Source of the DNA: Streptomyces sp. NBC_00539
GTDB taxonomy: Bacteria; Actinomycetota; Actinomycetes; Streptomycetales; Streptomycetaceae
Length of the DNA: 64,000 bases
NCBI RefSeq assembly: GCF_036346105.1
Contig: NZ_CP107811.1
Location: 5,165,501 to 5,229,500, forward strand
Direction of reading: 5' to 3'
A program made the position numbers and the translations under genes. A model generated the notes under the pieces. That model saw only the letters and a program-made list of their open reading frames with translations. It searched no databases and was not told the DNA's origin. Within the stretch, counting starts at the first letter, position 1. Every line of letters starts with the position of its first letter. Below, piece after piece: positions 1 through 64,000 of this stretch.

Positions 1-41
1 CTGCTAGAAGTATGCCTATTAGAAACCAACAGGGGGGTTCC

Positions 42-770
42 GTGGTCACACTGGACGGGAAAGTCGTCGTCATCACCGGCGCCGCACGCGGCCAGGGCGC
101 GGCCGAGGCCCGGATGTGCGCGGAAGCCGGGGCACGGGTCGTCGTCACCGACGTACGGGAGGACGAGGGCCGGGCGGTCGCGAAGGAGCTCGGCGAGCAG
201 GGGCTCTACGTACGGCACGACGTCGCCGACCCGGCCGGCTGGGCGACGGTCGTACACGAGGCGGTCACGGCCTTCGGCACGGTCTCGGCGCTGGTCAACA
301 ACGCGGCGCTGTGGCGCACCGCCCACGTCGAGCAACAGGACCCCGCCGGCTTCGAGGAGTTGCTGAGGGTCAATCTGCTGGGCCCGTTCCTCGGCATCCA
401 GGCGGTGGCCCCACTGCTGCGCGCGGCGGGGGGCGGCTCGATCGTCAACGTCTCCTCCACCGCCGGCCTGGTCGGGATACCCGGCCACGCGGCGTACGGC
501 TCCACCAAGTTCGCCCTGCGCGGCCTGACCCGTTCCGCGGCGCTGGACCTGGCCGGCGACGGGATCCGCGTCAACTCCGTGCACCCGGGGGCCGTCGACA
601 CCCCGATGGTCGCCCGGGCCGTCGAGGGGCGCGACTGGTCGCACGTACCGCTCGGGCGGATGGGGCGGGCGCAGGAGGTCGGGGAACTCGTGCGCTTCCT
701 CTGCTCGGACGCCTCGTCGTACGTGACCGGCGCCGAGTTCGCGGTGGACGGCGGGATGACGGCCGGATGA
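42..770 (+). CDS. SDR oxidoreductase, hydroxysteroid-dehydrogenase-like
   Basis: Classical short-chain dehydrogenase of 242 aa. The cofactor motif TGAARGQG lies near residue 12, the NNA motif near residue 86, and the catalytic Ser and YGSTK (Tyr-x-x-x-Lys) near residue 150. The C-terminus (SSYVTGAEFAVDGG) closely resembles the Streptomyces 3-alpha/20-beta-hydroxysteroid dehydrogenases. The GTG at 42 is preferred because a purine-rich AGGGGGG sits at 31-37; an ATG at 12 would add ten residues with no ribosome site. The stop overlaps the next gene's ATG, so the two are co-translated. A steroid alcohol/ketone substrate is inferred from the similarity and the sterol cluster that follows; other secondary alcohols are possible. 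Confidence 0.85.
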   Translation: MVTLDGKVVVITGAARGQGAAEARMCAEAGARVVVTDVREDEGRAVAKELGEQGLYVRHDVADPAGWATVVHEAVTAFGTVSALVNNAALWRTAHVEQQDPAGFEELLRVNLLGPFLGIQAVAPLLRAAGGGSIVNVSSTAGLVGIPGHAAYGSTKFALRGLTRSAALDLAGDGIRVNSVHPGAVDTPMVARAVEGRDWSHVPLGRMGRAQEVGELVRFLCSDASSYVTGAEFAVDGGMTAG

Positions 771-1648
771 CCGGCGACCCCCTCTCCCCGGACGCGCGGG
801 CGCTGTGCGACACGCTGACGGCGGGCTTCCCCGGGCCGGGCGACGTCGCGGCCCTGCGGGCGGCGGCCACCGGAGGCCGTGCCCGTCCCGAGGGCCCGGT
901 GGTGGCCCGCGTCCAGGACACGGACGCCGCGGGTGTTCCGGTACGGGTCTACGACCCCGCGCCGGGAACGGCCGGGCGCCCCCTGGTCGTCTACTTCCAC
1001 GGGGGCGGCTGGGTGATGTGCGGCCTCGACAGCCACGACCCCGTGTGCCGGGCGCTGGCGGCGGCCTCCGGCGCGGTGGTCGTCTCCGCCGACTACCGCC
1101 TGGCCCCCGAACACCCCTGGCCGGCAGCGGTGGACGACGCGCTGACGGTGCTGCGGTGGGCCCGCGCGCAGGCCGGGCCCCTGGGCTGCGACCCGGACCG
1201 GGTGACGGTGGCGGGCGACTCCAGCGGCGGCAACCTGGCGGCGGTGACCGCCCTGCGGGCACCGGGACTGCTCGCCGGGCAACTGCTCGTCTACCCGCCG
1301 CTGGACGCCTCGATGTGCTCCGCATCCGTCGACCGCTACGCGCAGGGCTACTTCCACACCGCCGCGCACATGGCCTGGTACTGGGAGCAGTACGGCGGCG
1401 ACCCGGAGCACCCGCACGTCTCCCCGCCGGCGGCCGCCGACGTCTCGCAGCTGCCGCGCACCCTGATGGTCCTCGCGGACTGCGACGTCCTGCGAGACGA
1501 GGGACTGTCCTACGCCCGACGCCTCGGGGCGGCCGGCGTCGACTGCGCCGTCCACCTCTACCCGGGTGTCTTCCACGGCTTCCTGGGCCTGCCCCTGCCC
1601 GCGGCCTCCTCGGCCCTCACGGCCGCCGCGGCCTGGCTCGCGCAATAG
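767..1648 (+). CDS. Alpha/beta hydrolase, hormone-sensitive-lipase family
   Basis: A 293-aa esterase/lipase of the HSL family. The oxyanion motif HGGGW starts near residue 78, the nucleophile motif GDSSGG is near residue 150, the acid is in the DVLRDEG segment, and the catalytic His is in HGF near residue 270. The ATG at 767 overlaps the upstream SDR stop (ATGA), which indicates one operon. No signal peptide is visible, so it is probably cytoplasmic. Substrate is unknown; with a steroid-type SDR in front, hydrolysis of a steroid or fatty ester is plausible but unproven. Confidence 0.85.
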   Translation: MTGDPLSPDARALCDTLTAGFPGPGDVAALRAAATGGRARPEGPVVARVQDTDAAGVPVRVYDPAPGTAGRPLVVYFHGGGWVMCGLDSHDPVCRALAAASGAVVVSADYRLAPEHPWPAAVDDALTVLRWARAQAGPLGCDPDRVTVAGDSSGGNLAAVTALRAPGLLAGQLLVYPPLDASMCSASVDRYAQGYFHTAAHMAWYWEQYGGDPEHPHVSPPAAADVSQLPRTLMVLADCDVLRDEGLSYARRLGAAGVDCAVHLYPGVFHGFLGLPLPAASSALTAAAAWLAQ

Positions 1649-1762
1649 GAGGGCGGGCACGGCAGCCGCTCCCGCACGGGCGGCCGATCTTCCCTCCGGT
1701 CCGGCACGAGGGCTGCGCCGACGGGCGCCCGACCCCGGAGGCGGGGCCCCGAACGGCGCCCG

Positions 1763-1768
1763 GACAAT
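1763..1768 (+). promoter_or_regulatory. Leaderless-type -10 hexamer (GACAAT)
   Basis: GACAAT ends exactly 6 nt before the ATG at 1775 and there is no ribosome-binding site between them. The same hexamer with the same spacing precedes the genes starting at 5543 and 63947. This fits an actinobacterial -10 element firing at or next to the start codon. Confidence 0.6.
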
Positions 1769-1774
1769 GGGGGG

Positions 1775-2512
1775 ATGACGACGAAACCCCGTACCAGGGC
1801 GCGGTCCTTCGACGCCGCCGCCCCGCTGTACGCCGCCCACCGGCCCGGGTACCCCGGCGAGCTTTTCGACTCCCTGGAGGAGCTGGGCGGGCGGCCGCTG
1901 GACGGGGCGCGGGTGGCCGACGTCGGGGCCGGGACCGGGATCGCCTCCGGGGCGCTGAGCGCGCGCGGGGCCGACGTCGTCGCCGTCGAGCCCGGCGACG
2001 GGATGGCCGCCGAGTTCCGCCGCGCGCACCCCCGTATCCCGCTCGTGCGCGGTGACGGCGACCGGCTGCCCCTGGTGAGCGCCGGGTTCGACCTCGTCAC
2101 GTACGCCCAGGCCTGGCACTGGACCGACCCCGCGCGTTCCCTCCCCGAGGCCCGCCGCGTGCTGCGCCCCGGCGGCGCGCTCGCGCTGTGGTGGAACGAC
2201 ATGGACTACGCCGTCCCCTGGATCGCCGAGCAGGACGCACGGATCGCGGCCTTCCTCGACGCCGCCCCGGGTGTCGCCCCGCGCGGCCTGCCGCCCGAGC
2301 CGGCGTTCACCACCCGCGAGATCCGCTGGTCGCGCCGCGTCCCCCTGGACTCCCACCTCGCCAACCACGCCAGCCACTCCATGTTCCTGATGCTGGGCGA
2401 GGACCGCACCCGGGAGTTCCTGGACGCCGAACGCACCCGCCTGGAGGCCGTGTTCCCCGACGGCGTCGTCGAGGAGCGGTACGTCGTCACGCTCAGCGTC
2501 AGCGTCCTGTGA
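1775..2512 (+). CDS. Class I SAM-dependent methyltransferase
   Basis: A 245-aa methyltransferase of the UbiE/Methyltransf_11 type. SAM motif I (VADVGAGTG) is near residue 47, followed by the acidic VEPGDGM strand-2 end and a motif IV region (FDLVTYAQAWHW) near residue 108. The start has no Shine-Dalgarno sequence but a GACAAT hexamer 6 nt upstream, so the message is probably leaderless. The 3' end overlaps the convergent acyl-CoA dehydrogenase gene by 14 nt. Substrate is not deducible. Confidence 0.85.
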   Translation: MTTKPRTRARSFDAAAPLYAAHRPGYPGELFDSLEELGGRPLDGARVADVGAGTGIASGALSARGADVVAVEPGDGMAAEFRRAHPRIPLVRGDGDRLPLVSAGFDLVTYAQAWHWTDPARSLPEARRVLRPGGALALWWNDMDYAVPWIAEQDARIAAFLDAAPGVAPRGLPPEPAFTTREIRWSRRVPLDSHLANHASHSMFLMLGEDRTREFLDAERTRLEAVFPDGVVEERYVVTLSVSVL

Positions 2513-3497
2513 GCGGCGGTAGCGCCTCCAGCACCTCGGCGCGGCACTGCGACGGCGTGCCCCACGCGTCCCGCAGCGGGCGCGCCTTGCGCAGCCACAG
2601 CGAGAGGTCGAGTTCCTCCGTGTAGCCGACCGCACCGTGGACCTGGAGCGCCGTCATGGCCGCCGCGTACGCCGCCTCGCCCGCGGTGAGCTTCGCCGCC
2701 GCGACCTCGCCCCGCTCCAGCGACAGGGCGCCCGCCCACAGCAACGGCCGGGCGAACTCCAGGGCCATGAGCGTGTCCGCCAGCCGGTGCTTGACCGCCT
2801 GGAAGCCGCCGATGGGCGTGCCGAACTGGGTGCGCTGCTTCGCGTACTCCACCGTGCGGGCCAGCAGCGCCTCGCCCACGCCCAGGCACTGGGCCGCCGT
2901 CAGCAGGCGCGCCCACTCCAGCGCGGCCCGCGCCGCCCGCGCCACCCGGGGGCCCGCCGCCAGCGGCTCCTGCCCGGCGGGGTCCGGCCGGAACAGGCGC
3001 CGCGCCGGGTCCGTGGACGCCAGCGGTTCCCCGGGCCCACGTGCCAGCCACAGCCCGCCCTCCTGCGACACCCGGAACCGGTACGCCGCCGCGTCCGCGT
3101 CCAGGGCGTACGGGCCCCCGCCCGGCAGGGTCAGCGTGGCGAGCACCTCCCCCGCCAGCAGCCCCGGCAGGAACCGCTTCGCCAGCGTCCGGTCACCCAG
3201 CCGGGACAGCAGTACCGCCACCGCCGCCGTCTCCACCGCCGGGCCCGGCATCCCCGACCGGCCCCATTCCACGAAGCCGAACGCCGTCTCCACCGGCAGC
3301 GGCCCCAGCCCGTCGTACGCCTCGTCGGCGGCGAGCGCGAACAGCCCCGTACCGGCCGCCCGGGCCCACAGCGCCCGCCCGGGCCCGTGCGCGCCCGCGC
3401 CCCAGGCCCGTACCGCGGCCGGGACGTCCGCCGCGCCGAGCAGGGCGCGCAGCGTACGGGCGAAATCGCGCTGCTCGTCGGTCGGCAGGAAGCGCAT
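2499..3497 (-). CDS. Acyl-CoA dehydrogenase subunit, FadE32/FadE33-like
   Basis: A 332-aa protein, shorter than ordinary 380-aa acyl-CoA dehydrogenases, starting MRFLPTDEQRDFARTLR. The C-terminal ACAD fold is recognisable (KQRTQFGTPIGGFQAVKHRLAD, then LQVHGAVGYTEELDLSLWLRKA), but the YAGTNEIQR signature of the upstream paralogue is missing. In mycobacteria FadE31 pairs with the shorter FadE32 or FadE33 to make heteromeric enzymes acting late in sterol-ring breakdown. Its start overlaps the upstream gene's stop by one base (TGATG), giving tight translational coupling consistent with a 1:1 complex. Whether it corresponds to FadE32 or FadE33 cannot be decided here. Confidence 0.85.
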   Translation of the reverse strand: MRFLPTDEQRDFARTLRALLGAADVPAAVRAWGAGAHGPGRALWARAAGTGLFALAADEAYDGLGPLPVETAFGFVEWGRSGMPGPAVETAAVAVLLSRLGDRTLAKRFLPGLLAGEVLATLTLPGGGPYALDADAAAYRFRVSQEGGLWLARGPGEPLASTDPARRLFRPDPAGQEPLAAGPRVARAARAALEWARLLTAAQCLGVGEALLARTVEYAKQRTQFGTPIGGFQAVKHRLADTLMALEFARPLLWAGALSLERGEVAAAKLTAGEAAYAAAMTALQVHGAVGYTEELDLSLWLRKARPLRDAWGTPSQCRAEVLEALPPLTGR

Positions 3498-4642
3498 CAG
3501 CGGCGGCCCTTCGGGAGGCCGAGCAGCCGCTCGGCGATGATGTCGCGCTGGATCTCGTTCGTGCCCGCGTAGATCGGCCCGGCCAGCGAGAACACCCACG
3601 GCTCGGCCCACGCGCCGTCCGCCAGCTCCGCGTCCGGGCCCAGCAGGTCCAGTGCCGTCTCGTGGAGCGCGATGTCGTACTGGGACCAGAACACCTTGTT
3701 CAGGCTGGATTCGGCGCCGATCGTCTCGCCCGCCGCGAACCGGGCGGCGTTCGCCCAGGTGAACAACTCGTACGCGCGCGCCCCGACCACCGCGTCCGCG
3801 ACCCGGTCCCGCACCGCCGTGTCCCCGGGAGCGCCGGCCGCCTCCCACAGCGACACCAGTCGGCGGGCCGCCGCCAGGAAGCGGCCCGGGGAGCGCAGGG
3901 TGAGACCGCGTTCGTTGCCGGTCGTGGACATCGCGATCCGCCACCCCTGTCCCGGCTCGCCGATGACGTCCTCGTCCGGGACGAACACCTGGTCGAGGAA
4001 GAGCTCCGCGAAGGCGGGCTTGCCGTCGAGCCGGCCGATGGGCCGCACCGTCACCCCGGGCGCCCGCAGGTCGAACATCAGGTAGGTCAGGCCCTGGTGG
4101 GGTCCGGCCGCGCCCGGGTCCGAACGGAAGATCCCGAACGCACGGTCCGCGAACGCCGCCCGCGAGGACCACGTCTTCTGCCCGGACAGCAGCCAGCCGC
4201 CCTCCGTGCGCTCGGCCCGCGAGGTCAGCGAGGCCAGGTCCGAGCCCGCCTCCGGCTCCGACCAGGCCTGCGCCCAGATCACCTCGCCGCTCGCCATCGG
4301 GGGCAGCACCCTGGCCCGCTGCTGCTGCGTCCCGTGGGCCAGGAGGGTGGGGGCGAGCAGGCTGATGCCGTTCTGCGAGACGCGTCCGGGGGCGCCCGCG
4401 GCCCAGTACTCCTCCTCGAACACCAGCCAGCGCTCCAGGTCCACCCCCCGGCCGCCGTACTCCGCGGGCCAGGACACCACCGCCCAGCGGCCGGAGTGCA
4501 GCAGCGCCTCCCACGCGCGGTGCGCGGCGAAGCCCTCCGCCGTCTCCAGGGACGGCAAGGGCGAGGCGGGCACGTGCGCGGCGAGCCAGTCCCGGGCCTC
4601 GGCCCGGAAGGCCCGGACCCCGGCTGTGTGCGTCAGCTCCAT
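3497..4642 (-). CDS. fadE31: Acyl-CoA dehydrogenase, FadE31-like
   Basis: A 381-aa flavin acyl-CoA dehydrogenase. AQAWSEPEAGSDLASL (mid-domain flavin/substrate region), SGQKTWSS, and the C-terminal signature PIYAGTNEIQRDIIAERLLGLP are all present. Large stretches match what I recall of M. tuberculosis FadE31, including GVTVRPI, SNERG-like NERG and AESS.NKVFWS. ATG 4642 is chosen because GGGGAGG lies just upstream; a start 30 nt earlier would run into the operator palindrome. It forms an operon with the short partner ACAD and is divergent from ipdF. Role inferred: oxidation of a CoA thioester in HIP breakdown. Confidence 0.85.
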   Translation of the reverse strand: MELTHTAGVRAFRAEARDWLAAHVPASPLPSLETAEGFAAHRAWEALLHSGRWAVVSWPAEYGGRGVDLERWLVFEEEYWAAGAPGRVSQNGISLLAPTLLAHGTQQQRARVLPPMASGEVIWAQAWSEPEAGSDLASLTSRAERTEGGWLLSGQKTWSSRAAFADRAFGIFRSDPGAAGPHQGLTYLMFDLRAPGVTVRPIGRLDGKPAFAELFLDQVFVPDEDVIGEPGQGWRIAMSTTGNERGLTLRSPGRFLAAARRLVSLWEAAGAPGDTAVRDRVADAVVGARAYELFTWANAARFAAGETIGAESSLNKVFWSQYDIALHETALDLLGPDAELADGAWAEPWVFSLAGPIYAGTNEIQRDIIAERLLGLPKGRR

Positions 4643-4664
4643 CAGGCGCCCGCCTCCCCGCTTC

Positions 4665-4680
4665 CCTAACAAGTGTTAGG
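4665..4680. promoter_or_regulatory. Probable KstR2 operator (16-bp palindrome)
   Basis: CCTAACAAGTGTTAGG has perfect 7-bp arms and a 2-bp centre. It lies between divergent fadE31 and ipdF, directly upstream of the ipdF -10 hexamer at 4686-4691. A 13/16 identical copy lies at 14042-14057 in the other divergent junction of the cluster. The kstR2-like gene at 5543 is the only TetR gene nearby, so it is the likely ligand. Confidence 0.75.
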
Positions 4681-4685
4681 TAGGT

Positions 4686-4691
4686 TAACGT
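4686..4691 (+). promoter_or_regulatory. -10 hexamer of ipdF (TAACGT)
   Basis: TAACGT fits the TANNNT actinobacterial -10 pattern and ends 6 nt before the ATG at 4698. The leader would be absent, and the operator at 4665-4680 would occupy the space just upstream of the -10, so binding there should block transcription. Confidence 0.55.
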
Positions 4692-4697
4692 ACCGGC

Positions 4698-5516
4698 ATG
4701 AGCAGCGTCGAGGAGTCCGACCACACACCCCGCGACCGCGCACCCCGGTACACACCCGGGCACGGGCTGCTGGAAGGCCGCGCCGCCGTCATCACCGCCG
4801 CCGCCGGCGCCGGCATCGGCGGCGCCACCGCCCGCCGCTTCCTGGAGGAGGGCGCCCGCATCGTCATCGGCGACGCGCACGCCCGCAGGCTCAAGGAGAC
4901 CGAGACCGCCCTCGCCGCCGAATTCGGGGCGGACCGGGTCACCTCCCTGCCCTGCGACGTCACCGACGAGGAACAGGTGCGCGCCCTGTTCGCACACGCC
5001 GAACACGCCCACGGCGGCCTCGACGTCGTCGTCAACAACGCCGGACTCGGCGGCACGGCCGACCTCGTCGACATGGCAGACGAGCAGTGGGGCCGCGTCC
5101 TCGACGTCACCCTGAACGGCACCTTCCGCTGCACCCGCGCCGCCCTGCGCTCCCTCAAGGCGGCCCGAAGCGGCGGCGTCATCGTGAACAACGCCTCCGT
5201 CGTCGGCTGGCGCGCCCAGCGCGGCCAGGCCCACTACGCGGCCGCCAAGGCCGGCGTGATGGCCCTGACCCGCTGCGCGGCACTGGAGGCCGCGGAGTTC
5301 GGCGTACGGGTCAACGCGGTCGCCCCGAGCCTGGCCATGCACCCGCACCTGGTGAAGGTCACGAGCGGGGAACTCCTCGCCGAACTCACCGCCCGCGAGG
5401 CCTTCGGCCGCTACGCCGAGCCCTGGGAGGTCGCCAACGTCATCGTCTTCCTGGCCAGCGGCTACTCCTCCTACATGACGGGCGAGACCGTCTCCGTCAG
5501 CAGCCAGCACGCCTAG
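4698..5516 (+). CDS. ipdF: SDR dehydrogenase IpdF (HIP degradation)
   Basis: A 272-aa short-chain dehydrogenase with GHGLLEGRAAVITAAAGAGIG at the N-terminus, NNAGLGG, and the catalytic segment NNASVVGWRAQ...HYAAAKAGVMALTRC. These segments and the ending (SSYMTGETVSVS.QH) match my recollection of M. tuberculosis Rv3559c/IpdF. IpdF acts on a hydroxylated HIP-CoA intermediate. It is divergent from fadE31, followed by kstR2 and fadA6, the same neighbourhood as in mycobacteria. No Shine-Dalgarno is seen; the start appears leaderless. Confidence 0.9.
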   Translation: MSSVEESDHTPRDRAPRYTPGHGLLEGRAAVITAAAGAGIGGATARRFLEEGARIVIGDAHARRLKETETALAAEFGADRVTSLPCDVTDEEQVRALFAHAEHAHGGLDVVVNNAGLGGTADLVDMADEQWGRVLDVTLNGTFRCTRAALRSLKAARSGGVIVNNASVVGWRAQRGQAHYAAAKAGVMALTRCAALEAAEFGVRVNAVAPSLAMHPHLVKVTSGELLAELTAREAFGRYAEPWEVANVIVFLASGYSSYMTGETVSVSSQHA

Positions 5517-5530
5517 ACCACGCCTGGACC

Positions 5531-5536
5531 GACAAT
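5531..5536 (+). promoter_or_regulatory. Leaderless-type -10 hexamer (GACAAT)
   Basis: GACAAT ends 6 nt before the GTG at 5543, as at 1763 and 63935. It suggests kstR2 has its own promoter in the 26-nt gap after ipdF. Confidence 0.55.
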
Positions 5537-5542
5537 GGGCGC

Positions 5543-6157
5543 GTGCCAACGAACAAGAAGAAAACCCAGGTGACCGCATCGCCCGAGCGGCGCCGTGAAC
5601 TCCTCGACACCGCCGCGGAGGTCTTCGCCGCACAGGGCTACAACGCCACCACCGTCCGCAAGATCGCCGACGCCGCCGGCATGCTCGCCGGCAGCCTCTA
5701 CTACCACTTCGATTCCAAGGAATCGATGGTGGACGAGATCCTCTCGGCCTTCCTGAACGAGCTGTGGCAGGGCTACGACACCGTCCTCGCCGCCGGCCTC
5801 GGCCCACGGGAGACCATCGAGGCCCTCGTCACCGAATCCTTCCGCGAGATCGACCGGCACCGCGCCGCCGTCGCGATCTACCAGAAGGAGTCCCGCCACC
5901 TCTCGGCGCAGCCCCGCTTCCACTACCTCTCCGACTCCCAGCGCAAGTTCGAGGACGCCTGGCTGGGCACGCTGGAGCGCGGGGTGGCCGACGGGGTGTT
6001 CCGCGCCGACCTGGACATCCGCCTGACCTACCGCTTCGTACGCGACACGGTGTGGGTGGCGGCCTCCTGGTACCGGCCCGGCGGACAGCACAGCCCCGAG
6101 GAGATCGCCCGCCAGTACCTGTCGATGGTGCTGGACGGGATCGCCCTGCGCACCTGA
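5543..6157 (+). CDS. kstR2: TetR-family repressor KstR2
   Basis: A 204-aa TetR regulator. The N-terminal helix-turn-helix spans about residues 14-60 (TTVRKIADAAGMLAGSLYYHF, SKESMVDEIL). The ligand domain keeps features I recall from mycobacterial KstR2: AIYQKES, SQPRFHYL, FRADLDIRLTYRFVRDT.W and WYRPGG. KstR2 represses HIP catabolic genes and is released by HIP-CoA. GTG 5543 is used because no ATG is available and a -10-like GACAAT sits 6 nt upstream. Probable targets are the palindromes at 4665-4680 and 14042-14057, one of which controls its own operon. Confidence 0.88.
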   Translation: MPTNKKKTQVTASPERRRELLDTAAEVFAAQGYNATTVRKIADAAGMLAGSLYYHFDSKESMVDEILSAFLNELWQGYDTVLAAGLGPRETIEALVTESFREIDRHRAAVAIYQKESRHLSAQPRFHYLSDSQRKFEDAWLGTLERGVADGVFRADLDIRLTYRFVRDTVWVAASWYRPGGQHSPEEIARQYLSMVLDGIALRT

Positions 6158-6177
6158 CCCGACCCCGAGGAGTCCCC

Positions 6178-7335
6178 ATGCCCGAGGCCTACATAGTCGA
6201 CGCGGTACGCACGCCCGTGGGGCGGCGCGGGGGAGGCCTGTCGGCCGTCCACCCCGCCGACCTCGGCGCGCACGTCCTGCGGGCCCTGATGGAGCGGTCC
6301 GGGGTGGACCCGGCGGCGGTGGAGGACGTGGTCTTCGGCTGCCTGGACACGGTCGGCCCCCAGGCGGGCGACATCGCCCGGACGGCATGGCTCGCGGCCG
6401 GCCTGCCCGAGGAGGTCCCCGGCGTCACCGTCGACCGGCAGTGCGGCTCCTCGCAGCAGGCGGTCCACTTCGCGGCGCAGGGCGTGCTCTCCGGAACCCA
6501 GGACCTGGTCGTCGCGGGCGGCACGCAGAACATGTCGATGATCCCGATCGCCTTCGCCTCCCGGCAGGCGGCGGAACCGCTCGGCCTCACGCAGGGGCCC
6601 TTCGCCGGCTCGGCGGGCTGGCGCGCGCGGTACGGGGACGCTCCGGTCAACCAGTTCCACGGCGCCGAGCTCATCGCCGCCAGGTGGGGGATCTCGCGCC
6701 GGGACATGGAGGAGTTCGCCCTCCGCTCCCACGAGCGGGCCGTGCGGGCCGCCGACGAGGGCCGCTTCGACCGGGAGACGGAAGCCTACGGGGACCTGAG
6801 CGCCGACGAGGGCCCGCGCCGCGACACCAGCCTGGAGAAGATGGCGGCCCTGCGGCCCGTGGTGGAGGGCGGCACCATCACCGCGGCCGTCTCCTCCCAG
6901 GTCTCCGACGGCGCCGCCGCGATGCTGCTGGCCTCCGAGCGTGCGGTCGCCGCGCACGGCCTGCGCCCGCGGGCCCGCATCCACCACCTGTCGGTGCGGG
7001 GCGAGGACCCCATCCGGATGCTGTCCGCGCCGATCCCCGCGACGGCGTACGCGCTGCGGAAGACCGGGTTGTCGCTGGACGACATCGACCTGGTGGAGAT
7101 CAACGAGGCGTTCGCCCCCGTCGTCCTCGCCTGGCTCAAGGAGACGGGCGCGGACCCGGACCGGGTCAACGTCAACGGGGGCGCCATCGCCCTGGGCCAC
7201 CCGCTGGGGGCGACGGGCGTGCGGCTCATGACCACGCTCCTGCACGAGCTGGAGCGCACGGGCGGCCGCTACGGCCTCCAGACGATGTGCGAGGGCGGCG
7301 GCCAGGCCAACGTCACCATCATCGAGCGCCTGTAA
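6178..7335 (+). CDS. fadA6: Thiolase FadA6 (acetyl-CoA C-acyltransferase)
   Basis: A 385-aa thiolase. The nucleophilic Cys is in VDRQCGSSQQ near residue 88; INEAFAP, GGAIALGHPLGATG (catalytic His) and the second Cys in QTMCEGGGQANVTIIERL complete the active site. The sequence matches FadA6 of the mycobacterial KstR2 regulon, which cleaves a beta-keto CoA thioester late in HIP degradation. Start ATG has GAGGAG 7 nt upstream. It lies 20 nt after kstR2 and is probably co-transcribed with it. Confidence 0.88.
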   Translation: MPEAYIVDAVRTPVGRRGGGLSAVHPADLGAHVLRALMERSGVDPAAVEDVVFGCLDTVGPQAGDIARTAWLAAGLPEEVPGVTVDRQCGSSQQAVHFAAQGVLSGTQDLVVAGGTQNMSMIPIAFASRQAAEPLGLTQGPFAGSAGWRARYGDAPVNQFHGAELIAARWGISRRDMEEFALRSHERAVRAADEGRFDRETEAYGDLSADEGPRRDTSLEKMAALRPVVEGGTITAAVSSQVSDGAAAMLLASERAVAAHGLRPRARIHHLSVRGEDPIRMLSAPIPATAYALRKTGLSLDDIDLVEINEAFAPVVLAWLKETGADPDRVNVNGGAIALGHPLGATGVRLMTTLLHELERTGGRYGLQTMCEGGGQANVTIIERL

Positions 7336-7433
7336 GGGCGCCCGGGACACGGGCCCGCGGCGCCCGGAACGCGGGCCCGCGGCGCCGGGGACACGGGCCC
7401 GGGGACGCCGGGGACGCAGGTCACACAACGGTG

Positions 7434-7464
7434 TTGACCGTCCCCGGGGCTCGTGTGCTAGCTT
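7434..7464 (+). promoter_or_regulatory. Possible promoter of the cold-shock gene
   Basis: TTGACC at 7434-7439 and TAGCTT at 7459-7464 resemble -35/-10 hexamers, but the 19-bp spacing is long. If used, the transcript has a leader of about 120 nt before the ATG at 7591. Confidence 0.4.
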
Positions 7465-7502
7465 TGGAGGCGTTGCAGTTGTGGTACCCATGAAACTTAT
7501 GT

Positions 7503-7542
7503 GCGCCTGACGGGAATGCTCCGACAGGCGCTTTTGTTTTTT
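7503..7542 (+). terminator. Intrinsic-terminator-like hairpin in the cold-shock leader
   Basis: GCGCCTGACGG (7503-7513) pairs with CCGACAGGCGC (7521-7531) with a single A-A mismatch and a 7-nt loop, and is followed by an 11-nt T-rich tract (TTTTGTTTTTT, 7532-7542). This is upstream of the cold-shock ORF and in the same orientation, so it may act as an attenuator or end a short leader RNA. Confidence 0.7.
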
Positions 7543-7590
7543 ACCGGGATCTCCGGATGGGGCCCTTGCCGCCTATTCAGGAGATTCAAA

Positions 7591-7794
7591 ATGGCACTTG
7601 GCACCGTGAAGTGGTTCAACTCGGAAAAGGGCTTCGGCTTCATCGAGCAGGACGGTGGCGGCCCGGACGTCTTCGCCCACTACTCGAACATCGCCACCCA
7701 GGGCTTCCGTGAGCTCACCGAGGGCCAGCGCGTGTCCTTCGACGTCACCCAGGGCCAGAAGGGCCCCCAGGCGGAGAACATCCTCCCCGCCTAA
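7591..7794 (+). CDS. Cold-shock domain protein (CspA family)
   Basis: A 67-aa single cold-shock domain protein, the usual length. RNP1 (KGFGFI) and RNP2 (VFAHYS) are intact, after the standard [11 protein letters not shown] opening; it binds single-stranded RNA/DNA and melts structure in mRNA. The start has CAGGAGA 7 nt upstream. A leader containing a terminator-like hairpin precedes it and a strong terminator follows, then a DEAD-box RNA helicase, a functionally matching partner in RNA remodelling. Confidence 0.95.
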
Positions 7795-7806
7795 TTTTTT
7801 CAGCAT

Positions 7807-7839
7807 GCCGGGGTCCGCACCGCGAGGTGCGGGCCCCGG
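7807..7839 (+). terminator. Terminator after the cold-shock gene
   Basis: GCCGGGGTCCGCACC pairs with GGTGCGGGCCCCGGC around a 4-nt loop (one T-G pair), directly after a T-rich stretch at 7795-7801. Confidence 0.75.
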
Positions 7840-7895
7840 CTTGTCTGCTGTTTCGACCTTTGTTTTACCTGCCGGTTTCAGGAGGGCTTTCTCGC

Positions 7896-9551
7896 ATGAC
7901 CAGCTCCAGCTCCGCACGACCCAGCCGCCGTCCCGCCCGGGGCCGAGGAGCGGCCCAGGGACGTCCGAAGGCTGGTGCGGGACGGCAGAAGTCCGCCCCC
8001 GCCGCCAGGCCCCTAGAATTCACCATGCCCGAACCGCTGACCCCGGCGCTGCCGCCGGTCGCCGCGTTCGAGGACATGGACATGCCTGAGGCGCTGCTGA
8101 AGACCCTCGCCGCCCAGGGCGTCACCGAACCCTTCCCGATCCAGGCCGCGACCCTGCCGAACTCCCTGGCCGGCCGTGACCTGCTCGGGCGCGGCCGCAC
8201 CGGCTCCGGCAAGACGCTGGCCTTCGGCCTGGCGCTGCTCGCCCGCACCGCCGGCCGCCGCGCGCAGCCCAAGTCGCCGCTCGCGCTGGTCCTCGTACCG
8301 ACCCGTGAGCTCGCGCAGCAGGTCACCGACGCGCTGGCGCCGTACGCCACCGCCGTCAACCTGCGCATCGCCACCGTCGTCGGCGGCATGTCGATCAACC
8401 GGCAGTCCGGCGCCCTGCGGCGCGGCGCCGAAGTGCTCGTCGCCACCCCCGGCCGGCTCAAGGACCTCATCGACCGCGGCGACGCGATCCTCGACGAGGT
8501 CGCGATCACGGTCCTCGACGAGGCCGACCAGATGACCGACATGGGCTTCATGCCGCAGGTCACCGCGCTGCTCAAGCAGGTCCGGCCCGACGGCCAGACC
8601 ATGCTGTTCTCCGCGACGCTGGACAAGAACATCGACAAGCTCGTCAAGATGTTCCTGACCGACCCGGTCGGCCACTCCGTCGACCCGTCGGCCGGCGCCG
8701 TCACCACGATGGAACACCACGTCCTGTACGTCATGGACGAAACCGACAAGAAGGCCGTGGCGACGCGCATAGCCGCCCGCGACGGCCGGGTGATCATGTT
8801 CGTGGACACCAAGCGGGGTGTCGACCGCATGGTCAAGAAGCTGCTGGCCGACGGCGTGCGCGCCTCCGGCCTGCACGGCGGCCGCTCCCAGCCGCAGCGC
8901 AACCGCACCCTGGACTGGTTCAAGACGGGCGAGGTCACCGCGCTCGTCGCCACCAACGTGGCCGCGCGCGGCATCCACATCGACGACCTGGACCTCGTCG
9001 TCAACGTGGACCCGCCCACCGACCACAAGGACTACCTGCACCGCGGCGGCCGTACCGCCCGCGCCGGGGAGTCCGGCAGCGTCGTCACCCTGGTCCTGCC
9101 CGACCAGAAGCGCGACATGACCCGCCTGATGTCGGACGCCGGGATCTCCCCGCGCACCGCGCAGATCAAGTCCTCCGACGAGGAACTGTCCCGCCTGACC
9201 GGCGCCAAGACGCCGTCCGGCATCCCGGTGGTGCTGGAGGTGCCGCAGCCCGCGCAGCCCAAGGCGCGTTCCGGCTCGGGCCGCCGCTCGGGCGGATCGC
9301 GTACGGGTTCGTCCGCGGGCGCGGCTCCGTCCGCCGGTGGTGGCCGCAGCCGCCGCTCCGGTGGCCCCGGCGCCGGGCAGGCTCCCGCCGCCGGTACGGG
9401 CCAGGCCCGCCGCGGACAGGCGGCCGGTCAGGGCTCCGGCTCGGGCGAACGCGGTCGGCGCAGCGGTGGCGCCCCCTCCGGCGGTGCGGCGGCGGCTTCT
9501 GCGCGCAGCCGCGTCGGTGGCGCGGGCCAGGGCCGGCGCCGGTCGGCCTGA
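7896..9551 (+). CDS. DEAD-box ATP-dependent RNA helicase
   Basis: A 551-aa DEAD-box helicase. Q motif (EPFPIQAATLP), Walker A (GRTGSGKT, about residues 101-107), PTRELA, DEAD (about 208-211), SAT, and the C-terminal motifs RGIHIDDLDLVVNVDPP and HRGGRTARAG are present. The last 110 residues or so form a low-complexity Gly/Arg/Ser/Ala tail typical of RNA-binding extensions. ATG 7896 is chosen for the upstream CAGGAGG; an earlier in-frame ATG lies inside the preceding terminator. It follows the cold-shock gene and may act with it on structured RNA. Confidence 0.93.
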   Translation: MTSSSSARPSRRPARGRGAAQGRPKAGAGRQKSAPAARPLEFTMPEPLTPALPPVAAFEDMDMPEALLKTLAAQGVTEPFPIQAATLPNSLAGRDLLGRGRTGSGKTLAFGLALLARTAGRRAQPKSPLALVLVPTRELAQQVTDALAPYATAVNLRIATVVGGMSINRQSGALRRGAEVLVATPGRLKDLIDRGDAILDEVAITVLDEADQMTDMGFMPQVTALLKQVRPDGQTMLFSATLDKNIDKLVKMFLTDPVGHSVDPSAGAVTTMEHHVLYVMDETDKKAVATRIAARDGRVIMFVDTKRGVDRMVKKLLADGVRASGLHGGRSQPQRNRTLDWFKTGEVTALVATNVAARGIHIDDLDLVVNVDPPTDHKDYLHRGGRTARAGESGSVVTLVLPDQKRDMTRLMSDAGISPRTAQIKSSDEELSRLTGAKTPSGIPVVLEVPQPAQPKARSGSGRRSGGSRTGSSAGAAPSAGGGRSRRSGGPGAGQAPAAGTGQARRGQAAGQGSGSGERGRRSGGAPSGGAAAASARSRVGGAGQGRRRSA

Positions 9552-9569
9552 TCCGGCAAGAAGTACCCC

Positions 9570-9612
9570 GCTACGCCGGGCGGCGCGCAGTGAGCGCGCC
9601 GCCCGGCGTAGC
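9570..9612. terminator. Strong bidirectional terminator
   Basis: A perfect 19-bp stem, arms 9570-9588 and 9594-9612, with loop AGTGA, between the convergent helicase and phosphatase genes. Confidence 0.85.
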
Positions 9613-9659
9613 CGTTTCCACGGTCGTATCCACGGCCGTATCCACGTCTACGGCGGTTT

Positions 9660-10583
9660 CTACGACCGGACCAGCCTCGTCTGCAGCTTCGCCAGGGTCC
9701 GCAGGTCCAGGCCGAGGCCGTCGGTGAGGTAGCCGTAGAAGCCGCCGTAGTCCGCCTCCATCCGGGCGGTCGCGGCGTCCAGGTAGTCCTGGCGGACCTC
9801 CTGGAGCGGGATCAGCAGATCCGGGTCCTGCATCCGGCCCGACTGCTTGAGGCCCGCCCGCACCTGGGCGTCGTAGGCCGCGCGGAAGGTGTTCGAGGCC
9901 AGGTAGTCCTGCCCGGCGCCGCTCTCGGGGACGCCGAGCGCGCGCAGCAGCACGTAACTCACCCAGCCGGTACGGTCCTTGCCCGACGTGCAGTGGTACA
10001 GCAGCGGCCCCGTGCCGTCCGCGATCTCCCGCAGCGTCGCCGCGAACTGCGCCCGGTTCTCTGCGCTGGTCACGAAGGTGCGGTAGATGTCGCGCATGTA
10101 GGCCTCGGCGCGGCCGCCGCCGAGCATCTGCTCCTGCTCGGCGGGGTCGCCGCTGGAGAGGACGGTGAGCAGGGTCGCGTACAGGCCGAGGTCGCTGACC
10201 GGGCGCGAGGTGGGGGTGAGCCCCGCGGGCAGCCGGTCGGCGCCGTCGTAGCGGACCTCCAACGGGACGCGGAAGTCGACGGCCTTGGTGAGGCCGAGGC
10301 CGGAGACGGTGGTGAGGTCCGCGGCGGTCAGCTTGTTCAGCGCGTCGGAGCGGTAGACCAGCCCCTGGCGGACCTGCCCGCCGGTGTAGGTGCGGTAGCC
10401 GCCCAGGTCGCGGAAGTTGACCGCGCCCTGGAGGGGAATCTGACGGATCGTTTCTGCTGCCGTCCGGTGCAGCCCGGGGCGGACGGGCGCCCGCGCAGCG
10501 GAGGCTGCGGTGGCGGACACGGTGGTGACGGCGAGGGCGGCGGCGAGGGCCGCCGTCACCAGGCGGATACGGACACGGCTCAT
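9660..10583 (-). CDS. Secreted tyrosine/serine phosphatase (Y_phosphatase3 family)
   Basis: A 307-aa protein. Residues 1-30 are a Sec signal peptide (RIRLVTAALAAALAVTT...ATAASA). The catalytic P-loop is HCTSGKDRTG near residue 197, the HCxxGKDRTG signature of the PtpB/lipid-phosphatase-like family, and the N-terminal FRDLGGY motif is also present. It probably acts outside the cell on phosphoproteins or phosphoinositides. ATG 10583 has a GGAGGAGGGG-type site nearby. It lies 38 nt after ipdC on the same strand and may be read through, though it has no known part in sterol catabolism. Confidence 0.88.
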   Translation of the reverse strand: MSRVRIRLVTAALAAALAVTTVSATAASAARAPVRPGLHRTAAETIRQIPLQGAVNFRDLGGYRTYTGGQVRQGLVYRSDALNKLTAADLTTVSGLGLTKAVDFRVPLEVRYDGADRLPAGLTPTSRPVSDLGLYATLLTVLSSGDPAEQEQMLGGGRAEAYMRDIYRTFVTSAENRAQFAATLREIADGTGPLLYHCTSGKDRTGWVSYVLLRALGVPESGAGQDYLASNTFRAAYDAQVRAGLKQSGRMQDPDLLIPLQEVRQDYLDAATARMEADYGGFYGYLTDGLGLDLRTLAKLQTRLVRS

Positions 10584-10621
10584 CTGGGCGGCTCCTGAGG
10601 GGAGGAGGGGGAAAGGGACGG

Positions 10622-11689
10622 TCACCCTGGTGGGGGCAGGGTCCCGCCGGCGTGCAGTCGTACGAGTGCGCTCTGTGCCTCGGCCATGACCCGGCCGACG
10701 AGTTCCGCGCAGGACGGGAGGTCCTCGATCACCCCTGCGACCTGCCCGGACGCCATGACACCGAGGTCCGTGCGGCCCTCGACCATGGACGCTTTGAGGA
10801 GCATCGGCGTGTTCGCGGCGAGCAGGACCTGGCTCCAGGACAGGTCCTTGCCGTGCTTCATCGCCAGCCCGTCCCGCACCATCCGCGACCAGGACAGGCC
10901 CGACAGCCTGCGGAAACCGGCCGCGTGGCGCACCGCCCGGGCCAGCGCCCGGGCGCGGCCGGCCCGCTCCAGGGAATCGACCAGCTCGCTGCGCAGCATC
11001 CGGTGCGGCAGCCCGTCGACGGCCGTGGTGACGGTGACGTCCTTGACGCCCGCCCTGAGGTACTCGGCCTTGACCGCGTCCGGGACGGTCGAATCGGAGG
11101 TGAGCAGGAAGCGGGTACCCATCGCGATGCCCGCCGCCCCGTAGGCGAGGGCCGCCACGAGGCCCCGGCCGTCGTGGAAACCGCCCGCCGCTATCACCGG
11201 GATGTCCACGGTGTCGACGACCTGCGGCAGCAGCACGGTCGTGGCCACCTCGCCGGTGTGTCCGCCGCCCTCGCCGCCCTGCACGATCACCGCGTCCGCA
11301 CCCCACGCCGCGACCTTCTCCGCGTGCCTGCGCGCCCCGACCGACGGGATGACGACCACCCCCGCGTCCCTGAGCCGGACGATCAGCTCCCGGGACGGCG
11401 CGAGCGCGAAGGACGCGACCCGCACCCCCTCGTCGATGATCAGCCGGGCCCGCTCGGCGGCGTCACCGGCGTCGGCGCGCAGGTTCACCCCGAACGGCGC
11501 GCCCGTACGGGACTTCACCTCGCGCACCGCGGCCCGCAGCTGTTCCAGCGTCATCGTCGCCGACGCCAGGATCCCCAGCGCGCCCGCGTTCGCCGACGCC
11601 GACACCAGCCGGGGGCCGGCCACCCATCCCATGCCGGTCTGCACGATCGGGTACCGGACCCCGACCAGCTCCGTCAATGCCGTCTCCAT
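10622..11689 (-). CDS. ipdC: Flavin-dependent oxidoreductase IpdC
   Basis: A 355-aa TIM-barrel flavoprotein of the nitronate monooxygenase/enoyl reductase family. Features include the N-terminal YPIVQTGMGWVAGP, the flavin phosphate segment VIVQGGEGGGHTG, and AAGGFHDGRGL...GAAGIAMGTRFLLT. It lies 4 nt downstream of ipdB, the same order as ipdA-ipdB-ipdC (Rv3551-Rv3553) in M. tuberculosis, where IpdC is needed for growth on HIP. A plain NMO-type annotation would be the alternative; context strongly favours IpdC. Confidence 0.85.
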   Translation of the reverse strand: METALTELVGVRYPIVQTGMGWVAGPRLVSASANAGALGILASATMTLEQLRAAVREVKSRTGAPFGVNLRADAGDAAERARLIIDEGVRVASFALAPSRELIVRLRDAGVVVIPSVGARRHAEKVAAWGADAVIVQGGEGGGHTGEVATTVLLPQVVDTVDIPVIAAGGFHDGRGLVAALAYGAAGIAMGTRFLLTSDSTVPDAVKAEYLRAGVKDVTVTTAVDGLPHRMLRSELVDSLERAGRARALARAVRHAAGFRRLSGLSWSRMVRDGLAMKHGKDLSWSQVLLAANTPMLLKASMVEGRTDLGVMASGQVAGVIEDLPSCAELVGRVMAEAQSALVRLHAGGTLPPPG

Positions 11690-11693
11690 CGCC

Positions 11694-12425
11694 TCAGACC
11701 CGTACTTCCCGCTCGCGCAGGCCCTCGGGGTCGATCACCTCGCGGATCAGGCGCAGCTCCTCGGCGCTCGGCTCCCGCGTGTACGGGACGTCGTCGGGCA
11801 CCGCCAGGTCGAAACCGGTGGCGTCCCGGACCTGGTCGACGGTGACCCCGGGGTGGAGGGAAGCCAGGCGCATCGAGCGGTCGGGGGTCCGGAAGTCGAA
11901 GACGCCGAGATCGCTGACCACCCGGGGCAGACGGTGGAAGCGCGTCACCCCGGCCGCCTCCGCCCGGTCGTAGCCGACGCCGCTGACCATGTCGACGCGC
12001 TCCACGAAGACCCGGGCCGAGTGCCGCGGGATCCAGTAACTCACCGGATTGTTGAGGGTGTTGACAGGTGCGCCGCGCACCCCCAGGAGCTGGCGGGCGG
12101 GCCGCTCCCAGTCCCCGATGCAGGAGATGTTCTGGTTGCCGTACCGGTCGATCTGGCTGGCGCCCATCATCACGTGCCGCCTGCCGCCGGTGACCATGGC
12201 GAGGTGACGGCGGTACGGGAGCCAGCCCTCCACCGTGCCGTCGAGCCCGACGAGCGCCGCCTCGCCGTCGGTGAGCAGCAGGTCGGGGCTGAAGGTCCGT
12301 TTCGCGAGCCGCGCGCCGACGGAAGGGACGAGGCCCATGGGGCTGGCGAGGACCTCACCGTCACCGCGCCAGGCCTCGGCGCAGGCGATCACACAGTATT
12401 CGGCGCGGGTCGGCTCACTGGTCAC
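11694..12425 (-). CDS. ipdB: IpdB, beta subunit of COCHEA-CoA ring hydrolase
   Basis: A 243-aa protein with the CoA-transferase family I fold. Segments SPMGLVPSVGARLAKRTFSPDLLLTDGEA, RRHVMMGASQIDRYGNQNIS, SGVGYD and RVVSDLGVFDF...SLHPGVT match my recollection of mycobacterial IpdB (Rv3552). IpdAB is not a transferase but hydrolyses ring C of COCHEA-CoA to MOODA-CoA. The GTG start overlaps the ipdA stop (GTGA), as expected for obligate heteromer subunits. Confidence 0.9.
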   Translation of the reverse strand: MTSEPTRAEYCVIACAEAWRGDGEVLASPMGLVPSVGARLAKRTFSPDLLLTDGEAALVGLDGTVEGWLPYRRHLAMVTGGRRHVMMGASQIDRYGNQNISCIGDWERPARQLLGVRGAPVNTLNNPVSYWIPRHSARVFVERVDMVSGVGYDRAEAAGVTRFHRLPRVVSDLGVFDFRTPDRSMRLASLHPGVTVDQVRDATGFDLAVPDDVPYTREPSAEELRLIREVIDPEGLREREVRV

Positions 12426-13273
12426 CGCTGCTCCTCGTGCCAGGCCTGGACGGCCGACTGGTAGGCCGACTCGCCCGGCCCGGACAGGAAGCGGGCGGCG
12501 AACTCGGGCCAGGGGGTGGACGCGTACAGCTTCTGAAAGGGCTCGTCCCGGCCGTAGTCGGGGACGCAGGAGGTGAAGTGCGCCCCGCCCGGGGTCTCCA
12601 CGACGCCGGTGACGCTGTGGCGGCTGACGAGCAGGGACTGCGGCGGCCCGGACTTGGCGAGGTCGGCGCTCTCCACGAGCTGCTCGCAGGAGACGTACGC
12701 CGCGTCGGCGGCCTCGCAGAACAGGTCGTCGAAGTACGGGTCGGGGCCCAGGTACTGGGCGTTGCCGAGACGGTCGGCGCGGTTCAGGTGGACCAGGGCC
12801 GCGTCCATGCGCAGGGCGGGGACGGCGACGAACTCCTCCGCGTCGGCGTAGGGGGAGGTGACGGTCCGCAGCTCGGGGTTGACGCGCATCACGTCGGAGC
12901 CGAGGCCGGCGCGCACGGGCAGGAACGGCAGCCGGTTCGCCGCGGCGTGCAGGCCCCACATGAACATCGCCTCGTCCAGCTCGGTCAGCGTGAACGCGCC
13001 CCGCTCGCGGGCGGCCCGGAAGTGCGGCTCCAGCGGGATCGAGTCGAGGGTGGCGAAGGGGGCGACGAGCCGGCGGATCCGCCCGGCCGCGGCCAGCAGC
13101 CCGACGTCCGGGCCGCCGTACGAGACGACGGTGAGGTCGGTGATCCCGGAGCGCAGCAGTGCCCGCACCAGCGCCATGGGCTTGCGCCGCGAGCCCCAGC
13201 CGCCGATGCCCAGCGTCATCCCGCTGCGCAGCCGCCCCACCACGTCCTCGGGGGTCATGGACTTGTCGGTCAT
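12422..13273 (-). CDS. ipdA: IpdA, alpha subunit of COCHEA-CoA ring hydrolase
   Basis: A 283-aa CoA-transferase-like subunit. The opening LRSGMTLGIGGWGSRRKPMA, then DLTVVSYGGPD, RLPFLPVRAGLGSDV, DPYFDDLFCEAA and VETPGGAHFTSCVPDYGRDEPF closely follow mycobacterial IpdA (Rv3551). With IpdB it opens the last carbocycle of the sterol nucleus. The ATG at 13273 overlaps the echA20 stop (ATGA) with GGAGCGGGAAGC in front. Ordinary acyl-CoA transferase is the obvious alternative but fits the neighbourhood less well. Confidence 0.9.
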   Translation of the reverse strand: MTDKSMTPEDVVGRLRSGMTLGIGGWGSRRKPMALVRALLRSGITDLTVVSYGGPDVGLLAAAGRIRRLVAPFATLDSIPLEPHFRAARERGAFTLTELDEAMFMWGLHAAANRLPFLPVRAGLGSDVMRVNPELRTVTSPYADAEEFVAVPALRMDAALVHLNRADRLGNAQYLGPDPYFDDLFCEAADAAYVSCEQLVESADLAKSGPPQSLLVSRHSVTGVVETPGGAHFTSCVPDYGRDEPFQKLYASTPWPEFAARFLSGPGESAYQSAVQAWHEEQR

Positions 13274-14019
13274 GCTTCCCGCTCCTTGCCGAAGGAGTCG
13301 CGGACCCGGTCGGCGACCCCACTGAGATTGGCCTCGAAGGTGAACCCCTGCTCGAAGCGGTAGCTGCGCCGTACGTCGACGGGGTCGATGCCGTTGATGG
13401 CCGCCTTGGCCAGCCGGATCAGGTAGCCGTCCTTGCGGGCGATCTCCGCCGCCAGCTCCAGGGCGGCGGCGCGGACCTCCGCGCGCGGGACGACCCTCCA
13501 CACCGAGCCGTGCGCGTGCAGCTCTGCCGCGGTCGCGGTACGGGAGGTGTAGTACAGGGCCCGCATCAGGTGCTGGGGGACCAGGCGGGCCAGGTGGGTG
13601 GCGGCGCCGAGCGCGCCCCGGTCCAGCTCGGGCAGGCCGAAGGCGGCGTCGTCGGAGGCGACGATCGCGTCCGCGTTCCCGGCCAGGCCGATCCCGCCGC
13701 CGAGGCAGAAACCGTGGACGGCGGCCACCACCGGCACCTCGCACTCGTAGACGGCGGCGAAGGTCTCGTAACAGCCGCGGTTCGCGCCGATGAGGGAGCC
13801 GTGGCCGCTGTCGCGCTGCATCTCCTTGATGTCGACGCCGGCGTTGAAGCCCCGGCCCTCGGCGGCGAGGACGACGCACCTAACGGACCGGTCGCGGCCG
13901 GCGGCGCGCAGGGCGTCGGCGAGTTCGTACCAGCCGCTCACCGGGAGGGCGTTGACGGGCGGGAAGTCGACGGTGACCAGCGCGATGCCCTCGTCGGGGC
14001 TGGAGGTGGAGACACCCAT
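13270..14019 (-). CDS. echA20: EchA20, crotonase-fold ring D hydrolase
   Basis: A 249-aa crotonase-family protein. EGRGFNAGVDIKEMQR (first oxyanion contact), NRGCYETFAAVYECEVPVVAAVHGFCLGGGIGL (second oxyanion loop), FGLPELDRGALGAATHL.RLVPQHLMR and YRFEQGFTFEANLSGVADRVRD match mycobacterial EchA20 (Rv3550), which opens the five-membered ring of HIEC-CoA before IpdAB acts. ATG 14019 is preferred over 14049 because the latter would place the start inside the operator. It heads the echA20-ipdA-ipdB-ipdC operon. Confidence 0.9.
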   Translation of the reverse strand: MGVSTSSPDEGIALVTVDFPPVNALPVSGWYELADALRAAGRDRSVRCVVLAAEGRGFNAGVDIKEMQRDSGHGSLIGANRGCYETFAAVYECEVPVVAAVHGFCLGGGIGLAGNADAIVASDDAAFGLPELDRGALGAATHLARLVPQHLMRALYYTSRTATAAELHAHGSVWRVVPRAEVRAAALELAAEIARKDGYLIRLAKAAINGIDPVDVRRSYRFEQGFTFEANLSGVADRVRDSFGKEREA

Positions 14020-14041
14020 GGGCGGATCAGCTACCTTTCCA

Positions 14042-14057
14042 CCAAACATTTGTTAGG
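14042..14057. promoter_or_regulatory. Second probable KstR2 operator
   Basis: CCAAACATTTGTTAGG is identical at 13 of 16 positions to the palindrome at 4665-4680, with one arm mismatch. It sits between echA20 (minus) and an SDR gene (plus), so one repressor could shut both operons. Confidence 0.72.
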
Positions 14058-14075
14058 TGAGGAAGGTAGCAGCCG

Positions 14076-14840
14076 ATGGAGCTCAAGGGGAGGGTGGTCG
14101 TCGTCACCGGCGGAACCCGGGGGGTGGGCGCGGGCATCGCGCGTGCGTTCCTCGCGGCGGGCGCGCAGGTGGTCGTCTGCGCGCGCCGCCCGCCGCGGCA
14201 GCCGGTCGAGGAGGACGGCCGGCAGGCGGCCTTCACCGCCGTCGACCTGCGCGAACCCCCCGCCGTCCAGGAGCTGTTCGAGGCGGTCGCCCAGCGGTAC
14301 GGGCGGCTGGACTGCCTGGTCAACAACGCGGGCGGAACCCCGTACCGGCTGCTGGGGGAGGGGGAGGCGGCGCGCCATGCCCGAGTCGTCGAGCTGAACC
14401 TCCTCGCCCCGATGACGGCCTCGCTCGCCGCCTACCCGTGGCTGCGGGGGTCCCGGGGCTCGGTCGTGATGATCGGCAGCGTCAGCGGCACCCGCCCCTC
14501 GCCGGGCACGGCCGCCTACGGGGCGGCGAAGGCGGGGCTGGAGAGCCTGGCCCGCTCGATGGCCGTCGAGTGGGCGCCCGAGGTACGGGTCAACTCGGTG
14601 GTCCCCGGCATGGTGCGGACCGAACTGGCCCACTTGCACTACGGGGACGAGGCGGGCGTCCGGGCGGTCGCCGCAACCGTTCCGCTGGGGCGGCTGGCGG
14701 AACCCTGCGACATCGGGGCGGCGGCGGTGTTCCTGGCCTCGGACCGGGCGGCGTACGTGAGCGGGGCGAGCCTGCTGGTGCACGGCGGCGGGGAGCGGCC
14801 CGCCTTTCTGGACGCGGCACATGTCAACAAGGAGGACTGA
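14076..14840 (+). CDS. SDR oxidoreductase (Rv3549c-like, sterol cluster)
   Basis: A 254-aa short-chain dehydrogenase: TGGTRGVGAG near residue 10, NNAGG, and a catalytic segment with Ser and YGAAKAGL (YxxxK) near residue 148. It is the first gene of a two-SDR operon divergent from echA20, as Rv3549c/Rv3548c are in M. tuberculosis, so a role in sterol-ring beta-oxidation is likely. Start ATG has GGAAGG at 14061-14066. The exact substrate is unknown. Confidence 0.85.
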   Translation: MELKGRVVVVTGGTRGVGAGIARAFLAAGAQVVVCARRPPRQPVEEDGRQAAFTAVDLREPPAVQELFEAVAQRYGRLDCLVNNAGGTPYRLLGEGEAARHARVVELNLLAPMTASLAAYPWLRGSRGSVVMIGSVSGTRPSPGTAAYGAAKAGLESLARSMAVEWAPEVRVNSVVPGMVRTELAHLHYGDEAGVRAVAATVPLGRLAEPCDIGAAAVFLASDRAAYVSGASLLVHGGGERPAFLDAAHVNKED

Positions 14841-14841
14841 G

Positions 14842-15753
14842 ATGGGGCTTGCCGAGGGACGCGTGGTCATCGTGACGGGCGCGGGCCGGGGGCTGGGCCG
14901 CGCCCACGCGCTGGCCTTCGCGCAGGAAGGGGCGCGGGTCGTGGTCAACGACCTCGGGGTGGGACTGGACGGGCTGCCCGGCCCCGACAGCCCGGCCGCC
15001 CGGGTGGTGGCCGAGATCGAGGCGGGGGGAGGACGGGCGATCGCGCACGGCGGGGACATCGCCACCGGCGAGGGCGCGGCGTCCCTGGTCGAGTGCGCAC
15101 TCGGGGCGTTCGGGCGCCTGGACACGCTGGTCAACAACGCCGGGTTCCTGCGCGACCGGATGCTGGTGAACCTGGAGGAGGACGACTGGGACGCGGTGGT
15201 CCGGGTCCACCTGAAAGGCCACTTCCTGCCGCTCAAGCACGCGGCGGCGTACTGGCGGGCCGAGGCGAAGGCGGGGCGGCCGGTCGCGGCGCGGGTGGTC
15301 AACACCTCGTCCGGGGCGGGACTGCTGGGCTCGGTCGGGCAGGGGAACTACAGCGCCGCCAAGGCGGGGATCCTGGCGCTGACGCTGGTCGCGGCGGCGG
15401 AGATGGGCCGCTACGGGGTCCAGGTCAACGCCGTCGCGCCGGCCGCGCGGACCCGGATGACGGAACGGACCTTCGCCGAGGCCATGGCGGCGCCGGGCGC
15501 GGGCGGCTTCGACGCGATGGCCCCCGAGAACGTGTCGCCGCTGGTGGTGTGGCTGGGCTCGGGGGCCTCGGAGGGGGTGACGGGGCGCGTCTTCGAGGCG
15601 GAGGGGGGCCGGATCACCGTGATGGAGGGCTGGCGGCCCGGGCCGACGGCCGAACGCGCCGCGCGCTGGACCCCGGCGGAGGCGGGCGAGGCGGCGGCGA
15701 AGCTCCTGGCGCGCGCGCAGCCCCCGGGGGCGGTGTACGGGGCGGGGGAGTAG
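14842..15753 (+). CDS. SDR oxidoreductase (Rv3548c-like, sterol cluster)
   Basis: A 303-aa SDR resembling the dehydrogenase domain of peroxisomal multifunctional beta-oxidation enzymes: TGAGRGLGRAHALAFA near residue 12, VVNDLGVGLDG, NNAGFLRDRM, and YSAAKAGI (YxxxK). ATG 14842 follows AAGGAGG by 6 nt and the previous stop by one base. It probably oxidises a beta-hydroxyacyl-CoA. The C-terminal 50 residues are not SDR core and are rich in Glu and Ala. Confidence 0.85.
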   Translation: MGLAEGRVVIVTGAGRGLGRAHALAFAQEGARVVVNDLGVGLDGLPGPDSPAARVVAEIEAGGGRAIAHGGDIATGEGAASLVECALGAFGRLDTLVNNAGFLRDRMLVNLEEDDWDAVVRVHLKGHFLPLKHAAAYWRAEAKAGRPVAARVVNTSSGAGLLGSVGQGNYSAAKAGILALTLVAAAEMGRYGVQVNAVAPAARTRMTERTFAEAMAAPGAGGFDAMAPENVSPLVVWLGSGASEGVTGRVFEAEGGRITVMEGWRPGPTAERAARWTPAEAGEAAAKLLARAQPPGAVYGAGE

Positions 15754-15979
15754 GCGTCGCCCGCGGCGGCTGCCCGGGGCCCGCCGTGCGGAAGCGGCCG
15801 GGGGAGGGGGCGCGGCGGCTCCCGGGGCCCGTCGCAGGGGCCGGGGCGGCGGACGCGCCCCGGGCCCGGCCCCCTGGCGAGGGGTCGGGTCCGGAGGCTT
15901 CGCGCGTGCGTCGCGATATGACTACCCGCTACGCCCACGCGCTGAACCATCCTGGCCCCGACTTCCCGTCGGCGATCCT
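15754..15979. other. Intergenic region without recognisable gene
   Basis: A GC-rich 226-nt gap between the second SDR and the hsaD-like gene. No convincing terminator or promoter could be defined. Confidence 0.4.
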
Positions 15980-16840
15980 GTGATCATGCCGATTCACACG
16001 TACGAGAACACCTCCCGCACCGCCGCGGCCGGTCCGCTCACCCTCCACTACCACGAGGCCGGCCCCGCCGACGCCCCCGTACTCGTCATGCTGCACGGCG
16101 GTGGCCCGGGCGCCTGCGGCTGGGGCAACTTCGCCGACAACCTGCCCCACTTCGCCCGCCGGTTCCGTACCCTGCTCATCGACCAGCCCGGCTACGGCCG
16201 CTCCGACCTGCCGGAGCCCGACCGCGACTACTTCTCGTACAGCGCCCACGCCGTCGTCGCCCTCATGGACGGACTGCGCATACCCCGGGCCCACTTCCTC
16301 GGGACCTCGCTCGGCGGCGGCGTCGCCGCCCGGATCGCCCTCGACCACCCCGACCGGGTGGGGGGACTGCTGCTGAACGCCCCCGCCGGGCTCTCCCTGA
16401 ACCTCTTCTCCGCCGAGCCGACCGAAGGCCTGCGGCGGCTCATCGAGTTCGCCGGCTCGCCCGAGCCGACCCGCGAGCAGATGCGGGCCTTCCTCACCGC
16501 CCTCGTGCACGATCCGTCCCGCGTCACCGACGCACTCGTCGAGGAGCGCCACGCCGAGGCCGTCGACCCGCGGGCCCGGCTGGGCAGCGCCCGGATGGCA
16601 GCCTCGTTCGCCAAGTGGCCGCAGGGTTCGCTGCTGTGGCGCGAGGCCCACCGCATCAGCTGCCCGGTGCTGCTGACCTGGGGACGGGAGGACCGGGTCA
16701 CCCCCGTCGACGGGGCGTTCGTGGCGCTCAAGGCGATCCCCGACGCCCGGCTCCACGTCTTCCCCCGCTGCGGCCACCTGGTCCAGGGCGAGGCCGCCGA
16801 AGACTTCCAGCGCCTGGCCACCGACTTCTTCCTCCACTGA
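15980..16840 (+). CDS. hsaD: Meta-cleavage-product hydrolase, HsaD-like
   Basis: About 285 aa, alpha/beta hydrolase. HGGGPGACGWGNF (oxyanion region), nucleophile GTSLGGG near residue 114, Asp in WGREDRVTPVDG and His in RCGHLVQGE form the catalytic set. The openings TSRTAAAGPLTLHYHEAG and APAGLSLNLF...PTEGLRRL parallel M. tuberculosis HsaD, which hydrolyses the C-C bond after ring A cleavage (4,9-DSHA). The start is either GTG 15980 or ATG 15986; neither has a clear ribosome site. The hsaC dioxygenase and hsaAB are not in this window, so a related aromatic-ring hydrolase cannot be excluded. Confidence 0.8.
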   Translation: MIMPIHTYENTSRTAAAGPLTLHYHEAGPADAPVLVMLHGGGPGACGWGNFADNLPHFARRFRTLLIDQPGYGRSDLPEPDRDYFSYSAHAVVALMDGLRIPRAHFLGTSLGGGVAARIALDHPDRVGGLLLNAPAGLSLNLFSAEPTEGLRRLIEFAGSPEPTREQMRAFLTALVHDPSRVTDALVEERHAEAVDPRARLGSARMAASFAKWPQGSLLWREAHRISCPVLLTWGREDRVTPVDGAFVALKAIPDARLHVFPRCGHLVQGEAAEDFQRLATDFFLH

Positions 16841-16871
16841 CGGCCCGGCCCGAGGCGGCCGCCCCGGGCCG
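16841..16871. terminator. Bidirectional hairpin between convergent genes
   Basis: CGGCCCGG (16841-16848) pairs with CCGGGCCG (16864-16871), immediately after the hsaD stop and just before the stop of the opposing gene. Confidence 0.55.
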
Positions 16872-16872
16872 T

Positions 16873-18699
<1,827 letters not shown>

Positions 18700-18742
18700 C
18701 CACCCCCGCCCCGGCCTCCCGGCCCGCCAGGGCCGCCAGGCC

Positions 18743-18812
18743 GGGGCACCGCCGGGCCGGCGCACCGCCCGCCACCCCGCGCGGGGCACCGCCAGGCCGG
18801 CGCACCGCCCCC
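18743..18812. repeat. Short direct repeat, 40-bp spacing
   Basis: Two 30-bp copies starting at 18743 and 18783 share the core GGGGCACCGCC(A/G)GGCCGG. They lie in the 249-nt gap after the trypsin gene; function unknown. Confidence 0.6.
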
Positions 18813-18948
18813 CCGTCCGCGCGGGGCGCCCGTCCGTCACCGCCCGCATCCCCACCGTCACCACGCCCCCGGGCCCGCGCCGGCCAGGTCGTCTCACTGT
18901 CCGGCCGACCAGGTCGGCAGCCCTTCACGCCACGTATTCTCGGGGACC

Positions 18949-19305
18949 ATGAACACCAGCTACCCCGACGAGCCCGACGTCAGCGCCGGTGAGGCGAGCG
19001 GCGAGACGACCGGCGAGGACGTCACCGCCGAACTGGCCCGCCTCAGGGACAGCATCGACAACATCGACGCGGCCGTGGTCCACATGCTCGCCGAGCGCTT
19101 CAAGTGCACCCAGCAGGTAGGCCACCTCAAGGCCCGCCACCAGCTGCCCCCCGCGGACCCCGGCCGCGAGGCCCGCCAGATCGCCCGCCTGCGCCAGCTC
19201 GCCGAGAACGCGAAACTCGACCCGGCGTTCGCGGAGAAACTGCTGAACTTCATCATCGCCGAGGTCATCCGCCACCACGAGACGATCGCTGCGGGCGAAG
19301 AGTAG
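18949..19305 (+). CDS. Chorismate mutase, AroQ type
   Basis: A 118-aa protein whose last 90 residues are an all-helical AroQ domain: ELARLRDSIDNIDAAVVHMLAERFKCTQQVGHLKA, with Arg, Lys and Glu positions of the chorismate pocket, and the closing LLNFIIAEVIRHHETI. It converts chorismate to prephenate for Phe/Tyr synthesis. The first 25 residues are acidic and disordered. There is no good ribosome site; a TATTCT hexamer lies 8 nt before the ATG. Neighbours are unrelated to aromatic synthesis. Confidence 0.88.
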   Translation: MNTSYPDEPDVSAGEASGETTGEDVTAELARLRDSIDNIDAAVVHMLAERFKCTQQVGHLKARHQLPPADPGREARQIARLRQLAENAKLDPAFAEKLLNFIIAEVIRHHETIAAGEE

Positions 19306-19346
19306 ACCCCTGGGGCCCGGCCGCCGCATCCGGCAGCATGGGCCCC

Positions 19347-21851
19347 ATGTCCTCCGCATTGACGCGCGACGAAGCGCAGCTCCGAGCCCAGCTCCTCGAC
19401 GTCCACCACTACGCCGTCACCCTCGACCTCACCACCGGCGACGAGACCTTCGACTCCGCGACCGTCATCAGGTTCAGCGCCCGCACCCCCGGCGACACGT
19501 TCCTGGAACTGAAACCGGACGAACTGCGCTCCGTCGAACTCGACGGACACCCGCTCGACCCCGCCGCCCTCGACGGCAGCCGCCTCCCGCTGACCGGCCT
19601 CGCCGAAGGCCCCCACGAACTGCGCGTCGAAGCCCGCATGCGCTACTCCCGCACCGGCGAGGGACTGCACCGCTTCACCGACCCCGAGGACGGGGAGACG
19701 TACGTCTACACCCAGATGTTCATGGACGACGTCCAGCGCGTCTTCGCCGCCTTCGACCAGCCCGACCTCAAAGCGGTCTTCGAGTTCACCGTCACCGCCC
19801 CCTCCCACTGGTACGTCCTCGCCAACGGCATCACCACCCGCACCGGCGACCGCGACAGCGACGGCGCCGGCATCTGGACCTCCGCCCCCACCCCCGTCAT
19901 CTCCACCTACCTCGCCGCCGTCGCCGCCGGCCCCTGGCACAGCGTCCGCACCGACCACGCCGGACTGCCCTTCGCCCTCCACTGCCGGCGCTCCCTGGCC
20001 CCCTACCTCGACGCGGACGCCGAGGAGATCCTCTCCGTCACCAAGGACTGCTTCGACCGCTACCACGAGAAGTTCGCCGAACCGTACCCCTTCGACTCCT
20101 ACGACCAGGCCTTCGTCCCCGAATTCAACGCGGGCGCCATGGAGAACCCCGGCCTCGTCACCTTCCGCGACGAATTCGTCTTCCGCTCCGCCGTCACCGA
20201 CACCGAACGCCAGCGCCGCGCCATGGTCATCGCCCACGAAATGGCCCACATGTGGTTCGGCGACCTCGTCACCCTGCGCTGGTGGGACGACATCTGGCTG
20301 AACGAGTCCTTCGCCGAGTACATGGGTTACCAGACCCTCGTCGAAGCCACCCGCTTCACCGGCACCTGGACCGAGTTCGGCATGGAACGCAAACCCTGGG
20401 GCTACGACGCCGACCAGCGGCCCTCCACCCACCCCGTCGCCCCCGACGCCGTCCCCGACACCGCCTCGGCCCTCCTCAACTTCGACGGCATCTCCTACGC
20501 CAAGGGCGCCTCCGCACTGCGCCAGCTCGTCGCCTGGCTCGGCGAGAAGGACTTCCTCGCCGGCATCAACACCCACTTCACCCGCCACAAGTTCGCCAAC
20601 GCCTCCCTCGCCGACTTCGTCGATTCCCTCGCCGCCCACACCGAACGCGACGTCCACGCCTGGGCCGAGGTGTGGCTGCGCACCACCGGCGTCGACACCC
20701 TCACCCCCCGCATCGAGGAGAACACCTCCGGCTGGACCCTCACCGTCGACCACCACGGCAGCCGCCCCCACCACATCGGCGTCGGCCTCTACGACCGCGT
20801 ACCGGGCAGCCGCGCACTCGAACTGCGCGAACGCCTCCACATCGACGTACCCACCGACGAGGTCCTCTCCGTCAGCGGCCCGCGCCCCGCCCTGCTCCTC
20901 CTCAACGACGGCGACCTCGGCTACGCCAAGATCCGCCTCGACGCCGCCTCCGTCGAAACCGCCCTGCGCGGCCTGTCCGCCCTCCCCGACCCGCTCACCC
21001 GCGCCGTCGTGTGGAACTCCCTGCGCGACATGGTCCGCGACGGCGAACTCGAACCGGAGGCATACCTGGAGACCGCCCGCGCACACCTGCCCGAAGAGCA
21101 GGACCTGGCCGTCGTCCAGGGCGTACTCGCCTTCGCCCGCACCCACATCGCCGCCCGCTACGTCGCCCCCGAGCGGCGCACCGCCGCCCTCGCCACCCTC
21201 ACCGACACCGCCCGCGCCCTGCTGCGCCGCACCGAGGACGGATCCGACCCCGGCCTGCGCCTGGCCGCCGTACGCGTCCACATCGACAGCGCCACCCAGC
21301 CCGACACCCTCGCCGGCTGGCTGGCCGACGGCACCGTACCCGGCGGACCCGAACTCGACCCCGAACTGCGCTGGCGCATCCTGGCCCGGCTCGCCGTACT
21401 CGGCGCCATCGGGGAGGACGACATCGCCGCCGCCCTCGCCACCGACCCCACCGCCACCGGGGAGGAAGGCGCCGCCCGCTGCCGCGCCGCACTGCCGGAC
21501 GCCCAAGCCAAGGAAGCCGCCTGGAACCGGCTCTTCCACGACGACACCCTGTCCAACTACCTGTTCAGCGCGACCGCCCAGGGCTTCTGGCAGCCCGAAC
21601 AGGCCGACCTCGTCCGCGACTACGTCCCGCGCTACTACCCGGAGGCGGTCGCCGTCGCCGCCCGCCGCGGACCCGCCATCGGCGACGCCGCCGGCCGCTG
21701 GGCCTTCCCCGCCCACGCCGTCGACGAGGACAACCTGCGGGCCGGGCGCGCCTGCCTCGAAGACCCCGAACTCATCCCGCTGCTGCGGCGCAAGCTCGTC
21801 GACCAGCTCGACGACCTCGCCCGCGCCCTGCGCGTACGCACCGCGGGCTGA
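19347..21851 (+). CDS. pepN: Aminopeptidase N (M1 family)
   Basis: An 834-aa zinc aminopeptidase. The GAMENPG exopeptidase motif is near residue 263, the zinc motif HEMAHMWFGD near 296 and the third ligand in NESFAEYMG near 319. The C-terminal half is the helical ERAP1-like domain. It removes N-terminal residues from peptides in the cytoplasm. The ATG at 19347 is used; an ATG at 19338 would add three residues, and neither has a strong Shine-Dalgarno. Length agrees with actinobacterial PepN of about 830-860 aa. Confidence 0.94.
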   Translation: MSSALTRDEAQLRAQLLDVHHYAVTLDLTTGDETFDSATVIRFSARTPGDTFLELKPDELRSVELDGHPLDPAALDGSRLPLTGLAEGPHELRVEARMRYSRTGEGLHRFTDPEDGETYVYTQMFMDDVQRVFAAFDQPDLKAVFEFTVTAPSHWYVLANGITTRTGDRDSDGAGIWTSAPTPVISTYLAAVAAGPWHSVRTDHAGLPFALHCRRSLAPYLDADAEEILSVTKDCFDRYHEKFAEPYPFDSYDQAFVPEFNAGAMENPGLVTFRDEFVFRSAVTDTERQRRAMVIAHEMAHMWFGDLVTLRWWDDIWLNESFAEYMGYQTLVEATRFTGTWTEFGMERKPWGYDADQRPSTHPVAPDAVPDTASALLNFDGISYAKGASALRQLVAWLGEKDFLAGINTHFTRHKFANASLADFVDSLAAHTERDVHAWAEVWLRTTGVDTLTPRIEENTSGWTLTVDHHGSRPHHIGVGLYDRVPGSRALELRERLHIDVPTDEVLSVSGPRPALLLLNDGDLGYAKIRLDAASVETALRGLSALPDPLTRAVVWNSLRDMVRDGELEPEAYLETARAHLPEEQDLAVVQGVLAFARTHIAARYVAPERRTAALATLTDTARALLRRTEDGSDPGLRLAAVRVHIDSATQPDTLAGWLADGTVPGGPELDPELRWRILARLAVLGAIGEDDIAAALATDPTATGEEGAARCRAALPDAQAKEAAWNRLFHDDTLSNYLFSATAQGFWQPEQADLVRDYVPRYYPEAVAVAARRGPAIGDAAGRWAFPAHAVDEDNLRAGRACLEDPELIPLLRRKLVDQLDDLARALRVRTAG

Positions 21852-21971
21852 CCCACCACCGCCACCGCCCCGCACGACAGGGCCGCCGGTCGAACACCCG
21901 GCCGTACCCCCCACCCGTGCGGGGCAATCCGACAAACCCCGGCGGTTACCCCATTCGGGTCTGATCGTTGT

Positions 21972-22003
21972 GCTGGGCGGGGACCAGGCTGTCCCCGCCC
22001 AGC
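21972..22003 (+). promoter_or_regulatory. Perfect 13-bp hairpin in the leader of the decarboxylase gene
   Basis: GCTGGGCGGGGAC (21972-21984) pairs with GTCCCCGCCCAGC (21991-22003) around loop CAGGCT, 21 nt before the ATG at 22025. No T-tract follows. It could be a leader control structure or a terminator for pepN. Confidence 0.6.
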
Positions 22004-22024
22004 CACGGTTCGAAGGACGCCCCG

Positions 22025-23464
22025 ATGACCAGCCCGCCCGGCACCCCGCCGCCCCCGCCCCCGCTCGCCGGCGGCCCCGGCGGCGCCGACGCCCTGCGGC
22101 CCCTGCTCGACACCGTCCTCGACGCCCTGCGCACCGGAGCCGAAGAACGCGGCGGACCCCTGCCCGCCGGCGGACCCGCCACCGTCACCGCCCGCGTCCA
22201 CGCCGCACTCGGCGACGTACTGCCCGCCCACGGCACCGGCGACCACGAAGCCCTGCGCACCCTCGTCCACGCCCTCACCGCCGGCGCAGCCGACCCCGCC
22301 GACCCCCTGTGCGCCGCCCACCTGCACTGCCCGCCGCTCGCCGTCGCCGCAGCCGCCGACCTCGCCGCGAGCGCCCTCAACCCCTCCCTCGACTCCTGGG
22401 ACCAGGCCCCCGCCGCCTCCGCCGTCGAAGCGCTCCTCACCCGCACCCTCGCCACCGAGTTCTACGGCACCCCCCACGCCGACGCCCTCGTCACCACCGG
22501 CGGCACCGAAGCCAACCAGCTCGCCCTCCTCCTGGCCCGCGAACGCCACGGACCCCGCCTCACCGTCCTCCACGGCACCAACGCCCACCACTCCATCCCC
22601 CGCTCCGCATGGCTCCTCGGCCTGCCCCCCGCCGTCTCCCTGCCCACCCCCACCGGGACACTCGACCCCGACCGCGTCGCCGAAGCCCTCACCCGCACCC
22701 CCGGCCCCGTCCTCGTCGCCGCCACCGCGGGCACCACCGACGCCGGCCTCATCGACCCCCTCGGCCCCCTCGCCGACCTCTGCCACCAGCACGGCGCCGA
22801 CCTCCACATCGACGCCGCCTACGGGGGCCTCCTCGCCCTCAGCCCCCGCCACCGCGCCAAGGTCGAAGGCCTCTCCCGCGCCCACTCCCTCACCCTCGAC
22901 CTGCACAAACTCGGCTGGCAACCCGTCGCCGCAGGACTCCTCGCCGTCCCCGACACCGCCCTGCTGGCCCCCCTCGCCCACCAGGCCGACTACCTCAACG
23001 CCACCGACGACACCGAAGCCGGCCTCCCCGACCTCCTCGGCCGCTCCCTGCGCACCACCCGCCGCCCCGACGCCCTCAAGATCGCCACCACCCTGCGCTC
23101 ACTCGGCCGCGACGGACTCGCCCACCTCATCGACCTCACCTGCGCCGCAGCCCACCGGCTCGCCGAACTCCTCGACGCCCACCCCGGCTTCGAACTCCAC
23201 GCGCACCCCACCATCAGCACGGTCCTCTTCCGCCCCACCCCCACGGACGACGACCAGCTCGCGGCGCTACGCCGCACCCTCCTCCTCGACGGCAGCGCCG
23301 TACTCGGCCGCGCCACCGCCGACGGCCGCCTCTGGCTCAAAGCCACCCTCCTCAACCCCCACACCACGCAGCGGGACCTGCAAGCCCTCCTCACCCTCCT
23401 GGCCCCGACCCCCTCCCGGAAGGCAGCACCCACCGATGACCGCGCAGCCCGAAGCACCCCATGA
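22025..23464 (+). CDS. PLP-dependent amino-acid decarboxylase (DesA/Ddc-like)
   Basis: A 479-aa group II decarboxylase. TTGGTEANQLALLLAR binds the PLP phosphate, HIDAAYGG supplies the cofactor Asp, and LDLHKLGWQ near residue 295 holds the Schiff-base lysine. The N-terminus is Pro/Gly-rich. The next gene, overlapping by 29 nt, is an amine N-hydroxylase, the same pair as DesA-DesB that turn lysine into N-hydroxycadaverine for desferrioxamine. The true amino acid (Lys, Orn or diaminobutyrate) is not determinable. Confidence 0.88.
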   Translation: MTSPPGTPPPPPPLAGGPGGADALRPLLDTVLDALRTGAEERGGPLPAGGPATVTARVHAALGDVLPAHGTGDHEALRTLVHALTAGAADPADPLCAAHLHCPPLAVAAAADLAASALNPSLDSWDQAPAASAVEALLTRTLATEFYGTPHADALVTTGGTEANQLALLLARERHGPRLTVLHGTNAHHSIPRSAWLLGLPPAVSLPTPTGTLDPDRVAEALTRTPGPVLVAATAGTTDAGLIDPLGPLADLCHQHGADLHIDAAYGGLLALSPRHRAKVEGLSRAHSLTLDLHKLGWQPVAAGLLAVPDTALLAPLAHQADYLNATDDTEAGLPDLLGRSLRTTRRPDALKIATTLRSLGRDGLAHLIDLTCAAAHRLAELLDAHPGFELHAHPTISTVLFRPTPTDDDQLAALRRTLLLDGSAVLGRATADGRLWLKATLLNPHTTQRDLQALLTLLAPTPSRKAAPTDDRAARSTP

Positions 23465-24845
23465 CCTCGTAGGAATCGGCATCGGCCCCTTCAACCTCTC
23501 CCTCGCCGCCCTCGCCCACGGCCTGCCCCGGCAAGGAACCGGCGAACTCGCCACCGCCTTCTACGACCAGCGCCGCGACTTCCGCTGGCACCCCGGACTC
23601 CTCATCGACGGGGCCACCCTCCAAGTCCCCTTCCTCGCCGACCTCGTCACCCTCGCCGACCCCACCAGCCCCTGGAGCTTCCTCAACTACCTCCGGCACA
23701 AGGAACGCATGTTCCCCTTCTACTTCGCCGAGCAGTTCCACATCCAACGCGCCGAATACGACGCCTACTGCCGCTGGGTAGCCGGCCGCCTCCCCGGACT
23801 CCACTTCGGCCACCAGGTCGACGCCGTCCGCTGGAACCCCGAACGCGACCTCTTCGAAGTCGACTTCACCCAACTCGACGCCGACGGCGAAGCCGAAGCC
23901 CTCGGCCGCACCTACACCCGCAACCTCGCCCTCGGCATCGGCACCGCCCCCCACATCCCCGAACCCCTGCGCCCCCTCGCCGAAGCCCCCACCGTCCCCG
24001 TCATCCACTCCTGCGACTACCTCGACAACCGCGAACGCATCCTCGGCGCCGAACACGTCACCGTCATCGGATCGGGCCAGTCCGGAGCCGAAGTCTTCCT
24101 CGACCTGCTCCGCGCCCGCCCCGCCGGCCGCGAACGCCTCACCTGGCTCGCCCGCACCCCCTCCTTCGCCCCCATGGAGTACTCCAAGCTCGGCCTGGAA
24201 CACTTCACCCCCGACTACACCCGCTACTTCCACGCCCTGCCCGAACCCGTCCGCGACCAGCTCGTCCCCGCCCAATGGCAACTCCACAAGGGCATCGACG
24301 CCGACACCATCGCCGCCATCCACGAAGAGCTCTACCGCCGCACCCTCCACGGCGGCTGGCCCGACGCCGTCCTCACCCCCGGAGTCAGCGTCCGCACCGC
24401 CGGCCGCGTCGCCACCACCAAAGTCGAACTCCACCTCGAACACACCCAGCAGGGCACCCGCTCCCGCATCACCACCGACGCCGTCATCCTCGCCACCGGC
24501 TACCGCGAACGCCCCCTCACCAGCCTCCTCGCCGGCCTCGACCCGTACCTGCGCAAGGACTCCTGCGGCCGACCCCGCATCGACGACCGCTACCGGATGC
24601 TCCTCGACCCCAGCATCACCGGCAGCATCTACGTCCAGAACGGCGAACGCCACACCCACGGCGTCGGAGCCCCCGACCTCGGCCTCGCGGCCTGGCGCAG
24701 CGCCGCCATCCTGAACACCCTCACCGGCAAAGAGGCCTACCCGCAGCCCGCCCGCACCGCATTCACCACCTTCGGCCTCGACCAGCGGGAACACGCCCGC
24801 CCCCACCCCGCGAGCGAACTGCTCCCACTGGTCGAGCACCCCTGA
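23436..24845 (+). CDS. Lysine/ornithine N-monooxygenase (DesB/SidA-like)
   Basis: A 469-aa flavin N-hydroxylase. FAD motif GIGIGPFNLSLAAL at residue 14, NADPH motif VIGSGQSGAEVFLDLL near residue 210 and the ATGYRERP motif near residue 355 define the IucD/SidA/PvdA family. It hydroxylates a terminal amine to supply a hydroxamate. It overlaps the decarboxylase gene, so the two are coupled. No synthetase (DesC/DesD-like) follows; the next gene is on the other strand. Confidence 0.9.
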   Translation: MTAQPEAPHDLVGIGIGPFNLSLAALAHGLPRQGTGELATAFYDQRRDFRWHPGLLIDGATLQVPFLADLVTLADPTSPWSFLNYLRHKERMFPFYFAEQFHIQRAEYDAYCRWVAGRLPGLHFGHQVDAVRWNPERDLFEVDFTQLDADGEAEALGRTYTRNLALGIGTAPHIPEPLRPLAEAPTVPVIHSCDYLDNRERILGAEHVTVIGSGQSGAEVFLDLLRARPAGRERLTWLARTPSFAPMEYSKLGLEHFTPDYTRYFHALPEPVRDQLVPAQWQLHKGIDADTIAAIHEELYRRTLHGGWPDAVLTPGVSVRTAGRVATTKVELHLEHTQQGTRSRITTDAVILATGYRERPLTSLLAGLDPYLRKDSCGRPRIDDRYRMLLDPSITGSIYVQNGERHTHGVGAPDLGLAAWRSAAILNTLTGKEAYPQPARTAFTTFGLDQREHARPHPASELLPLVEHP

Positions 24846-24861
24846 CAGCGACCGGGACGAG

Positions 24862-24914
24862 ACCGGCCACCCCGCGACCGGCCACGCCACGACCGGCCAC
24901 CCCACCACCGGCCG
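24862..24914. repeat. Imperfect 15-bp tandem repeat between convergent genes
   Basis: Units of the form GACCGGCCAC followed by about five bases repeat three to four times, ending in an inverted GGCCGG-rich segment that may terminate both convergent genes. Confidence 0.55.
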
Positions 24915-24956
24915 GAAGAAGAACGGCCGGGCCGAAGAACGGCCCGACGCAGACGA

Positions 24957-26771
24957 CTACGCGAAGACCGGCACCCCGGCCCGCGTCAGCCGCCAGTCCA
25001 CCGACGCGAACTGCGCGGGATCGATCGTCCCCTTCGCCTTCACCCACTGGATGATCGTGTTGCGTATCTCCTCCGAGTTCGACCACAACTGCCCGGCCTT
25101 AGGGACGTGCGGGAAGTTCCCCCCGCCCGAGGCCCGGTAGTTGTTCACCGCCAACACGAACCGCGCCGCCGGATCCACCGGCTTCCCCTGGAAGGACAAC
25201 CCCGTGATCCGCGACCCCACCGGCTGCGCGATGTCGATGTCGTACGTCAGCCCGTACACCGCGTCATAGTTGTAGTCCGGAACGCTCTCGGAGTTCGTCA
25301 ACTTCGCCGGATCCACCACATCACCCGGAGCGGTACGCACGTAGTACCGCGCCGAGTACTCCAGGTAGTCCTTCACCTGCGCACCCGTCAGCAGCCGCGC
25401 CTCCAGGGTGTTCTCGAACGGGTACAGCCCCGCCGCATCCTTGATCGTCACCTGGCCGGCCGGGATCGACGCCGTCCGCGAGAAACACGAAGCCTGCGAC
25501 AGCACCGGCAGCGCCGCCCACTGCGTACCCGCCAGCGCCGCCCTCACCGTCTCCGCCTGCACATGGTTGATCAGATCGATGATCGCCACGTCCTTCACCG
25601 GACCCTCCGCCGAAGACATCGCCCCCAACGACGTACCGATCACCTGGTTCACGTACCCGACGACCTTGCGGTGCTCGTCCGACAACAACCGCGTGATCTT
25701 CGGATCCTCCACCGCCGTGTTCGAGTCCAGCACCTGCGCCGCGACCCTCGCCACCGACCAGCGGCCCCGCTCCCACACCAGCTCGAAGTCGAACAGCGTC
25801 AGCCGCTGCCCCCACTTCAACGGCTCGGACAGCACCACGTCCTTGCCGGTCGCCTTGTTCTTCACCCGGTACTCGGGGATCTCCGTGTGCGCGTGACCCA
25901 CCAGGATCGCGTCGATCCCCGGCACCTGCTCCGCCACCAGCCCGGCCGCGTTCTCGACGTACGGCAACTGGTCCCCGTAGCTCGACGTACCGCTCGACCC
26001 CGAGTGCGCCGCCACGACCACCACATCGGCGCCCATCGAACGCAGCCGCGGCACGAACTTCGCCGCCTGCTCCTCCAGCCCCGGGAACGTCATTTTCCCC
26101 TGCACGTTCGCCTTGTCCCAGATCGCGATACCCGGATTCGTCAGCCCCAGCACCGCCACCTTCACATCCCGCCCGTGCGGAGTCCGCAACCGGTGCATGC
26201 TGTACGGCGGGAACGCCGGCTGCAACGTCTTCGCATCCAGCGCATTCGCCCCCAACAGCGGGAAACGGCACTGCTCCTGGAACTTGCGCAGCACCGGAAT
26301 GCCGTAATTGAACTCGTGGTTGCCCAACGCCGCCGCGTCGTACCCGATCGCGTTCATCGCCTGTGCCATCGGATGCACCGGACCCCGGCGCGCCGTGATC
26401 GGATCCACCTTCGCGTAGTAGTACGCCAGCTGCGTGCCCTGGATCGTGTCACCGGCATCGATCAGCAAGGTGTTGCAGCGCCCCTTCTGCGCCCGCACCC
26501 GCTCCACCAGCGTGGAGATCTTCGCGAGACCGACGTCGTTGTGCGCCTTGTCGTCGAACTCCTTGTCCGTGAAGTAATCCCAGTTGAAGACGTTCCCGTG
26601 CAGATCGGTCGTCCCCATCACCGTGAACGCATACGTACGCGGCTCCTGCTCGTGACCCGGCTGCTCCCCGCCCGCCGCGGCCGCGGCCGGAGTGCCCGCG
26701 GCCCCCGCCAACGCCACGGCCGCACCCGTCGCAGCCGAAGTACCCAGAAATGTCCTGCGGTCGAACGCCAT
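24957..26771 (-). CDS. Tat-exported 5'-nucleotidase / 2',3'-cyclic phosphodiesterase
   Basis: A 604-aa two-domain enzyme. The N-terminus MAFDRRTFLGTSAATG is a twin-arginine (Tat) signal. The metallophosphatase domain has MGTTDLHGNV near residue 51, DAGDTIQG, GNHEFNYG, AAHSG and GHAHTEIP; the C-terminal 5'-nucleotidase domain carries SGGGNFP. It probably releases phosphate and nucleosides from extracellular nucleotides. The ATG has GGGGAG upstream. Confidence 0.93.
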   Translation of the reverse strand: MAFDRRTFLGTSAATGAAVALAGAAGTPAAAAAGGEQPGHEQEPRTYAFTVMGTTDLHGNVFNWDYFTDKEFDDKAHNDVGLAKISTLVERVRAQKGRCNTLLIDAGDTIQGTQLAYYYAKVDPITARRGPVHPMAQAMNAIGYDAAALGNHEFNYGIPVLRKFQEQCRFPLLGANALDAKTLQPAFPPYSMHRLRTPHGRDVKVAVLGLTNPGIAIWDKANVQGKMTFPGLEEQAAKFVPRLRSMGADVVVVAAHSGSSGTSSYGDQLPYVENAAGLVAEQVPGIDAILVGHAHTEIPEYRVKNKATGKDVVLSEPLKWGQRLTLFDFELVWERGRWSVARVAAQVLDSNTAVEDPKITRLLSDEHRKVVGYVNQVIGTSLGAMSSAEGPVKDVAIIDLINHVQAETVRAALAGTQWAALPVLSQASCFSRTASIPAGQVTIKDAAGLYPFENTLEARLLTGAQVKDYLEYSARYYVRTAPGDVVDPAKLTNSESVPDYNYDAVYGLTYDIDIAQPVGSRITGLSFQGKPVDPAARFVLAVNNYRASGGGNFPHVPKAGQLWSNSEEIRNTIIQWVKAKGTIDPAQFASVDWRLTRAGVPVFA

Positions 26772-26900
26772 GCCAACTCCCCTGTCTGAGGCGTATACAA
26801 CGCGCGTAGATTCTGACCCACGGGTAACAAGGCACAACACCCCCACCAGGTTTCGATCCGATGACCACACCCGTACGGGCGACAGTGCGAGAGTGAAACC

Positions 26901-27605
26901 ATGACCCAGGACGCCACGCCCCAGCCCTACGGCACCCCAGAAGTCCCGCGCGTCGCGGTCCGCGGCGAAGCCCGACTCGAAGTCGACCCCGAAATCGCCC
27001 GCATCGCCATCACCGTCGGCGCCCGCGGCACCGACCGCCGCACCGCACTCGAAGACCTCACCCGCCGCAACAACGCCGTACTCGACCTCATCAAGAGCTA
27101 CGGCGACCCCGTCGAAAAACTCGAAACCGGCTCCTTCTCCATCACCCCCGAACTCACCCGCCACGGCCGCGCCGACCGCATCCGCGCCTACCACGGCCGC
27201 GTCAACATCACCGCCGAACTGAGCGACTTCACCACCCTCGGCGAACTCACCACCCGCCTCGCCGACCTCGACCTCACCCGCATCGACGGCCCCTGGTGGG
27301 CCCTGCGCCCCACCTCACCCGCCCACGGCCAAGCCCGCCGCCAAGCCGTCCTCGAAGCCGTCCAGCGCGCCCGCGAATACGCCGAAGCCCTCGGCGCACG
27401 ACTCGCCGCCCTCGTCGAACTCGCCGACCTCGGCGCCGAAGACGCCACCCCCTACGGCCACCCCGCCGGAGCCGGCATGCGCACCATGGCCTACGGCGCC
27501 CCCGCCGAAGACGCCGGCGCACCCCCACTCGACCTCGAACCCCAACGCCAGACCGTCTACGCCCAGGTGAACGCCCGCTTCACCATGACCCCGCCCCAGC
27601 TCTGA
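26901..27605 (+). CDS. SIMPL-domain (DUF541) protein
   Basis: A 234-aa single-domain SIMPL protein: VAVRGEARLEVDPEIARIAITVGARG opening, a central ETGSFSITPEL strand and the helical segment GQARRQAVLEAVQRAREYAEALGARL. No signal peptide is seen. Function of the family is poorly defined. It is divergent from the nucleotidase and followed by a clean terminator, so it is monocistronic. Confidence 0.85.
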   Translation: MTQDATPQPYGTPEVPRVAVRGEARLEVDPEIARIAITVGARGTDRRTALEDLTRRNNAVLDLIKSYGDPVEKLETGSFSITPELTRHGRADRIRAYHGRVNITAELSDFTTLGELTTRLADLDLTRIDGPWWALRPTSPAHGQARRQAVLEAVQRAREYAEALGARLAALVELADLGAEDATPYGHPAGAGMRTMAYGAPAEDAGAPPLDLEPQRQTVYAQVNARFTMTPPQL

Positions 27606-27626
27606 AACCCACTCCGCGGGTGCTCC

Positions 27627-27650
27627 GGGGGTGCTCATCAGAGCACCCCC
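27627..27650 (+). terminator. Terminator of the SIMPL gene
   Basis: GGGGGTGCTC (27627-27636) pairs perfectly with GAGCACCCCC (27641-27650) around loop ATCA, 22 nt after the stop. Confidence 0.8.
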
Positions 27651-27668
27651 ACGCACATTCAACAAATG

Positions 27669-27697
27669 TCAACAACCTTTTGCCCAACGGTTGTTGA
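27669..27697. promoter_or_regulatory. Inverted repeat upstream of pyk, possible operator
   Basis: TCAACAACC (27669-27677) and GGTTGTTGA (27689-27697) are perfect 9-bp arms with an 11-bp spacer, about 54 nt before the pyk ATG. It is AT-rich relative to its surroundings. The binding protein is unknown. Confidence 0.5.
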
Positions 27698-27750
27698 GTG
27701 GACACCCGGAACCAATTTCCTACTCCCTGGTAGGGGCATACGCTCGCCTC

Positions 27751-29178
27751 ATGCGCCGAGCAAAAATCGTTTGCACCCTGGGACCCGCCACCGACTCATA
27801 CGACCAGATCAAAGCCCTGGTCGAAGCCGGAATGGACATCGCCCGCCTCAACCTCAGCCACGGCACCTACGCCGAACACGAGGAGCGCTACCAGCGCGTA
27901 CGCAAGGCCTCCGACGAGACCGGCCGCAGCGTCGGCATCCTCGCCGACCTTCAAGGCCCGAAGATCCGACTCGGCCGCTTCCACGAAGGACCCGTACTCC
28001 TTGAACGCGGTGACGAATTCACCATCACCGTCGAAGACCACCAAGGCGACCGCCACACCTGCGGCACCACCTACAAAGGCCTCGCCGCAGACGTCACCCC
28101 CGGCGAACGCATCCTCGTCGACGACGGCCGCGTCACCCTCCAGGTCACCGACGTCGAAGGACCCCGCGTCCACACCACGGTCATCGAAGGCGGCATGGTC
28201 TCCGACCACAAGGGACTCAACCTCCCCGGCGTCGCCGTCTCCGTCCCCGCCCTCTCCGGCAAGGACATCGACGACCTCCGCTGGGCCCTGCGCGCAGGCG
28301 CCGACATCATCGCCCTCTCCTTCGTCCGCAGCGGCCGCGACATCGAAGACGTCCACCGCATCATGGACGAAGAAGGCCGCCGGCTCCCCGTCATCGCCAA
28401 GATCGAAAAGCCGCAGGCGGTGGAGAACATCGACGACATCGTCGCCGCCTTCGACGGGATCATGGTCGCCCGCGGCGACCTCGGCGTCGAAATGCCACTC
28501 GAACAAGTCCCGATCGTGCAAAAGCGCGCCGTCAAACTCGCCAAGCGCAACGCCAAACCGGTCATCGTCGCCACCCAAATGCTCGACTCGATGATCGAAA
28601 ACTCCCGGCCCACCCGCGCCGAAGCCTCCGACGTCGCCAACGCCATCATCGACGGAACCGACGCCGTCATGCTCTCCGGCGAAACCAGCGTCGGCAAACA
28701 CCCCGTCGAAACCGTACGCACCATGGCCCGCATCGTCGAAGCCGCCGAAGAAGACATCCTCGCCAAAGGCCTCCCCCCGCTCACCGAACGCAACAAACCC
28801 CGCACCCAAGGCGGCGCCGTCGCCCGCGCCGCCGCCGAAATGGGCGACTTCCTCGGCGCCAAATTCCTCGTCGCCTTCACCCAGAGCGGCGACACCGTCC
28901 GCCGCCTCTCCCGCTACCGCTCACCCATCCCCCTCCTCGCCTTCACCCCCGACCCCGCCACCCGCTCCCAGCTCAACCTCACCTGGGGCGTCGAAACCTT
29001 CCTCGGACCCCACGTCGACTCCACCGACGCCATGGTCGACCAGGTCGAAGAAGAACTCCTGCGGATCGGACGCTGCGTACCCGGCGACATCGTCGTCATC
29101 ACCGCCGGCTCACCCCCCGGCGTCACCGGCTCCACCAACCTCGTCCGCGTCCACCACATCGGCGACGCCGTCCGCTGA
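27751..29178 (+). CDS. pyk: Pyruvate kinase
   Basis: A 475-aa pyruvate kinase, last step of glycolysis (PEP + ADP to pyruvate + ATP). N-terminal RRAKIVCTLGPATDS and RLNLSHG, the ILADLQGPKIRLG segment, the catalytic-metal region IAKIEKPQAVENIDDI...ARGDLGVEMP, and TQMLDSMI...PTRAEASDVANAI.DGTDAVMLSGET are intact. The C-terminal allosteric domain is present. No ribosome site is obvious at ATG 27751, but the protein start matches family consensus exactly. A terminator follows at 29189. Confidence 0.97.
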   Translation: MRRAKIVCTLGPATDSYDQIKALVEAGMDIARLNLSHGTYAEHEERYQRVRKASDETGRSVGILADLQGPKIRLGRFHEGPVLLERGDEFTITVEDHQGDRHTCGTTYKGLAADVTPGERILVDDGRVTLQVTDVEGPRVHTTVIEGGMVSDHKGLNLPGVAVSVPALSGKDIDDLRWALRAGADIIALSFVRSGRDIEDVHRIMDEEGRRLPVIAKIEKPQAVENIDDIVAAFDGIMVARGDLGVEMPLEQVPIVQKRAVKLAKRNAKPVIVATQMLDSMIENSRPTRAEASDVANAIIDGTDAVMLSGETSVGKHPVETVRTMARIVEAAEEDILAKGLPPLTERNKPRTQGGAVARAAAEMGDFLGAKFLVAFTQSGDTVRRLSRYRSPIPLLAFTPDPATRSQLNLTWGVETFLGPHVDSTDAMVDQVEEELLRIGRCVPGDIVVITAGSPPGVTGSTNLVRVHHIGDAVR

Positions 29179-29188
29179 CCCCACCCAC

Positions 29189-29215
29189 CGCGTCGGGCCC
29201 GCCCCGCCCGACGCG
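29189..29215 (+). terminator. Terminator after pyk
   Basis: CGCGTCGGGC (29189-29198) pairs with GCCCGACGCG (29206-29215) around a 7-nt loop, 11 nt after the pyk stop. Confidence 0.75.
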
Positions 29216-29243
29216 GCCGCCCACCCGCGGCCCCGGTACGCCA

Positions 29244-30008
29244 CTAGTGCTTCGGCCCGATGTGGGTGTCCATGAGCGCCACGGACGCCTTGCGCGCGAT
29301 GGACACGTTGAACGGGTCGCTGCCCCGGGCGAGGACCGTCCACTCGACGCCGACCTTGGTCAGGGTGTCCGTGCAGAGCCGACGGATGTCATCGGACTTG
29401 TTGGTGAAGAAGTACCGGGGGTACTCGTAGCGCTTGCCGTTCCGCACGGTCCAGTTGGTGACCCGGCACCCGTCGGAGTGGATCAGCCCCCGCAGGAACT
29501 CCCAGGGGTGGGCGTCGACGATCCCCTGCTGCCACGCTTCGAGCGCGATCCGCCGCTCGTGCTTCTTCCCGGGCCCGTGCTGGGGGAACAGGCACGGCCA
29601 GTGCTGCGAGTACGACTTGACCTCTACGCAGCCCTGTCGGCGGACGAGGCCCACTCCAGGCTGGGGCATGACGCGGTGCATGGCCTGCTTGGCGGCCTCG
29701 ATCAGCCCCGGCCTTGCGGCATCGCAGTACACGGACAGGTGGTGCTGCTTGTACTTGGAGACGATGTGCCCGTCTCCGAGGTACAGGCCCAGCAGGTAGG
29801 AGTACGCCCGCTGGTCGAGTGCCCGCCCGGTGCACCTCGGGCAGTCGGTCGGCTGGACGAAGGTCTCCCCGCGACGTCTGCGATCCTGGTGCCGCCACCA
29901 CCCCACGGTGCCCCGGGGCACGCCGAGCTGCTCGGCAACCACTCGGTTGGTCACGCCTCGGCGCAACAAGAGGACGGCTTCTTCTCGTATCGAAGGATTG
30001 TGCTCCAC
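29244..30008 (-). CDS. Free-standing LAGLIDADG endonuclease-like protein
   Basis: A 254-aa protein with two LAGLIDADG-type helices: YSYLLGLYLGDGH near residue 69 and FLRGLIHSDGC near residue 168, each ending in the acidic residue expected at the active site. The N-terminal 45 residues are a helix-turn-helix (NRVVAEQLGVPRGTVGWWRHQ), and a lone CPRC pair follows. There is no host intron or intein around it. It lies just downstream of the tRNA gene on the same strand. It may be a homing endonuclease or a domesticated DNA-binding regulator; databases often label such proteins as transcriptional regulators. Confidence 0.8.
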   Translation of the reverse strand: MEHNPSIREEAVLLLRRGVTNRVVAEQLGVPRGTVGWWRHQDRRRRGETFVQPTDCPRCTGRALDQRAYSYLLGLYLGDGHIVSKYKQHHLSVYCDAARPGLIEAAKQAMHRVMPQPGVGLVRRQGCVEVKSYSQHWPCLFPQHGPGKKHERRIALEAWQQGIVDAHPWEFLRGLIHSDGCRVTNWTVRNGKRYEYPRYFFTNKSDDIRRLCTDTLTKVGVEWTVLARGSDPFNVSIARKASVALMDTHIGPKH

Positions 30009-30118
30009 AAGGGGAGACTCGTCGCTATTCGGCTGGGTGGCCGCAATTCGAAGTTTCGTTCACCGTGACGAGTGAAGATCGCCAAACATGCACTGCGACC
30101 TTGGAATCGAAGGAGAAG

Positions 30119-30191
30119 TACCCCGGGTCGGATTCGAACCGACGCTGAATGGGTTTTGAATCCATTGCCTCTACCGCTGGGCTACCGGGGC
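30119..30191 (-). tRNA. tRNA, anticodon CAA (nominal Leu), 73 nt
   Basis: A full cloverleaf reads on the minus strand: acceptor GCCCCGG/CCGGGGT (first pair G-U), D arm with GG, anticodon stem ATGGA/CCCAT, loop TTCAAAA giving anticodon CAA, 5-nt variable loop TCAGC, T arm GTCGG-TTCGAAT-CCGAC, discriminator A. CCA is not encoded. CAA predicts leucine (codon UUG), yet tRNA-Leu normally has a long variable arm and this one does not, and the last anticodon-stem pair is A-C. The gene call is firm; its amino-acid identity is not. Confidence 0.88.
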
Positions 30192-30291
30192 CCCTTCGAA
30201 ATGAAGGATACATAAGACCCTCCGTGTCACAAACATACAGGAGCTAGGTAGGCTCGGGGGAGCTGAATCGCCTTGCACCGAGGAGCACCCC

Positions 30292-30945
30292 GTGACCGCC
30301 GAGCACGAGTCGACGCCCACGCCCGACGCCGACCAGTCGCACGTTCCGCCGCTGACGACCCGCGTCGTCATCGCCGAGGACGAGGCGCTCATCCGTCTCG
30401 ACCTGAAAGAGATGCTCGAAGAGGAGGGGTACTCCGTCGTCGGCGAGGCCGGGGACGGCCAGGCCGCCGTCGAGCTGGCCCGGGAGCACCGGCCCGACCT
30501 GGTGATCCTCGATGTGAAGATGCCGGTCCTCGACGGGATCTCCGCGGCCGAGAAGATCGCGGAGGAGTCCATCGCGCCGGTCCTGATGCTGACCGCGTTC
30601 TCGCAGCGCGACCTGGTGGAGCGGGCTCGTGACGCGGGGGCGATGGCGTACCTGGTGAAGCCGTTCAGCAAGAGCGACGTCGTTCCGGCCATCGAGATGG
30701 CCGTCTCCCGTTTCGCCGAGCTCAAGGCGTTGGAGAAGGAGGTCGCCGACCTCTCGCTGCGGCTGGAGACCCGCAAGCTGGTGGACCGGGCGAAGAGCAT
30801 CCTGCAGACGCAGTACGGGCTGAGCGAGCCGGCGGCGTTCCGGTGGATCCAGAAGACGTCCATGGACCGTCGTATGTCCATGCAGCAGGTCGCCGAGGCG
30901 GTCATCGAGGACGCCGAGGAGAAGAAGCAGAACGCCGCCCAGTAG
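30292..30945 (+). CDS. pdtaR: ANTAR-domain response regulator PdtaR
   Basis: A 217-aa regulator. The receiver domain (about residues 24-140) has the acidic pair in VVIAEDEALIRLDL, phospho-acceptor Asp in LVILDVKMP near residue 74, Thr in MLTAFSQ and Lys in YLVKPFS. A coiled linker then leads to an ANTAR RNA-binding domain (KSILQTQYGLSEPAAFRWIQKTSMDRRMSMQQVAEAV). ANTAR proteins bind paired hairpins in nascent RNA to prevent termination. GTG 30292 has GAGGAG upstream. Its sensor kinase PdtaS is not in this window. Confidence 0.94.
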   Translation: MTAEHESTPTPDADQSHVPPLTTRVVIAEDEALIRLDLKEMLEEEGYSVVGEAGDGQAAVELAREHRPDLVILDVKMPVLDGISAAEKIAEESIAPVLMLTAFSQRDLVERARDAGAMAYLVKPFSKSDVVPAIEMAVSRFAELKALEKEVADLSLRLETRKLVDRAKSILQTQYGLSEPAAFRWIQKTSMDRRMSMQQVAEAVIEDAEEKKQNAAQ

Positions 30946-30960
30946 GGGCGTGGAACGCGC

Positions 30961-30997
30961 GTGAGGCCCGCCACCGGGAACCGGTGGCGGGCCTCAC
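30961..30997. terminator. Bidirectional terminator between pdtaR and livF
   Basis: A perfect 17-bp stem, 30961-30977 with 30981-30997, and loop GAA, between convergent genes. Confidence 0.88.
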
Positions 30998-31017
30998 GTA
31001 CGTGGTGCGGTGAAGGG

Positions 31018-31730
31018 TCAGTCCTCGCCGAGGTAGGCCTTGCGGACGTCCTCGTTGACGAGGAGTTCGCGGCCGGGGCCGGAGAGGACGACCTTGCCGA
31101 TCTCCATGACGTGGCCCTGGTCGGCGAGCGAGAGCGCCGCCTGGGCGTTCTGTTCGACGAGCAGGATCGTCGTGCCCTGGGACTTGAGTTCGGCGATCGT
31201 CGCCATGATCTTCTGCATCATGAGCGGCGAGAGGCCCATGGACGGCTCGTCGAGCATGAGCAGCTTCGGCCGGGACATGAGGGCGCGGCCCATGGCGAGC
31301 ATCTGCTGTTCGCCGCCCGAGAGGGTTCCTGCGGCCTGCTTGCGGCGTTCCCCGAGGATGGGGAAGAGGTCGTAGGCGCGCTGGACGTCCTTTTGGATGC
31401 CGTCCTTGTCGCTGCGCAGGAAGGCGCCGAGGAGGAGGTTGTCCTCGATGGTCATGCGCGGGAAGATGTGCCGTCCCTCGGGGGAGTGGGCGAGTCCGAG
31501 CGCGACGATGTCGTGTGCGGGGACTTTTTTGAGTGACTTGCCCTGGAACTTGATCTGGCCGCCGCGCGGTTTGATCAGGCCGGAGAGGGTGCGCAGGGTC
31601 GTGGTCTTGCCGGCGCCGTTGGTGCCGATGAGGGTGACGATCTCGCCCTCGTCGACGCTGAAGGAGATGCCTTTGACGGCTTCGATCTTGCCGTAGGCGA
31701 CGCGGAGGTCCTCGACCTCGAGGAGTGCGG

Positions 31731-31734
<4 letters not shown>
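31018..31734 (-). CDS. livF: Branched-chain amino-acid ABC transporter ATPase LivF
   Basis: A 238-aa ABC ATPase. Walker A GTNGAGKTTT near residue 38, the LivF hallmark LAHSPEGRHIFPRMTIEDNLLLGA, signature LSGGEQQMLA, Walker B LLMLDEPSMGLSP and H-loop region follow in order. It powers uptake of Leu/Ile/Val or related substrates with LivG. The GTG start overlaps the livG stop (GTGA). Last gene of the livKHMGF operon. Confidence 0.93.
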
Positions 31735-32744
<1,010 letters not shown>

Positions 32745-32747
32745 GGG

Positions 32748-34571
32748 TCAGACCCCTGTCTTGCCGAGGACTGTGGGCGCTTCGAGGTCCGCGTGGAGTT
32801 CGAGCTGGTTGCGCCGGTTGGGGATGAGGCCTTCGGGGCGCAGGCGCATGAGGATGACGAGCGCGATGCCGAAGACGAGGAGCTGGTATTCGCCCAGGAA
32901 CTGGAGCTTGTTGGGGATCATGAAGAGGAGGGCGCCGCCGACGAGGGGGCCGGAGATGGTGCCCATGCCGCCGAGGACGACTGCGGCGAGGAGGAATGCC
33001 GAGTTCGGGGGGACGGCGTTGGCGAAGACGTACTGGTCCGGGGTGACGGTGTAGTTCACGTGGGCCTGTACGGCGCCGGCGAGGCCGGCGAGGGTGGCGC
33101 CGAGGGCGAAGGCGACGAGTTTGACGCGGAAGCCGTTGATGCCCATGGCTTCGGCGGCGGTTTCGTCTTCGCGGATGGCGACCCATGCGCGGCCGATGCG
33201 GGATTCCGCGCTGCGGCGGAAGACCATGATCACGATGAGGGTGACCAGGAGCATCAGCAGGAAGTAGTTGGCGAAGCGGCCGACGGTGAATCCGGCGATG
33301 GTGTGGTTGGCGCCGAAGTCGAATCCGAAGAGGTCGACGTTGGGGACGCCGGCGATGCCGTTGGGGCCGTTGGTGAGGTCGGGGCCGGAGACGCCGTCGA
33401 GGTTGTTCATGGAGATCCGGAAGATCTCTCCGAAGCCGAGCGTCACGATGGCGAGGTAGTCGCCGCGCAGGCGCAGGGTCGGGGCGCCGATGAGGACGCC
33501 GAAGACCATGGAGGCGGCGGCGCCGAGGAGGATGGCGGCCCAGAAGGGGAGGTGTACTCCGAAGGGGGAGTTGGGGGAGCCGGAGACCAGGGCGGCGGTG
33601 TAGGCGCCGACGCCGAGGAAGGCGACGTAACCGAGGTCGAGGAGGCCGGTGAGGCCGACGACGATGTTCAGGCCGAGGGCGACGGTGGCGAAGATGAGGA
33701 TGTTGACGCCGAGGGTCGCGTACTGGTCGTCGGTCTGGGTGAGCGGGAAGGCCGCTGCGGCGGCGAAGGCGCCGACGAGTGCGACGTTGCGGTGCTTGGT
33801 GGTGAGTGCGGTGAAGCGGGCGAGCAGGCCGGCCTTGTTGAGGGCGGCGAAGCCGAAGCCGGCGGTGATGAGGAAGCCGAGGAAGAGTTCCTGGTACGGC
33901 GTGGTGATGCCGTAGGTGAAGACTCCGAGGGTGACGGCCAGGACGGCTGCGATCAGCAGGATCTCGGCCCAGGCCGGGAGGGTCCGGGCGGGGCGCGGGG
34001 TGTCGGTGGCGAGGGCGGCCTTGATGGTCGTCCAGGTGTTGCCGAGGTGGTGCTTGCGCTGTTCCCAGGGGGTGTCGTCGGGGTCCGGGGCGTCCAGGGC
34101 GGGGCGCTCGAAGGGGAGTGCGAGCGCGCCGGTCAGGGCGAGGAGGGTGACGAGGGCGACGAGGTAGCCGCCGGGTTCGAGGTTGACGACGCCGCCGAGG
34201 GTGACGGTGATGCTGATGACCGTGTACCAGGCGGTGGCGAAGGCGGCGAGTGCGGCGAGTTTGAGTGCCGCGTCGGCGCCTGCGGGGGCGAGCCAGCGCA
34301 GGCCCTTGACTCCGTAGGAGGCGAGTCCGAAGAGGGTGGTGAGGGCGCCGCCGATGAGGACGAGCCACTGGAGGCCGCCGGGGTAGCCGTAGACGGTGAG
34401 GTCTCCGGGGAAGGCGGCTGTCCAGGTCCAGGACAGGAAGCAGGAGAGGACGGTGAGGACGCCGCCTGCGGTGGCGAGGAGGCGGGCCGTCTTCTCGGGG
34501 ATCGCGATGAAGCCGGTGTCGGCTGCGGTGGTCTTCGCGGTGTCCGCGGTGATGGTCGTCATGGTTCTCAC
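32748..34571 (-). CDS. livM: Branched-chain amino-acid ABC transporter permease LivM
   Basis: A 607-aa membrane permease. The C-terminal 330 residues are a standard LivM core (LGLNIVVGLTGLLDLGYVAFLGVGAY, then RLRGDYLAIVTLGFGEIFRI, and RSAESRIGRAWVAIREDETAAEAMGIN, the EAA-like loop). About 250 N-terminal residues add several extra membrane segments, a common actinobacterial extension. GTG 34571 overlaps the livH stop (GTGA); an ATG at 34562 is an alternative start. Confidence 0.92.
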   Translation of the reverse strand: MRTMTTITADTAKTTAADTGFIAIPEKTARLLATAGGVLTVLSCFLSWTWTAAFPGDLTVYGYPGGLQWLVLIGGALTTLFGLASYGVKGLRWLAPAGADAALKLAALAAFATAWYTVISITVTLGGVVNLEPGGYLVALVTLLALTGALALPFERPALDAPDPDDTPWEQRKHHLGNTWTTIKAALATDTPRPARTLPAWAEILLIAAVLAVTLGVFTYGITTPYQELFLGFLITAGFGFAALNKAGLLARFTALTTKHRNVALVGAFAAAAAFPLTQTDDQYATLGVNILIFATVALGLNIVVGLTGLLDLGYVAFLGVGAYTAALVSGSPNSPFGVHLPFWAAILLGAAASMVFGVLIGAPTLRLRGDYLAIVTLGFGEIFRISMNNLDGVSGPDLTNGPNGIAGVPNVDLFGFDFGANHTIAGFTVGRFANYFLLMLLVTLIVIMVFRRSAESRIGRAWVAIREDETAAEAMGINGFRVKLVAFALGATLAGLAGAVQAHVNYTVTPDQYVFANAVPPNSAFLLAAVVLGGMGTISGPLVGGALLFMIPNKLQFLGEYQLLVFGIALVILMRLRPEGLIPNRRNQLELHADLEAPTVLGKTGV

Positions 34572-35497
34572 GCCCTGTCCGCCACGCGCTCGCCCAGCAG
34601 GCCCTGGGGCCGCAGGAGGAGCACGAGGATGAGGAGTACGAACGCCCAGGTGTTGCCCCAGGACTGGCCGCCGAGCTGGCTCATGCCGGGGACGTCGGCG
34701 ATGTAGGCGGTGGTGAGGGTCTCGGCGAGGCCGAGGACCAGGCCGCCGATCATGGCGCCGTAGATGTTCCCGATGCCGCCGAGGACGGCGGCGGTGAAGG
34801 CCTTGAGGCCGAGGATGAAGCCCATGCGGTAGTTGACTTCGCCGTACTTGAGGCCGTAGGCGACGGCTCCGACGGCGGCGAAGGCGGCGCCGAGGGCGAA
34901 CGCGACCGTGATGATGCGGTCGGTGTTGATGCCCATGAGCTTCGCGGTGTCCGGGTCCTGGGCGGTGGCCTGCATGCCGCGGCCGGTGCGGGTCTTCTTG
35001 ACGAAGAAGCCGAGGAAGGCCATGGAGATGGGGGCGGCGATGAGGAGGAAGACGTCACCGGTCTGGATGGTGACGCTGCCGAGGTGGAAGGCGCCCCCGG
35101 GGATCTGGGGGAAGACGACGGAGGACTTCGCGTCGGGGTACCAGGCCCATACCGCCTGCTGGAGGACGATGGAGAGGCCGATGGCGGTGATGAGCGGGGC
35201 GAGGCGGGGCGCTGTGCGCAGCGGCCGGTAGGCGAAGCGTTCGGCTCCCACGGCTATGAGGGTGGCGACGATGACCGCGCCTATGAGCATGAGCGGCAGC
35301 GCGATCCACATGGTGGTGCCGGTGGGGAGCATCAGCCAGACCGTGAGGGCTCCGAAGCCTCCGGTCATGAAGATCTCGCCATGCGCGAAGTTGATGAGCT
35401 GGACGATGCCATAGACCATCGTGTAGCCGATGGCGACGAGCCCGTACATGGATCCCAGTAGCAGGCCGTTGACCAGCTGTTGCGGCAGTTCGTGCAC
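34568..35497 (-). CDS. livH: Branched-chain amino-acid ABC transporter permease LivH
   Basis: A 309-aa permease with about eight hydrophobic segments. LPQQLVNGLLLGSMYGLVAIGYTMVYGIVQLINFAHGE is the LivH opening, and ATAQDPDTAKLMGINTDRIITVAFALGAA is the ATPase-contact loop. It pairs with LivM in the inner channel. It starts 105 nt after the livK stop, a gap filled by a strong hairpin. Confidence 0.94.
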   Translation of the reverse strand: MHELPQQLVNGLLLGSMYGLVAIGYTMVYGIVQLINFAHGEIFMTGGFGALTVWLMLPTGTTMWIALPLMLIGAVIVATLIAVGAERFAYRPLRTAPRLAPLITAIGLSIVLQQAVWAWYPDAKSSVVFPQIPGGAFHLGSVTIQTGDVFLLIAAPISMAFLGFFVKKTRTGRGMQATAQDPDTAKLMGINTDRIITVAFALGAAFAAVGAVAYGLKYGEVNYRMGFILGLKAFTAAVLGGIGNIYGAMIGGLVLGLAETLTTAYIADVPGMSQLGGQSWGNTWAFVLLILVLLLRPQGLLGERVADRA

Positions 35498-35531
35498 CGC
35501 AGGTCCTCCGAGTCTTTCGACGGATGTGACA

Positions 35532-35562
35532 CCGCGCGGGGCGCTGTGCGCGCCCCGCGCGG
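35532..35562 (-). terminator. Hairpin between livK and livH
   Basis: CCGCGCGGGGCGC (35532-35544) pairs with GCGCCCCGCGCGG (35550-35562) around a 5-nt loop. Inside the operon, such a stem could stop most transcripts after livK or protect its 3' end, so that binding protein outnumbers the membrane subunits. Confidence 0.75.
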
Positions 35563-35602
35563 CTGATGAGGGGTGAGCTGCTAGCGAGCTAGCGGAGGAG
35601 GG

Positions 35603-36835
35603 TCAGCTGCCGAGGGTGCCGGATTCGACGGTCTTGAAGTCGTCGCCGTCGACCTTGTAGACGGTCAGCTGCTTGTTGGTGGCGTCACCGAACTCGTCGA
35701 AGGAGACCTTGCCGGTCACACCGTCGAAGTTGACGTTCTGGACGGCTTCGAGGACCTTGGCGCGGGCGTCCGAGGGGAGCTTGCCGTTGTTGTCGTCGAC
35801 GACCTTCTTGACGGCTTCGATGACGGCCCAGGCGGAGTCGTAGGAGTAGCCGCCGTAGGCCGAGTAGTCGTCCTTGTAGCCGGCCTTCTTGTAGTTGGCG
35901 ATGAAGTCCTTGGCGGAGGGCAGGGTCTCGACGGGTGCGCCGACGGAGGTGCACAGGTCGCCCTGGGCTTCGGCGCCGGCGAGCTCGACGTACTTCTTGT
36001 CCTTCATGCCGTCGCCGCCGACGAGGGGGATGTTGGTGCCGGAGGCCTTGATCTGCTTGCTGAGGGGGCCGGCTGCCGGGTATTCGCCGCCGTAGTAGAC
36101 GACGTCGGCGCCGGAGCTCTTGACCTGGGTCACGATCGCGGAGAAGTCCTTGGACTCCGGGTCGATGTGGCCTTCGCCGGCGACCTGGCCGCCGAGCTTG
36201 GTGAACTCGCCCTTGAAGGTTCCGGCGAGGCCGGCGCCGTAGGTCTTCTTGTCATCGATGATGAAGACCTTCTTCTTGCCCGCCTTGTTGAAGAGGTACT
36301 GCGCGGCGAAGGGGCCCTGGATGGCGTCCGTGGTCGCGGTGCGGAAGTAGCTCTTGTAGGTGCGGACCTTCTGGCCTTCGGCCCACTTGGGGCCCTGGGT
36401 CAGGGAGGGGCTGGTGTTGGCCGGGGAGATCTGGGCCAGCTTGGCGTCGTCGAAGACCTTCTGCATCGACTCGGACACCGAGGAGTTGAGCGGGCCGACG
36501 ACGCCGAGGACGGTCTTGTCGGCGGTGAGCTTGGTGGCGTTCTGCTGACCGGAGGAGGCCTGGGCCTGGTCGTCGAGGGCCTGGATCTTGAAGGTGACGC
36601 CCTTGACGTACTTCTTCTCGTTGGCCTGCTTCGCGGCGAGGTCGGCGGAGTTCTTGATGCCGAGGCCGAGGGCGGAGAGGTCGCCGGTCAGCGGGGCGTC
36701 GACGCCTATGACGACCGTGGTGCCGCCACCGTCACCGGTGGAGCCGGCCTTGTCGTCGCGCGAGCCACAGGCGGTGAGAGTGAGAGCGCCTGCGGCGAGG
36801 GCGGCCGTCACGGCGATGAGCTGACGATGACGCAC
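35603..36835 (-). CDS. livK: Branched-chain amino-acid binding lipoprotein LivK
   Basis: A 410-aa periplasmic-binding-type lipoprotein. The signal (RQLIAVTAALAAGALTLTAC) ends in a lipobox, Leu-Thr-Ala-Cys, with Cys 23 the lipid anchor. The receptor fold shows VVIGVDAPLTGDLSALGLGIKN near residue 40, GVVGPLNSSVSES, ISPANTSPSLT, and SGADVVYYGGEYPAAGP. First gene of the livKHMGF operon. The exact ligand may be any branched-chain or neutral amino acid, or a small amide. Confidence 0.94.
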   Translation of the reverse strand: MRHRQLIAVTAALAAGALTLTACGSRDDKAGSTGDGGGTTVVIGVDAPLTGDLSALGLGIKNSADLAAKQANEKKYVKGVTFKIQALDDQAQASSGQQNATKLTADKTVLGVVGPLNSSVSESMQKVFDDAKLAQISPANTSPSLTQGPKWAEGQKVRTYKSYFRTATTDAIQGPFAAQYLFNKAGKKKVFIIDDKKTYGAGLAGTFKGEFTKLGGQVAGEGHIDPESKDFSAIVTQVKSSGADVVYYGGEYPAAGPLSKQIKASGTNIPLVGGDGMKDKKYVELAGAEAQGDLCTSVGAPVETLPSAKDFIANYKKAGYKDDYSAYGGYSYDSAWAVIEAVKKVVDDNNGKLPSDARAKVLEAVQNVNFDGVTGKVSFDEFGDATNKQLTVYKVDGDDFKTVESGTLGS

Positions 36836-37136
36836 GATCAGTCCTTTCCTGGCGCCGCGTCCCCCCTGGGACGCGTCGAGTCGAACGCGCGGAACCGAAC
36901 TGAATGGAATCCGGTGGTCGCGGTAACTGGCGGTGACTCTAAGCGGGACTTCGGACGTTATGGAGGGCTCAGGCCAATGATGTGACTCTCTTGTTATGCC
37001 ACGGCGTAATACATACCGGACCGCTGCGGGTGGAACGGGGGAATTCCGGCCGGTTTCGTGCAGTCCGCATGGTGAGATCCGGCAGGACCGTGGGGCGGTT
37101 TGAGTCCTGTCCTTCCAGGACTCTGGGGCGTTTTGC
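36836..37136. other. Intergenic region upstream of livK
   Basis: A 301-nt gap that should hold the livK promoter and leader. It is noticeably more AT-rich near 36960-37020 (for example TGTTATGCCACGGCGTAATACATACC) than its flanks. Apart from the hairpin at 37102-37123 no gene or clear operator is seen. Confidence 0.5.
37102..37123 (-). terminator. Small hairpin after the 37137 gene
   Basis: GAGTCCTG (37102-37109) and CAGGACTC (37116-37123) form an 8-bp stem with a 6-nt loop, 14 nt beyond the stop of the minus-strand gene. Confidence 0.5.
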
Positions 37137-37769
37137 TCATGACGGCGTCGGGGTGCCGACGTCTCGATCTTCGGGACAGGCCCTGGTCAGAGCGACGGAA
37201 AGATCCCGTGCATAACGGTCACCGGGGATGTAACTGTGGTCCTCTTTCAGGATTCCATTACTGAGGGTTACTTCCAGAAAAGGGAGCCCGGAATTCCGTG
37301 CTACATGCACGCAGTCGTCGACCCGAATCCCGATCACGAGCTCCCGCAGCTCCCCCTCGGCCACCACGAGGGGCAGCGCCGGCCGGATCACTACGCTCAG
37401 TGCCCGCGACGGCTGGGTGATCCGGTCGATCGAGACGGGCCGGGCGGACCCGCTGCGCACACGCACAGTGAAGGCGAACGCGAGGTCCGCCGTGGGTGGA
37501 TCGACCGGTTCGCCGTAGGAGAGGGAGACGGTCTGGGAAGGTGCCGCCTGCGTCTGCGGCGCGGGCCGGGAGCGTGTGGCGTACCGGTGGGCGACCCCGA
37601 AGGCCAGTCCCGCGGCGCAGACCAGGGCCACGAGGGCGATGGCCGCCCGGCGGCGGCGTCCGTGGCGGGAGCCGGTCCACCTCGGAACGGGTCTACGGGG
37701 CTCCGCGCGCGGGACGTCGTGGTCCGAGGTGCCCTCGCCGGGCTCGACCGGCCCGATGCCGCCGCTCAC
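37137..37769 (-). CDS. Hypothetical membrane-anchored protein
   Basis: A 210-aa protein I do not recognise. Residues 1-38 are polar and end in an Arg-rich cluster (HGRRRR); residues 39-60 are one hydrophobic segment (AAIALVALVCAAGLAFGV). The remaining 150 residues are probably extracytoplasmic and look like a small beta-sandwich (SLSYGEPVDP, FAFTVRVRSGSARPVSIDRI, VVAEGELRELVIGIRVDDC), with two Cys that could pair. A topology of cytoplasmic tail, anchor and outer domain is inferred. Confidence 0.7.
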   Translation of the reverse strand: MSGGIGPVEPGEGTSDHDVPRAEPRRPVPRWTGSRHGRRRRAAIALVALVCAAGLAFGVAHRYATRSRPAPQTQAAPSQTVSLSYGEPVDPPTADLAFAFTVRVRSGSARPVSIDRITQPSRALSVVIRPALPLVVAEGELRELVIGIRVDDCVHVARNSGLPFLEVTLSNGILKEDHSYIPGDRYARDLSVALTRACPEDRDVGTPTPS

Positions 37770-37963
37770 GGGCGGGACCCGCCGGCCGGGGCGCCCGGGA
37801 CGGCGTACGCCGTGCTCAGGGCGGCTGCGCTCAGGGCGGCTGTGCTCAGGACTTTGGTCGCCGGGCAGGCGGCGGTGGCGCGCCGCGGCGCCGGTCCGGA
37901 TCCCATGCGGGGAACGCTAGACCGGCGCCGGGGGCAGCACAACTGCTGCCGGGGGAAGGGGCG

Positions 37964-38422
37964 TTACGAGTTCGTGTCGCGCAGGAGACAGGTGAGGCGG
38001 GCCGTGCAGACGCGCTTGTCCTGGTCGTCGGTGATGACGATCTCGAAGGTGGCGGTGGAGCGGCCCTTGTGGACGGGGGTGGCGACGCCGGTGACCAGGC
38101 CGGAGCGGGCGCCGCGGTGGTGGGTGCAGTTCAGGTCGACGCCGACGGCGATCTTGTTGATGCCGCCGTGCATCATCGCGCCGACCGAGCCGAGGGTTTC
38201 GGCGAGGACGGCGGAGGCGCCGCCGTGCAGGAGTCCGTAGGGCTGGGTGTTGCCCTTGACGGGCATGGTGCCCACCACGCGGTCGGCCGAGGCCTCCAGG
38301 ATGCGGATGTCCATGCGCTCGCCGAGGTCGCCCGCCGAGAACAGGGCGGGCAGGTCGACGCCCAGGGCCGCGTACTCGTCGAGGACCTCCTGCGGGAACT
38401 TCACTGCGTGCTGCTCGCCCAT
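37964..38422 (-). CDS. PaaI-family hotdog thioesterase
   Basis: A 152-aa single hotdog-fold protein. QPYGLLHGGASAVLAETLGSVGA contains the HGG motif and the acidic residue used by PaaI-type acyl-CoA thioesterases, followed by VGVDLNCTHHRGARSG. It likely hydrolyses phenylacetyl- or other aryl/acyl-CoA esters. ATG 38422 is chosen because GGAG lies 7 nt upstream; an in-frame ATG 24 nt earlier lacks one. It stands apart from the upstream oxidoreductase gene by about 60 nt. Confidence 0.87.
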   Translation of the reverse strand: MGEQHAVKFPQEVLDEYAALGVDLPALFSAGDLGERMDIRILEASADRVVGTMPVKGNTQPYGLLHGGASAVLAETLGSVGAMMHGGINKIAVGVDLNCTHHRGARSGLVTGVATPVHKGRSTATFEIVITDDQDKRVCTARLTCLLRDTNS

Positions 38423-38480
38423 GGGCCGGCTCCGTTCGTGTGTCAACGTTCGTTAACCATCTTGTCCTGGGGTCGTTCTA

Positions 38481-40751
<2,271 letters not shown>

Positions 40752-40897
40752 GTCGCTCCCCTTTGAGCAGTCGGGCATCGCGTCGGCCGGGCCGCGCGCG
40801 TTCGCGTGTCCGCACGATCCTGCCACGCCCCGCCGACATCCCGGACGGCGAGAGCTGCCGTCGGGGATTGTCACAGGGGACGCCTAGGATCGGAGGC

Positions 40898-43618
40898 GTG
40901 GCAGATTCAGCATCGAAGAAGACCGACCAGCCGACCGCAGCGGACCGCCCCCGCCTGATGCTCATGGACGGGCACTCCCTGGCGTACCGGGCGTTCTTCG
41001 CGCTGCCCGCGGAGAACTTCACGACCGCGACGGGCCAGCCGACCAACGCCATCTACGGCTTCGCGTCGATGCTGGCGAACACGCTGCGCGACGAGGCGCC
41101 CACGCACTTCGCGGTGGCGTTCGACGTGTCCCGCAAGACGTGGCGGGCGACGGAGTTCCCCGAGTACAAGGCGAACCGCTCCAAGACGCCCGACGAGTTC
41201 AAGGGGCAGGTGGAGCTGATCGGCGAGCTCCTGGACGCGATGAACGTGCCGCGGTTCGCGGTCGACGGCTTCGAGGCCGACGACGTGATCGCGACGCTGG
41301 CCACGCAGGCCGAGGCCGAGGGCTTCGAGGTGCTGATCGTCACGGGTGACCGGGACTCCTTCCAGCTCGTCTCCGAGCACACCACCGTGCTCTACCCGAC
41401 CAAGGGCGTCTCCGAGCTGACCCGCTTCACCCCGGAGAAGGTCGAGGAGAAGTACGGGCTCACCCCGCAGCAGTACCCGGACTTCGCGGCGCTGCGCGGC
41501 GACCCGTCCGACAACCTGCCGGGTATCCCGGGCGTCGGCGAGAAGACGGCAGCCAAGTGGATCACGCAGTTCGGGTCGTTCAAGGAACTGGTGGAGCGCG
41601 CCGAGGAGGTCAAGGGCAAGGCGGGGCAGAACTTCCGCGACCACCTGGAGTCGGTGAAGCTCAACCGCGTCCTGACGGAGATGGTCAAGGACGTCGAGCT
41701 GGCCAAGGCCCCCGCCGACCTGGCCCGCGTCCCCTACGACCGCTCCGCTGTGACCGGTGTGCTGGACGTGCTGGAGATCCGCAACGCCTCGCTGCGCGAG
41801 CGGCTGCTGGCGATGGACCCGGGCGCCGCCGAGGCGCCGGCGCCCGCACCGGCGGCCGGGGTGGAGCTGGACGGGTCCGTGCTGGGCGCCGGCGAGCTCG
41901 GCCCCTGGCTGGAGCGCCACGCCGGTGAGGCGCTCGGCGTGTCGACCGTCGACAGCTGGGGCCTGGGCCAGGGCAACATCAGTGAGATCGCGCTGGCGAC
42001 GGCCGGGGGGCCCGCCGCCTGGTTCGAGCCGTCGGAGCTGGACGAGGCGGACGAGCGTGCCTTCGCCGCCTGGGCCGCCGACCCGGCCAGGCCCAAGGTC
42101 GTGCACAACGCCAAGGGCCTGATGCGGGTCTTCCCGGAACACGGCTGGAGCCTCGCGGGCGTCACCATGGACACCGCGCTCGCCGCCTACCTGGTCAAGC
42201 CCGGCCGCCGCTCCTTCGCGCTGGACGCCCTGTCCAACGAGTACCTGCACCGCGAGCTCGCCCCGGCGGCCGCCGATGGCCAGCTCGCCTTCGGAGCCGA
42301 CGAGACCGCCGAGGCGGAGGCGCTGATGGCGCAGGCCCGCGCCGTCCTGGACCTGGGCGAGGCCTTCACCGGCAAGCTCGACGAGGTGGGCGCCGCCCGG
42401 CTGCTCCACGACATGGAACTGCCGACCTCCGAACTGCTGGCCCGGATGGAGCGGGCCGGCGTCGCCGCCGACCGCGACCACCTCGAAGGCATGGAGCAGC
42501 AGTTCGCCGGGGCCGTGCAGCAGGCGGTGAAGGAGGCGCACGCGGCCGTCGGCCACGAGTTCAACCTCGGCTCGCCCAAGCAGCTCCAGGAAGTGTTCTT
42601 CGGCGAGCTGGACCTGCCCAAGACGAAGAAGACCAAGACCGGCTACACCACCGACGCGGACGCCCTGGCCTGGCTCGCGACGCAGACCGACCACGAACTC
42701 CCGGTGATCATGCTCCGGCACCGGGAGCAGGCCAAGCTGCGCGTCACCGTCGAGGGCCTGGTCAAGTCGATCGCCGCCGACGGCCGCGTCCACACCAGCT
42801 TCAGCCAGACCGTCGCCGCCACCGGACGACTGTCCTCCACCGACCCGAACCTGCAGAACGTGCCGGTGCGCACCGACGAGGGCCGGGCCATCCGCCGCGG
42901 CTTCGTCGTCGGCGAGGGCTACGAGTCCCTCATGACCGCCGACTACAGCCAGATCGAGCTGCGCGTCATGGCCCACCTCTCCGAGGACGAGGGCCTGATC
43001 GAGGCGTTCCTGTCGGGCGAGGACCTCCACACCACCGTCGCCTCCCAGGTGTTCGGCGTGGAACGCGACCGCGTCGACCCGGAGATGCGCCGCAAGATCA
43101 AGGCCATGTCGTACGGCCTGGCCTACGGCCTGTCCGCCTTCGGCCTCTCGCAGCAGCTGAACATCGAACCGGCCGAGGCGCGGGGCCTGATGGAGACGTT
43201 CTTCGAGCGGTTCGGCGGGGTCCGCGACTACCTCCAGCGCGTCGTGGAGGAAGCCCGCGCCACCGGCTACACCGAGACCGTACTGGGCCGCCGCCGCTAC
43301 CTGCCCGACCTCAACAGCGACAACCGGCTGCGCCGTGAGGCCGCCGAGCGGATGGCGCTCAACGCCCCCATCCAGGGCACCGCCGCCGACATCGTCAAGG
43401 TCGCCATGCTCCGCGTCGACCGGGCCCTCACCGAGGCCGGGCTCACCTCGCGCATGCTGCTCCAGGTCCACGACGAAATCGTGCTGGAGATCGCTCCCGG
43501 CGAGCGCAAGAAGGTGGAGGAGCTGGTGCGCCGCGAGATGGCCGCCGCCGTCGACCTGCGCGCCCCGCTGGACGTGTCCGTGGGCGTCGGCCCGGACTGG
43601 GAGTCCGCCGCGCACTGA
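40898..43618 (+). CDS. polA: DNA polymerase I
   Basis: A 906-aa polymerase. The N-terminal 5'-3' exonuclease (about 20-310) has LMLMDGHSLAYRAFFALP, DVSRKTWR, GFEADDVIATLA and the helix-hairpin-helix GDPSDNLPGIPGVGEKTA. The middle domain lacks the DxE pair of a working 3'-5' proofreading exonuclease, as usual in actinobacteria. The polymerase domain has TGRLSSTDPNLQNVPVR, ADYSQIELRVMAHLSED, the O helix RRKIKAMSYGLAYG and LQVHDEIVLE. GTG 40898 is preceded by GGAGG. Divergent from the oxidoreductase gene. Confidence 0.97.
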   Translation: MADSASKKTDQPTAADRPRLMLMDGHSLAYRAFFALPAENFTTATGQPTNAIYGFASMLANTLRDEAPTHFAVAFDVSRKTWRATEFPEYKANRSKTPDEFKGQVELIGELLDAMNVPRFAVDGFEADDVIATLATQAEAEGFEVLIVTGDRDSFQLVSEHTTVLYPTKGVSELTRFTPEKVEEKYGLTPQQYPDFAALRGDPSDNLPGIPGVGEKTAAKWITQFGSFKELVERAEEVKGKAGQNFRDHLESVKLNRVLTEMVKDVELAKAPADLARVPYDRSAVTGVLDVLEIRNASLRERLLAMDPGAAEAPAPAPAAGVELDGSVLGAGELGPWLERHAGEALGVSTVDSWGLGQGNISEIALATAGGPAAWFEPSELDEADERAFAAWAADPARPKVVHNAKGLMRVFPEHGWSLAGVTMDTALAAYLVKPGRRSFALDALSNEYLHRELAPAAADGQLAFGADETAEAEALMAQARAVLDLGEAFTGKLDEVGAARLLHDMELPTSELLARMERAGVAADRDHLEGMEQQFAGAVQQAVKEAHAAVGHEFNLGSPKQLQEVFFGELDLPKTKKTKTGYTTDADALAWLATQTDHELPVIMLRHREQAKLRVTVEGLVKSIAADGRVHTSFSQTVAATGRLSSTDPNLQNVPVRTDEGRAIRRGFVVGEGYESLMTADYSQIELRVMAHLSEDEGLIEAFLSGEDLHTTVASQVFGVERDRVDPEMRRKIKAMSYGLAYGLSAFGLSQQLNIEPAEARGLMETFFERFGGVRDYLQRVVEEARATGYTETVLGRRRYLPDLNSDNRLRREAAERMALNAPIQGTAADIVKVAMLRVDRALTEAGLTSRMLLQVHDEIVLEIAPGERKKVEELVRREMAAAVDLRAPLDVSVGVGPDWESAAH

Positions 43619-43639
43619 TCGCGGCCACCGCCGCCCCGG

Positions 43640-43671
43640 CGCCCGTCCCCGCTACGCGGTGGGGACGGGCG
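43640..43671. terminator. Terminator between convergent genes
   Basis: CGCCCGTCCCC (43640-43650) pairs with GGGGACGGGCG (43661-43671) around a 10-nt loop. It overlaps the last codons of the opposing gene. Confidence 0.75.
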
Positions 43672-44539
43672 TCCGCGTCTCCTCGTCACTTCCCCGGCCG
43701 GCGCCGCCCCGCCGGTTGCCTGCCCGCCGCTCGCCGCCGCGGTGACGCAGCCGCACCAGGGCCCCGTAGAGCAGCAGCGCCACCATCAGGCCGCCGCCCG
43801 CGCCGAAGCAGACGGTCGGAATGATGTCGAGGGGCGTGCGGATCCGGTCGAAGAACGTGAAGTAGCGCAGCACCCGCATCGTGACCCCCGCGCCGACGCA
43901 CGCCGCCAGGAGCACAGCGGCGCACCACACCTCCGCCCGCCCCAGCGACGGCACGGACCGCGGAACGGGCGAGAGCGGCAGCCGGCGCAGGGCCGTCACC
44001 GTGAACCACAGCAGGGCGCAGGCGGCGAGCGCCGAACTGCCGTACTGGAGGTAGGAGTAGAGCGGCAGACCGAACGCGAGCGGCTCGCCCAGCGCGGGCA
44101 GGACATCGGTGCCCCACCGGTCGAGGTGCGTGAAACTGTCCCACACCACGTGCGTCAAGGAGCCGGACACCGCCGAGAGGTAGAACCAGAGCGCGAGCGC
44201 GGCCGGCCGGCGGCCCGCCCGCCAGTCCTCACCCCGCAGCAAGGCGTACGCCCTGCCCCGCCAGGCGGGTGGCAGCAGGGCGATCAGGGGCTCGCGCAGA
44301 AGCAGCCAGCAGGCCGCCATGGCGGCGGTCAGCGCGGCGTCGGCCGTCACCACCCCCGGAAGGGAGTGGGTGAACCCGCCGTACCCCATCACCCCCTCCA
44401 CCACCGCGTCCAGGAAGTAGAACGTGTCGGGGGCGAACGAACCCAGTACCAGCGCGGAGGCGACCAGCGGCCCGCGGGCCCGCCCGGCCCGACGGACGGC
44501 CGGAAGTACGGCTGCCGCGTGGCTGAGAGTGAACGGCAT
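43652..44539 (-). CDS. DUF4184 membrane protein
   Basis: A 295-aa multi-span membrane protein starting MPFTLSHAAAVLPAVRR, the DUF4184 signature. LVLGSFAPDTFYFLD, GFTHSLPG and GSLTHVVWDSFTHLDR hold conserved Asp and His residues like those of YdjM-type membrane metal-dependent hydrolases. About six hydrophobic segments follow, ending in an Arg-rich cytoplasmic tail. ATG 44539 has AAGGGG upstream. Activity is unknown. Confidence 0.85.
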   Translation of the reverse strand: MPFTLSHAAAVLPAVRRAGRARGPLVASALVLGSFAPDTFYFLDAVVEGVMGYGGFTHSLPGVVTADAALTAAMAACWLLLREPLIALLPPAWRGRAYALLRGEDWRAGRRPAALALWFYLSAVSGSLTHVVWDSFTHLDRWGTDVLPALGEPLAFGLPLYSYLQYGSSALAACALLWFTVTALRRLPLSPVPRSVPSLGRAEVWCAAVLLAACVGAGVTMRVLRYFTFFDRIRTPLDIIPTVCFGAGGGLMVALLLYGALVRLRHRGGERRAGNRRGGAGRGSDEETRTPVPTA

Positions 44540-44688
44540 GGTGCCCCTTCTCGTTCCCGAACGGTCCGGGACAGTATGCGGGACCTGCGCAGGAGGTGGG
44601 GGAATGGTGAAGTCCCGGCGCCTGTACGTGCCTTGTGCAGGCAGTTGACGTAGGGTCACGCGGACGTCGACGGGGAGGAGTCAGGCTC

Positions 44689-45888
44689 ATGCGGGGACGA
44701 ATACCGGCCCGGTTCGGTCGGCTGCGCAGGAGCGGCGCCGCCGCCCTAGTCTCCGCGCTGGTGGTGGCCGCGGTGACCGCCTCCCAGGGGCCCGCCTCGG
44801 GAACCGAGGACCGGGCACCGGTCGCCGCCGGCGAGGGACGCGGCCCCTCCGCGACCGCCCCGCAGGGCGGGGACTCCGCCTACTCCACCGAACTGCCGCC
44901 GCCCGTCGGGCCACAGCCGTCCGAGGACCCGACGCCCTCACCCGCGCCGACGGGTACGGCCGGGGAGTCGCACACCGAGCCGGTGGCCATGGGCGGGGCC
45001 GAGGGTGCGCGGGGGATACCGGCGAGCGTGCTCGCGGCGTACCGGCGCGCCGAGCGGAGGATCGCGGACACCGACCCCGGGTGCGGACTGCCCTGGCAAC
45101 TGCTCGCGGCGATCGGCAAAGTGGAGTCCGGGCAGGCCGGAGGCGGCCGGGTGGACGCCGCGGGCACCACCTTGCGGCCGATCCTCGGCCCCGTGCTCGA
45201 CGGCAACGGCTTCGCGAGCATCAGTGACACCGACGGGGGCGCGTACGACGGCGACGCCCGCTACGACCGGGCCGTCGGGCCGATGCAGTTCATCCCGTCC
45301 ACCTGGGCGACCTGGGGCCAGGACGGCAACGGCGACGGCCGGCGGGACCCGAACAACGTGTACGACGCGGCGCTGGCCGCCGGGCGCTACCTGTGCGCGG
45401 GCGGCCGTGACCTGCGGGTGGGCGCCGACCTGGACCGGGCGGTGCTGTCGTACAACCAGTCCGGGGAGTACCTGAGGACGGTGCGGTCCTGGTTCACGTA
45501 CTACCTCGACGGTACGCGGGAGGTCCCGGACGAAGCCGGCCCGGGCGCGGGGACCCCCACGCCCGCGCAACCCGAGCCCACGCCGACGCCCACCCCGACA
45601 CCCAAGCCGACGCCGACGCCGGTACCCACCCCGACGCCCACCCCCACCCCCACCCCCACCCCCACGCCCACGCCCACGCCGACGCCGACCCCGAAGCCCA
45701 CGCCGACGCCTAGCCCTACCCCCACGCCGACCCCGACCCCGACCCCGACTGCGAAGCCCACGCCGGCGCCCACCCCCACGCCGACGCCGAAGCCCTCCGC
45801 CACCGCGAAGCCGTCCGCCACCCCCACCCCGAAGACCGGCTCCACCCAGGCCCCCACCCCCCGCCCGAGCCGCTCCGGAACCCTCTAG
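44689..45888 (+). CDS. Secreted lytic transglycosylase with Pro-Thr repeat tail
   Basis: A 399-aa protein. A signal/anchor ([15 protein letters not shown]) follows an Arg-rich start. The middle domain, about residues 115-285, is a MltB-type transglycosylase fold: [18 protein letters not shown] carries the catalytic Glu, and [23 protein letters not shown] follows. The last 110 residues are nearly pure PTPTPTPK-type repeat, a probable wall-spanning spacer. It cleaves peptidoglycan between MurNAc and GlcNAc. ATG 44689 has GGGGAGGAG upstream. Confidence 0.9.
45552..45835 (+). repeat. Pro-Thr coding microsatellite
   Basis: A run of CC(C/G)AC(C/G) hexamer units encodes the Pro-Thr tail of the transglycosylase, interrupted by occasional Lys, Ala and Ser codons. 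Copy number probably varies between strains. Confidence 0.85.
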
Positions 45889-45964
45889 CCGAACGGTTCT
45901 CATCTCCGCCCGGCGTTGCTACGGTGCCCCCTCTCTGACACCCCATCAGATCCGGAGGCCCCGT

Positions 45965-46105
45965 ATGCGCGCACTCGTCGCCGCCGCCGTCGGGCTGGCC
46001 GCCGCGCTGGCCCTCGTCTTCGCCGTCACGGCGCTCGGGGTGCCCGAAGGCACGACCTCGCCCAGACCCCTGCTCACCACCGCGCCCGCCGCGCCCGGAA
46101 AGTAG
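45965..46105 (+). CDS. Small membrane peptide (SPW_0924-like)
   Basis: A 46-aa ORF: MRALVAAAVGLAAALALVFAV forms one membrane helix or signal, followed by a short tail TALGVPEGTTSPRPLL. I recall this as the short Streptomyces family labelled SPW_0924, found beside DUF3068 genes as here. It ends 13 nt before the next start, with AGAGGAGGG between, so the two are co-transcribed. Function unknown. Confidence 0.75.
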   Translation: MRALVAAAVGLAAALALVFAVTALGVPEGTTSPRPLLTTAPAAPGK

Positions 46106-46118
46106 AGGAGGGCCGGCC

Positions 46119-47090
46119 GTGCGACGCAGAGCGAGCCTCGTCCTGCTTGCCGTAGCCGTGTTCTGCGCAGCCTTCGCACCGCTGCTGCGCTGGTACGCGT
46201 ACCCCCGCCTCGCCAAGATCCCGCCGAACCAGTACCAGGAGATGGTCCTGGAGGCGAAGGATGCGACCCTGCTCGACTACACCGCCGGCATGCAGCCCAA
46301 GAAGGTCGACAAGGTCACCATCGTCCAGACGCTCAAGGGCAACGTCGAGGCGTCCCGGCAGATCGAGGCGAGCGCCGGCAAGGACGTCGTCGTCTGGGAC
46401 ACGCTGTCCTACATCATGGGCCCCGACGGCAAGATGGTCTCCCAGATCCCCGAGCGGTACGTCTTCGACGCCCACACCCAGGACCCGGTGCACGCCACCG
46501 GCGAAATGGTCGACGGGGACCCGGTCAGGCGCGAGGGCATCGAGTTCAAGTGGCCGTTCTTCACCGAACCGCGCGACTACCTCTACTTCGACGCCCAGAC
46601 GCGCAGCTCCTCACCCATCCACTACGTCGGCCCGCGCACGTTCAAGGGCATGGACGTCTACTACTTCGAGCAGACCGTCCCGTGGACGAAGGTCCCCCTG
46701 CCGAAGAAGATGCCGATCGAGGGCATCGACCCCAAGACGTTCGAAGAGAGCACCGGCACCAGCCTCTGGTACACGGTCAAGGCCATGTTCTGGGTGGACC
46801 CGGTGACCGGCGCGCCCGTCAACGCCGAGCAGCAGATCCAGCAGGAGATGCGCGGCGGGATCGCGGCCGGAGCGCCCGACGGCAGGCTGACCGTCTTCGC
46901 CGGGGACGTGAGGATACGCCCGGACTACTCCGCGTACACCGTGGACCTGGTGCGGTCGAACCGCGTCAAGGTCCTCGCCCTGCACACCTACGCCCCCCTC
47001 GGGCTGACGGTCGGCGGACTCGCCTTCCTCGGGCTCGCCCTGTGGCTGGAGGCGCGCGGCCGGCGCCGCGACGCGGACCTCACCGCCTGA
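46119..47090 (+). CDS. DUF3068 (PorA-like) membrane protein
   Basis: A 323-aa protein with an N-terminal helix (SLVLLAVAVFCAAFAPLL) and a C-terminal helix (YAPLGLTVGGLAFLGLALWLEARGRRR), enclosing a large exported domain. That domain has the DUF3068 pattern: RYVFDAHTQDPVHATGE, GIEFKWPFFTEPRDYLYFDAQTR, GMDVYYFEQTVPWTKV and VKAMFWVDPVTGAPVN. Both termini would be cytoplasmic. GTG 46119 follows GAGGAGG. Called a porin family in databases, but this topology is not a beta-barrel and the role is open. Confidence 0.88.
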   Translation: MRRRASLVLLAVAVFCAAFAPLLRWYAYPRLAKIPPNQYQEMVLEAKDATLLDYTAGMQPKKVDKVTIVQTLKGNVEASRQIEASAGKDVVVWDTLSYIMGPDGKMVSQIPERYVFDAHTQDPVHATGEMVDGDPVRREGIEFKWPFFTEPRDYLYFDAQTRSSSPIHYVGPRTFKGMDVYYFEQTVPWTKVPLPKKMPIEGIDPKTFEESTGTSLWYTVKAMFWVDPVTGAPVNAEQQIQQEMRGGIAAGAPDGRLTVFAGDVRIRPDYSAYTVDLVRSNRVKVLALHTYAPLGLTVGGLAFLGLALWLEARGRRRDADLTA

Positions 47091-49677
47091 GCCGGGCGTT
47101 GGTGTGCCGGGTCGGCTCGGCGGTCGCGGGGTCTTCGGGCCAGGGGTGCTTGGGGTAGCGGCCGCGCAACTCGGCGCGGACGGCGCGGTAGCCGCCCTGC
47201 CAGAAGGAGGCGAGGTCGGCCGTGACGGCGGCGGGCCGCCCGGCCGGAGACAGGAGGTGGACGAGTACGGGAACCCCCGCCACCCGCGGGGTGTCGGCCA
47301 GCCCGAACAGCTCCTGGAGCTTCACGGCGAGTACGGGCTGCCCGTGCTCCGCGGTGTAGTCGAGGCGGATCCGCGAACCGCTGGGCACCTCCAGGCGCTC
47401 CGGGGCCAGTTCGTCGAGGCGGGCCGCCTCGCCGGTCGCCCAGGGCAGCAGCCGGTTCAGGGCCTGGCCCGCGTCGATCCTGCCCAGGTCGGCGCGGCGC
47501 CGGGCGCGCGACAGCTCGGGCTCCAGCCAGTCGTCGGCCCGCTCCAGCAGTGCCGCGTCGTCCGTCACGTCGGGCCACGCGCCGCCCAGCGTGCGGTGCA
47601 GGAAGCCGAGCCGGGCCCGCAACGCCCGCGCGTCCGGGGACCAGCGCAGCAACCCGAGCCCCTCGGTGCGCAGCCCGTCGAGGAGGGCGTCGCGGACCAG
47701 CGAGGGGTCGGGGTCGCGCAGGGGCCGGGTGACCAGCTCGACCGCCCCGAGCCGCTCCACCGCCCGGGCCACCACGTCCCCGCCCTCCCAGCGCACCTCC
47801 TCCCCGGAAGTCAGCAGATGTGCGGCGGCGGCCAGGGCGGTGTCCTCGTCCAGGGCCGCGGCGAGGCGGACCCGCGCGGAGGCGGAGTGCGGGCCCCGGT
47901 CTGCGACGGCCACGGCCAGCCAGGGCGCGGTGCGCAGCGGCGAGCCGTCCCCGACCTCGGCCGCCGTGCCGCCGGCCATGAGGAAACCTCCGGCCCCCTT
48001 GGCCTTCGCCACCCGCTCGGGAAACGCCAGCGCCGCGACGAGCCCGGCGGCGGCCTGGTCGGCGGGCTCTCCTGCCCCCGTCCCAGCCCTTCCCGAAACC
48101 GGGGCCGCACCCCGGGCCCCTTCGGGGGCTCCGTCCCCGGACCCCCGCGCCTCCGGCGCCCGCGCAGGCCCCGCGGGCTCGCCCAGAGCGCGCTCCAGAC
48201 GCTTGGCCTCCGCCCGCCAGCGGGGCGCGTAGCCGTCGCAGCCACGGCGGGCGGCCCGCCAGGCGGCCGCCAGATCGTCCCCGTACTCCCGTGGCGGCTC
48301 CTCGCTGAGCAGGGCCACCAGCTGCGCGGCCCGCCGCGCGCCCAGCGCCGACGCGCCGTCCAGCAGTGCGCGCGCCAGCCGGGGGTGCAGCCCCAGCCGG
48401 GCCATCCGCAGCCCGCGCGGGGTCGGCCGCCCGGCCTCGTCCACCGCGCCGACCGCCCGCAGTACCTCCCGCGCGGCGGCCATCGCCCCGGCGGGCGGCG
48501 CGTCCAGGAGGGCGAGTCCCGACGCATCGGGCTCACCCCAGCAGGCGGCCTGGAGCGCGAACGCCGCCAGGTCCGCGAGCCGGATCTCCGGGGAGGGGTA
48601 CGCCGTCAGCCGCGCGTCCTCGGCCTCCGACCAGCAGCGGTACACCGTCCCCGGTGCCTCACGCCCGGCCCGCCCGGCCCGCTGGCGGCCCGCCGCGCGG
48701 GACGCCCGTACGGTCGCCAGGGCGCCCAGACCCCGGGCGTGGTCCACCCGGGGCTCGCGGGCCAGCCCCGAGTCCACGACCACCCGCACCCCCGGCACCG
48801 TCAGGCTGGACTCCGCGACCGCCGTCGCCAGGATCACCCGGCGGTGCGGGGCCGGCGTCAGCGCCGCCTCCTGGACGGACGCCGGTGCCCGGCCGTGGAG
48901 CTGGAGCACCTGCGCGTCCACGCCGTCCAGCTGCCCGGCGACCCGGGCCATCTCGCCGACGCCGGGCAGGAAGCAGAGCACGTCGCCGGAACGTTCCGTC
49001 AGCGCCCGTCGCACCACCGAGGCCACGTGCGTCAGCTGCGCCGGATCCACCCGCATCCCGTGCGGCGGCCGCACCGGCCGGGCCGGGGGCGCCCACACGG
49101 CTTCCACCGGGTACGAGGCGCCCCGGGCCTCCACCACCGGCGCGTCCCCCAGCAGGCGGGCCCAGCCGGCCGCGTCCGTCGTCGCCGACGCGGCGACCAG
49201 GCGCAGCTCCGGGCGCAGGGTCGCGCGTACGTCCAGGAGGAACGCGGCGGCCGTGTCGGCGTCCAGGTGCCGCTCGTGACACTCATCCAGGACGACCACG
49301 TCCACGCCGGCCAGCTCCTGGTCCCGCTGGAGCCGCTGGAGCAGGACGCCGGTGGTCACCACCTCCACCGCCGTGCGGGGGCCGGCCACCCGTTCCCCGC
49401 GCACCGTGAAGCCGACCGACTCCCCGACGGCCTCGCCCAGCAGCCACGCCATCCGCCGCGCCGCCGCCCGGGCGGCGATCCGCCGGGGCTCGGCCACCAC
49501 GACCCGGCGCCGCTCGCCGGCCCCCAGCAGCCCCGCCAGCACCAGCGGCACCAGCGTGGTCTTGCCGGTCCCGGGCGGGGCGCACAGTACGGCGGCGCCG
49601 CGCGCCTCCAGCGCCGAGACGAGCGCGGGCACGGCCTCCCGTACGGGAAGGGCGTCGAGGTCGGCGGTGCGGATCAA
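47080..49677 (-). CDS. hrpB: ATP-dependent helicase HrpB
   Basis: An 865-aa DExH helicase. Walker A PPGTGKTTLVP near residue 33, EPRRIAARAAARRMA, TTGVLLQRLQ, DECHERH, SATTD, then the second RecA domain ending in ASRAAGRQRAGRAGREAPG. The C-terminal HrpB domain shows GQPVLAVKLQELFGL and GRYPKHPWPEDP. The start is probably TTG 49677, 5 nt after the methyltransferase stop, with GAGGG upstream. It overlaps the convergent DUF3068 gene by 11 nt. Cellular role is poorly known. Confidence 0.92.
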   Translation of the reverse strand: MIRTADLDALPVREAVPALVSALEARGAAVLCAPPGTGKTTLVPLVLAGLLGAGERRRVVVAEPRRIAARAAARRMAWLLGEAVGESVGFTVRGERVAGPRTAVEVVTTGVLLQRLQRDQELAGVDVVVLDECHERHLDADTAAAFLLDVRATLRPELRLVAASATTDAAGWARLLGDAPVVEARGASYPVEAVWAPPARPVRPPHGMRVDPAQLTHVASVVRRALTERSGDVLCFLPGVGEMARVAGQLDGVDAQVLQLHGRAPASVQEAALTPAPHRRVILATAVAESSLTVPGVRVVVDSGLAREPRVDHARGLGALATVRASRAAGRQRAGRAGREAPGTVYRCWSEAEDARLTAYPSPEIRLADLAAFALQAACWGEPDASGLALLDAPPAGAMAAAREVLRAVGAVDEAGRPTPRGLRMARLGLHPRLARALLDGASALGARRAAQLVALLSEEPPREYGDDLAAAWRAARRGCDGYAPRWRAEAKRLERALGEPAGPARAPEARGSGDGAPEGARGAAPVSGRAGTGAGEPADQAAAGLVAALAFPERVAKAKGAGGFLMAGGTAAEVGDGSPLRTAPWLAVAVADRGPHSASARVRLAAALDEDTALAAAAHLLTSGEEVRWEGGDVVARAVERLGAVELVTRPLRDPDPSLVRDALLDGLRTEGLGLLRWSPDARALRARLGFLHRTLGGAWPDVTDDAALLERADDWLEPELSRARRRADLGRIDAGQALNRLLPWATGEAARLDELAPERLEVPSGSRIRLDYTAEHGQPVLAVKLQELFGLADTPRVAGVPVLVHLLSPAGRPAAVTADLASFWQGGYRAVRAELRGRYPKHPWPEDPATAEPTRHTNARLRR

Positions 49678-49681
49678 GGGC

Positions 49682-50566
49682 TCAGTCCCTCTCGCACACG
49701 AAGATCGCGGTGCCGGGGATCAGGTTCCCGCGCAGGGGGGACCAGCCGCCCCACTCCTGGCTGTTCCAGGCGGGCCACTCCGGCTCCACCAGGTCCACCA
49801 GGCGGAAACCGCCCGCGACCACGTCCCGGACCCGGTCGCCGATCGTGCGGTGGTGCTCCACGTAGACCGCGCGGCCCTGTTCGTCCTGCTCGACGTACGG
49901 CGTCCGGTCGAAGTAGGAGGCCGCCACGGACAGACCTTCGGGGCCGGGCTCGTCGGGGAACGCCCAGCGGATGGGGTGGGTGACGGAGAACACCCAGCGC
50001 CCGCCGGGGCGCAGCACGCGGTGGACCTCGCGCATGACGTTCACGGGGTCGGCGACGAAGGGGACGGCGCCGTAGGCGGAGCAGGCCAGGTCGAAGGAGG
50101 CGTCACGGAAGGGCAGCCGGCCGGCGTCGGCCTCCACGAGCCCGACCCCCGGCACGTCGCCGCCGCCGATGCGCAGCGCGTGCTGGAGCTGGCGGTGCGA
50201 GAGGTCGAGGGCCACGGGGCGGGCGCCCCGGGCGGCCAGCCAGCGCGAGCACTGGGCGGCGCCGGCGCCGATCTCCAGGACGTCCTTGCCGGCGAGGGAG
50301 GCGGCCGGGCCCAGGAGGGCCGCCTCGGCCTCGTCCAGCCCTTCGGGCCCCCAGACGAAGCGGTCGTCGCCGAGGAACGCGCCGTGCTCGCTCTGGTACT
50401 CGTCGGCGTTGCGGTCCCACCAGCCCCGGCTCGCCCGGCTGCTCTCGGCTTCGCCGGCCTCACGCCGGGTGGCCTCGGCGTCGTCACCGTCGTCCGCGCC
50501 GTCGGGGTCACCGCCCGGCTCGGTGATTTCGAACGCGTCTTCGGGGAGGTAGTCCTCTTGGTTCAT
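49682..50566 (-). CDS. Class I SAM-dependent methyltransferase
   Basis: A 294-aa methyltransferase. An acidic N-terminus (residues 1-40) precedes WWDRNADEYQSEHGAFLGDDRFVWGPEGLDEAEA, a segment conserved in this actinobacterial family. SAM motif I is VLEIGAGAAQCSRWLAARG near residue 93, and FDLACSAYGAVPFVADPVNVMREVHRVLRPGGRWVFSVTHP covers motifs IV-V. Upstream of hrpB in one transcription unit. Substrate unknown. Confidence 0.88.
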   Translation of the reverse strand: MNQEDYLPEDAFEITEPGGDPDGADDGDDAEATRREAGEAESSRASRGWWDRNADEYQSEHGAFLGDDRFVWGPEGLDEAEAALLGPAASLAGKDVLEIGAGAAQCSRWLAARGARPVALDLSHRQLQHALRIGGGDVPGVGLVEADAGRLPFRDASFDLACSAYGAVPFVADPVNVMREVHRVLRPGGRWVFSVTHPIRWAFPDEPGPEGLSVAASYFDRTPYVEQDEQGRAVYVEHHRTIGDRVRDVVAGGFRLVDLVEPEWPAWNSQEWGGWSPLRGNLIPGTAIFVCERD

Positions 50567-50908
50567 GGGGCCCGTCGTCGTAGTCTGCGAGAAGTCGGGA
50601 GGCGGAGCCCATAGGGCCTTCCCCGCCCACGATTTGTGCCGGTAATGCGGCGATCCGCCCGGGGTGTGCGCCTTCGCGCATTGACCCTGTCCGGCTGCCC
50701 CCGTATGCTACAAGTTGCGCTGCGAGCCTGTGCTCCTCAGACCTAGCAGGCTGCGCTTGCTTCTGTTGATGTCCCCTCGGTTTTCGAGGCCCTACCGCTT
50801 CTGTGGATTCGGGGCTTCCTTGGCTGTCCGGCTTCGGCAGTTGCCGATAAGGGCTCCCGGCGTAGCAGTACCTACGACTTTCTGTCCGTAACCGGAGCCC
50901 TTTCCCAC
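50567..50908. promoter_or_regulatory. Divergent promoter region and long rpsA leader
   Basis: A 342-nt gap with no ORF. The segment TGACCCTGTCC...GTATGCTACAAG at 50682-50711 resembles an rpsA promoter (-10 TATGCT or TACAAG). The leader of about 200 nt has several imperfect GC stems, and only a distant GGAG precedes the ATG at 50909, so rpsA may be initiated or autoregulated through leader structure. Confidence 0.5.
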
Positions 50909-52426
50909 ATGACGAGCAGCACCGAGACCACCGCCACCACCCCTCCGCAGGTAGCGGTCAACGACATCGGCGACGCGGACGCGTTCCTCGCGGCGATCGA
51001 CGAGACGATCAAGTACTTCAACGACGGCGACATCGTCGACGGCGTCATCGTCAAGGTGGACCGGGACGAGGTTCTCCTCGACATCGGTTACAAGACGGAA
51101 GGCGTGATCCCGAGCCGTGAGCTCTCGATCAAGCACGACGTCGACCCGAACGAGGTCGTCAAGGTCGGCGACGAGATCGAGGCCCTGGTTCTCCAGAAGG
51201 AGGACAAGGAAGGCCGTCTGATCCTGTCCAAGAAGCGCGCTCAGTACGAGCGTGCCTGGGGCACGATCGAGAAGATCAAGGAAGAAGACGGCATCGTCAC
51301 CGGTACCGTCATCGAGGTCGTCAAGGGTGGTCTCATCCTCGACATCGGCCTCCGTGGCTTCCTGCCGGCCTCTCTCGTCGAGATGCGTCGCGTCCGCGAC
51401 CTCCAGCCCTACGTGGGCAAGGAGCTCGAGGCGAAGATCATCGAGCTGGACAAGAACCGCAACAACGTGGTCCTGTCCCGCCGTGCCTGGCTCGAGCAGA
51501 CCCAGTCCGAGGTTCGCCAGACGTTCCTCACCACCCTGCAGAAGGGTCAGGTCCGCTCCGGCGTCGTTTCCTCGATCGTCAACTTCGGTGCCTTCGTGGA
51601 CCTGGGTGGCGTCGACGGTCTCGTCCACGTCTCCGAGCTGTCCTGGAAGCACATCGACCACCCCTCCGAGGTTGTCGAGGTCGGCCAGGAAGTCACCGTC
51701 GAGGTCCTCGACGTCGACATGGACCGCGAGCGCGTCTCCCTGTCGCTGAAGGCGACGCAGGAAGACCCGTGGCAGCAGTTCGCCCGGACCCACCAGATCG
51801 GCCAGGTCGTCCCGGGTAAGGTCACCAAGCTGGTTCCGTTCGGTGCGTTCGTCCGCGTGGACGAGGGCATCGAGGGTCTGGTCCACATCTCCGAGCTGGC
51901 CGAGCGCCACGTGGAGATCCCGGAGCAGGTCGTCCAGGTCAACGACGAGATCTTCGTCAAGGTCATCGACATCGACCTCGAGCGTCGCCGGATCTCGCTG
52001 TCCCTCAAGCAGGCCAACGAGTCCTTCGGTGCCGACCCGGCGTCGGTCGAGTTCGACCCGACCCTGTACGGCATGGCCGCGTCCTACGACGACCAGGGCA
52101 ACTACATCTACCCCGAGGGCTTCGACCCCGAGACCAACGACTGGCTCGAGGGCTACGAGACCCAGCGCGAGACGTGGGAGCGCCAGTACGCCGAGGCGCA
52201 GGTCCGCTTCGAGCAGCACCAGGCGCAGGTCATCAAGAGCCGCGAGGCCGACGAGGCCGCTGCTGCCGAGGGCGCTGCCGCCCCGGCCGCCGGTGGCAAC
52301 GCCGGTGCGGGCAACATCTCGGGTGGCTCCTACTCCTCCGAGGGCTCGGACGAGACCTCCGGCGCCCTGGCGTCGGACGAGGCCCTCGCCGCGCTCCGCG
52401 AGAAGCTGGCCGGCGGCCAGAGCTGA
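50909..52426 (+). CDS. rpsA: 30S ribosomal protein S1
   Basis: A 505-aa protein with four S1 domains: VDGVIVKVDRDEVLLDIGYKTEGVIP (about 44), VTGTVIEVVKGGLILDIGLRGFLPAS (about 130), RSGVVSSIVNFGAFVDLGGVDGLVHVSELSWKH (about 217) and VPGKVTKLVPFGAFVRVDEGIEGLVHISELAERH (about 302). The C-terminal 130 residues are acidic and Ala/Gly/Ser-rich. It delivers mRNA to the ribosome. Codon usage includes more T-ending codons than its neighbours, consistent with high expression. Terminator at 52482. Confidence 0.97.
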   Translation: MTSSTETTATTPPQVAVNDIGDADAFLAAIDETIKYFNDGDIVDGVIVKVDRDEVLLDIGYKTEGVIPSRELSIKHDVDPNEVVKVGDEIEALVLQKEDKEGRLILSKKRAQYERAWGTIEKIKEEDGIVTGTVIEVVKGGLILDIGLRGFLPASLVEMRRVRDLQPYVGKELEAKIIELDKNRNNVVLSRRAWLEQTQSEVRQTFLTTLQKGQVRSGVVSSIVNFGAFVDLGGVDGLVHVSELSWKHIDHPSEVVEVGQEVTVEVLDVDMDRERVSLSLKATQEDPWQQFARTHQIGQVVPGKVTKLVPFGAFVRVDEGIEGLVHISELAERHVEIPEQVVQVNDEIFVKVIDIDLERRRISLSLKQANESFGADPASVEFDPTLYGMAASYDDQGNYIYPEGFDPETNDWLEGYETQRETWERQYAEAQVRFEQHQAQVIKSREADEAAAAEGAAAPAAGGNAGAGNISGGSYSSEGSDETSGALASDEALAALREKLAGGQS

Positions 52427-52481
52427 TCGCAGCAGCGCGTCACGCTCCGCGCCCCGGCGCACGAGAGTGAGCTGAGCTGAA

Positions 52482-52519
52482 CGGTAAGGCCCGTCCCCTC
52501 CGGGGGGCGGGCCTTACCG
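52482..52519 (+). terminator. rpsA terminator
   Basis: CGGTAAGGCCCG (52482-52493) pairs perfectly with CGGGCCTTACCG (52508-52519), with further pairing possible in the loop, 56 nt after the stop. Confidence 0.85.
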
Positions 52520-52684
52520 CGTTCAGGGGCGGGTCCGGGTGGTCCCGCCGCGGGCAGCGGCCGGTGCGGGTGGGCCCACCGCGCTCCGCCTGCCGGGCCG
52601 ATTACCGTGAAAGCCCTCAACTGGGGAATGGTGGCGCCACCTTGGGCGTTCTTGATGAGAACGCGGCGAGGAGGAGTGGTGGCG

Positions 52685-53623
52685 GTGCTTGATCCACAGG
52701 GTTTGTACGAATGGGACGCCAAGGGTCTGGCGGTGGCCGACCTGGCGCTCGCCCAGGATTCGGCCGGGCTGGTCATGCTCTATCACCTCGAGGGGTACAT
52801 CGACGCGGGCGAGGCCGGTGAGCAGATCGTCGAGCGGCTCCTGGACACCCTGCCCCACCAGGTCGTCGCCCGTTTCGACGCCGACCGGCTCGTGGACTAC
52901 CGGGCCCGGCGCCCGCTGCTGACGTTCCAGCGCGACCACTGGACGGACTTCGAAGAGCCCAGGCTGGAGGTGCGCCTCGTACAGGACGCCACCGGCGCGC
53001 CGTTCCTGCTGCTGTCCGGCCCCGAGCCGGACGTGGAGTGGGAGCGCTTCGCCGTCGCCGTCCGGCAGATCGTCGAGCGCCTGGGCGTGCGGCTCTCGGT
53101 CAACTTCCACGGCATCCCGATGGGCGTCCCGCACACCCGGCCCGTCGGCATCACCCCGCACGGCAACCGGACCGACCTGATGCCCGGGCACCGCAGCCCG
53201 TTCGACGAGGCCCAGGTGCCGGGCAGCGCGGAGTCGCTGGTCGAGTTCAGGCTGGGCCAGGCCGGGCACGACGTGCTCGGCGTCGCGGCGCACGTGCCGC
53301 ACTACGTGGCCCGCTCCCCGTACCCGGACGCGGCGCTGACGGTCCTGGAGGCGATCACCGCGGCGACGGGTCTCGTCCTGCCGGCCGTGGCGCACGCCCT
53401 GCGCACCGAGGCGCACCGCACGCAGACGGAGATCGACCGGCAGATCCGGGAGGGCGACGAGGAACTGGTCGCCCTGGTGCAGGGGCTGGAGCACCAGTAC
53501 GACGCGGCGGCCGGGGCCGAAAGCCGCGGGAACATGATCGCGGAGCCCGCCGAGATCCCCTCGGCGGAGGAACTGGGGCGCGAGTTCGAGCGGTTCCTCG
53601 CGGAACGCGAGGGCGAGGGCTGA
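52685..53623 (+). CDS. PAC2-family protein
   Basis: A 312-aa PAC2 (proteasome assembly chaperone 2-like) protein. [25 protein letters not shown] opens the domain, then [21 protein letters not shown] and [16 protein letters not shown], and [25 protein letters not shown] 52685 is chosen for AGGAGGAG 8 nt upstream and because the protein then begins at LDPQGLYEW, the family start I recall; upstream GTG/ATG codons in frame are less likely. Function in actinobacteria is uncertain. Confidence 0.88.
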
Positions 53624-53655
53624 GCCGCCGGCGCCCGCGGTCTAGGCTGCCGGGC

Positions 53656-54264
53656 ATGCTGAAAGTGGGCCTGACGGGCGGAATCGGAGCCGGCAAGAGC
53701 GAAGTGTCGCGGCTGCTGGCGGGGTACGGGGCGGTCATCGTGGACGCCGATCGCATCGCGCGGGAGGTCGTGGAGCCCGGGACGCCCGGGCTCGCGGCCG
53801 TCGTCGCGGCGTTCGGGGAGTCGGTGCTGGGCGAGGGCGGGGCGCTGGACCGGCCCAAGCTGGGGTCGATCGTCTTCTCCGACCCGGAGAAACTGCGGAT
53901 ACTGAACGCGATCGTGCATCCCCTGGTCGGGGCCCGGTCCGCCGAGCTGGAGAGCGCGGCGGGCGCCGACGCGATCGTGGTGCACGACGTACCGCTGCTC
54001 GCGGAGAACGGCCTGGCGCCGCTGTACGACCTGGTCGTGGTGGTGGACGCGGCGCCGGAGACCCAGCTGGCGCGGCTGACCGGGCTGCGGGGGATGGCCG
54101 AGGGAGAGGCGCGGGCCCGGATGGCGGCGCAGGCCACGCGGGAGCAGCGGCTGGCAGTGGCGACCCTGGTGATCGACAACGACGGACCGCTGGAGGCACT
54201 GGAGCCGCAGGTCCGCAAGGTCTGGGAGACCCTGACCGAACGGGCGGCCGCGACCGGCGCCTGA
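53656..54264 (+). CDS. coaE: Dephospho-CoA kinase
   Basis: A 202-aa kinase, last step of coenzyme A synthesis. P-loop [17 protein letters not shown] at residue 5, [19 protein letters not shown], the CoA-binding [12 protein letters not shown] region, and lid residues in [22 protein letters not shown]. It lacks the extra C-terminal domain found in mycobacterial CoaE. A TAGGCT hexamer lies 8 nt before the ATG. Confidence 0.95.
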
Positions 54265-54325
54265 GGCGGGCGGGGCGGCACGGGCAAGGGGCGTGAAGGC
54301 GCCCGGAGAGGGAAGGAAAAACAAC

Positions 54326-54790
54326 GTGTCCGACACCACGCCTCCGTCGCAGCCGCCGTCGTCGGGACCGCCCGGCTCCTCGGGGCCGCCCGGCTCCTCG
54401 GGTGCTCCGGGTGCGGGCCCCGACTCCTCCGGCGCCACCAGCCCTGAGACGCACGTCATCGACTTCCGGGCCGCCGAGCAGCTCCTGGCCGCCCGTGACC
54501 CGCGGGGCGCCGTCAAGCTGCTGGACTCCGTGATAGCCGCCCACCCCGAGAACACGGCGGCCCGGTTGCTCCGGGCCCGGGCCTTCTTCGCCGCCGCGCA
54601 ACTGCGCCCGGCGGCGCTGGAGTTCGAGCTGGTGCTGGAGCGCGAACCGGACAACGCCTACGCCCACTTCGCGCTCGCCCGGACCCATGAGCGGTCCGGG
54701 CGGCGCGCGCAGGCCCGCAAGCACTTCCGGCTGGCCGCCGCGCTCGACCCGCAGCCCGAGTACCTGGCCGCCGCGCGCTTCGAGGACTGA
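54326..54790 (+). CDS. Tetratricopeptide-repeat protein
   Basis: A 154-aa protein. The first 45 residues are Pro/Ser/Gly-rich with PPGSSG repeats; the rest holds about three TPR units (AAEQLLAARDPRGAVKLLDSVIAAHPEN, AARLLRARAFFAAAQLRPAALEFELVLEREPDN, AYAHFALARTHERSGRRAQARKHFRLAAALDPQ). GTG 54326 has GGAAGGA upstream and is preferred to the GTG at 54293. Probably a protein-binding scaffold; partner unknown. Confidence 0.85.
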   Translation: MSDTTPPSQPPSSGPPGSSGPPGSSGAPGAGPDSSGATSPETHVIDFRAAEQLLAARDPRGAVKLLDSVIAAHPENTAARLLRARAFFAAAQLRPAALEFELVLEREPDNAYAHFALARTHERSGRRAQARKHFRLAAALDPQPEYLAAARFED

Positions 54791-54867
54791 GACCGGCACG
54801 ACGGTCGCCACTGGGGCGCCGCCGGCCGCAGCGGACACGGGAGGGGTCGGACGGGGCCCCGCCGGCC

Positions 54868-55128
54868 TCAGCGGAAGTGCGGCGGTTCGTACGGGGGCAC
54901 GTCCCGGCCGGGCTGGTAGTGCGGGCCCTGACGGATGTGGTGGACGACCACGAGCGAGTCCACCGCCGCGAGCACCGCGACCACCGCGCAGGCGGCGGCC
55001 CACCCCGGACGCTCACCCAGCGAGAAGAGGGCCGCCCCGCCGGCGGCCCAGATCAGGCCCCACAGACTGAGCCACAACCGCAGCCGCAGCGGACTGCGGG
55101 CGGTCACCGGCTCGTTTCCGGTACGCAT
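54868..55128 (-). CDS. DUF6343 small membrane protein
   Basis: An 86-aa protein starting MRTGNEPVTARSPLRLRLWLSLWGL, which I recognise as the Streptomyces DUF6343 family. Two membrane segments (about 19-40 and 45-65) are followed by a polar tail HHIRQGPHYQPGRDVPPYEPPHFR. An ATG two codons earlier is possible. Function unknown. Confidence 0.8.
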   Translation of the reverse strand: MRTGNEPVTARSPLRLRLWLSLWGLIWAAGGAALFSLGERPGWAAACAVVAVLAAVDSLVVVHHIRQGPHYQPGRDVPPYEPPHFR

Positions 55129-55212
55129 GACCATCGCCTCGGATCACCGTAGTCCTCAGCTCCATGGTCCCACCGCCGGGCCCGACCGGAGCCGGAGCGG
55201 GAGGCGCCGCGG

Positions 55213-55821
55213 CTACGGGTTCAGCTTGTCCACGGCCGTCGTGGTCGTTTTCCCGAAGGCGGCCACGGGCGCGTCGGGGAGCGTGCCCATCTGCCCCCAC
55301 TTCACGACGGTGACCGTCGCGCCGTCCCGGCCGATGCCGAAGAGGTGCACGCCGGGTTCGGAGTCCGGGACCGCGGTGTGGACCCCGTAGACGTGAGCGC
55401 CCTCCTCGACGGGCAGCTTGCCGAAGTCCTGCCAGGAGGCGGTGCCGCCGGGCGTCGTACGCAGCCAGTCGGCGGCGCAGGCGGCGACCTTGCGCTCCAG
55501 GGACGCGGCCAAGGTGGCTGCCGCGGCGCCGGAGGCGGTACGGACGGAGAGCTGCGTGGCGCCGGTGTCGTAGTCGGTGCCGAAGGCGCGGTGCCAGCTG
55601 CCCGCGGCCGGGAGCGCCCCCTCCAGGCAGAACGGTGCGCTCTCGGGCAGGCCCTTGGTCACCTTTCCGGCGTGCCACGGCGAGGAGGGGTGCGCAGGGA
55701 GGTCGGTGCCGTCGAGGAAGCCGGGCGCGGTGGCGGCCGAGGCGGTGGCCGGGCCGGCGAGCAGGAGGGCGGCGGCCGCGGTGGCGGCGCACGCGAGGAC
55801 GGTGGTGAAGCGTCGGAGCAT
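55213..55821 (-). CDS. Secreted hypothetical protein
   Basis: A 202-aa protein with a clear signal peptide (residues 1-30, RRFTTVLACAATAAAALLLAGPATASA). Mature part has three Cys (FCLEG, AACAADW among them) and a pattern (TQLSVRTASGAAAATLAASLERKVAACAADWL, VYGVHTAVPDSEPGVHLFGIGRDGATVTVVKWG) resembling the extracellular sensor-like domains of actinobacterial lipoproteins. No enzyme motif. Divergent from the SNF2 gene. Confidence 0.8.
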   Translation of the reverse strand: MLRRFTTVLACAATAAAALLLAGPATASAATAPGFLDGTDLPAHPSSPWHAGKVTKGLPESAPFCLEGALPAAGSWHRAFGTDYDTGATQLSVRTASGAAAATLAASLERKVAACAADWLRTTPGGTASWQDFGKLPVEEGAHVYGVHTAVPDSEPGVHLFGIGRDGATVTVVKWGQMGTLPDAPVAAFGKTTTTAVDKLNP

Positions 55822-56012
55822 GTCGGTTGGTCCCCGTTTCCGGTCGGTGGGTGGTCGCGGTGTACCTACCCCGGTGGGGACCTCGGGGCGCGGATCGGGA
55901 CGGACCCGGGACACGGGAAGGTGAAGGGGCCGGTCCGCGACCCGGCCGGACCGGTAAAGACGCAGGTCGGGGGCGTTGTCAGCGGGCACACCTAGACTCG
56001 GCGGCAGAGGAA

Positions 56013-56088
56013 CATCCGACCGCCGACCATCCGACCGCCGATCATCCGAGCGACCACCGGTCATCCGACCGCCGACCATCCGACCGCG
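56013..56088. repeat. 15-bp tandem repeat before the SNF2 gene
   Basis: Unit CATCCGACCGCCGAC occurs at 56013, 56028, 56062 and, shortened, 56077, with a degenerate 19-bp copy at 56043. It ends 17 nt before the GTG at 56105, between divergent genes. Confidence 0.8.
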
Positions 56089-56104
56089 TGAAGGGAGGGC
56101 CACC

Positions 56105-59071
56105 GTGGGCACCGCGACGTCCCGGCCGTACGCACCGCAGCCGGCGCCGGCACATCCGCACGCGCGGACACCGTCGTCGGGACCGCCGGACGCGCTGCTG
56201 CGTCATGCCGCCGTGTTCCTTCCCGCGGCCGTCCCGCGCCAGGGGCGGGTGGCCTTCTGGTGCCCGGAAGGGGATGCGCTGCCCGAAACCGGGACGGCGG
56301 CGCCGCTCGACGTGGTCCGGCCGCACGGTGAAGGCGTCCGTACCCGTACCGTTCCCTCCGTCAGCCTGCCGGTCAGTGCCGCGCTGCCGCTGCTGCTCCG
56401 GGCGGCCCGCAGCCCGGCCGCCCACCCCGCCACCCGTGCCTGGGGCACCGCCGCCGCGCAGGCGCTCACCCTGGTCGCCCGGGGTCGGCTGCTCCCGGGG
56501 CTCACCCCCGACGGCATCGACGCCTGGCGGGTCGGACCGCTCGATGCCGATGACGTGGCCCACCTGCGCGCGATCGCCGCCGCCCTGCCCCACGAGGGGT
56601 ACGCCACCCCGCTCGCCGGTCGCCGCCCGCTCCAGCTGCCCGAACCCGAGGCCCTGGTCCGGGCCTTCCTCGACGCCGCCGCCGACGGCCTGCCCCGCAC
56701 CCCGGCCGCGCCGGTGGCAGCCGGGCGGCCGTACGCGGCGCGGGAACCGCAGCAGGTCCCCGGGATACGGGAATGGGCCGCCCAGGTCGCGGCCGGAGCG
56801 GATACCGGGGTCGGGATCTCCCTGCGGCTGGACCTGTCCTCCTTCCGCCTCTTCGACGAGGCCGAGCCGCAGGACACCCGCCGCGCCGGCGCCGCCGTGG
56901 TCCAGGTGCACAGCCTCGCCGATCCGACGCTGGTCACGGATGCCGAACAGCTCTGGGCGGGGGCGGCCGCCGCCGGGTTCGGGCCGCGCGCCCGCATCGA
57001 TGCCGTGCTCGCGCTGCGTCGGGCCGCGCGGGTGTGGCCGCCGCTGTTGCGCCTGCTGGACCAGCCCGTCCCCGACGTGCTGTCCCTCTCCGATCCGGAG
57101 CTGGGGGACCTGCTGGGTGTCGCCGCGACCCGGCTGGCGGAGGCCGGGGTCACCGTCCACTGGCCGCGCGAGTTGGCTCGTACGCTGTCCGCGACCGCCG
57201 TCGTACGGTCGGCGGCGCCCGGGTCCGCGATCGAGGGCACCGCGTTCTTCGACGCGGAGAACCTCTTCGCCTTCTCCTGGGAGCTGGCGCTCGGCAGCGA
57301 CCGGCTCACCCCGAAGGAGATGGACGCGCTGGCGCAGGCCCACCGGCCCGTGGTGCGGCTGCGCGACCAGTGGGTGCGGGTGGACCCGGGCCTGGTGCGC
57401 AAGGCCCGCAAGCGGCAGTTGGGGCTGCTGGACCCGGTGGACGCGCTGGCCACCGTACTGACCGGGACGGCCGAGGTGGACGGCGAGCCGGTCGAAGCGG
57501 TCCCGGTGGGGGCGCTGGCCGCGCTACGGGACCGGCTGACCGGCGATCCGGCGCCCCTGCCGCAACCCGCCGGGCTGAAGGCGACCTTGCGCGACTACCA
57601 GGCCCGGGGCCTGGCGTGGCTGGACCTGATGACCTCCCTCGGCCTCGGCGCCTGTCTCGCCGACGACATGGGCCTGGGCAAGACCGTCACGCTGATCGCG
57701 CTGCACCTGCACCGGGACCGGCCCGAGCCGACGCTGGTCGTGTGCCCGGCGTCGCTGCTGGGGAACTGGCAGCGGGAGATCGAGAAGTTCGCCCCGGGGA
57801 CAGCGGTGCGCCGTTTCCACGGCGGCGGCCGCAGTCTGGAGGGCCTGGACGGCGGGTTCGTCCTGACCACGTACGGGACGATGCGCGCCAGCGCAGCCAA
57901 GCTGGCGCAGCACAGCTGGGGCATGGTCGTCGCGGACGAGGCACAGCACGTCAAGAACCCGCACTCGGCGACGGCGAAGGCGCTGCGCACCATCCCGGCC
58001 CCGGCCAGGGTGGCGCTGACCGGCACCCCGGTGGAGAACAACCTCTCCGAGCTGTGGGCGCTGCTCGACTGGACCACGCCGGGCCTGCTGGGCCCGCTGA
58101 CCACGTTCCGGGCCCGCCACGCGCGTCCGGTGGAGCACCAGAGCGAGGAGGACGGCGGCAACGAGGAGGCCGTCGCCCGACTGGCGGCCCTGGTCCGCCC
58201 GTTCCTGCTGCGCCGCAAGAAGTCCGACCCGGGCATCGCCCCGGAGCTGCCGCCGAAGACCGAGACCGACCACCCGGTGTCCCTCACCCGCGAGCAGGCC
58301 TCGCTGTACCAGGCCGCGGTGGATGAGGCGATGGCGGTGATCGCGTCGAGCGAGGGGATCCGACGACGCGGCATGATCATGAAGCTGCTGATGTCGCTCA
58401 AGCAGATCTGCAACCACCCTGCGCAGTATTTGAACGAGCCCAGCCTGAGCGGGCACAGCCTGAACGAGCCCAGCCTGAGCGGGCACAGCCTGAACGAGCC
58501 CAGCCTGAGCGGGCACAGCGTGAGCGGGCGCAGCGCGGCGCACCGCTCCGGGAAGCTGGCGCTGCTCGACGAGCTGCTCGACACGATCCTGTCCGAGGGC
58601 GGCTCGGTGCTGGTGTTCACCCAGTACGTGACGATGGCCCGCATCATCGAGCAGCACCTCGCCGCCCGCGGGATCTCCCACCAACTGCTGCACGGGGGGA
58701 CGCCCGTCGCCACCCGGGAGCAGTTGGTCGACCGGTTCCAGGCGGGGGAAGTGCCCGTGTTCCTGCTCTCCTTGAAGGCGGCGGGCACCGGACTGAACCT
58801 GACCCGGGCCGGGCACGTCATCCACTTCGACCGCTGGTGGAACCCGGCCGTCGAGGAGCAGGCCACCGACCGGGCCTACCGGATCGGGCAGACCCAGCCC
58901 GTGCAGGTGCACCGGATCATCGCCGAGGGCACCGTCGAGGACCGGATCGCCGAGATGCTGGAGGCGAAGCGGGCGCTGGCCGAAGCCGTCCTCGGTTCGG
59001 GCGAGTCGGCGCTGACGGAGCTGACCGACCGCGAGCTGGCCGACCTCGTCTCGCTGCGGAGGCCGACGTGA
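56105..59071 (+). CDS. SNF2-family DEAD/DEAH helicase
   Basis: A 988-aa protein. The first 480 residues include a bacterial SNF2-associated domain. The ATPase core starts LRDYQARGLAWLDLMTSLGLGACLADDMGLGKTVTLIAL (Walker A near residue 520), with DEAQ in ADEAQHVKN, LTGTPVENNLSELWALL, then VFTQYVTMARIIEQHL, SLKAAGTGLNLTRAGHVIHFDRWWNPAVEEQATDRAYRIGQ. An unusual threefold 10-aa repeat sits between the two lobes. GTG 56105 follows AAGGGAGGG. The stop overlaps the next gene (GTGA), a SWIM zinc-finger protein normally paired with such helicases. Confidence 0.93.
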   Translation: MGTATSRPYAPQPAPAHPHARTPSSGPPDALLRHAAVFLPAAVPRQGRVAFWCPEGDALPETGTAAPLDVVRPHGEGVRTRTVPSVSLPVSAALPLLLRAARSPAAHPATRAWGTAAAQALTLVARGRLLPGLTPDGIDAWRVGPLDADDVAHLRAIAAALPHEGYATPLAGRRPLQLPEPEALVRAFLDAAADGLPRTPAAPVAAGRPYAAREPQQVPGIREWAAQVAAGADTGVGISLRLDLSSFRLFDEAEPQDTRRAGAAVVQVHSLADPTLVTDAEQLWAGAAAAGFGPRARIDAVLALRRAARVWPPLLRLLDQPVPDVLSLSDPELGDLLGVAATRLAEAGVTVHWPRELARTLSATAVVRSAAPGSAIEGTAFFDAENLFAFSWELALGSDRLTPKEMDALAQAHRPVVRLRDQWVRVDPGLVRKARKRQLGLLDPVDALATVLTGTAEVDGEPVEAVPVGALAALRDRLTGDPAPLPQPAGLKATLRDYQARGLAWLDLMTSLGLGACLADDMGLGKTVTLIALHLHRDRPEPTLVVCPASLLGNWQREIEKFAPGTAVRRFHGGGRSLEGLDGGFVLTTYGTMRASAAKLAQHSWGMVVADEAQHVKNPHSATAKALRTIPAPARVALTGTPVENNLSELWALLDWTTPGLLGPLTTFRARHARPVEHQSEEDGGNEEAVARLAALVRPFLLRRKKSDPGIAPELPPKTETDHPVSLTREQASLYQAAVDEAMAVIASSEGIRRRGMIMKLLMSLKQICNHPAQYLNEPSLSGHSLNEPSLSGHSLNEPSLSGHSVSGRSAAHRSGKLALLDELLDTILSEGGSVLVFTQYVTMARIIEQHLAARGISHQLLHGGTPVATREQLVDRFQAGEVPVFLLSLKAAGTGLNLTRAGHVIHFDRWWNPAVEEQATDRAYRIGQTQPVQVHRIIAEGTVEDRIAEMLEAKRALAEAVLGSGESALTELTDRELADLVSLRRPT
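58431..58520 (+). repeat. Three 30-bp in-frame tandem repeats in the SNF2 gene
   Basis: Three consecutive 30-bp units, nearly identical, encode (L)NEPSLSGHS repeats right after QICNHPAQYL in the helicase core. Confidence 0.92.
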
Positions 59072-60273
59072 TCACCGCACGGGACGACCGCCGCCGTACC
59101 TTCGAGACCGTACCGCCCGGCGTCGAGGCCGAGACCTGGTGGGGGCGTGCGTGGGTGGCCGCGCTGGAGGAGCGCTCGCACGACGCGGCCCGGCTGGGGC
59201 GCGGGCGGGTGTACGCGGCCGAAGGCCATGTGGACGCGGTGACGATCACCCCGGGCCGGATCGTGGCGTACGTCCGGGGCAGCCGGGCGCGCCCGTACCG
59301 CACCGAGCTGGCGCTGCCGGCTTTCGAGGACTCCGAGTGGCGTGAGGTGCTGGAGGGCGTGGCGGCCGATCCGGCGGCGCTGGCCGGGCTGCTGGAGGGC
59401 GAGGTCCCGCAGTCCCTGGCGGACACGGTCCTGCCGGGCGCGGGCGAGCTGGTCCCGCGCTGCTCCTGCCCGGACGTGGGCCGACCGCCCTGCAAGCACG
59501 CCGCGGCCCTCTGCTACCGGGCGGCCCGGCTCCTGGACGAGGACCCGTTCGTGCTGCTGCTCCTGCGCGGGCGCGGTGAGCGGGAACTGCTCGCGGAGCT
59601 GGCCCGGCGCAATGCCGCACATGCCGCGCGCGAACGGCCCGATGCCGCGCCCGCCTTCCCCGGCGTCCCGGCACGCGGGGCGCTGGCCCGGACCGGCCTG
59701 CCGCCGCTGCCGGCCCCGCAGCGGGCGCCGGGCGCCGTGGGCCTGCCGCCCGCGTACCCGTCGGACCCCGCAGCACCGGATCCGCTGGCGCTGGACCAGC
59801 TCGCCTCGGACGCCGCCGCGCGGGCGCTGGCCCTGCTCCGGACCGGTGAGGATCCCCTCGCCGGGCTCACCGTGTGGCAGGACGCCGTCCGGCTGGCCTC
59901 CGCGCACGCGACGGCCGGGCTCACCGGTGCGGCCCGCGCCCTCTACCGCGACCTGGCCCGGGCGACCGGCCGCACCACCACCGACCTCGCGCGGGGTGCG
60001 GCGGCCTGGCGCCAGGGGGGCCTGGCCGCCCTGGTCGTCCTCGAAGAGGCCTGGGACCCGCCGGCCGGTCCCTTCGACCGGGCCCGGCCCGCCCTCGCCG
60101 CCGCCGGCTGCGGCTCGTTCCGGCCCGACCGCAACCGCCTCAGCACCCGTAGCCGGCAGCTCCGGCTGGGACGCCAGGGCCTGTGGTACGCGTACGAGTC
60201 CAGGTCGGACGAGGAGGACTGGTGGCCGACCGGCACTCCCTCCACGGATCCGGTCGCCGCATTGCGCGGATGA
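59068..60273 (+). CDS. SWIM zinc-finger protein
   Basis: A 401-aa protein. The SWIM motif CSCPDVGRPPCKHAAALCY (CxCx8CxH) is near residue 131, after an N-terminal TWWGRAWVAALEE segment common to these partners. The middle is Pro/Ala-rich and the C-terminus (RTTTDLARGAAAWRQGGLAALVVLEEAWDP, RQLRLGRQGLWYAYESR) is conserved in the family. GTG overlaps the helicase stop. It probably works with the SNF2 ATPase on DNA; the process is not defined. Confidence 0.9.
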   Translation: MITARDDRRRTFETVPPGVEAETWWGRAWVAALEERSHDAARLGRGRVYAAEGHVDAVTITPGRIVAYVRGSRARPYRTELALPAFEDSEWREVLEGVAADPAALAGLLEGEVPQSLADTVLPGAGELVPRCSCPDVGRPPCKHAAALCYRAARLLDEDPFVLLLLRGRGERELLAELARRNAAHAARERPDAAPAFPGVPARGALARTGLPPLPAPQRAPGAVGLPPAYPSDPAAPDPLALDQLASDAAARALALLRTGEDPLAGLTVWQDAVRLASAHATAGLTGAARALYRDLARATGRTTTDLARGAAAWRQGGLAALVVLEEAWDPPAGPFDRARPALAAAGCGSFRPDRNRLSTRSRQLRLGRQGLWYAYESRSDEEDWWPTGTPSTDPVAALRG

Positions 60274-60440
60274 GCTCCCGTCATCGAGGCCGAGGTCAGC
60301 CCGGCTGCGATCATTCAATGCGTGTTACCCAGTACACGATGGAGTGAAATTCGTACCGGCTCTACAACTCGTATGGGCCCACGGCGTTGTTTCCGGTGCG
60401 GGCGGGTTGCCCGTGAACTCCTCCGGAAGGCAGGGAACTC

Positions 60441-61151
60441 ATGCGTCACAGTCGTCGGAACGGCTTGATCGCGGCGGTGGTCGCGGGAGGTGGAGTGGCG
60501 GTCGTGGGGGTGAGCGGCTTCGCTTACGCCGATGCGGACGCGGGCGGCGCCGCCCAGCAGTCGCCGGGCCTGCTCTCGGGCAACCTGGTGCAGTTGCCCG
60601 TGCACACGCCGGTCAACGTGTGCGGCAACACCGTGAGTGTCGTCGGAGTACTCAACTCGGCCACGGGGAACCGCTGCGTCAACGACGCGCACGTCGACGG
60701 CGGCGGTCATCAGGGGTCGGGGGCATCCCGGTCCGGGACCTCCGCGCACGGCTCGGCACCCGGGGCCGGAAACGGTTCGGGTGCGGTCGCCCAGGGGCGC
60801 GGAAAGGATTCTCCGGGGGTGCTGTCCGGCAATGGCATCCAGCTTCCCGTCGACCTGCCCCTGAACATCAGCGGCAACTCCGTGAGCGCGGTCGGCGTCG
60901 GCAACGCAGCCGTCGGCAACACCTCCGTCAACGGCGGGCCCAGCGGGAGCGAGCCCGTCCAGCCGCCCGCTGCCCAGCCGCCCGCTGCCCAGCCTCCGGT
61001 CACCCCCCGGCCGATCATCGCGCCGGCCCCGCAGCAGCCCGCAGGCGCGCTGGCCCACACCGGCGCCGACGCCGTCGGCTACCTGCTGCCCGGCGGTGGC
61101 GCGCTCCTGCTCGGCGGGGTACTCCTCTACCGCCGTTTCCGCGTCGGCTGA
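60441..61151 (+). CDS. Long chaplin with two chaplin domains and sortase signal
   Basis: A 236-aa cell-surface protein of aerial-growth type. Signal peptide at residues 1-32 (LIAAVVAGGGVAVVGVSGFAYA). Chaplin domain 1 (about 40-82) has PGLLSGNLVQLPVHTPVNVCGNTVSVVG and a second Cys in NRC. Domain 2 (about 128-170) has the same pattern but no cysteine. A Pro/Gln linker leads to LAHTG, an LAxTG sortase signal, then a hydrophobic helix and RRFR tail. It would be linked to the wall and coat hyphae or spores. Preceded by GGAAGG. Confidence 0.92.
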   Translation: MRHSRRNGLIAAVVAGGGVAVVGVSGFAYADADAGGAAQQSPGLLSGNLVQLPVHTPVNVCGNTVSVVGVLNSATGNRCVNDAHVDGGGHQGSGASRSGTSAHGSAPGAGNGSGAVAQGRGKDSPGVLSGNGIQLPVDLPLNISGNSVSAVGVGNAAVGNTSVNGGPSGSEPVQPPAAQPPAAQPPVTPRPIIAPAPQQPAGALAHTGADAVGYLLPGGGALLLGGVLLYRRFRVG

Positions 61152-61176
61152 GACAGGACGGAGCCCTGTCCCGGGC

Positions 61177-61899
61177 TCAGCCGGTCTGTTCCGGCAGGAG
61201 CGCCCCGGCCGCTGACTCCGGCCGAGCGCGCCAGCCGCCCAGGATCGCGTCGATCCGCGGCGCCAGGCGGGCCCGCGCCGTGAAGCGGGGGACCCCCGCC
61301 ATCAGCAGCGCGTCGTACTCGGTGTCGGTGTGGCGCACGGCCGCCCGGACCGCCACCGACACCGCCTGCTCGTCGAGGGCGCGGCCGGCCGCCGTGCGAC
61401 CCACCCGGCCGCTTCCCCGCAGGGAGGCGTGCGCGGCGATCGCACGCGCGCGGTCGGCGGGGATCCCGGGGAACAAGCGCAGGATCTCGGAGGCGAAGGC
61501 CGCCGTGAACCGGGTGTCCTCGGCCGCGCGGCGCACGCGGTCCCGTTCCCGGCGGCGGGCCCGCGCATCGGCGTCGGCCAGACAGGCCCGCTCCGCGCGC
61601 GCCAGGGCCTCCTCCTCCACCAGCAGCCCCTGGCGTTCGTAGCGGTGGCGCCGCTTGTGGAGGCGCACCACGACGGCCGACAGTGAACTGGCCTCCCTGG
61701 CCCGCCGGGTGAGCGCCGCGTTACCTCGCGGCAGGTACACCAGGTGCCCGAGGTCGGCGCAGTCGAGACAACGGGGTACACCCGCCTCGCGGACGAGGTG
61801 CCGCAGCGGCCCCCGTCGGCACTCGGCGCACTGGATGTGCTTCTGCGACTCGAAGACGACGAGACTCATGACGGAGTGATACCGCCGTTCGGTGCGCAT
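61177..61899 (-). CDS. DUF2293 protein
   Basis: A 240-aa protein. An N-terminal CAEC...CLDC pair suggests a small zinc site, followed by a charged helical region (RLHKRRHRYERQGLLVEEEALARAERACLADADARARRRERDRVRRAAED). The C-terminal part (FTAAFASEILRLFPGIPADRARAIAAHASLRGSGRVGR, AVRAAVRHTDTEYDALL) is DUF2293. ATG 61899 has AAGGTG just upstream; ATG 61869 is an alternative. Role unknown; nucleic-acid binding is plausible. Confidence 0.82.
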   Translation of the reverse strand: MRTERRYHSVMSLVVFESQKHIQCAECRRGPLRHLVREAGVPRCLDCADLGHLVYLPRGNAALTRRAREASSLSAVVVRLHKRRHRYERQGLLVEEEALARAERACLADADARARRRERDRVRRAAEDTRFTAAFASEILRLFPGIPADRARAIAAHASLRGSGRVGRTAAGRALDEQAVSVAVRAAVRHTDTEYDALLMAGVPRFTARARLAPRIDAILGGWRARPESAAGALLPEQTG

Positions 61900-62007
61900 A
61901 TCACCTTACGGATAGCGGTTGTTGGCTTTTCATTAATTCGGTCTGGACGTCATCAGGTCCGCCTAACGTGACTCGGATGGGCCGTTCGGCCCCTGGAGGA
62001 GGGGTAC

Positions 62008-62376
62008 ATGGGTGGGTGGCAGGCGACGGTACGGCGTCCGAGACGGACCGAGGCTTCGGACCTCACGGGCCGGGAGATCGTCATAGGGCCCGGGGAGTGC
62101 ACGGGGTGGCACTACCACGACGTGCCGCTGATGGCGGTCGTCAAGTCCGGGACGCTGACCCGGATCCTGCACGACGACACGGTCGAGGTGCACCCGGCCG
62201 GGACCACCTTCGTGGAGCCGCCGGGGTCCGACCACATCCACCTGGGCCGCAACCTCGGCACCGAACCGGTCGTGCTCCAGGTGACCTGTTCCCTCGCCGA
62301 GGACGCCCCCTGGTCGGTAGCGACCCCGGCCCCGGCCGCCGCCACGCCCTGCGGCTGCCCGGGCCACGCCGGGTGA
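62008..62376 (+). CDS. Single-domain cupin
   Basis: A 122-aa cupin: GPGECTGWHYHDVPLMAVVKSGTLTRIL provides two His of motif 1, and GTTFVEPPGSDHIHLGRNLGTEPVVLQV is motif 2. The C-terminus ends in CGCPGHAG. GGAGGAGG precedes the ATG by 10 nt. No partner gene indicates a substrate. Confidence 0.87.
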   Translation: MGGWQATVRRPRRTEASDLTGREIVIGPGECTGWHYHDVPLMAVVKSGTLTRILHDDTVEVHPAGTTFVEPPGSDHIHLGRNLGTEPVVLQVTCSLAEDAPWSVATPAPAAATPCGCPGHAG

Positions 62377-62407
62377 GGGGGCCCGCCGCGCCCGGTCGCC
62401 CTGCCGG

Positions 62408-63853
62408 TCACACCAGTCGGCGTATCTCCCCGCGCACCCGGTAGAAGCCCCCCGGCGAAGCGTGCAGCCCGTCCACCACGTACCGGGCGCCGGCCTCCCG
62501 TATGCCGCGCGGGAACTGCACGTTCCACGAGGGGTCGAAGCCCCCCGACACCACCTGGACCCGGACCCGGCTCCCCTGGCGTACGCACTCCACCACCACG
62601 CCGTCCGCCGGCGCGCAGGCCACCGAGACGGTCGCCACCGCAGCGGGCGACGCCGCCGGGGCGAAGACGGGCAGAGCAGCAGCCGACTTCACATCCACCG
62701 CGGCCGGGACCGATCCCTGCTGGGCCGCCGTGATCGCCGCCTCGCTCGCGTCCACGCACACCAGCGAACCGTCCGTGGTCACCAGGTACAGCCGCTCGTC
62801 CAGGTACTGCATGGACAGCGCGGCGCCGCTGCCCGTGCCCAGCTTCCACAGCCGCCGCCCCGACGCGTCGAAGCAGTAGACGGAGGAGGACAGGTCGCCG
62901 GCGAACACGTGGCGGCCGTCCGGGGAGGTCGCGCACGAGTACACCGCCGCGTCACACCGGTAGGAGGCCTCCACCGCGCCCGTCGCCTTCGACAGCCGCT
63001 GCACGGTGTTGCGGCCGGTGCCCGCGTACACCGCGGTGTCCTCCTGCCAGCCGAACAGCACCGATCCGTCGGTCGTGGTGTGCCACAACTCGCCCCCGCC
63101 GTCGGCGGCGTAGGCCGTGACGCCTGCGGTGTGGCCGTGGTAGACCGCCCGCTCGTCCGCCCGGACCATCCAGGCGTTGGACCCGGCCGACCGGCGCGAC
63201 CACTGGAACTCCTCCTCGTGGTCGATGACGGTCAGCCCACCGCTGCGGTCCGAGACGTTCAGGACGCCCTCACGGATGTCCAGCCAGAAGATGTCCACAT
63301 CGGCGGCTATGTCGTACGCCCCGAACGGCACCTTCGAAGACAGGTCGTACACCGTGCCGTCATCACAGCCGGCGTAGATCCAGAACTCGTCCGCCACCAG
63401 GCACTTCACGCCGTCCGGCAGCGAGTACCGGGCCAGCACCTCACCGCCGTGGCTCAGCGTGTAGACGTCCCCCGCCTGATTGCCCACCCAGCAGCGGTCC
63501 TCGTCCACATGGATGCCGAAGGCGGAGGAACCCGTACGGAAGCGCCACAGCACCGGAGCCACCGCACGCGCCGTCGACGGGGCCGAGGTCACCTGTCTGC
63601 GGGTCACCGACCGCGCCGCGCGGGCTCCCCGTACCGCAGGGGCGTAGCCCTTGCGGATCTTCTCGCCTATCTTCTTCGCTGCGGCCGCCCGGGCCTTCTC
63701 CGCCGTGGGGAAGGAGGAGTTCTGGAGCTGGCCGTCCGCGCCGATGCGGCCGTACCGCACGCAGACGGCCGTGCCGTCCACGGTCACCTCGTAGAACTTG
63801 TGCGCACCCGCGCCGTCCTGCGACAGCTCCAGGTACGTCGTCTCCCGCGTCAT
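62408..63853 (-). CDS. WGR-domain protein with beta-propeller
   Basis: A 481-aa protein. Residues 1-75 form a WGR domain (TTYLELSQDGAGAHKFYEVTVDGTAVCVRYGRIGADGQLQ...TAEKARAAAAKKIGEKIRKGY), a nucleic-acid-binding module known from PARPs and MolR-type proteins. Residues 100-400 are PQQ-like blades (VWRFRTGSSAFGIHVDEDRCWVGNQAGDVYTL, TAVYAGTGRNTVQRLSKATGAVEASY, GRHVFAGDLSSSVYCFDASGRRLWKLGTGSG). No signal peptide, so it is intracellular. Divergent from the partial gene at the right edge. Confidence 0.87.
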   Translation of the reverse strand: MTRETTYLELSQDGAGAHKFYEVTVDGTAVCVRYGRIGADGQLQNSSFPTAEKARAAAAKKIGEKIRKGYAPAVRGARAARSVTRRQVTSAPSTARAVAPVLWRFRTGSSAFGIHVDEDRCWVGNQAGDVYTLSHGGEVLARYSLPDGVKCLVADEFWIYAGCDDGTVYDLSSKVPFGAYDIAADVDIFWLDIREGVLNVSDRSGGLTVIDHEEEFQWSRRSAGSNAWMVRADERAVYHGHTAGVTAYAADGGGELWHTTTDGSVLFGWQEDTAVYAGTGRNTVQRLSKATGAVEASYRCDAAVYSCATSPDGRHVFAGDLSSSVYCFDASGRRLWKLGTGSGAALSMQYLDERLYLVTTDGSLVCVDASEAAITAAQQGSVPAAVDVKSAAALPVFAPAASPAAVATVSVACAPADGVVVECVRQGSRVRVQVVSGGFDPSWNVQFPRGIREAGARYVVDGLHASPGGFYRVRGEIRRLV

Positions 63854-63934
63854 GACAGACCCCTCCCCAAGGCCGGGCCGACGGCTTCCGTTCGCGTCGG
63901 TGATCCCTCGTGAAAAACGCTACGGGCCACCACT

Positions 63935-63940
63935 GACAAT
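63935..63940 (+). promoter_or_regulatory. Leaderless-type -10 hexamer (GACAAT)
   Basis: GACAAT ends 6 nt before the GTG at 63947, the same arrangement as at 1763 and 5531. Confidence 0.5.
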
Positions 63941-63946
63941 GGGCTC

Positions 63947-64000
63947 GTGCAGCTGGAACCGATCACCTGGCAGCGGCTGGCCGAGCGGCTCGCCGATCAC
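63947..64000 (+). CDS. 5' end of a gene, possibly uridine kinase
   Basis: Eighteen codons are visible before the window ends: (M)QLEPITWQRLAERLADH. I recall Streptomyces uridine-kinase-like proteins starting this way, but the P-loop lies beyond the edge, so this is weak. No ribosome site; a GACAAT hexamer 6 nt upstream suggests leaderless expression. Confidence 0.4.
   Translation, partial: MQLEPITWQRLAERLADH

Follow-up and report, generated by a model that had tools for sequence, protein, structure and literature searches.

The window analyzed here, a stretch of 64,000 nucleotides from Streptomyces sp. NBC_00539, carries an 11-gene core of the KstR2 type for HIP (steroid C/D-ring) catabolism, between positions 2499 and 15753. 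The core is organized as two divergent operon pairs, fadE31-fadE32 opposite ipdF-kstR2-fadA6 and echA20-ipdA-ipdB-ipdC opposite the Rv3549c- and Rv3548c-type SDR genes, with one palindrome in each. We lean, with modest confidence and from sequence comparisons, toward the reading that these genes form part of a ring C/D pathway divided between two loci, which many Streptomyces would possess without ring A/B catabolism of their own. The features of the cluster are the following:

2499-3497, minus strand: FadE32-type ACAD beta subunit, 332 aa; best NCBIfam model IpdE2, 108 bits (cut-off 450)
3497-4642, minus strand: FadE31-type ACAD alpha subunit, 381 aa; 64% identical to Nocardia FadE31, 79% to that of NBC_00841
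4665-4680, no strand: putative KstR2-type operator CCTAACAAGTGTTAGG, between fadE31 and ipdF, kept in relatives
4698-5516, plus strand: IpdF-type SDR, 272 aa; PRK07831, 449 bits (cut-off 336); 67% to Nocardia
5543-6157, plus strand: KstR2-type TetR repressor, 204 aa; PDB 2ibd 5e-70, KstR2 4w97/4w1u 1e-57
6178-7335, plus strand: FadA6-type thiolase, 385 aa; PRK07801, 700 bits (cut-off 591); 68% to Nocardia
7591-7794, plus strand: cold-shock protein gene; CspE/CspD models, below cut-off; in 24 of 39 relatives' regions
8025-9551, plus strand: DEAD-box RNA helicase gene; RhlE1/DbpA models, below cut-off; in 28 of 39 regions
9660-10559, minus strand: tyrosine-phosphatase-family gene; PF13350, 213 bits; in 17 of 39 regions
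10622-11689, minus strand, start approximate: IpdC-type FMN protein (FabK/nitronate-monooxygenase family); PF03060, 283 bits; 67% to Nocardia
11694-12437, minus strand, start approximate: IpdB; best PDB match 6co6_B, 5e-91
12422-13273, minus strand: IpdA; best PDB match 6co6_A, 3e-98
13270-14019, minus strand: EchA20-type crotonase; PRK07938, 417 bits (cut-off 260); 70% to Nocardia
14042-14057, no strand: putative KstR2-type operator CCAAACATTTGTTAGG, between echA20 and the Rv3549c-type gene
14076-14840, plus strand: Rv3549c-type SDR; PRK07856, 376 bits (cut-off 255); role by position
14863-15753, plus strand: Rv3548c-type SDR; PRK07791, 470 bits (cut-off 373); role by position

The preliminary description of this DNA had named these families, including a KstR2-type regulator, and a divergent arrangement like that of mycobacteria. 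NCBIfam, PDB, and Nocardia comparisons agree on the families, the genes lie close to where it had placed them, and the gene order was borne out by the two operon pairs. Its short FadE partner exists and can now be specified as a FadE32-type beta subunit adjoining FadE31; it is 60% identical to the product of the FadE32-position gene of Streptomyces NBC_00841 and 46% to that of Nocardia. The FadE31-type protein is placed within the FadE31 group of the tree (support 100/98). The cold-shock, helicase, and tyrosine-phosphatase genes, which interrupt the cluster, had gone unmentioned.

Curated NCBI cut-offs are passed by five cluster proteins (PRK07831, PRK07801, PRK07938, PRK07856, and PRK07791); HsaD (described below), IpdC, IpdA, and both FadE proteins score under theirs. 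As the model names are silent on the roles of IpdF, FadA6, and EchA20, these were assigned from synteny and 67-70% identity to the Nocardia cluster genes. By the same identity and synteny, EchA20, IpdC, IpdF, and FadA6 adjoin IpdAB, IpdC being under the cut-off of its nearest model (FabK, TIGR03151, 241 bits, cut-off 453). The PDB matches of the EchA20-type protein are general crotonases only, with no EchA20 structure among them. The TetR protein is predicted to belong to the KstR2 family, TetR structures other than those listed above beginning at 1e-20 in the PDB search. IpdA has no second match in the genome, and NCBIfam gives only transferase models for it, all below cut-off; no NCBIfam model matched IpdB. 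In the TDGEA motif, IpdB retains a Gly, aligned to Gly57beta of IpdAB (the reference residue, as given in PMC5380842), where CoA transferases have their catalytic Glu. Together with the best matches to 6co6, this residue of the beta subunit predicts an IpdAB of the hydrolase type. By homology, IpdC and IpdF would prepare the acyl-CoA, EchA20 would hydrolyze ring D, IpdAB, whose substrate is COCHEA-CoA, would hydrolyze ring C, FadA6 would remove acetyl-CoA, and FadE31-FadE32 with the SDRs would carry on the beta-oxidation.

The KstR2 regulon of Mycobacterium tuberculosis and Rhodococcus (Rv3548c-Rv3564), which serves HIP catabolism, has echA20, ipdA, ipdB, ipdC, fadA6, kstR2, ipdF, fadE31, fadE32, and two SDR genes in common with this cluster, and likewise two divergent promoters and an IpdB with Gly for the transferase Glu. 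Unlike that regulon, the studied cluster lacks fadD3, ipdE1 (fadE30), ipdE2 (fadE33), and the partner crotonase gene, contains the three interrupting genes, is accompanied by two operators in the genome, and has hsaD as the sole adjoining ring A/B gene. The preliminary description had noted that fadD3, fadE30, and the ring A/B genes kstD, ksh, and hsaABC are not in the window. In Streptomyces sp. NBC_00841 and BHT-5-2, HIP clusters on plasmid records show the same core in the same relative order, with 60-88% protein identity; they carry in addition IpdE1, IpdE2, and a PRK08290-type crotonase, and NBC_00841 also FadD3.

The palindromes at the two divergent promoters, which extend the preliminary description, are operator-like and putatively of the KstR2 type. 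The scan started from the mycobacterial KstR2 motif. Within one mismatch, the palindrome occurs at exactly two places in the 7.5-Mb genome, both in the cluster; the backward control pattern matched one place. Exactly two exact operators are present in 36 of 40 relatives' regions; where kstR2 is missing, in two regions, a mismatch is present in three of the four operator sites.

A ring A/B block once adjoined the core and was then deleted, so that of its genes an altered hsaD is what remains. Relatives carry hsaEGF-, kshA-, and kshB-type genes, hsaADCB, and kstD next to the core. The full block is present in three of them (G278, G083, and G074; its gene families were scanned in G278 only) with the same flank genes and at the same position in the chromosome: the Rv3548c-type gene lies on one side, the trypsin, chorismate mutase, and aminopeptidase genes on the other. 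The studied strain, on the contrary, has neither KshA nor HsaA at this locus and keeps just two traces of the block:

15857-15948, plus strand: 92-bp block fossil, an intergenic hairpin and the last 20 bases of the relatives' IclR gene
15980-16840, plus strand: solitary HsaD-type hydrolase; NF045632, 398.2 bits (cut-off 400)

The fossil is 82-86% identical over about 90 bp to the three intact loci (E 5e-20 to 5e-24) and 80% to G012, with no match in G161. IclR-gene remnants of graded length, longer or shorter, are found at the same place in relatives: the gene is whole in L197, and its last 24-45 codons are left in L070, L071, and L196. The stretch upstream of hsaD also occurs in core-only relatives without hsaD. 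One alternative is that this stretch is a mere old terminator where the block inserted, another that hsaD arrived as a copy; neither was adopted, since the stretch enters the conserved IclR 3' end and the IclR fragments of relatives are graded in length. The other matches around hsaD, among the tblastx matches listed, are flank genes or short and weak. A possible HsaA tail lies right before hsaD, too short for a claim.

The HsaD-like hydrolase had been recognized before; it is present, but solitary and altered. Fourteen of the 120 columns invariant among intact-block HsaDs are changed, and N is replaced by T before the Ser and W by L after the His. The Ser, Asp, and His residues, presumably the HsaD triad, are present. 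The dN/dS of the gene is 0.35, versus 0.17-0.26 in four pairs of intact-block HsaDs.

The preliminary description predicted a strain able to complete the breakdown of sterol rings. This is supported only in part. It would have been refuted by the lack of any HIP-CoA ligase or of ring A/B genes in the genome; on the first point a FadD3-family ligase, 2 Mb away, speaks in its favor. The second point speaks against it for HsaC (NF045631), since all 13 candidates in the genome were scored and none matched at 1e-10, and for the locus, where the block is lost apart from hsaD. A single intact sterol pathway was set aside on these grounds. A complete steroid degrader, mineralizing sterols through steps encoded elsewhere, could still be imagined from the core, the adjoining HsaD, a FadD3-family ligase, one KstD-family protein (C1:6144572-6146206, 47% identity; kstD had been reported missing from the window), and an HsaB-like flavin reductase in the distant island described below (186 bits, cut-off 230). 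We consider this very unlikely: among 296 Streptomyces genomes surveyed, HsaC-grade matches occur in 26, all with a true IpdE1, which the studied genome lacks.

The entry steps, activation and first dehydrogenation of the propanoate chain, would most likely be supplied by a conserved island of 20 genes at C1:3110755-3139697, two megabases from the core. It encodes a FadD3-family ligase, IpdE1-like and IpdE2-like ACADs, crotonases, thiolases, and ChsH2-like proteins. The ligase (C1:3110755-3112425; 802 bits, cut-off 657) is the candidate for the HIP-CoA ligase, whose gene the preliminary description had listed as absent from the window; in the ligase tree, FadD3 is not cleanly separated from two other ligases of the same genome. 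The IpdE1-like ACAD is 57.5% identical to the IpdE1 of NBC_00841, compared with 70% for Nocardia IpdE1. It groups with actinobacterial IpdE1s at a support of 89/96, short of the mark of the tool, Novosphingobium IpdE1 lying outside this group in the same tree. As the scores are bimodal (at least 620 versus at most 505 bits), the protein was rejected as a vertical IpdE1 orthologue. The IpdE2-like protein matches weakly, with 41% identity to NBC_00841 IpdE2, as compared within the examined stretches of the genome. The island contains no KstR2 operator within two mismatches and was, for this reason, rejected as a member of the KstR2 regulon.

The cluster is not unusual in the genus: ipdA is present in 210 of the 296 genomes. 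True IpdE1 is found in 47, and the nesting is strict, the 26 HsaC-grade genomes lying within these 47 and the 47 within the 210. Neither an HsaC-grade nor a true IpdE1 match occurs in 163 of the 210, and over half of the sampled species look similar in having a core without ring A/B genes. Core and island are kept or lost together. The island ligase is present in 200/296 genomes, together with IpdA in 198 (Fisher 8e-58, no tree correction); counting all 206 ligase matches, IpdA is present in 203. For the island-type ACAD, co-occurrence with the core is 142/145 versus 21/104, and a control family shows none (40/51 vs. 170/245, p 0.24). In an rpoB tree of 30 genomes, picked by label and not at random, 2 of 20,000 independent simulations reach an equal core-island match. 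An island-grade ligase and a true IpdE1 are both missing from eight core genomes, five of which do match the island-type ACAD. Of the 47 true-IpdE1 genomes, 15 have a second match at 1e-120, visibly of the island type in 11; hence, the island is no simple replacement.

The same distribution makes it possible, although on the whole doubtful, that a non-steroid substrate, such as a terpenoid or polyketide hydrindane acid, is channeled through the core as a central funnel. The island would then make an HIC-CoA-like thioester, and the steroid degraders of the genus would add the hsa/ksh/kstD block and true fadD3, ipdE1, and ipdE2. The strict nesting would fit this, as would the joint presence of ligase and core mostly without HsaC and the retention of the island beside true IpdE1 in steroid degraders. 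The island also exceeds the needs of HIP entry: an FMO, a zinc ADH, an F420-type reductase, an ADP-forming ligase, a glyoxalase-fold protein, and a protein kinase are unneeded for it and count against a pathway split over two loci, and 18 island genes recur in 10/10 island-bearing genomes sampled. Coronafacic-acid-like compounds are, in our speculation, conceivable substrates. However, joint presence is no proof of a single pathway, and the deletion remnants show that the block was formerly present in the clade and then lost, so the core need not predate steroid use. Moreover, the streptomycete substrate on record is HIP: the passage of PMC5380842 citing Hashimoto and Hayakawa (1977) has a streptomycete on HIP accumulating MOODA.

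Loss of the ring A/B block could also mean that the core, as what is left of a former steroid pathway, is decaying and kept by inertia. The deletion fossils, the altered HsaD with its raised dN/dS, and the absence from the cluster of FadD3, IpdE1/E2, and the partner crotonase point that way. It is nevertheless improbable, as dN/dS values are 0.11-0.24 in the six core genes amenable to comparison, both operators are exact, all 11 core genes are present in 35 of 39 full regions of relatives, and 163 genomes are many for transient remnants.

The pathway split over two loci thus draws on the family and PDB matches, the two operators, the deletion remnants, the FadD3-family ligase, the co-occurrence, the dN/dS values, and the MOODA report. 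It is weakened by the island's lack of an operator, its distant IpdE1-like and weak IpdE2-like proteins and the tree support of the former, the unclean ligase tree, the island beside true IpdE1, the eight exceptions, and the label-chosen rpoB genomes. Its substrate would be HIP released by others and scavenged, or an HIP-like bicyclic acid of other origin; from the ring A/B loss and an island-supplied entry, it would follow that many Streptomyces use such an acid not made by themselves from sterols.

Among the titles and abstract openings listed in a literature search, none describes the cluster across Streptomyces. A published survey (PMC4810484) gives 55 of 57 Streptomyces genomes as without steroid pathways, in contrast with the key gene of the lower pathway in 210/296 here. 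Either Streptomyces would be widespread scavengers of a steroid intermediate from other soil bacteria, or the HIP enzymes would have a non-steroid second job; with the operator and the joint occurrence of core and island, there is a concrete candidate regulon and a concrete candidate partner locus.

Gene calling by codon-position GC, followed by family scans, bore out the gene list of the preliminary description, a KstR2-type cluster for steroid ring C/D (HIP) degradation:

2499-4642, minus strand: fadE32- and fadE31-type genes (family scans, synteny)
4698-7335, plus strand: ipdF, kstR2, fadA6 (family scans, synteny)
7591-10559: cold-shock gene, DEAD-box helicase gene, tyrosine-phosphatase gene (family scans)
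10622-14019, minus strand: ipdC, ipdB, ipdA, echA20 (family scans, synteny)
14076-15753, plus strand: two SDR genes, Rv3549c and Rv3548c types (family scans, synteny)
15980-16840, plus strand: hsaD-type gene (family scans)

Role names in the core are based on synteny with, and identity to, the Nocardia farcinica cluster (46-70% over the core), and the Rv numbers are those of Table 1 of PMC5380842. IpdAB structures are the top PDB matches of IpdA and IpdB, and the window IpdB has the glycine described for IpdAB in PMC5380842 at the position of the CoA-transferase glutamate. For the TetR protein, the top PDB match is 2ibd, with KstR2 second. IpdA has a single match in the whole 7.5-Mb genome.

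The palindrome CCWAACRNNYGTTWGG is present once in each divergent promoter (4665-4680 and 14042-14057). With at most one mismatch, it occurs in only two places in the whole genome, both at core promoters; the control pattern, CCWAACRNNYGTTWGG read backwards, occurs in one. For comparison, 40 IpdA regions from other Streptomyces were hand-picked, non-randomly, from among the higher-scoring of the 210 IpdA-grade genomes; each extends ~15.5 kb from IpdA in one direction and 4.5 kb in the other, and the counts are limited to genes within. Exactly two exact operator sites are found in 36 of the 40. The exceptions are a region at a contig end (L072), a rearranged cluster (L087) and two core clusters without kstR2 in the region (L083 and L084), where three of the four operator sites carry a mismatch. 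This pattern is consistent with KstR2-type control. In 39 regions (L072 left out; a gene match being at least 45% identity), all 11 core genes are present in 35, an in-cluster IpdE1 in eight and the partner crotonase in six. The cold-shock and helicase genes that interrupt the catabolic cluster (7591-9551) recur in 24/39 and 28/39 of these regions, respectively, and the tyrosine-phosphatase-family gene adjoining ipdC (9660-10559) in 17/39; relatives of the latter (57-58%) adjoin the hsa blocks of two other genomes, G259 and G023.

The same 296 Streptomyces genomes were used in every search. IpdA-grade matches were found in 210, true IpdE1 in 47 and HsaC-grade matches in 26, with grade cuts that we placed in score gaps. 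For IpdA, 222 genomes matched at 1e-20; 12 at 1e-22 to 1e-27 were dropped as other transferases, and five at 1e-74 to 1e-86 were kept. The IpdE1 cut is at least 620 bits (next best 505). HsaC grade is above 330 bits (next 290; 26 out of 77 genomes matched at 1e-30), and all these matches lie below NCBI's cut-off of 450. The three sets are strictly nested, so that 163 genomes, NBC_00539 included, have IpdA without a true IpdE1 or HsaC-grade match. Single misses are possible, as scoring was confined to the best four to eight first-look candidates of each genome: G038 (region L067) carries an in-cluster match to IpdE1 (68%) that did not appear in the 296-genome search, and that gene may be broken or have been left unscored. 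Two adjoining PRK08290-type crotonase matches lie beside it. In a phylum sample, IpdA matched at 1e-40 in 16 of 149 genomes. A published survey lists 55 of 57 Streptomyces genomes as being without steroid pathways (PMC4810484).

In three relatives (G278, G083 and G074), a ring A/B block sits to the right of the Rv3548c-type gene. It comprises hydratase, acetaldehyde dehydrogenase and aldolase genes (hsaEGF type), a KshA_C Rieske oxygenase and a 2Fe-2S reductase (kshB type), together with an IclR gene, hsaA, hsaD, hsaC and hsaB, as well as a kstD-type gene. In G173, the retrieved sequence opens at hsaD and then follows the same order. Families were scanned in the G278 block only, where HsaA and HsaD score above NCBI cut-offs and the KstD and hydratase models match below theirs. 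The window shares its flank genes with these relatives (metal-peptidase-like, 16873-17763; trypsin type; chorismate mutase; aminopeptidase), but of the genes of the block only hsaD is present at the locus. Farther on, at 22025-24845, lie two genes that look, by eye, like a siderophore-locus pair: a PLP decarboxylase gene and one for a lysine/ornithine N-monooxygenase. The solitary hsaD recurs in G078, no hsa gene is found at the locus in G134, G071 and G054, and HsaD matched in two of 80 named loci, several of them ended by contig ends (A1136, matched to G078, and one other at 61%).

Upstream of hsaD, 15857-15948 resembles what separates the kshB-type gene from the IclR gene in relatives (82-86% over ~90 bp to G278, G083 and G074, E 5e-20 to 5e-24; 80% to G012; no match to G161). 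As it is also found in relatives without the block, this stretch could, alone, be an old terminator. However, 20 bases of it are the 3' end of the IclR coding sequence, an end that is conserved out to G161, G098, G259 and G023, and graded IclR remnants exist in relatives: the whole gene in L197, 24 to 45 terminal codons in L070, L071 and L196, shorter pieces in others and none at the L130 locus. Because of these IclR pieces, we read the block as probably deleted in NBC_00539 and several relatives. A KstD-family flavoprotein (chromosome 6144572-6146206, L134; 47% to a relative's KstD-type protein) is encoded elsewhere in the NBC_00539 genome, where HsaC has no match at 1e-10.

The window HsaD keeps its Ser-Asp-His triad. 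Of 120 columns invariant in nine intact-block HsaDs, including Nocardia, 14 are changed, and 18 in G078; members of the intact-block set itself, taken singly, show 0 to 6 changes of 120-126 (Streptomyces) and 48 of 168 (Nocardia). Its dN/dS against G078 is 0.35, compared to 0.17-0.26 for four intact-block pairs and 0.11-0.24 for six core genes, with high values also in the aminopeptidase (0.29) and phosphatase (0.46) genes. The enzyme may have a new substrate or be under relaxed constraint.

IpdE1 and FadD3 queries from other Streptomyces clusters led to 3.11-3.14 Mb of the NBC_00539 chromosome. The ligase encoded there scores 802 bits (FadD3-family cut-off, 657); in the ligase tree, FadD3 is not cleanly set apart from two further ligases of the genome. 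The acyl-CoA dehydrogenase (ACAD) encoded at 3136560 falls with the IpdE1 proteins of actinobacteria, not FadE31 (support 89/96, not starred; the Novosphingobium IpdE1 falls outside), as a distinct branch with 57.5% identity to the IpdE1 of Streptomyces NBC_00841, vs. 70% for that of Nocardia. The region 3110755-3139697 (L062, L044, L045) is a conserved catabolic island of ~20 genes that co-occurs with the KstR2-type core: 18 genes are common to all 10 genomes compared, which were selected for having the island, and three more occur in eight or nine. They include thiolase-like and ChsH2-like proteins, two crotonases, an IpdE2-like ACAD, an F420-type reductase, an FMO, a zinc ADH, an HsaB-like flavin reductase, an ADP-forming ligase, a protein kinase and a TetR protein with a PF19352 domain. 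No operator site within two mismatches was found in the island.

With the ligase at 1e-200 as island marker (six weaker matches dropped), it is present in 200 of the 296 genomes, 198 of which also have IpdA (203/206 with the weaker matches); the remaining two are incomplete assemblies (G001, 79% completeness; G079, 78%). Twelve genomes have IpdA without the ligase: four carry true IpdE1, and five of the other eight match the island-type ACAD. For the association, Fisher p is 8e-58 (relatedness not corrected); a control trait, a lower-scoring HsaC relative (51 genomes), shows none with IpdA (p 0.24). Among the 249 genomes without true IpdE1, IpdA is found in 142/145 with the island-type ACAD and 21/104 without it. 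Thirty genomes chosen by label (19 with neither, eight with both and three with IpdA only) were placed on an rpoB tree, where the core changes state eight times, the island seven and the two as a pair nine; in simulations with core and island independent, 2 of 20,000 fitted as well as observed.

Missing from the cluster are the ligase, the first ACAD pair and the crotonase, by which HIP reaches the carboxyl-CoA stage; the activities opening rings D and C are, by homology, kept. In the simplest reading, the pathway would be divided between two loci, and the island would supply the entry steps. A streptomycete on record grows on HIP and accumulates MOODA (1977 work, as cited in PMC5380842), whose CoA ester is proposed, in Table 1 of that paper and in PMC6678751, to be oxidized by FadE32, alone or with FadE31. 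That the strain can finish degrading sterol rings, as the preliminary description predicted, does not follow for NBC_00539. The cluster is a variant of a known regulon, whose natural substrate could be HIP released by other bacteria and scavenged, or else a HIP-like acid of non-steroid origin; the sequence fits both.
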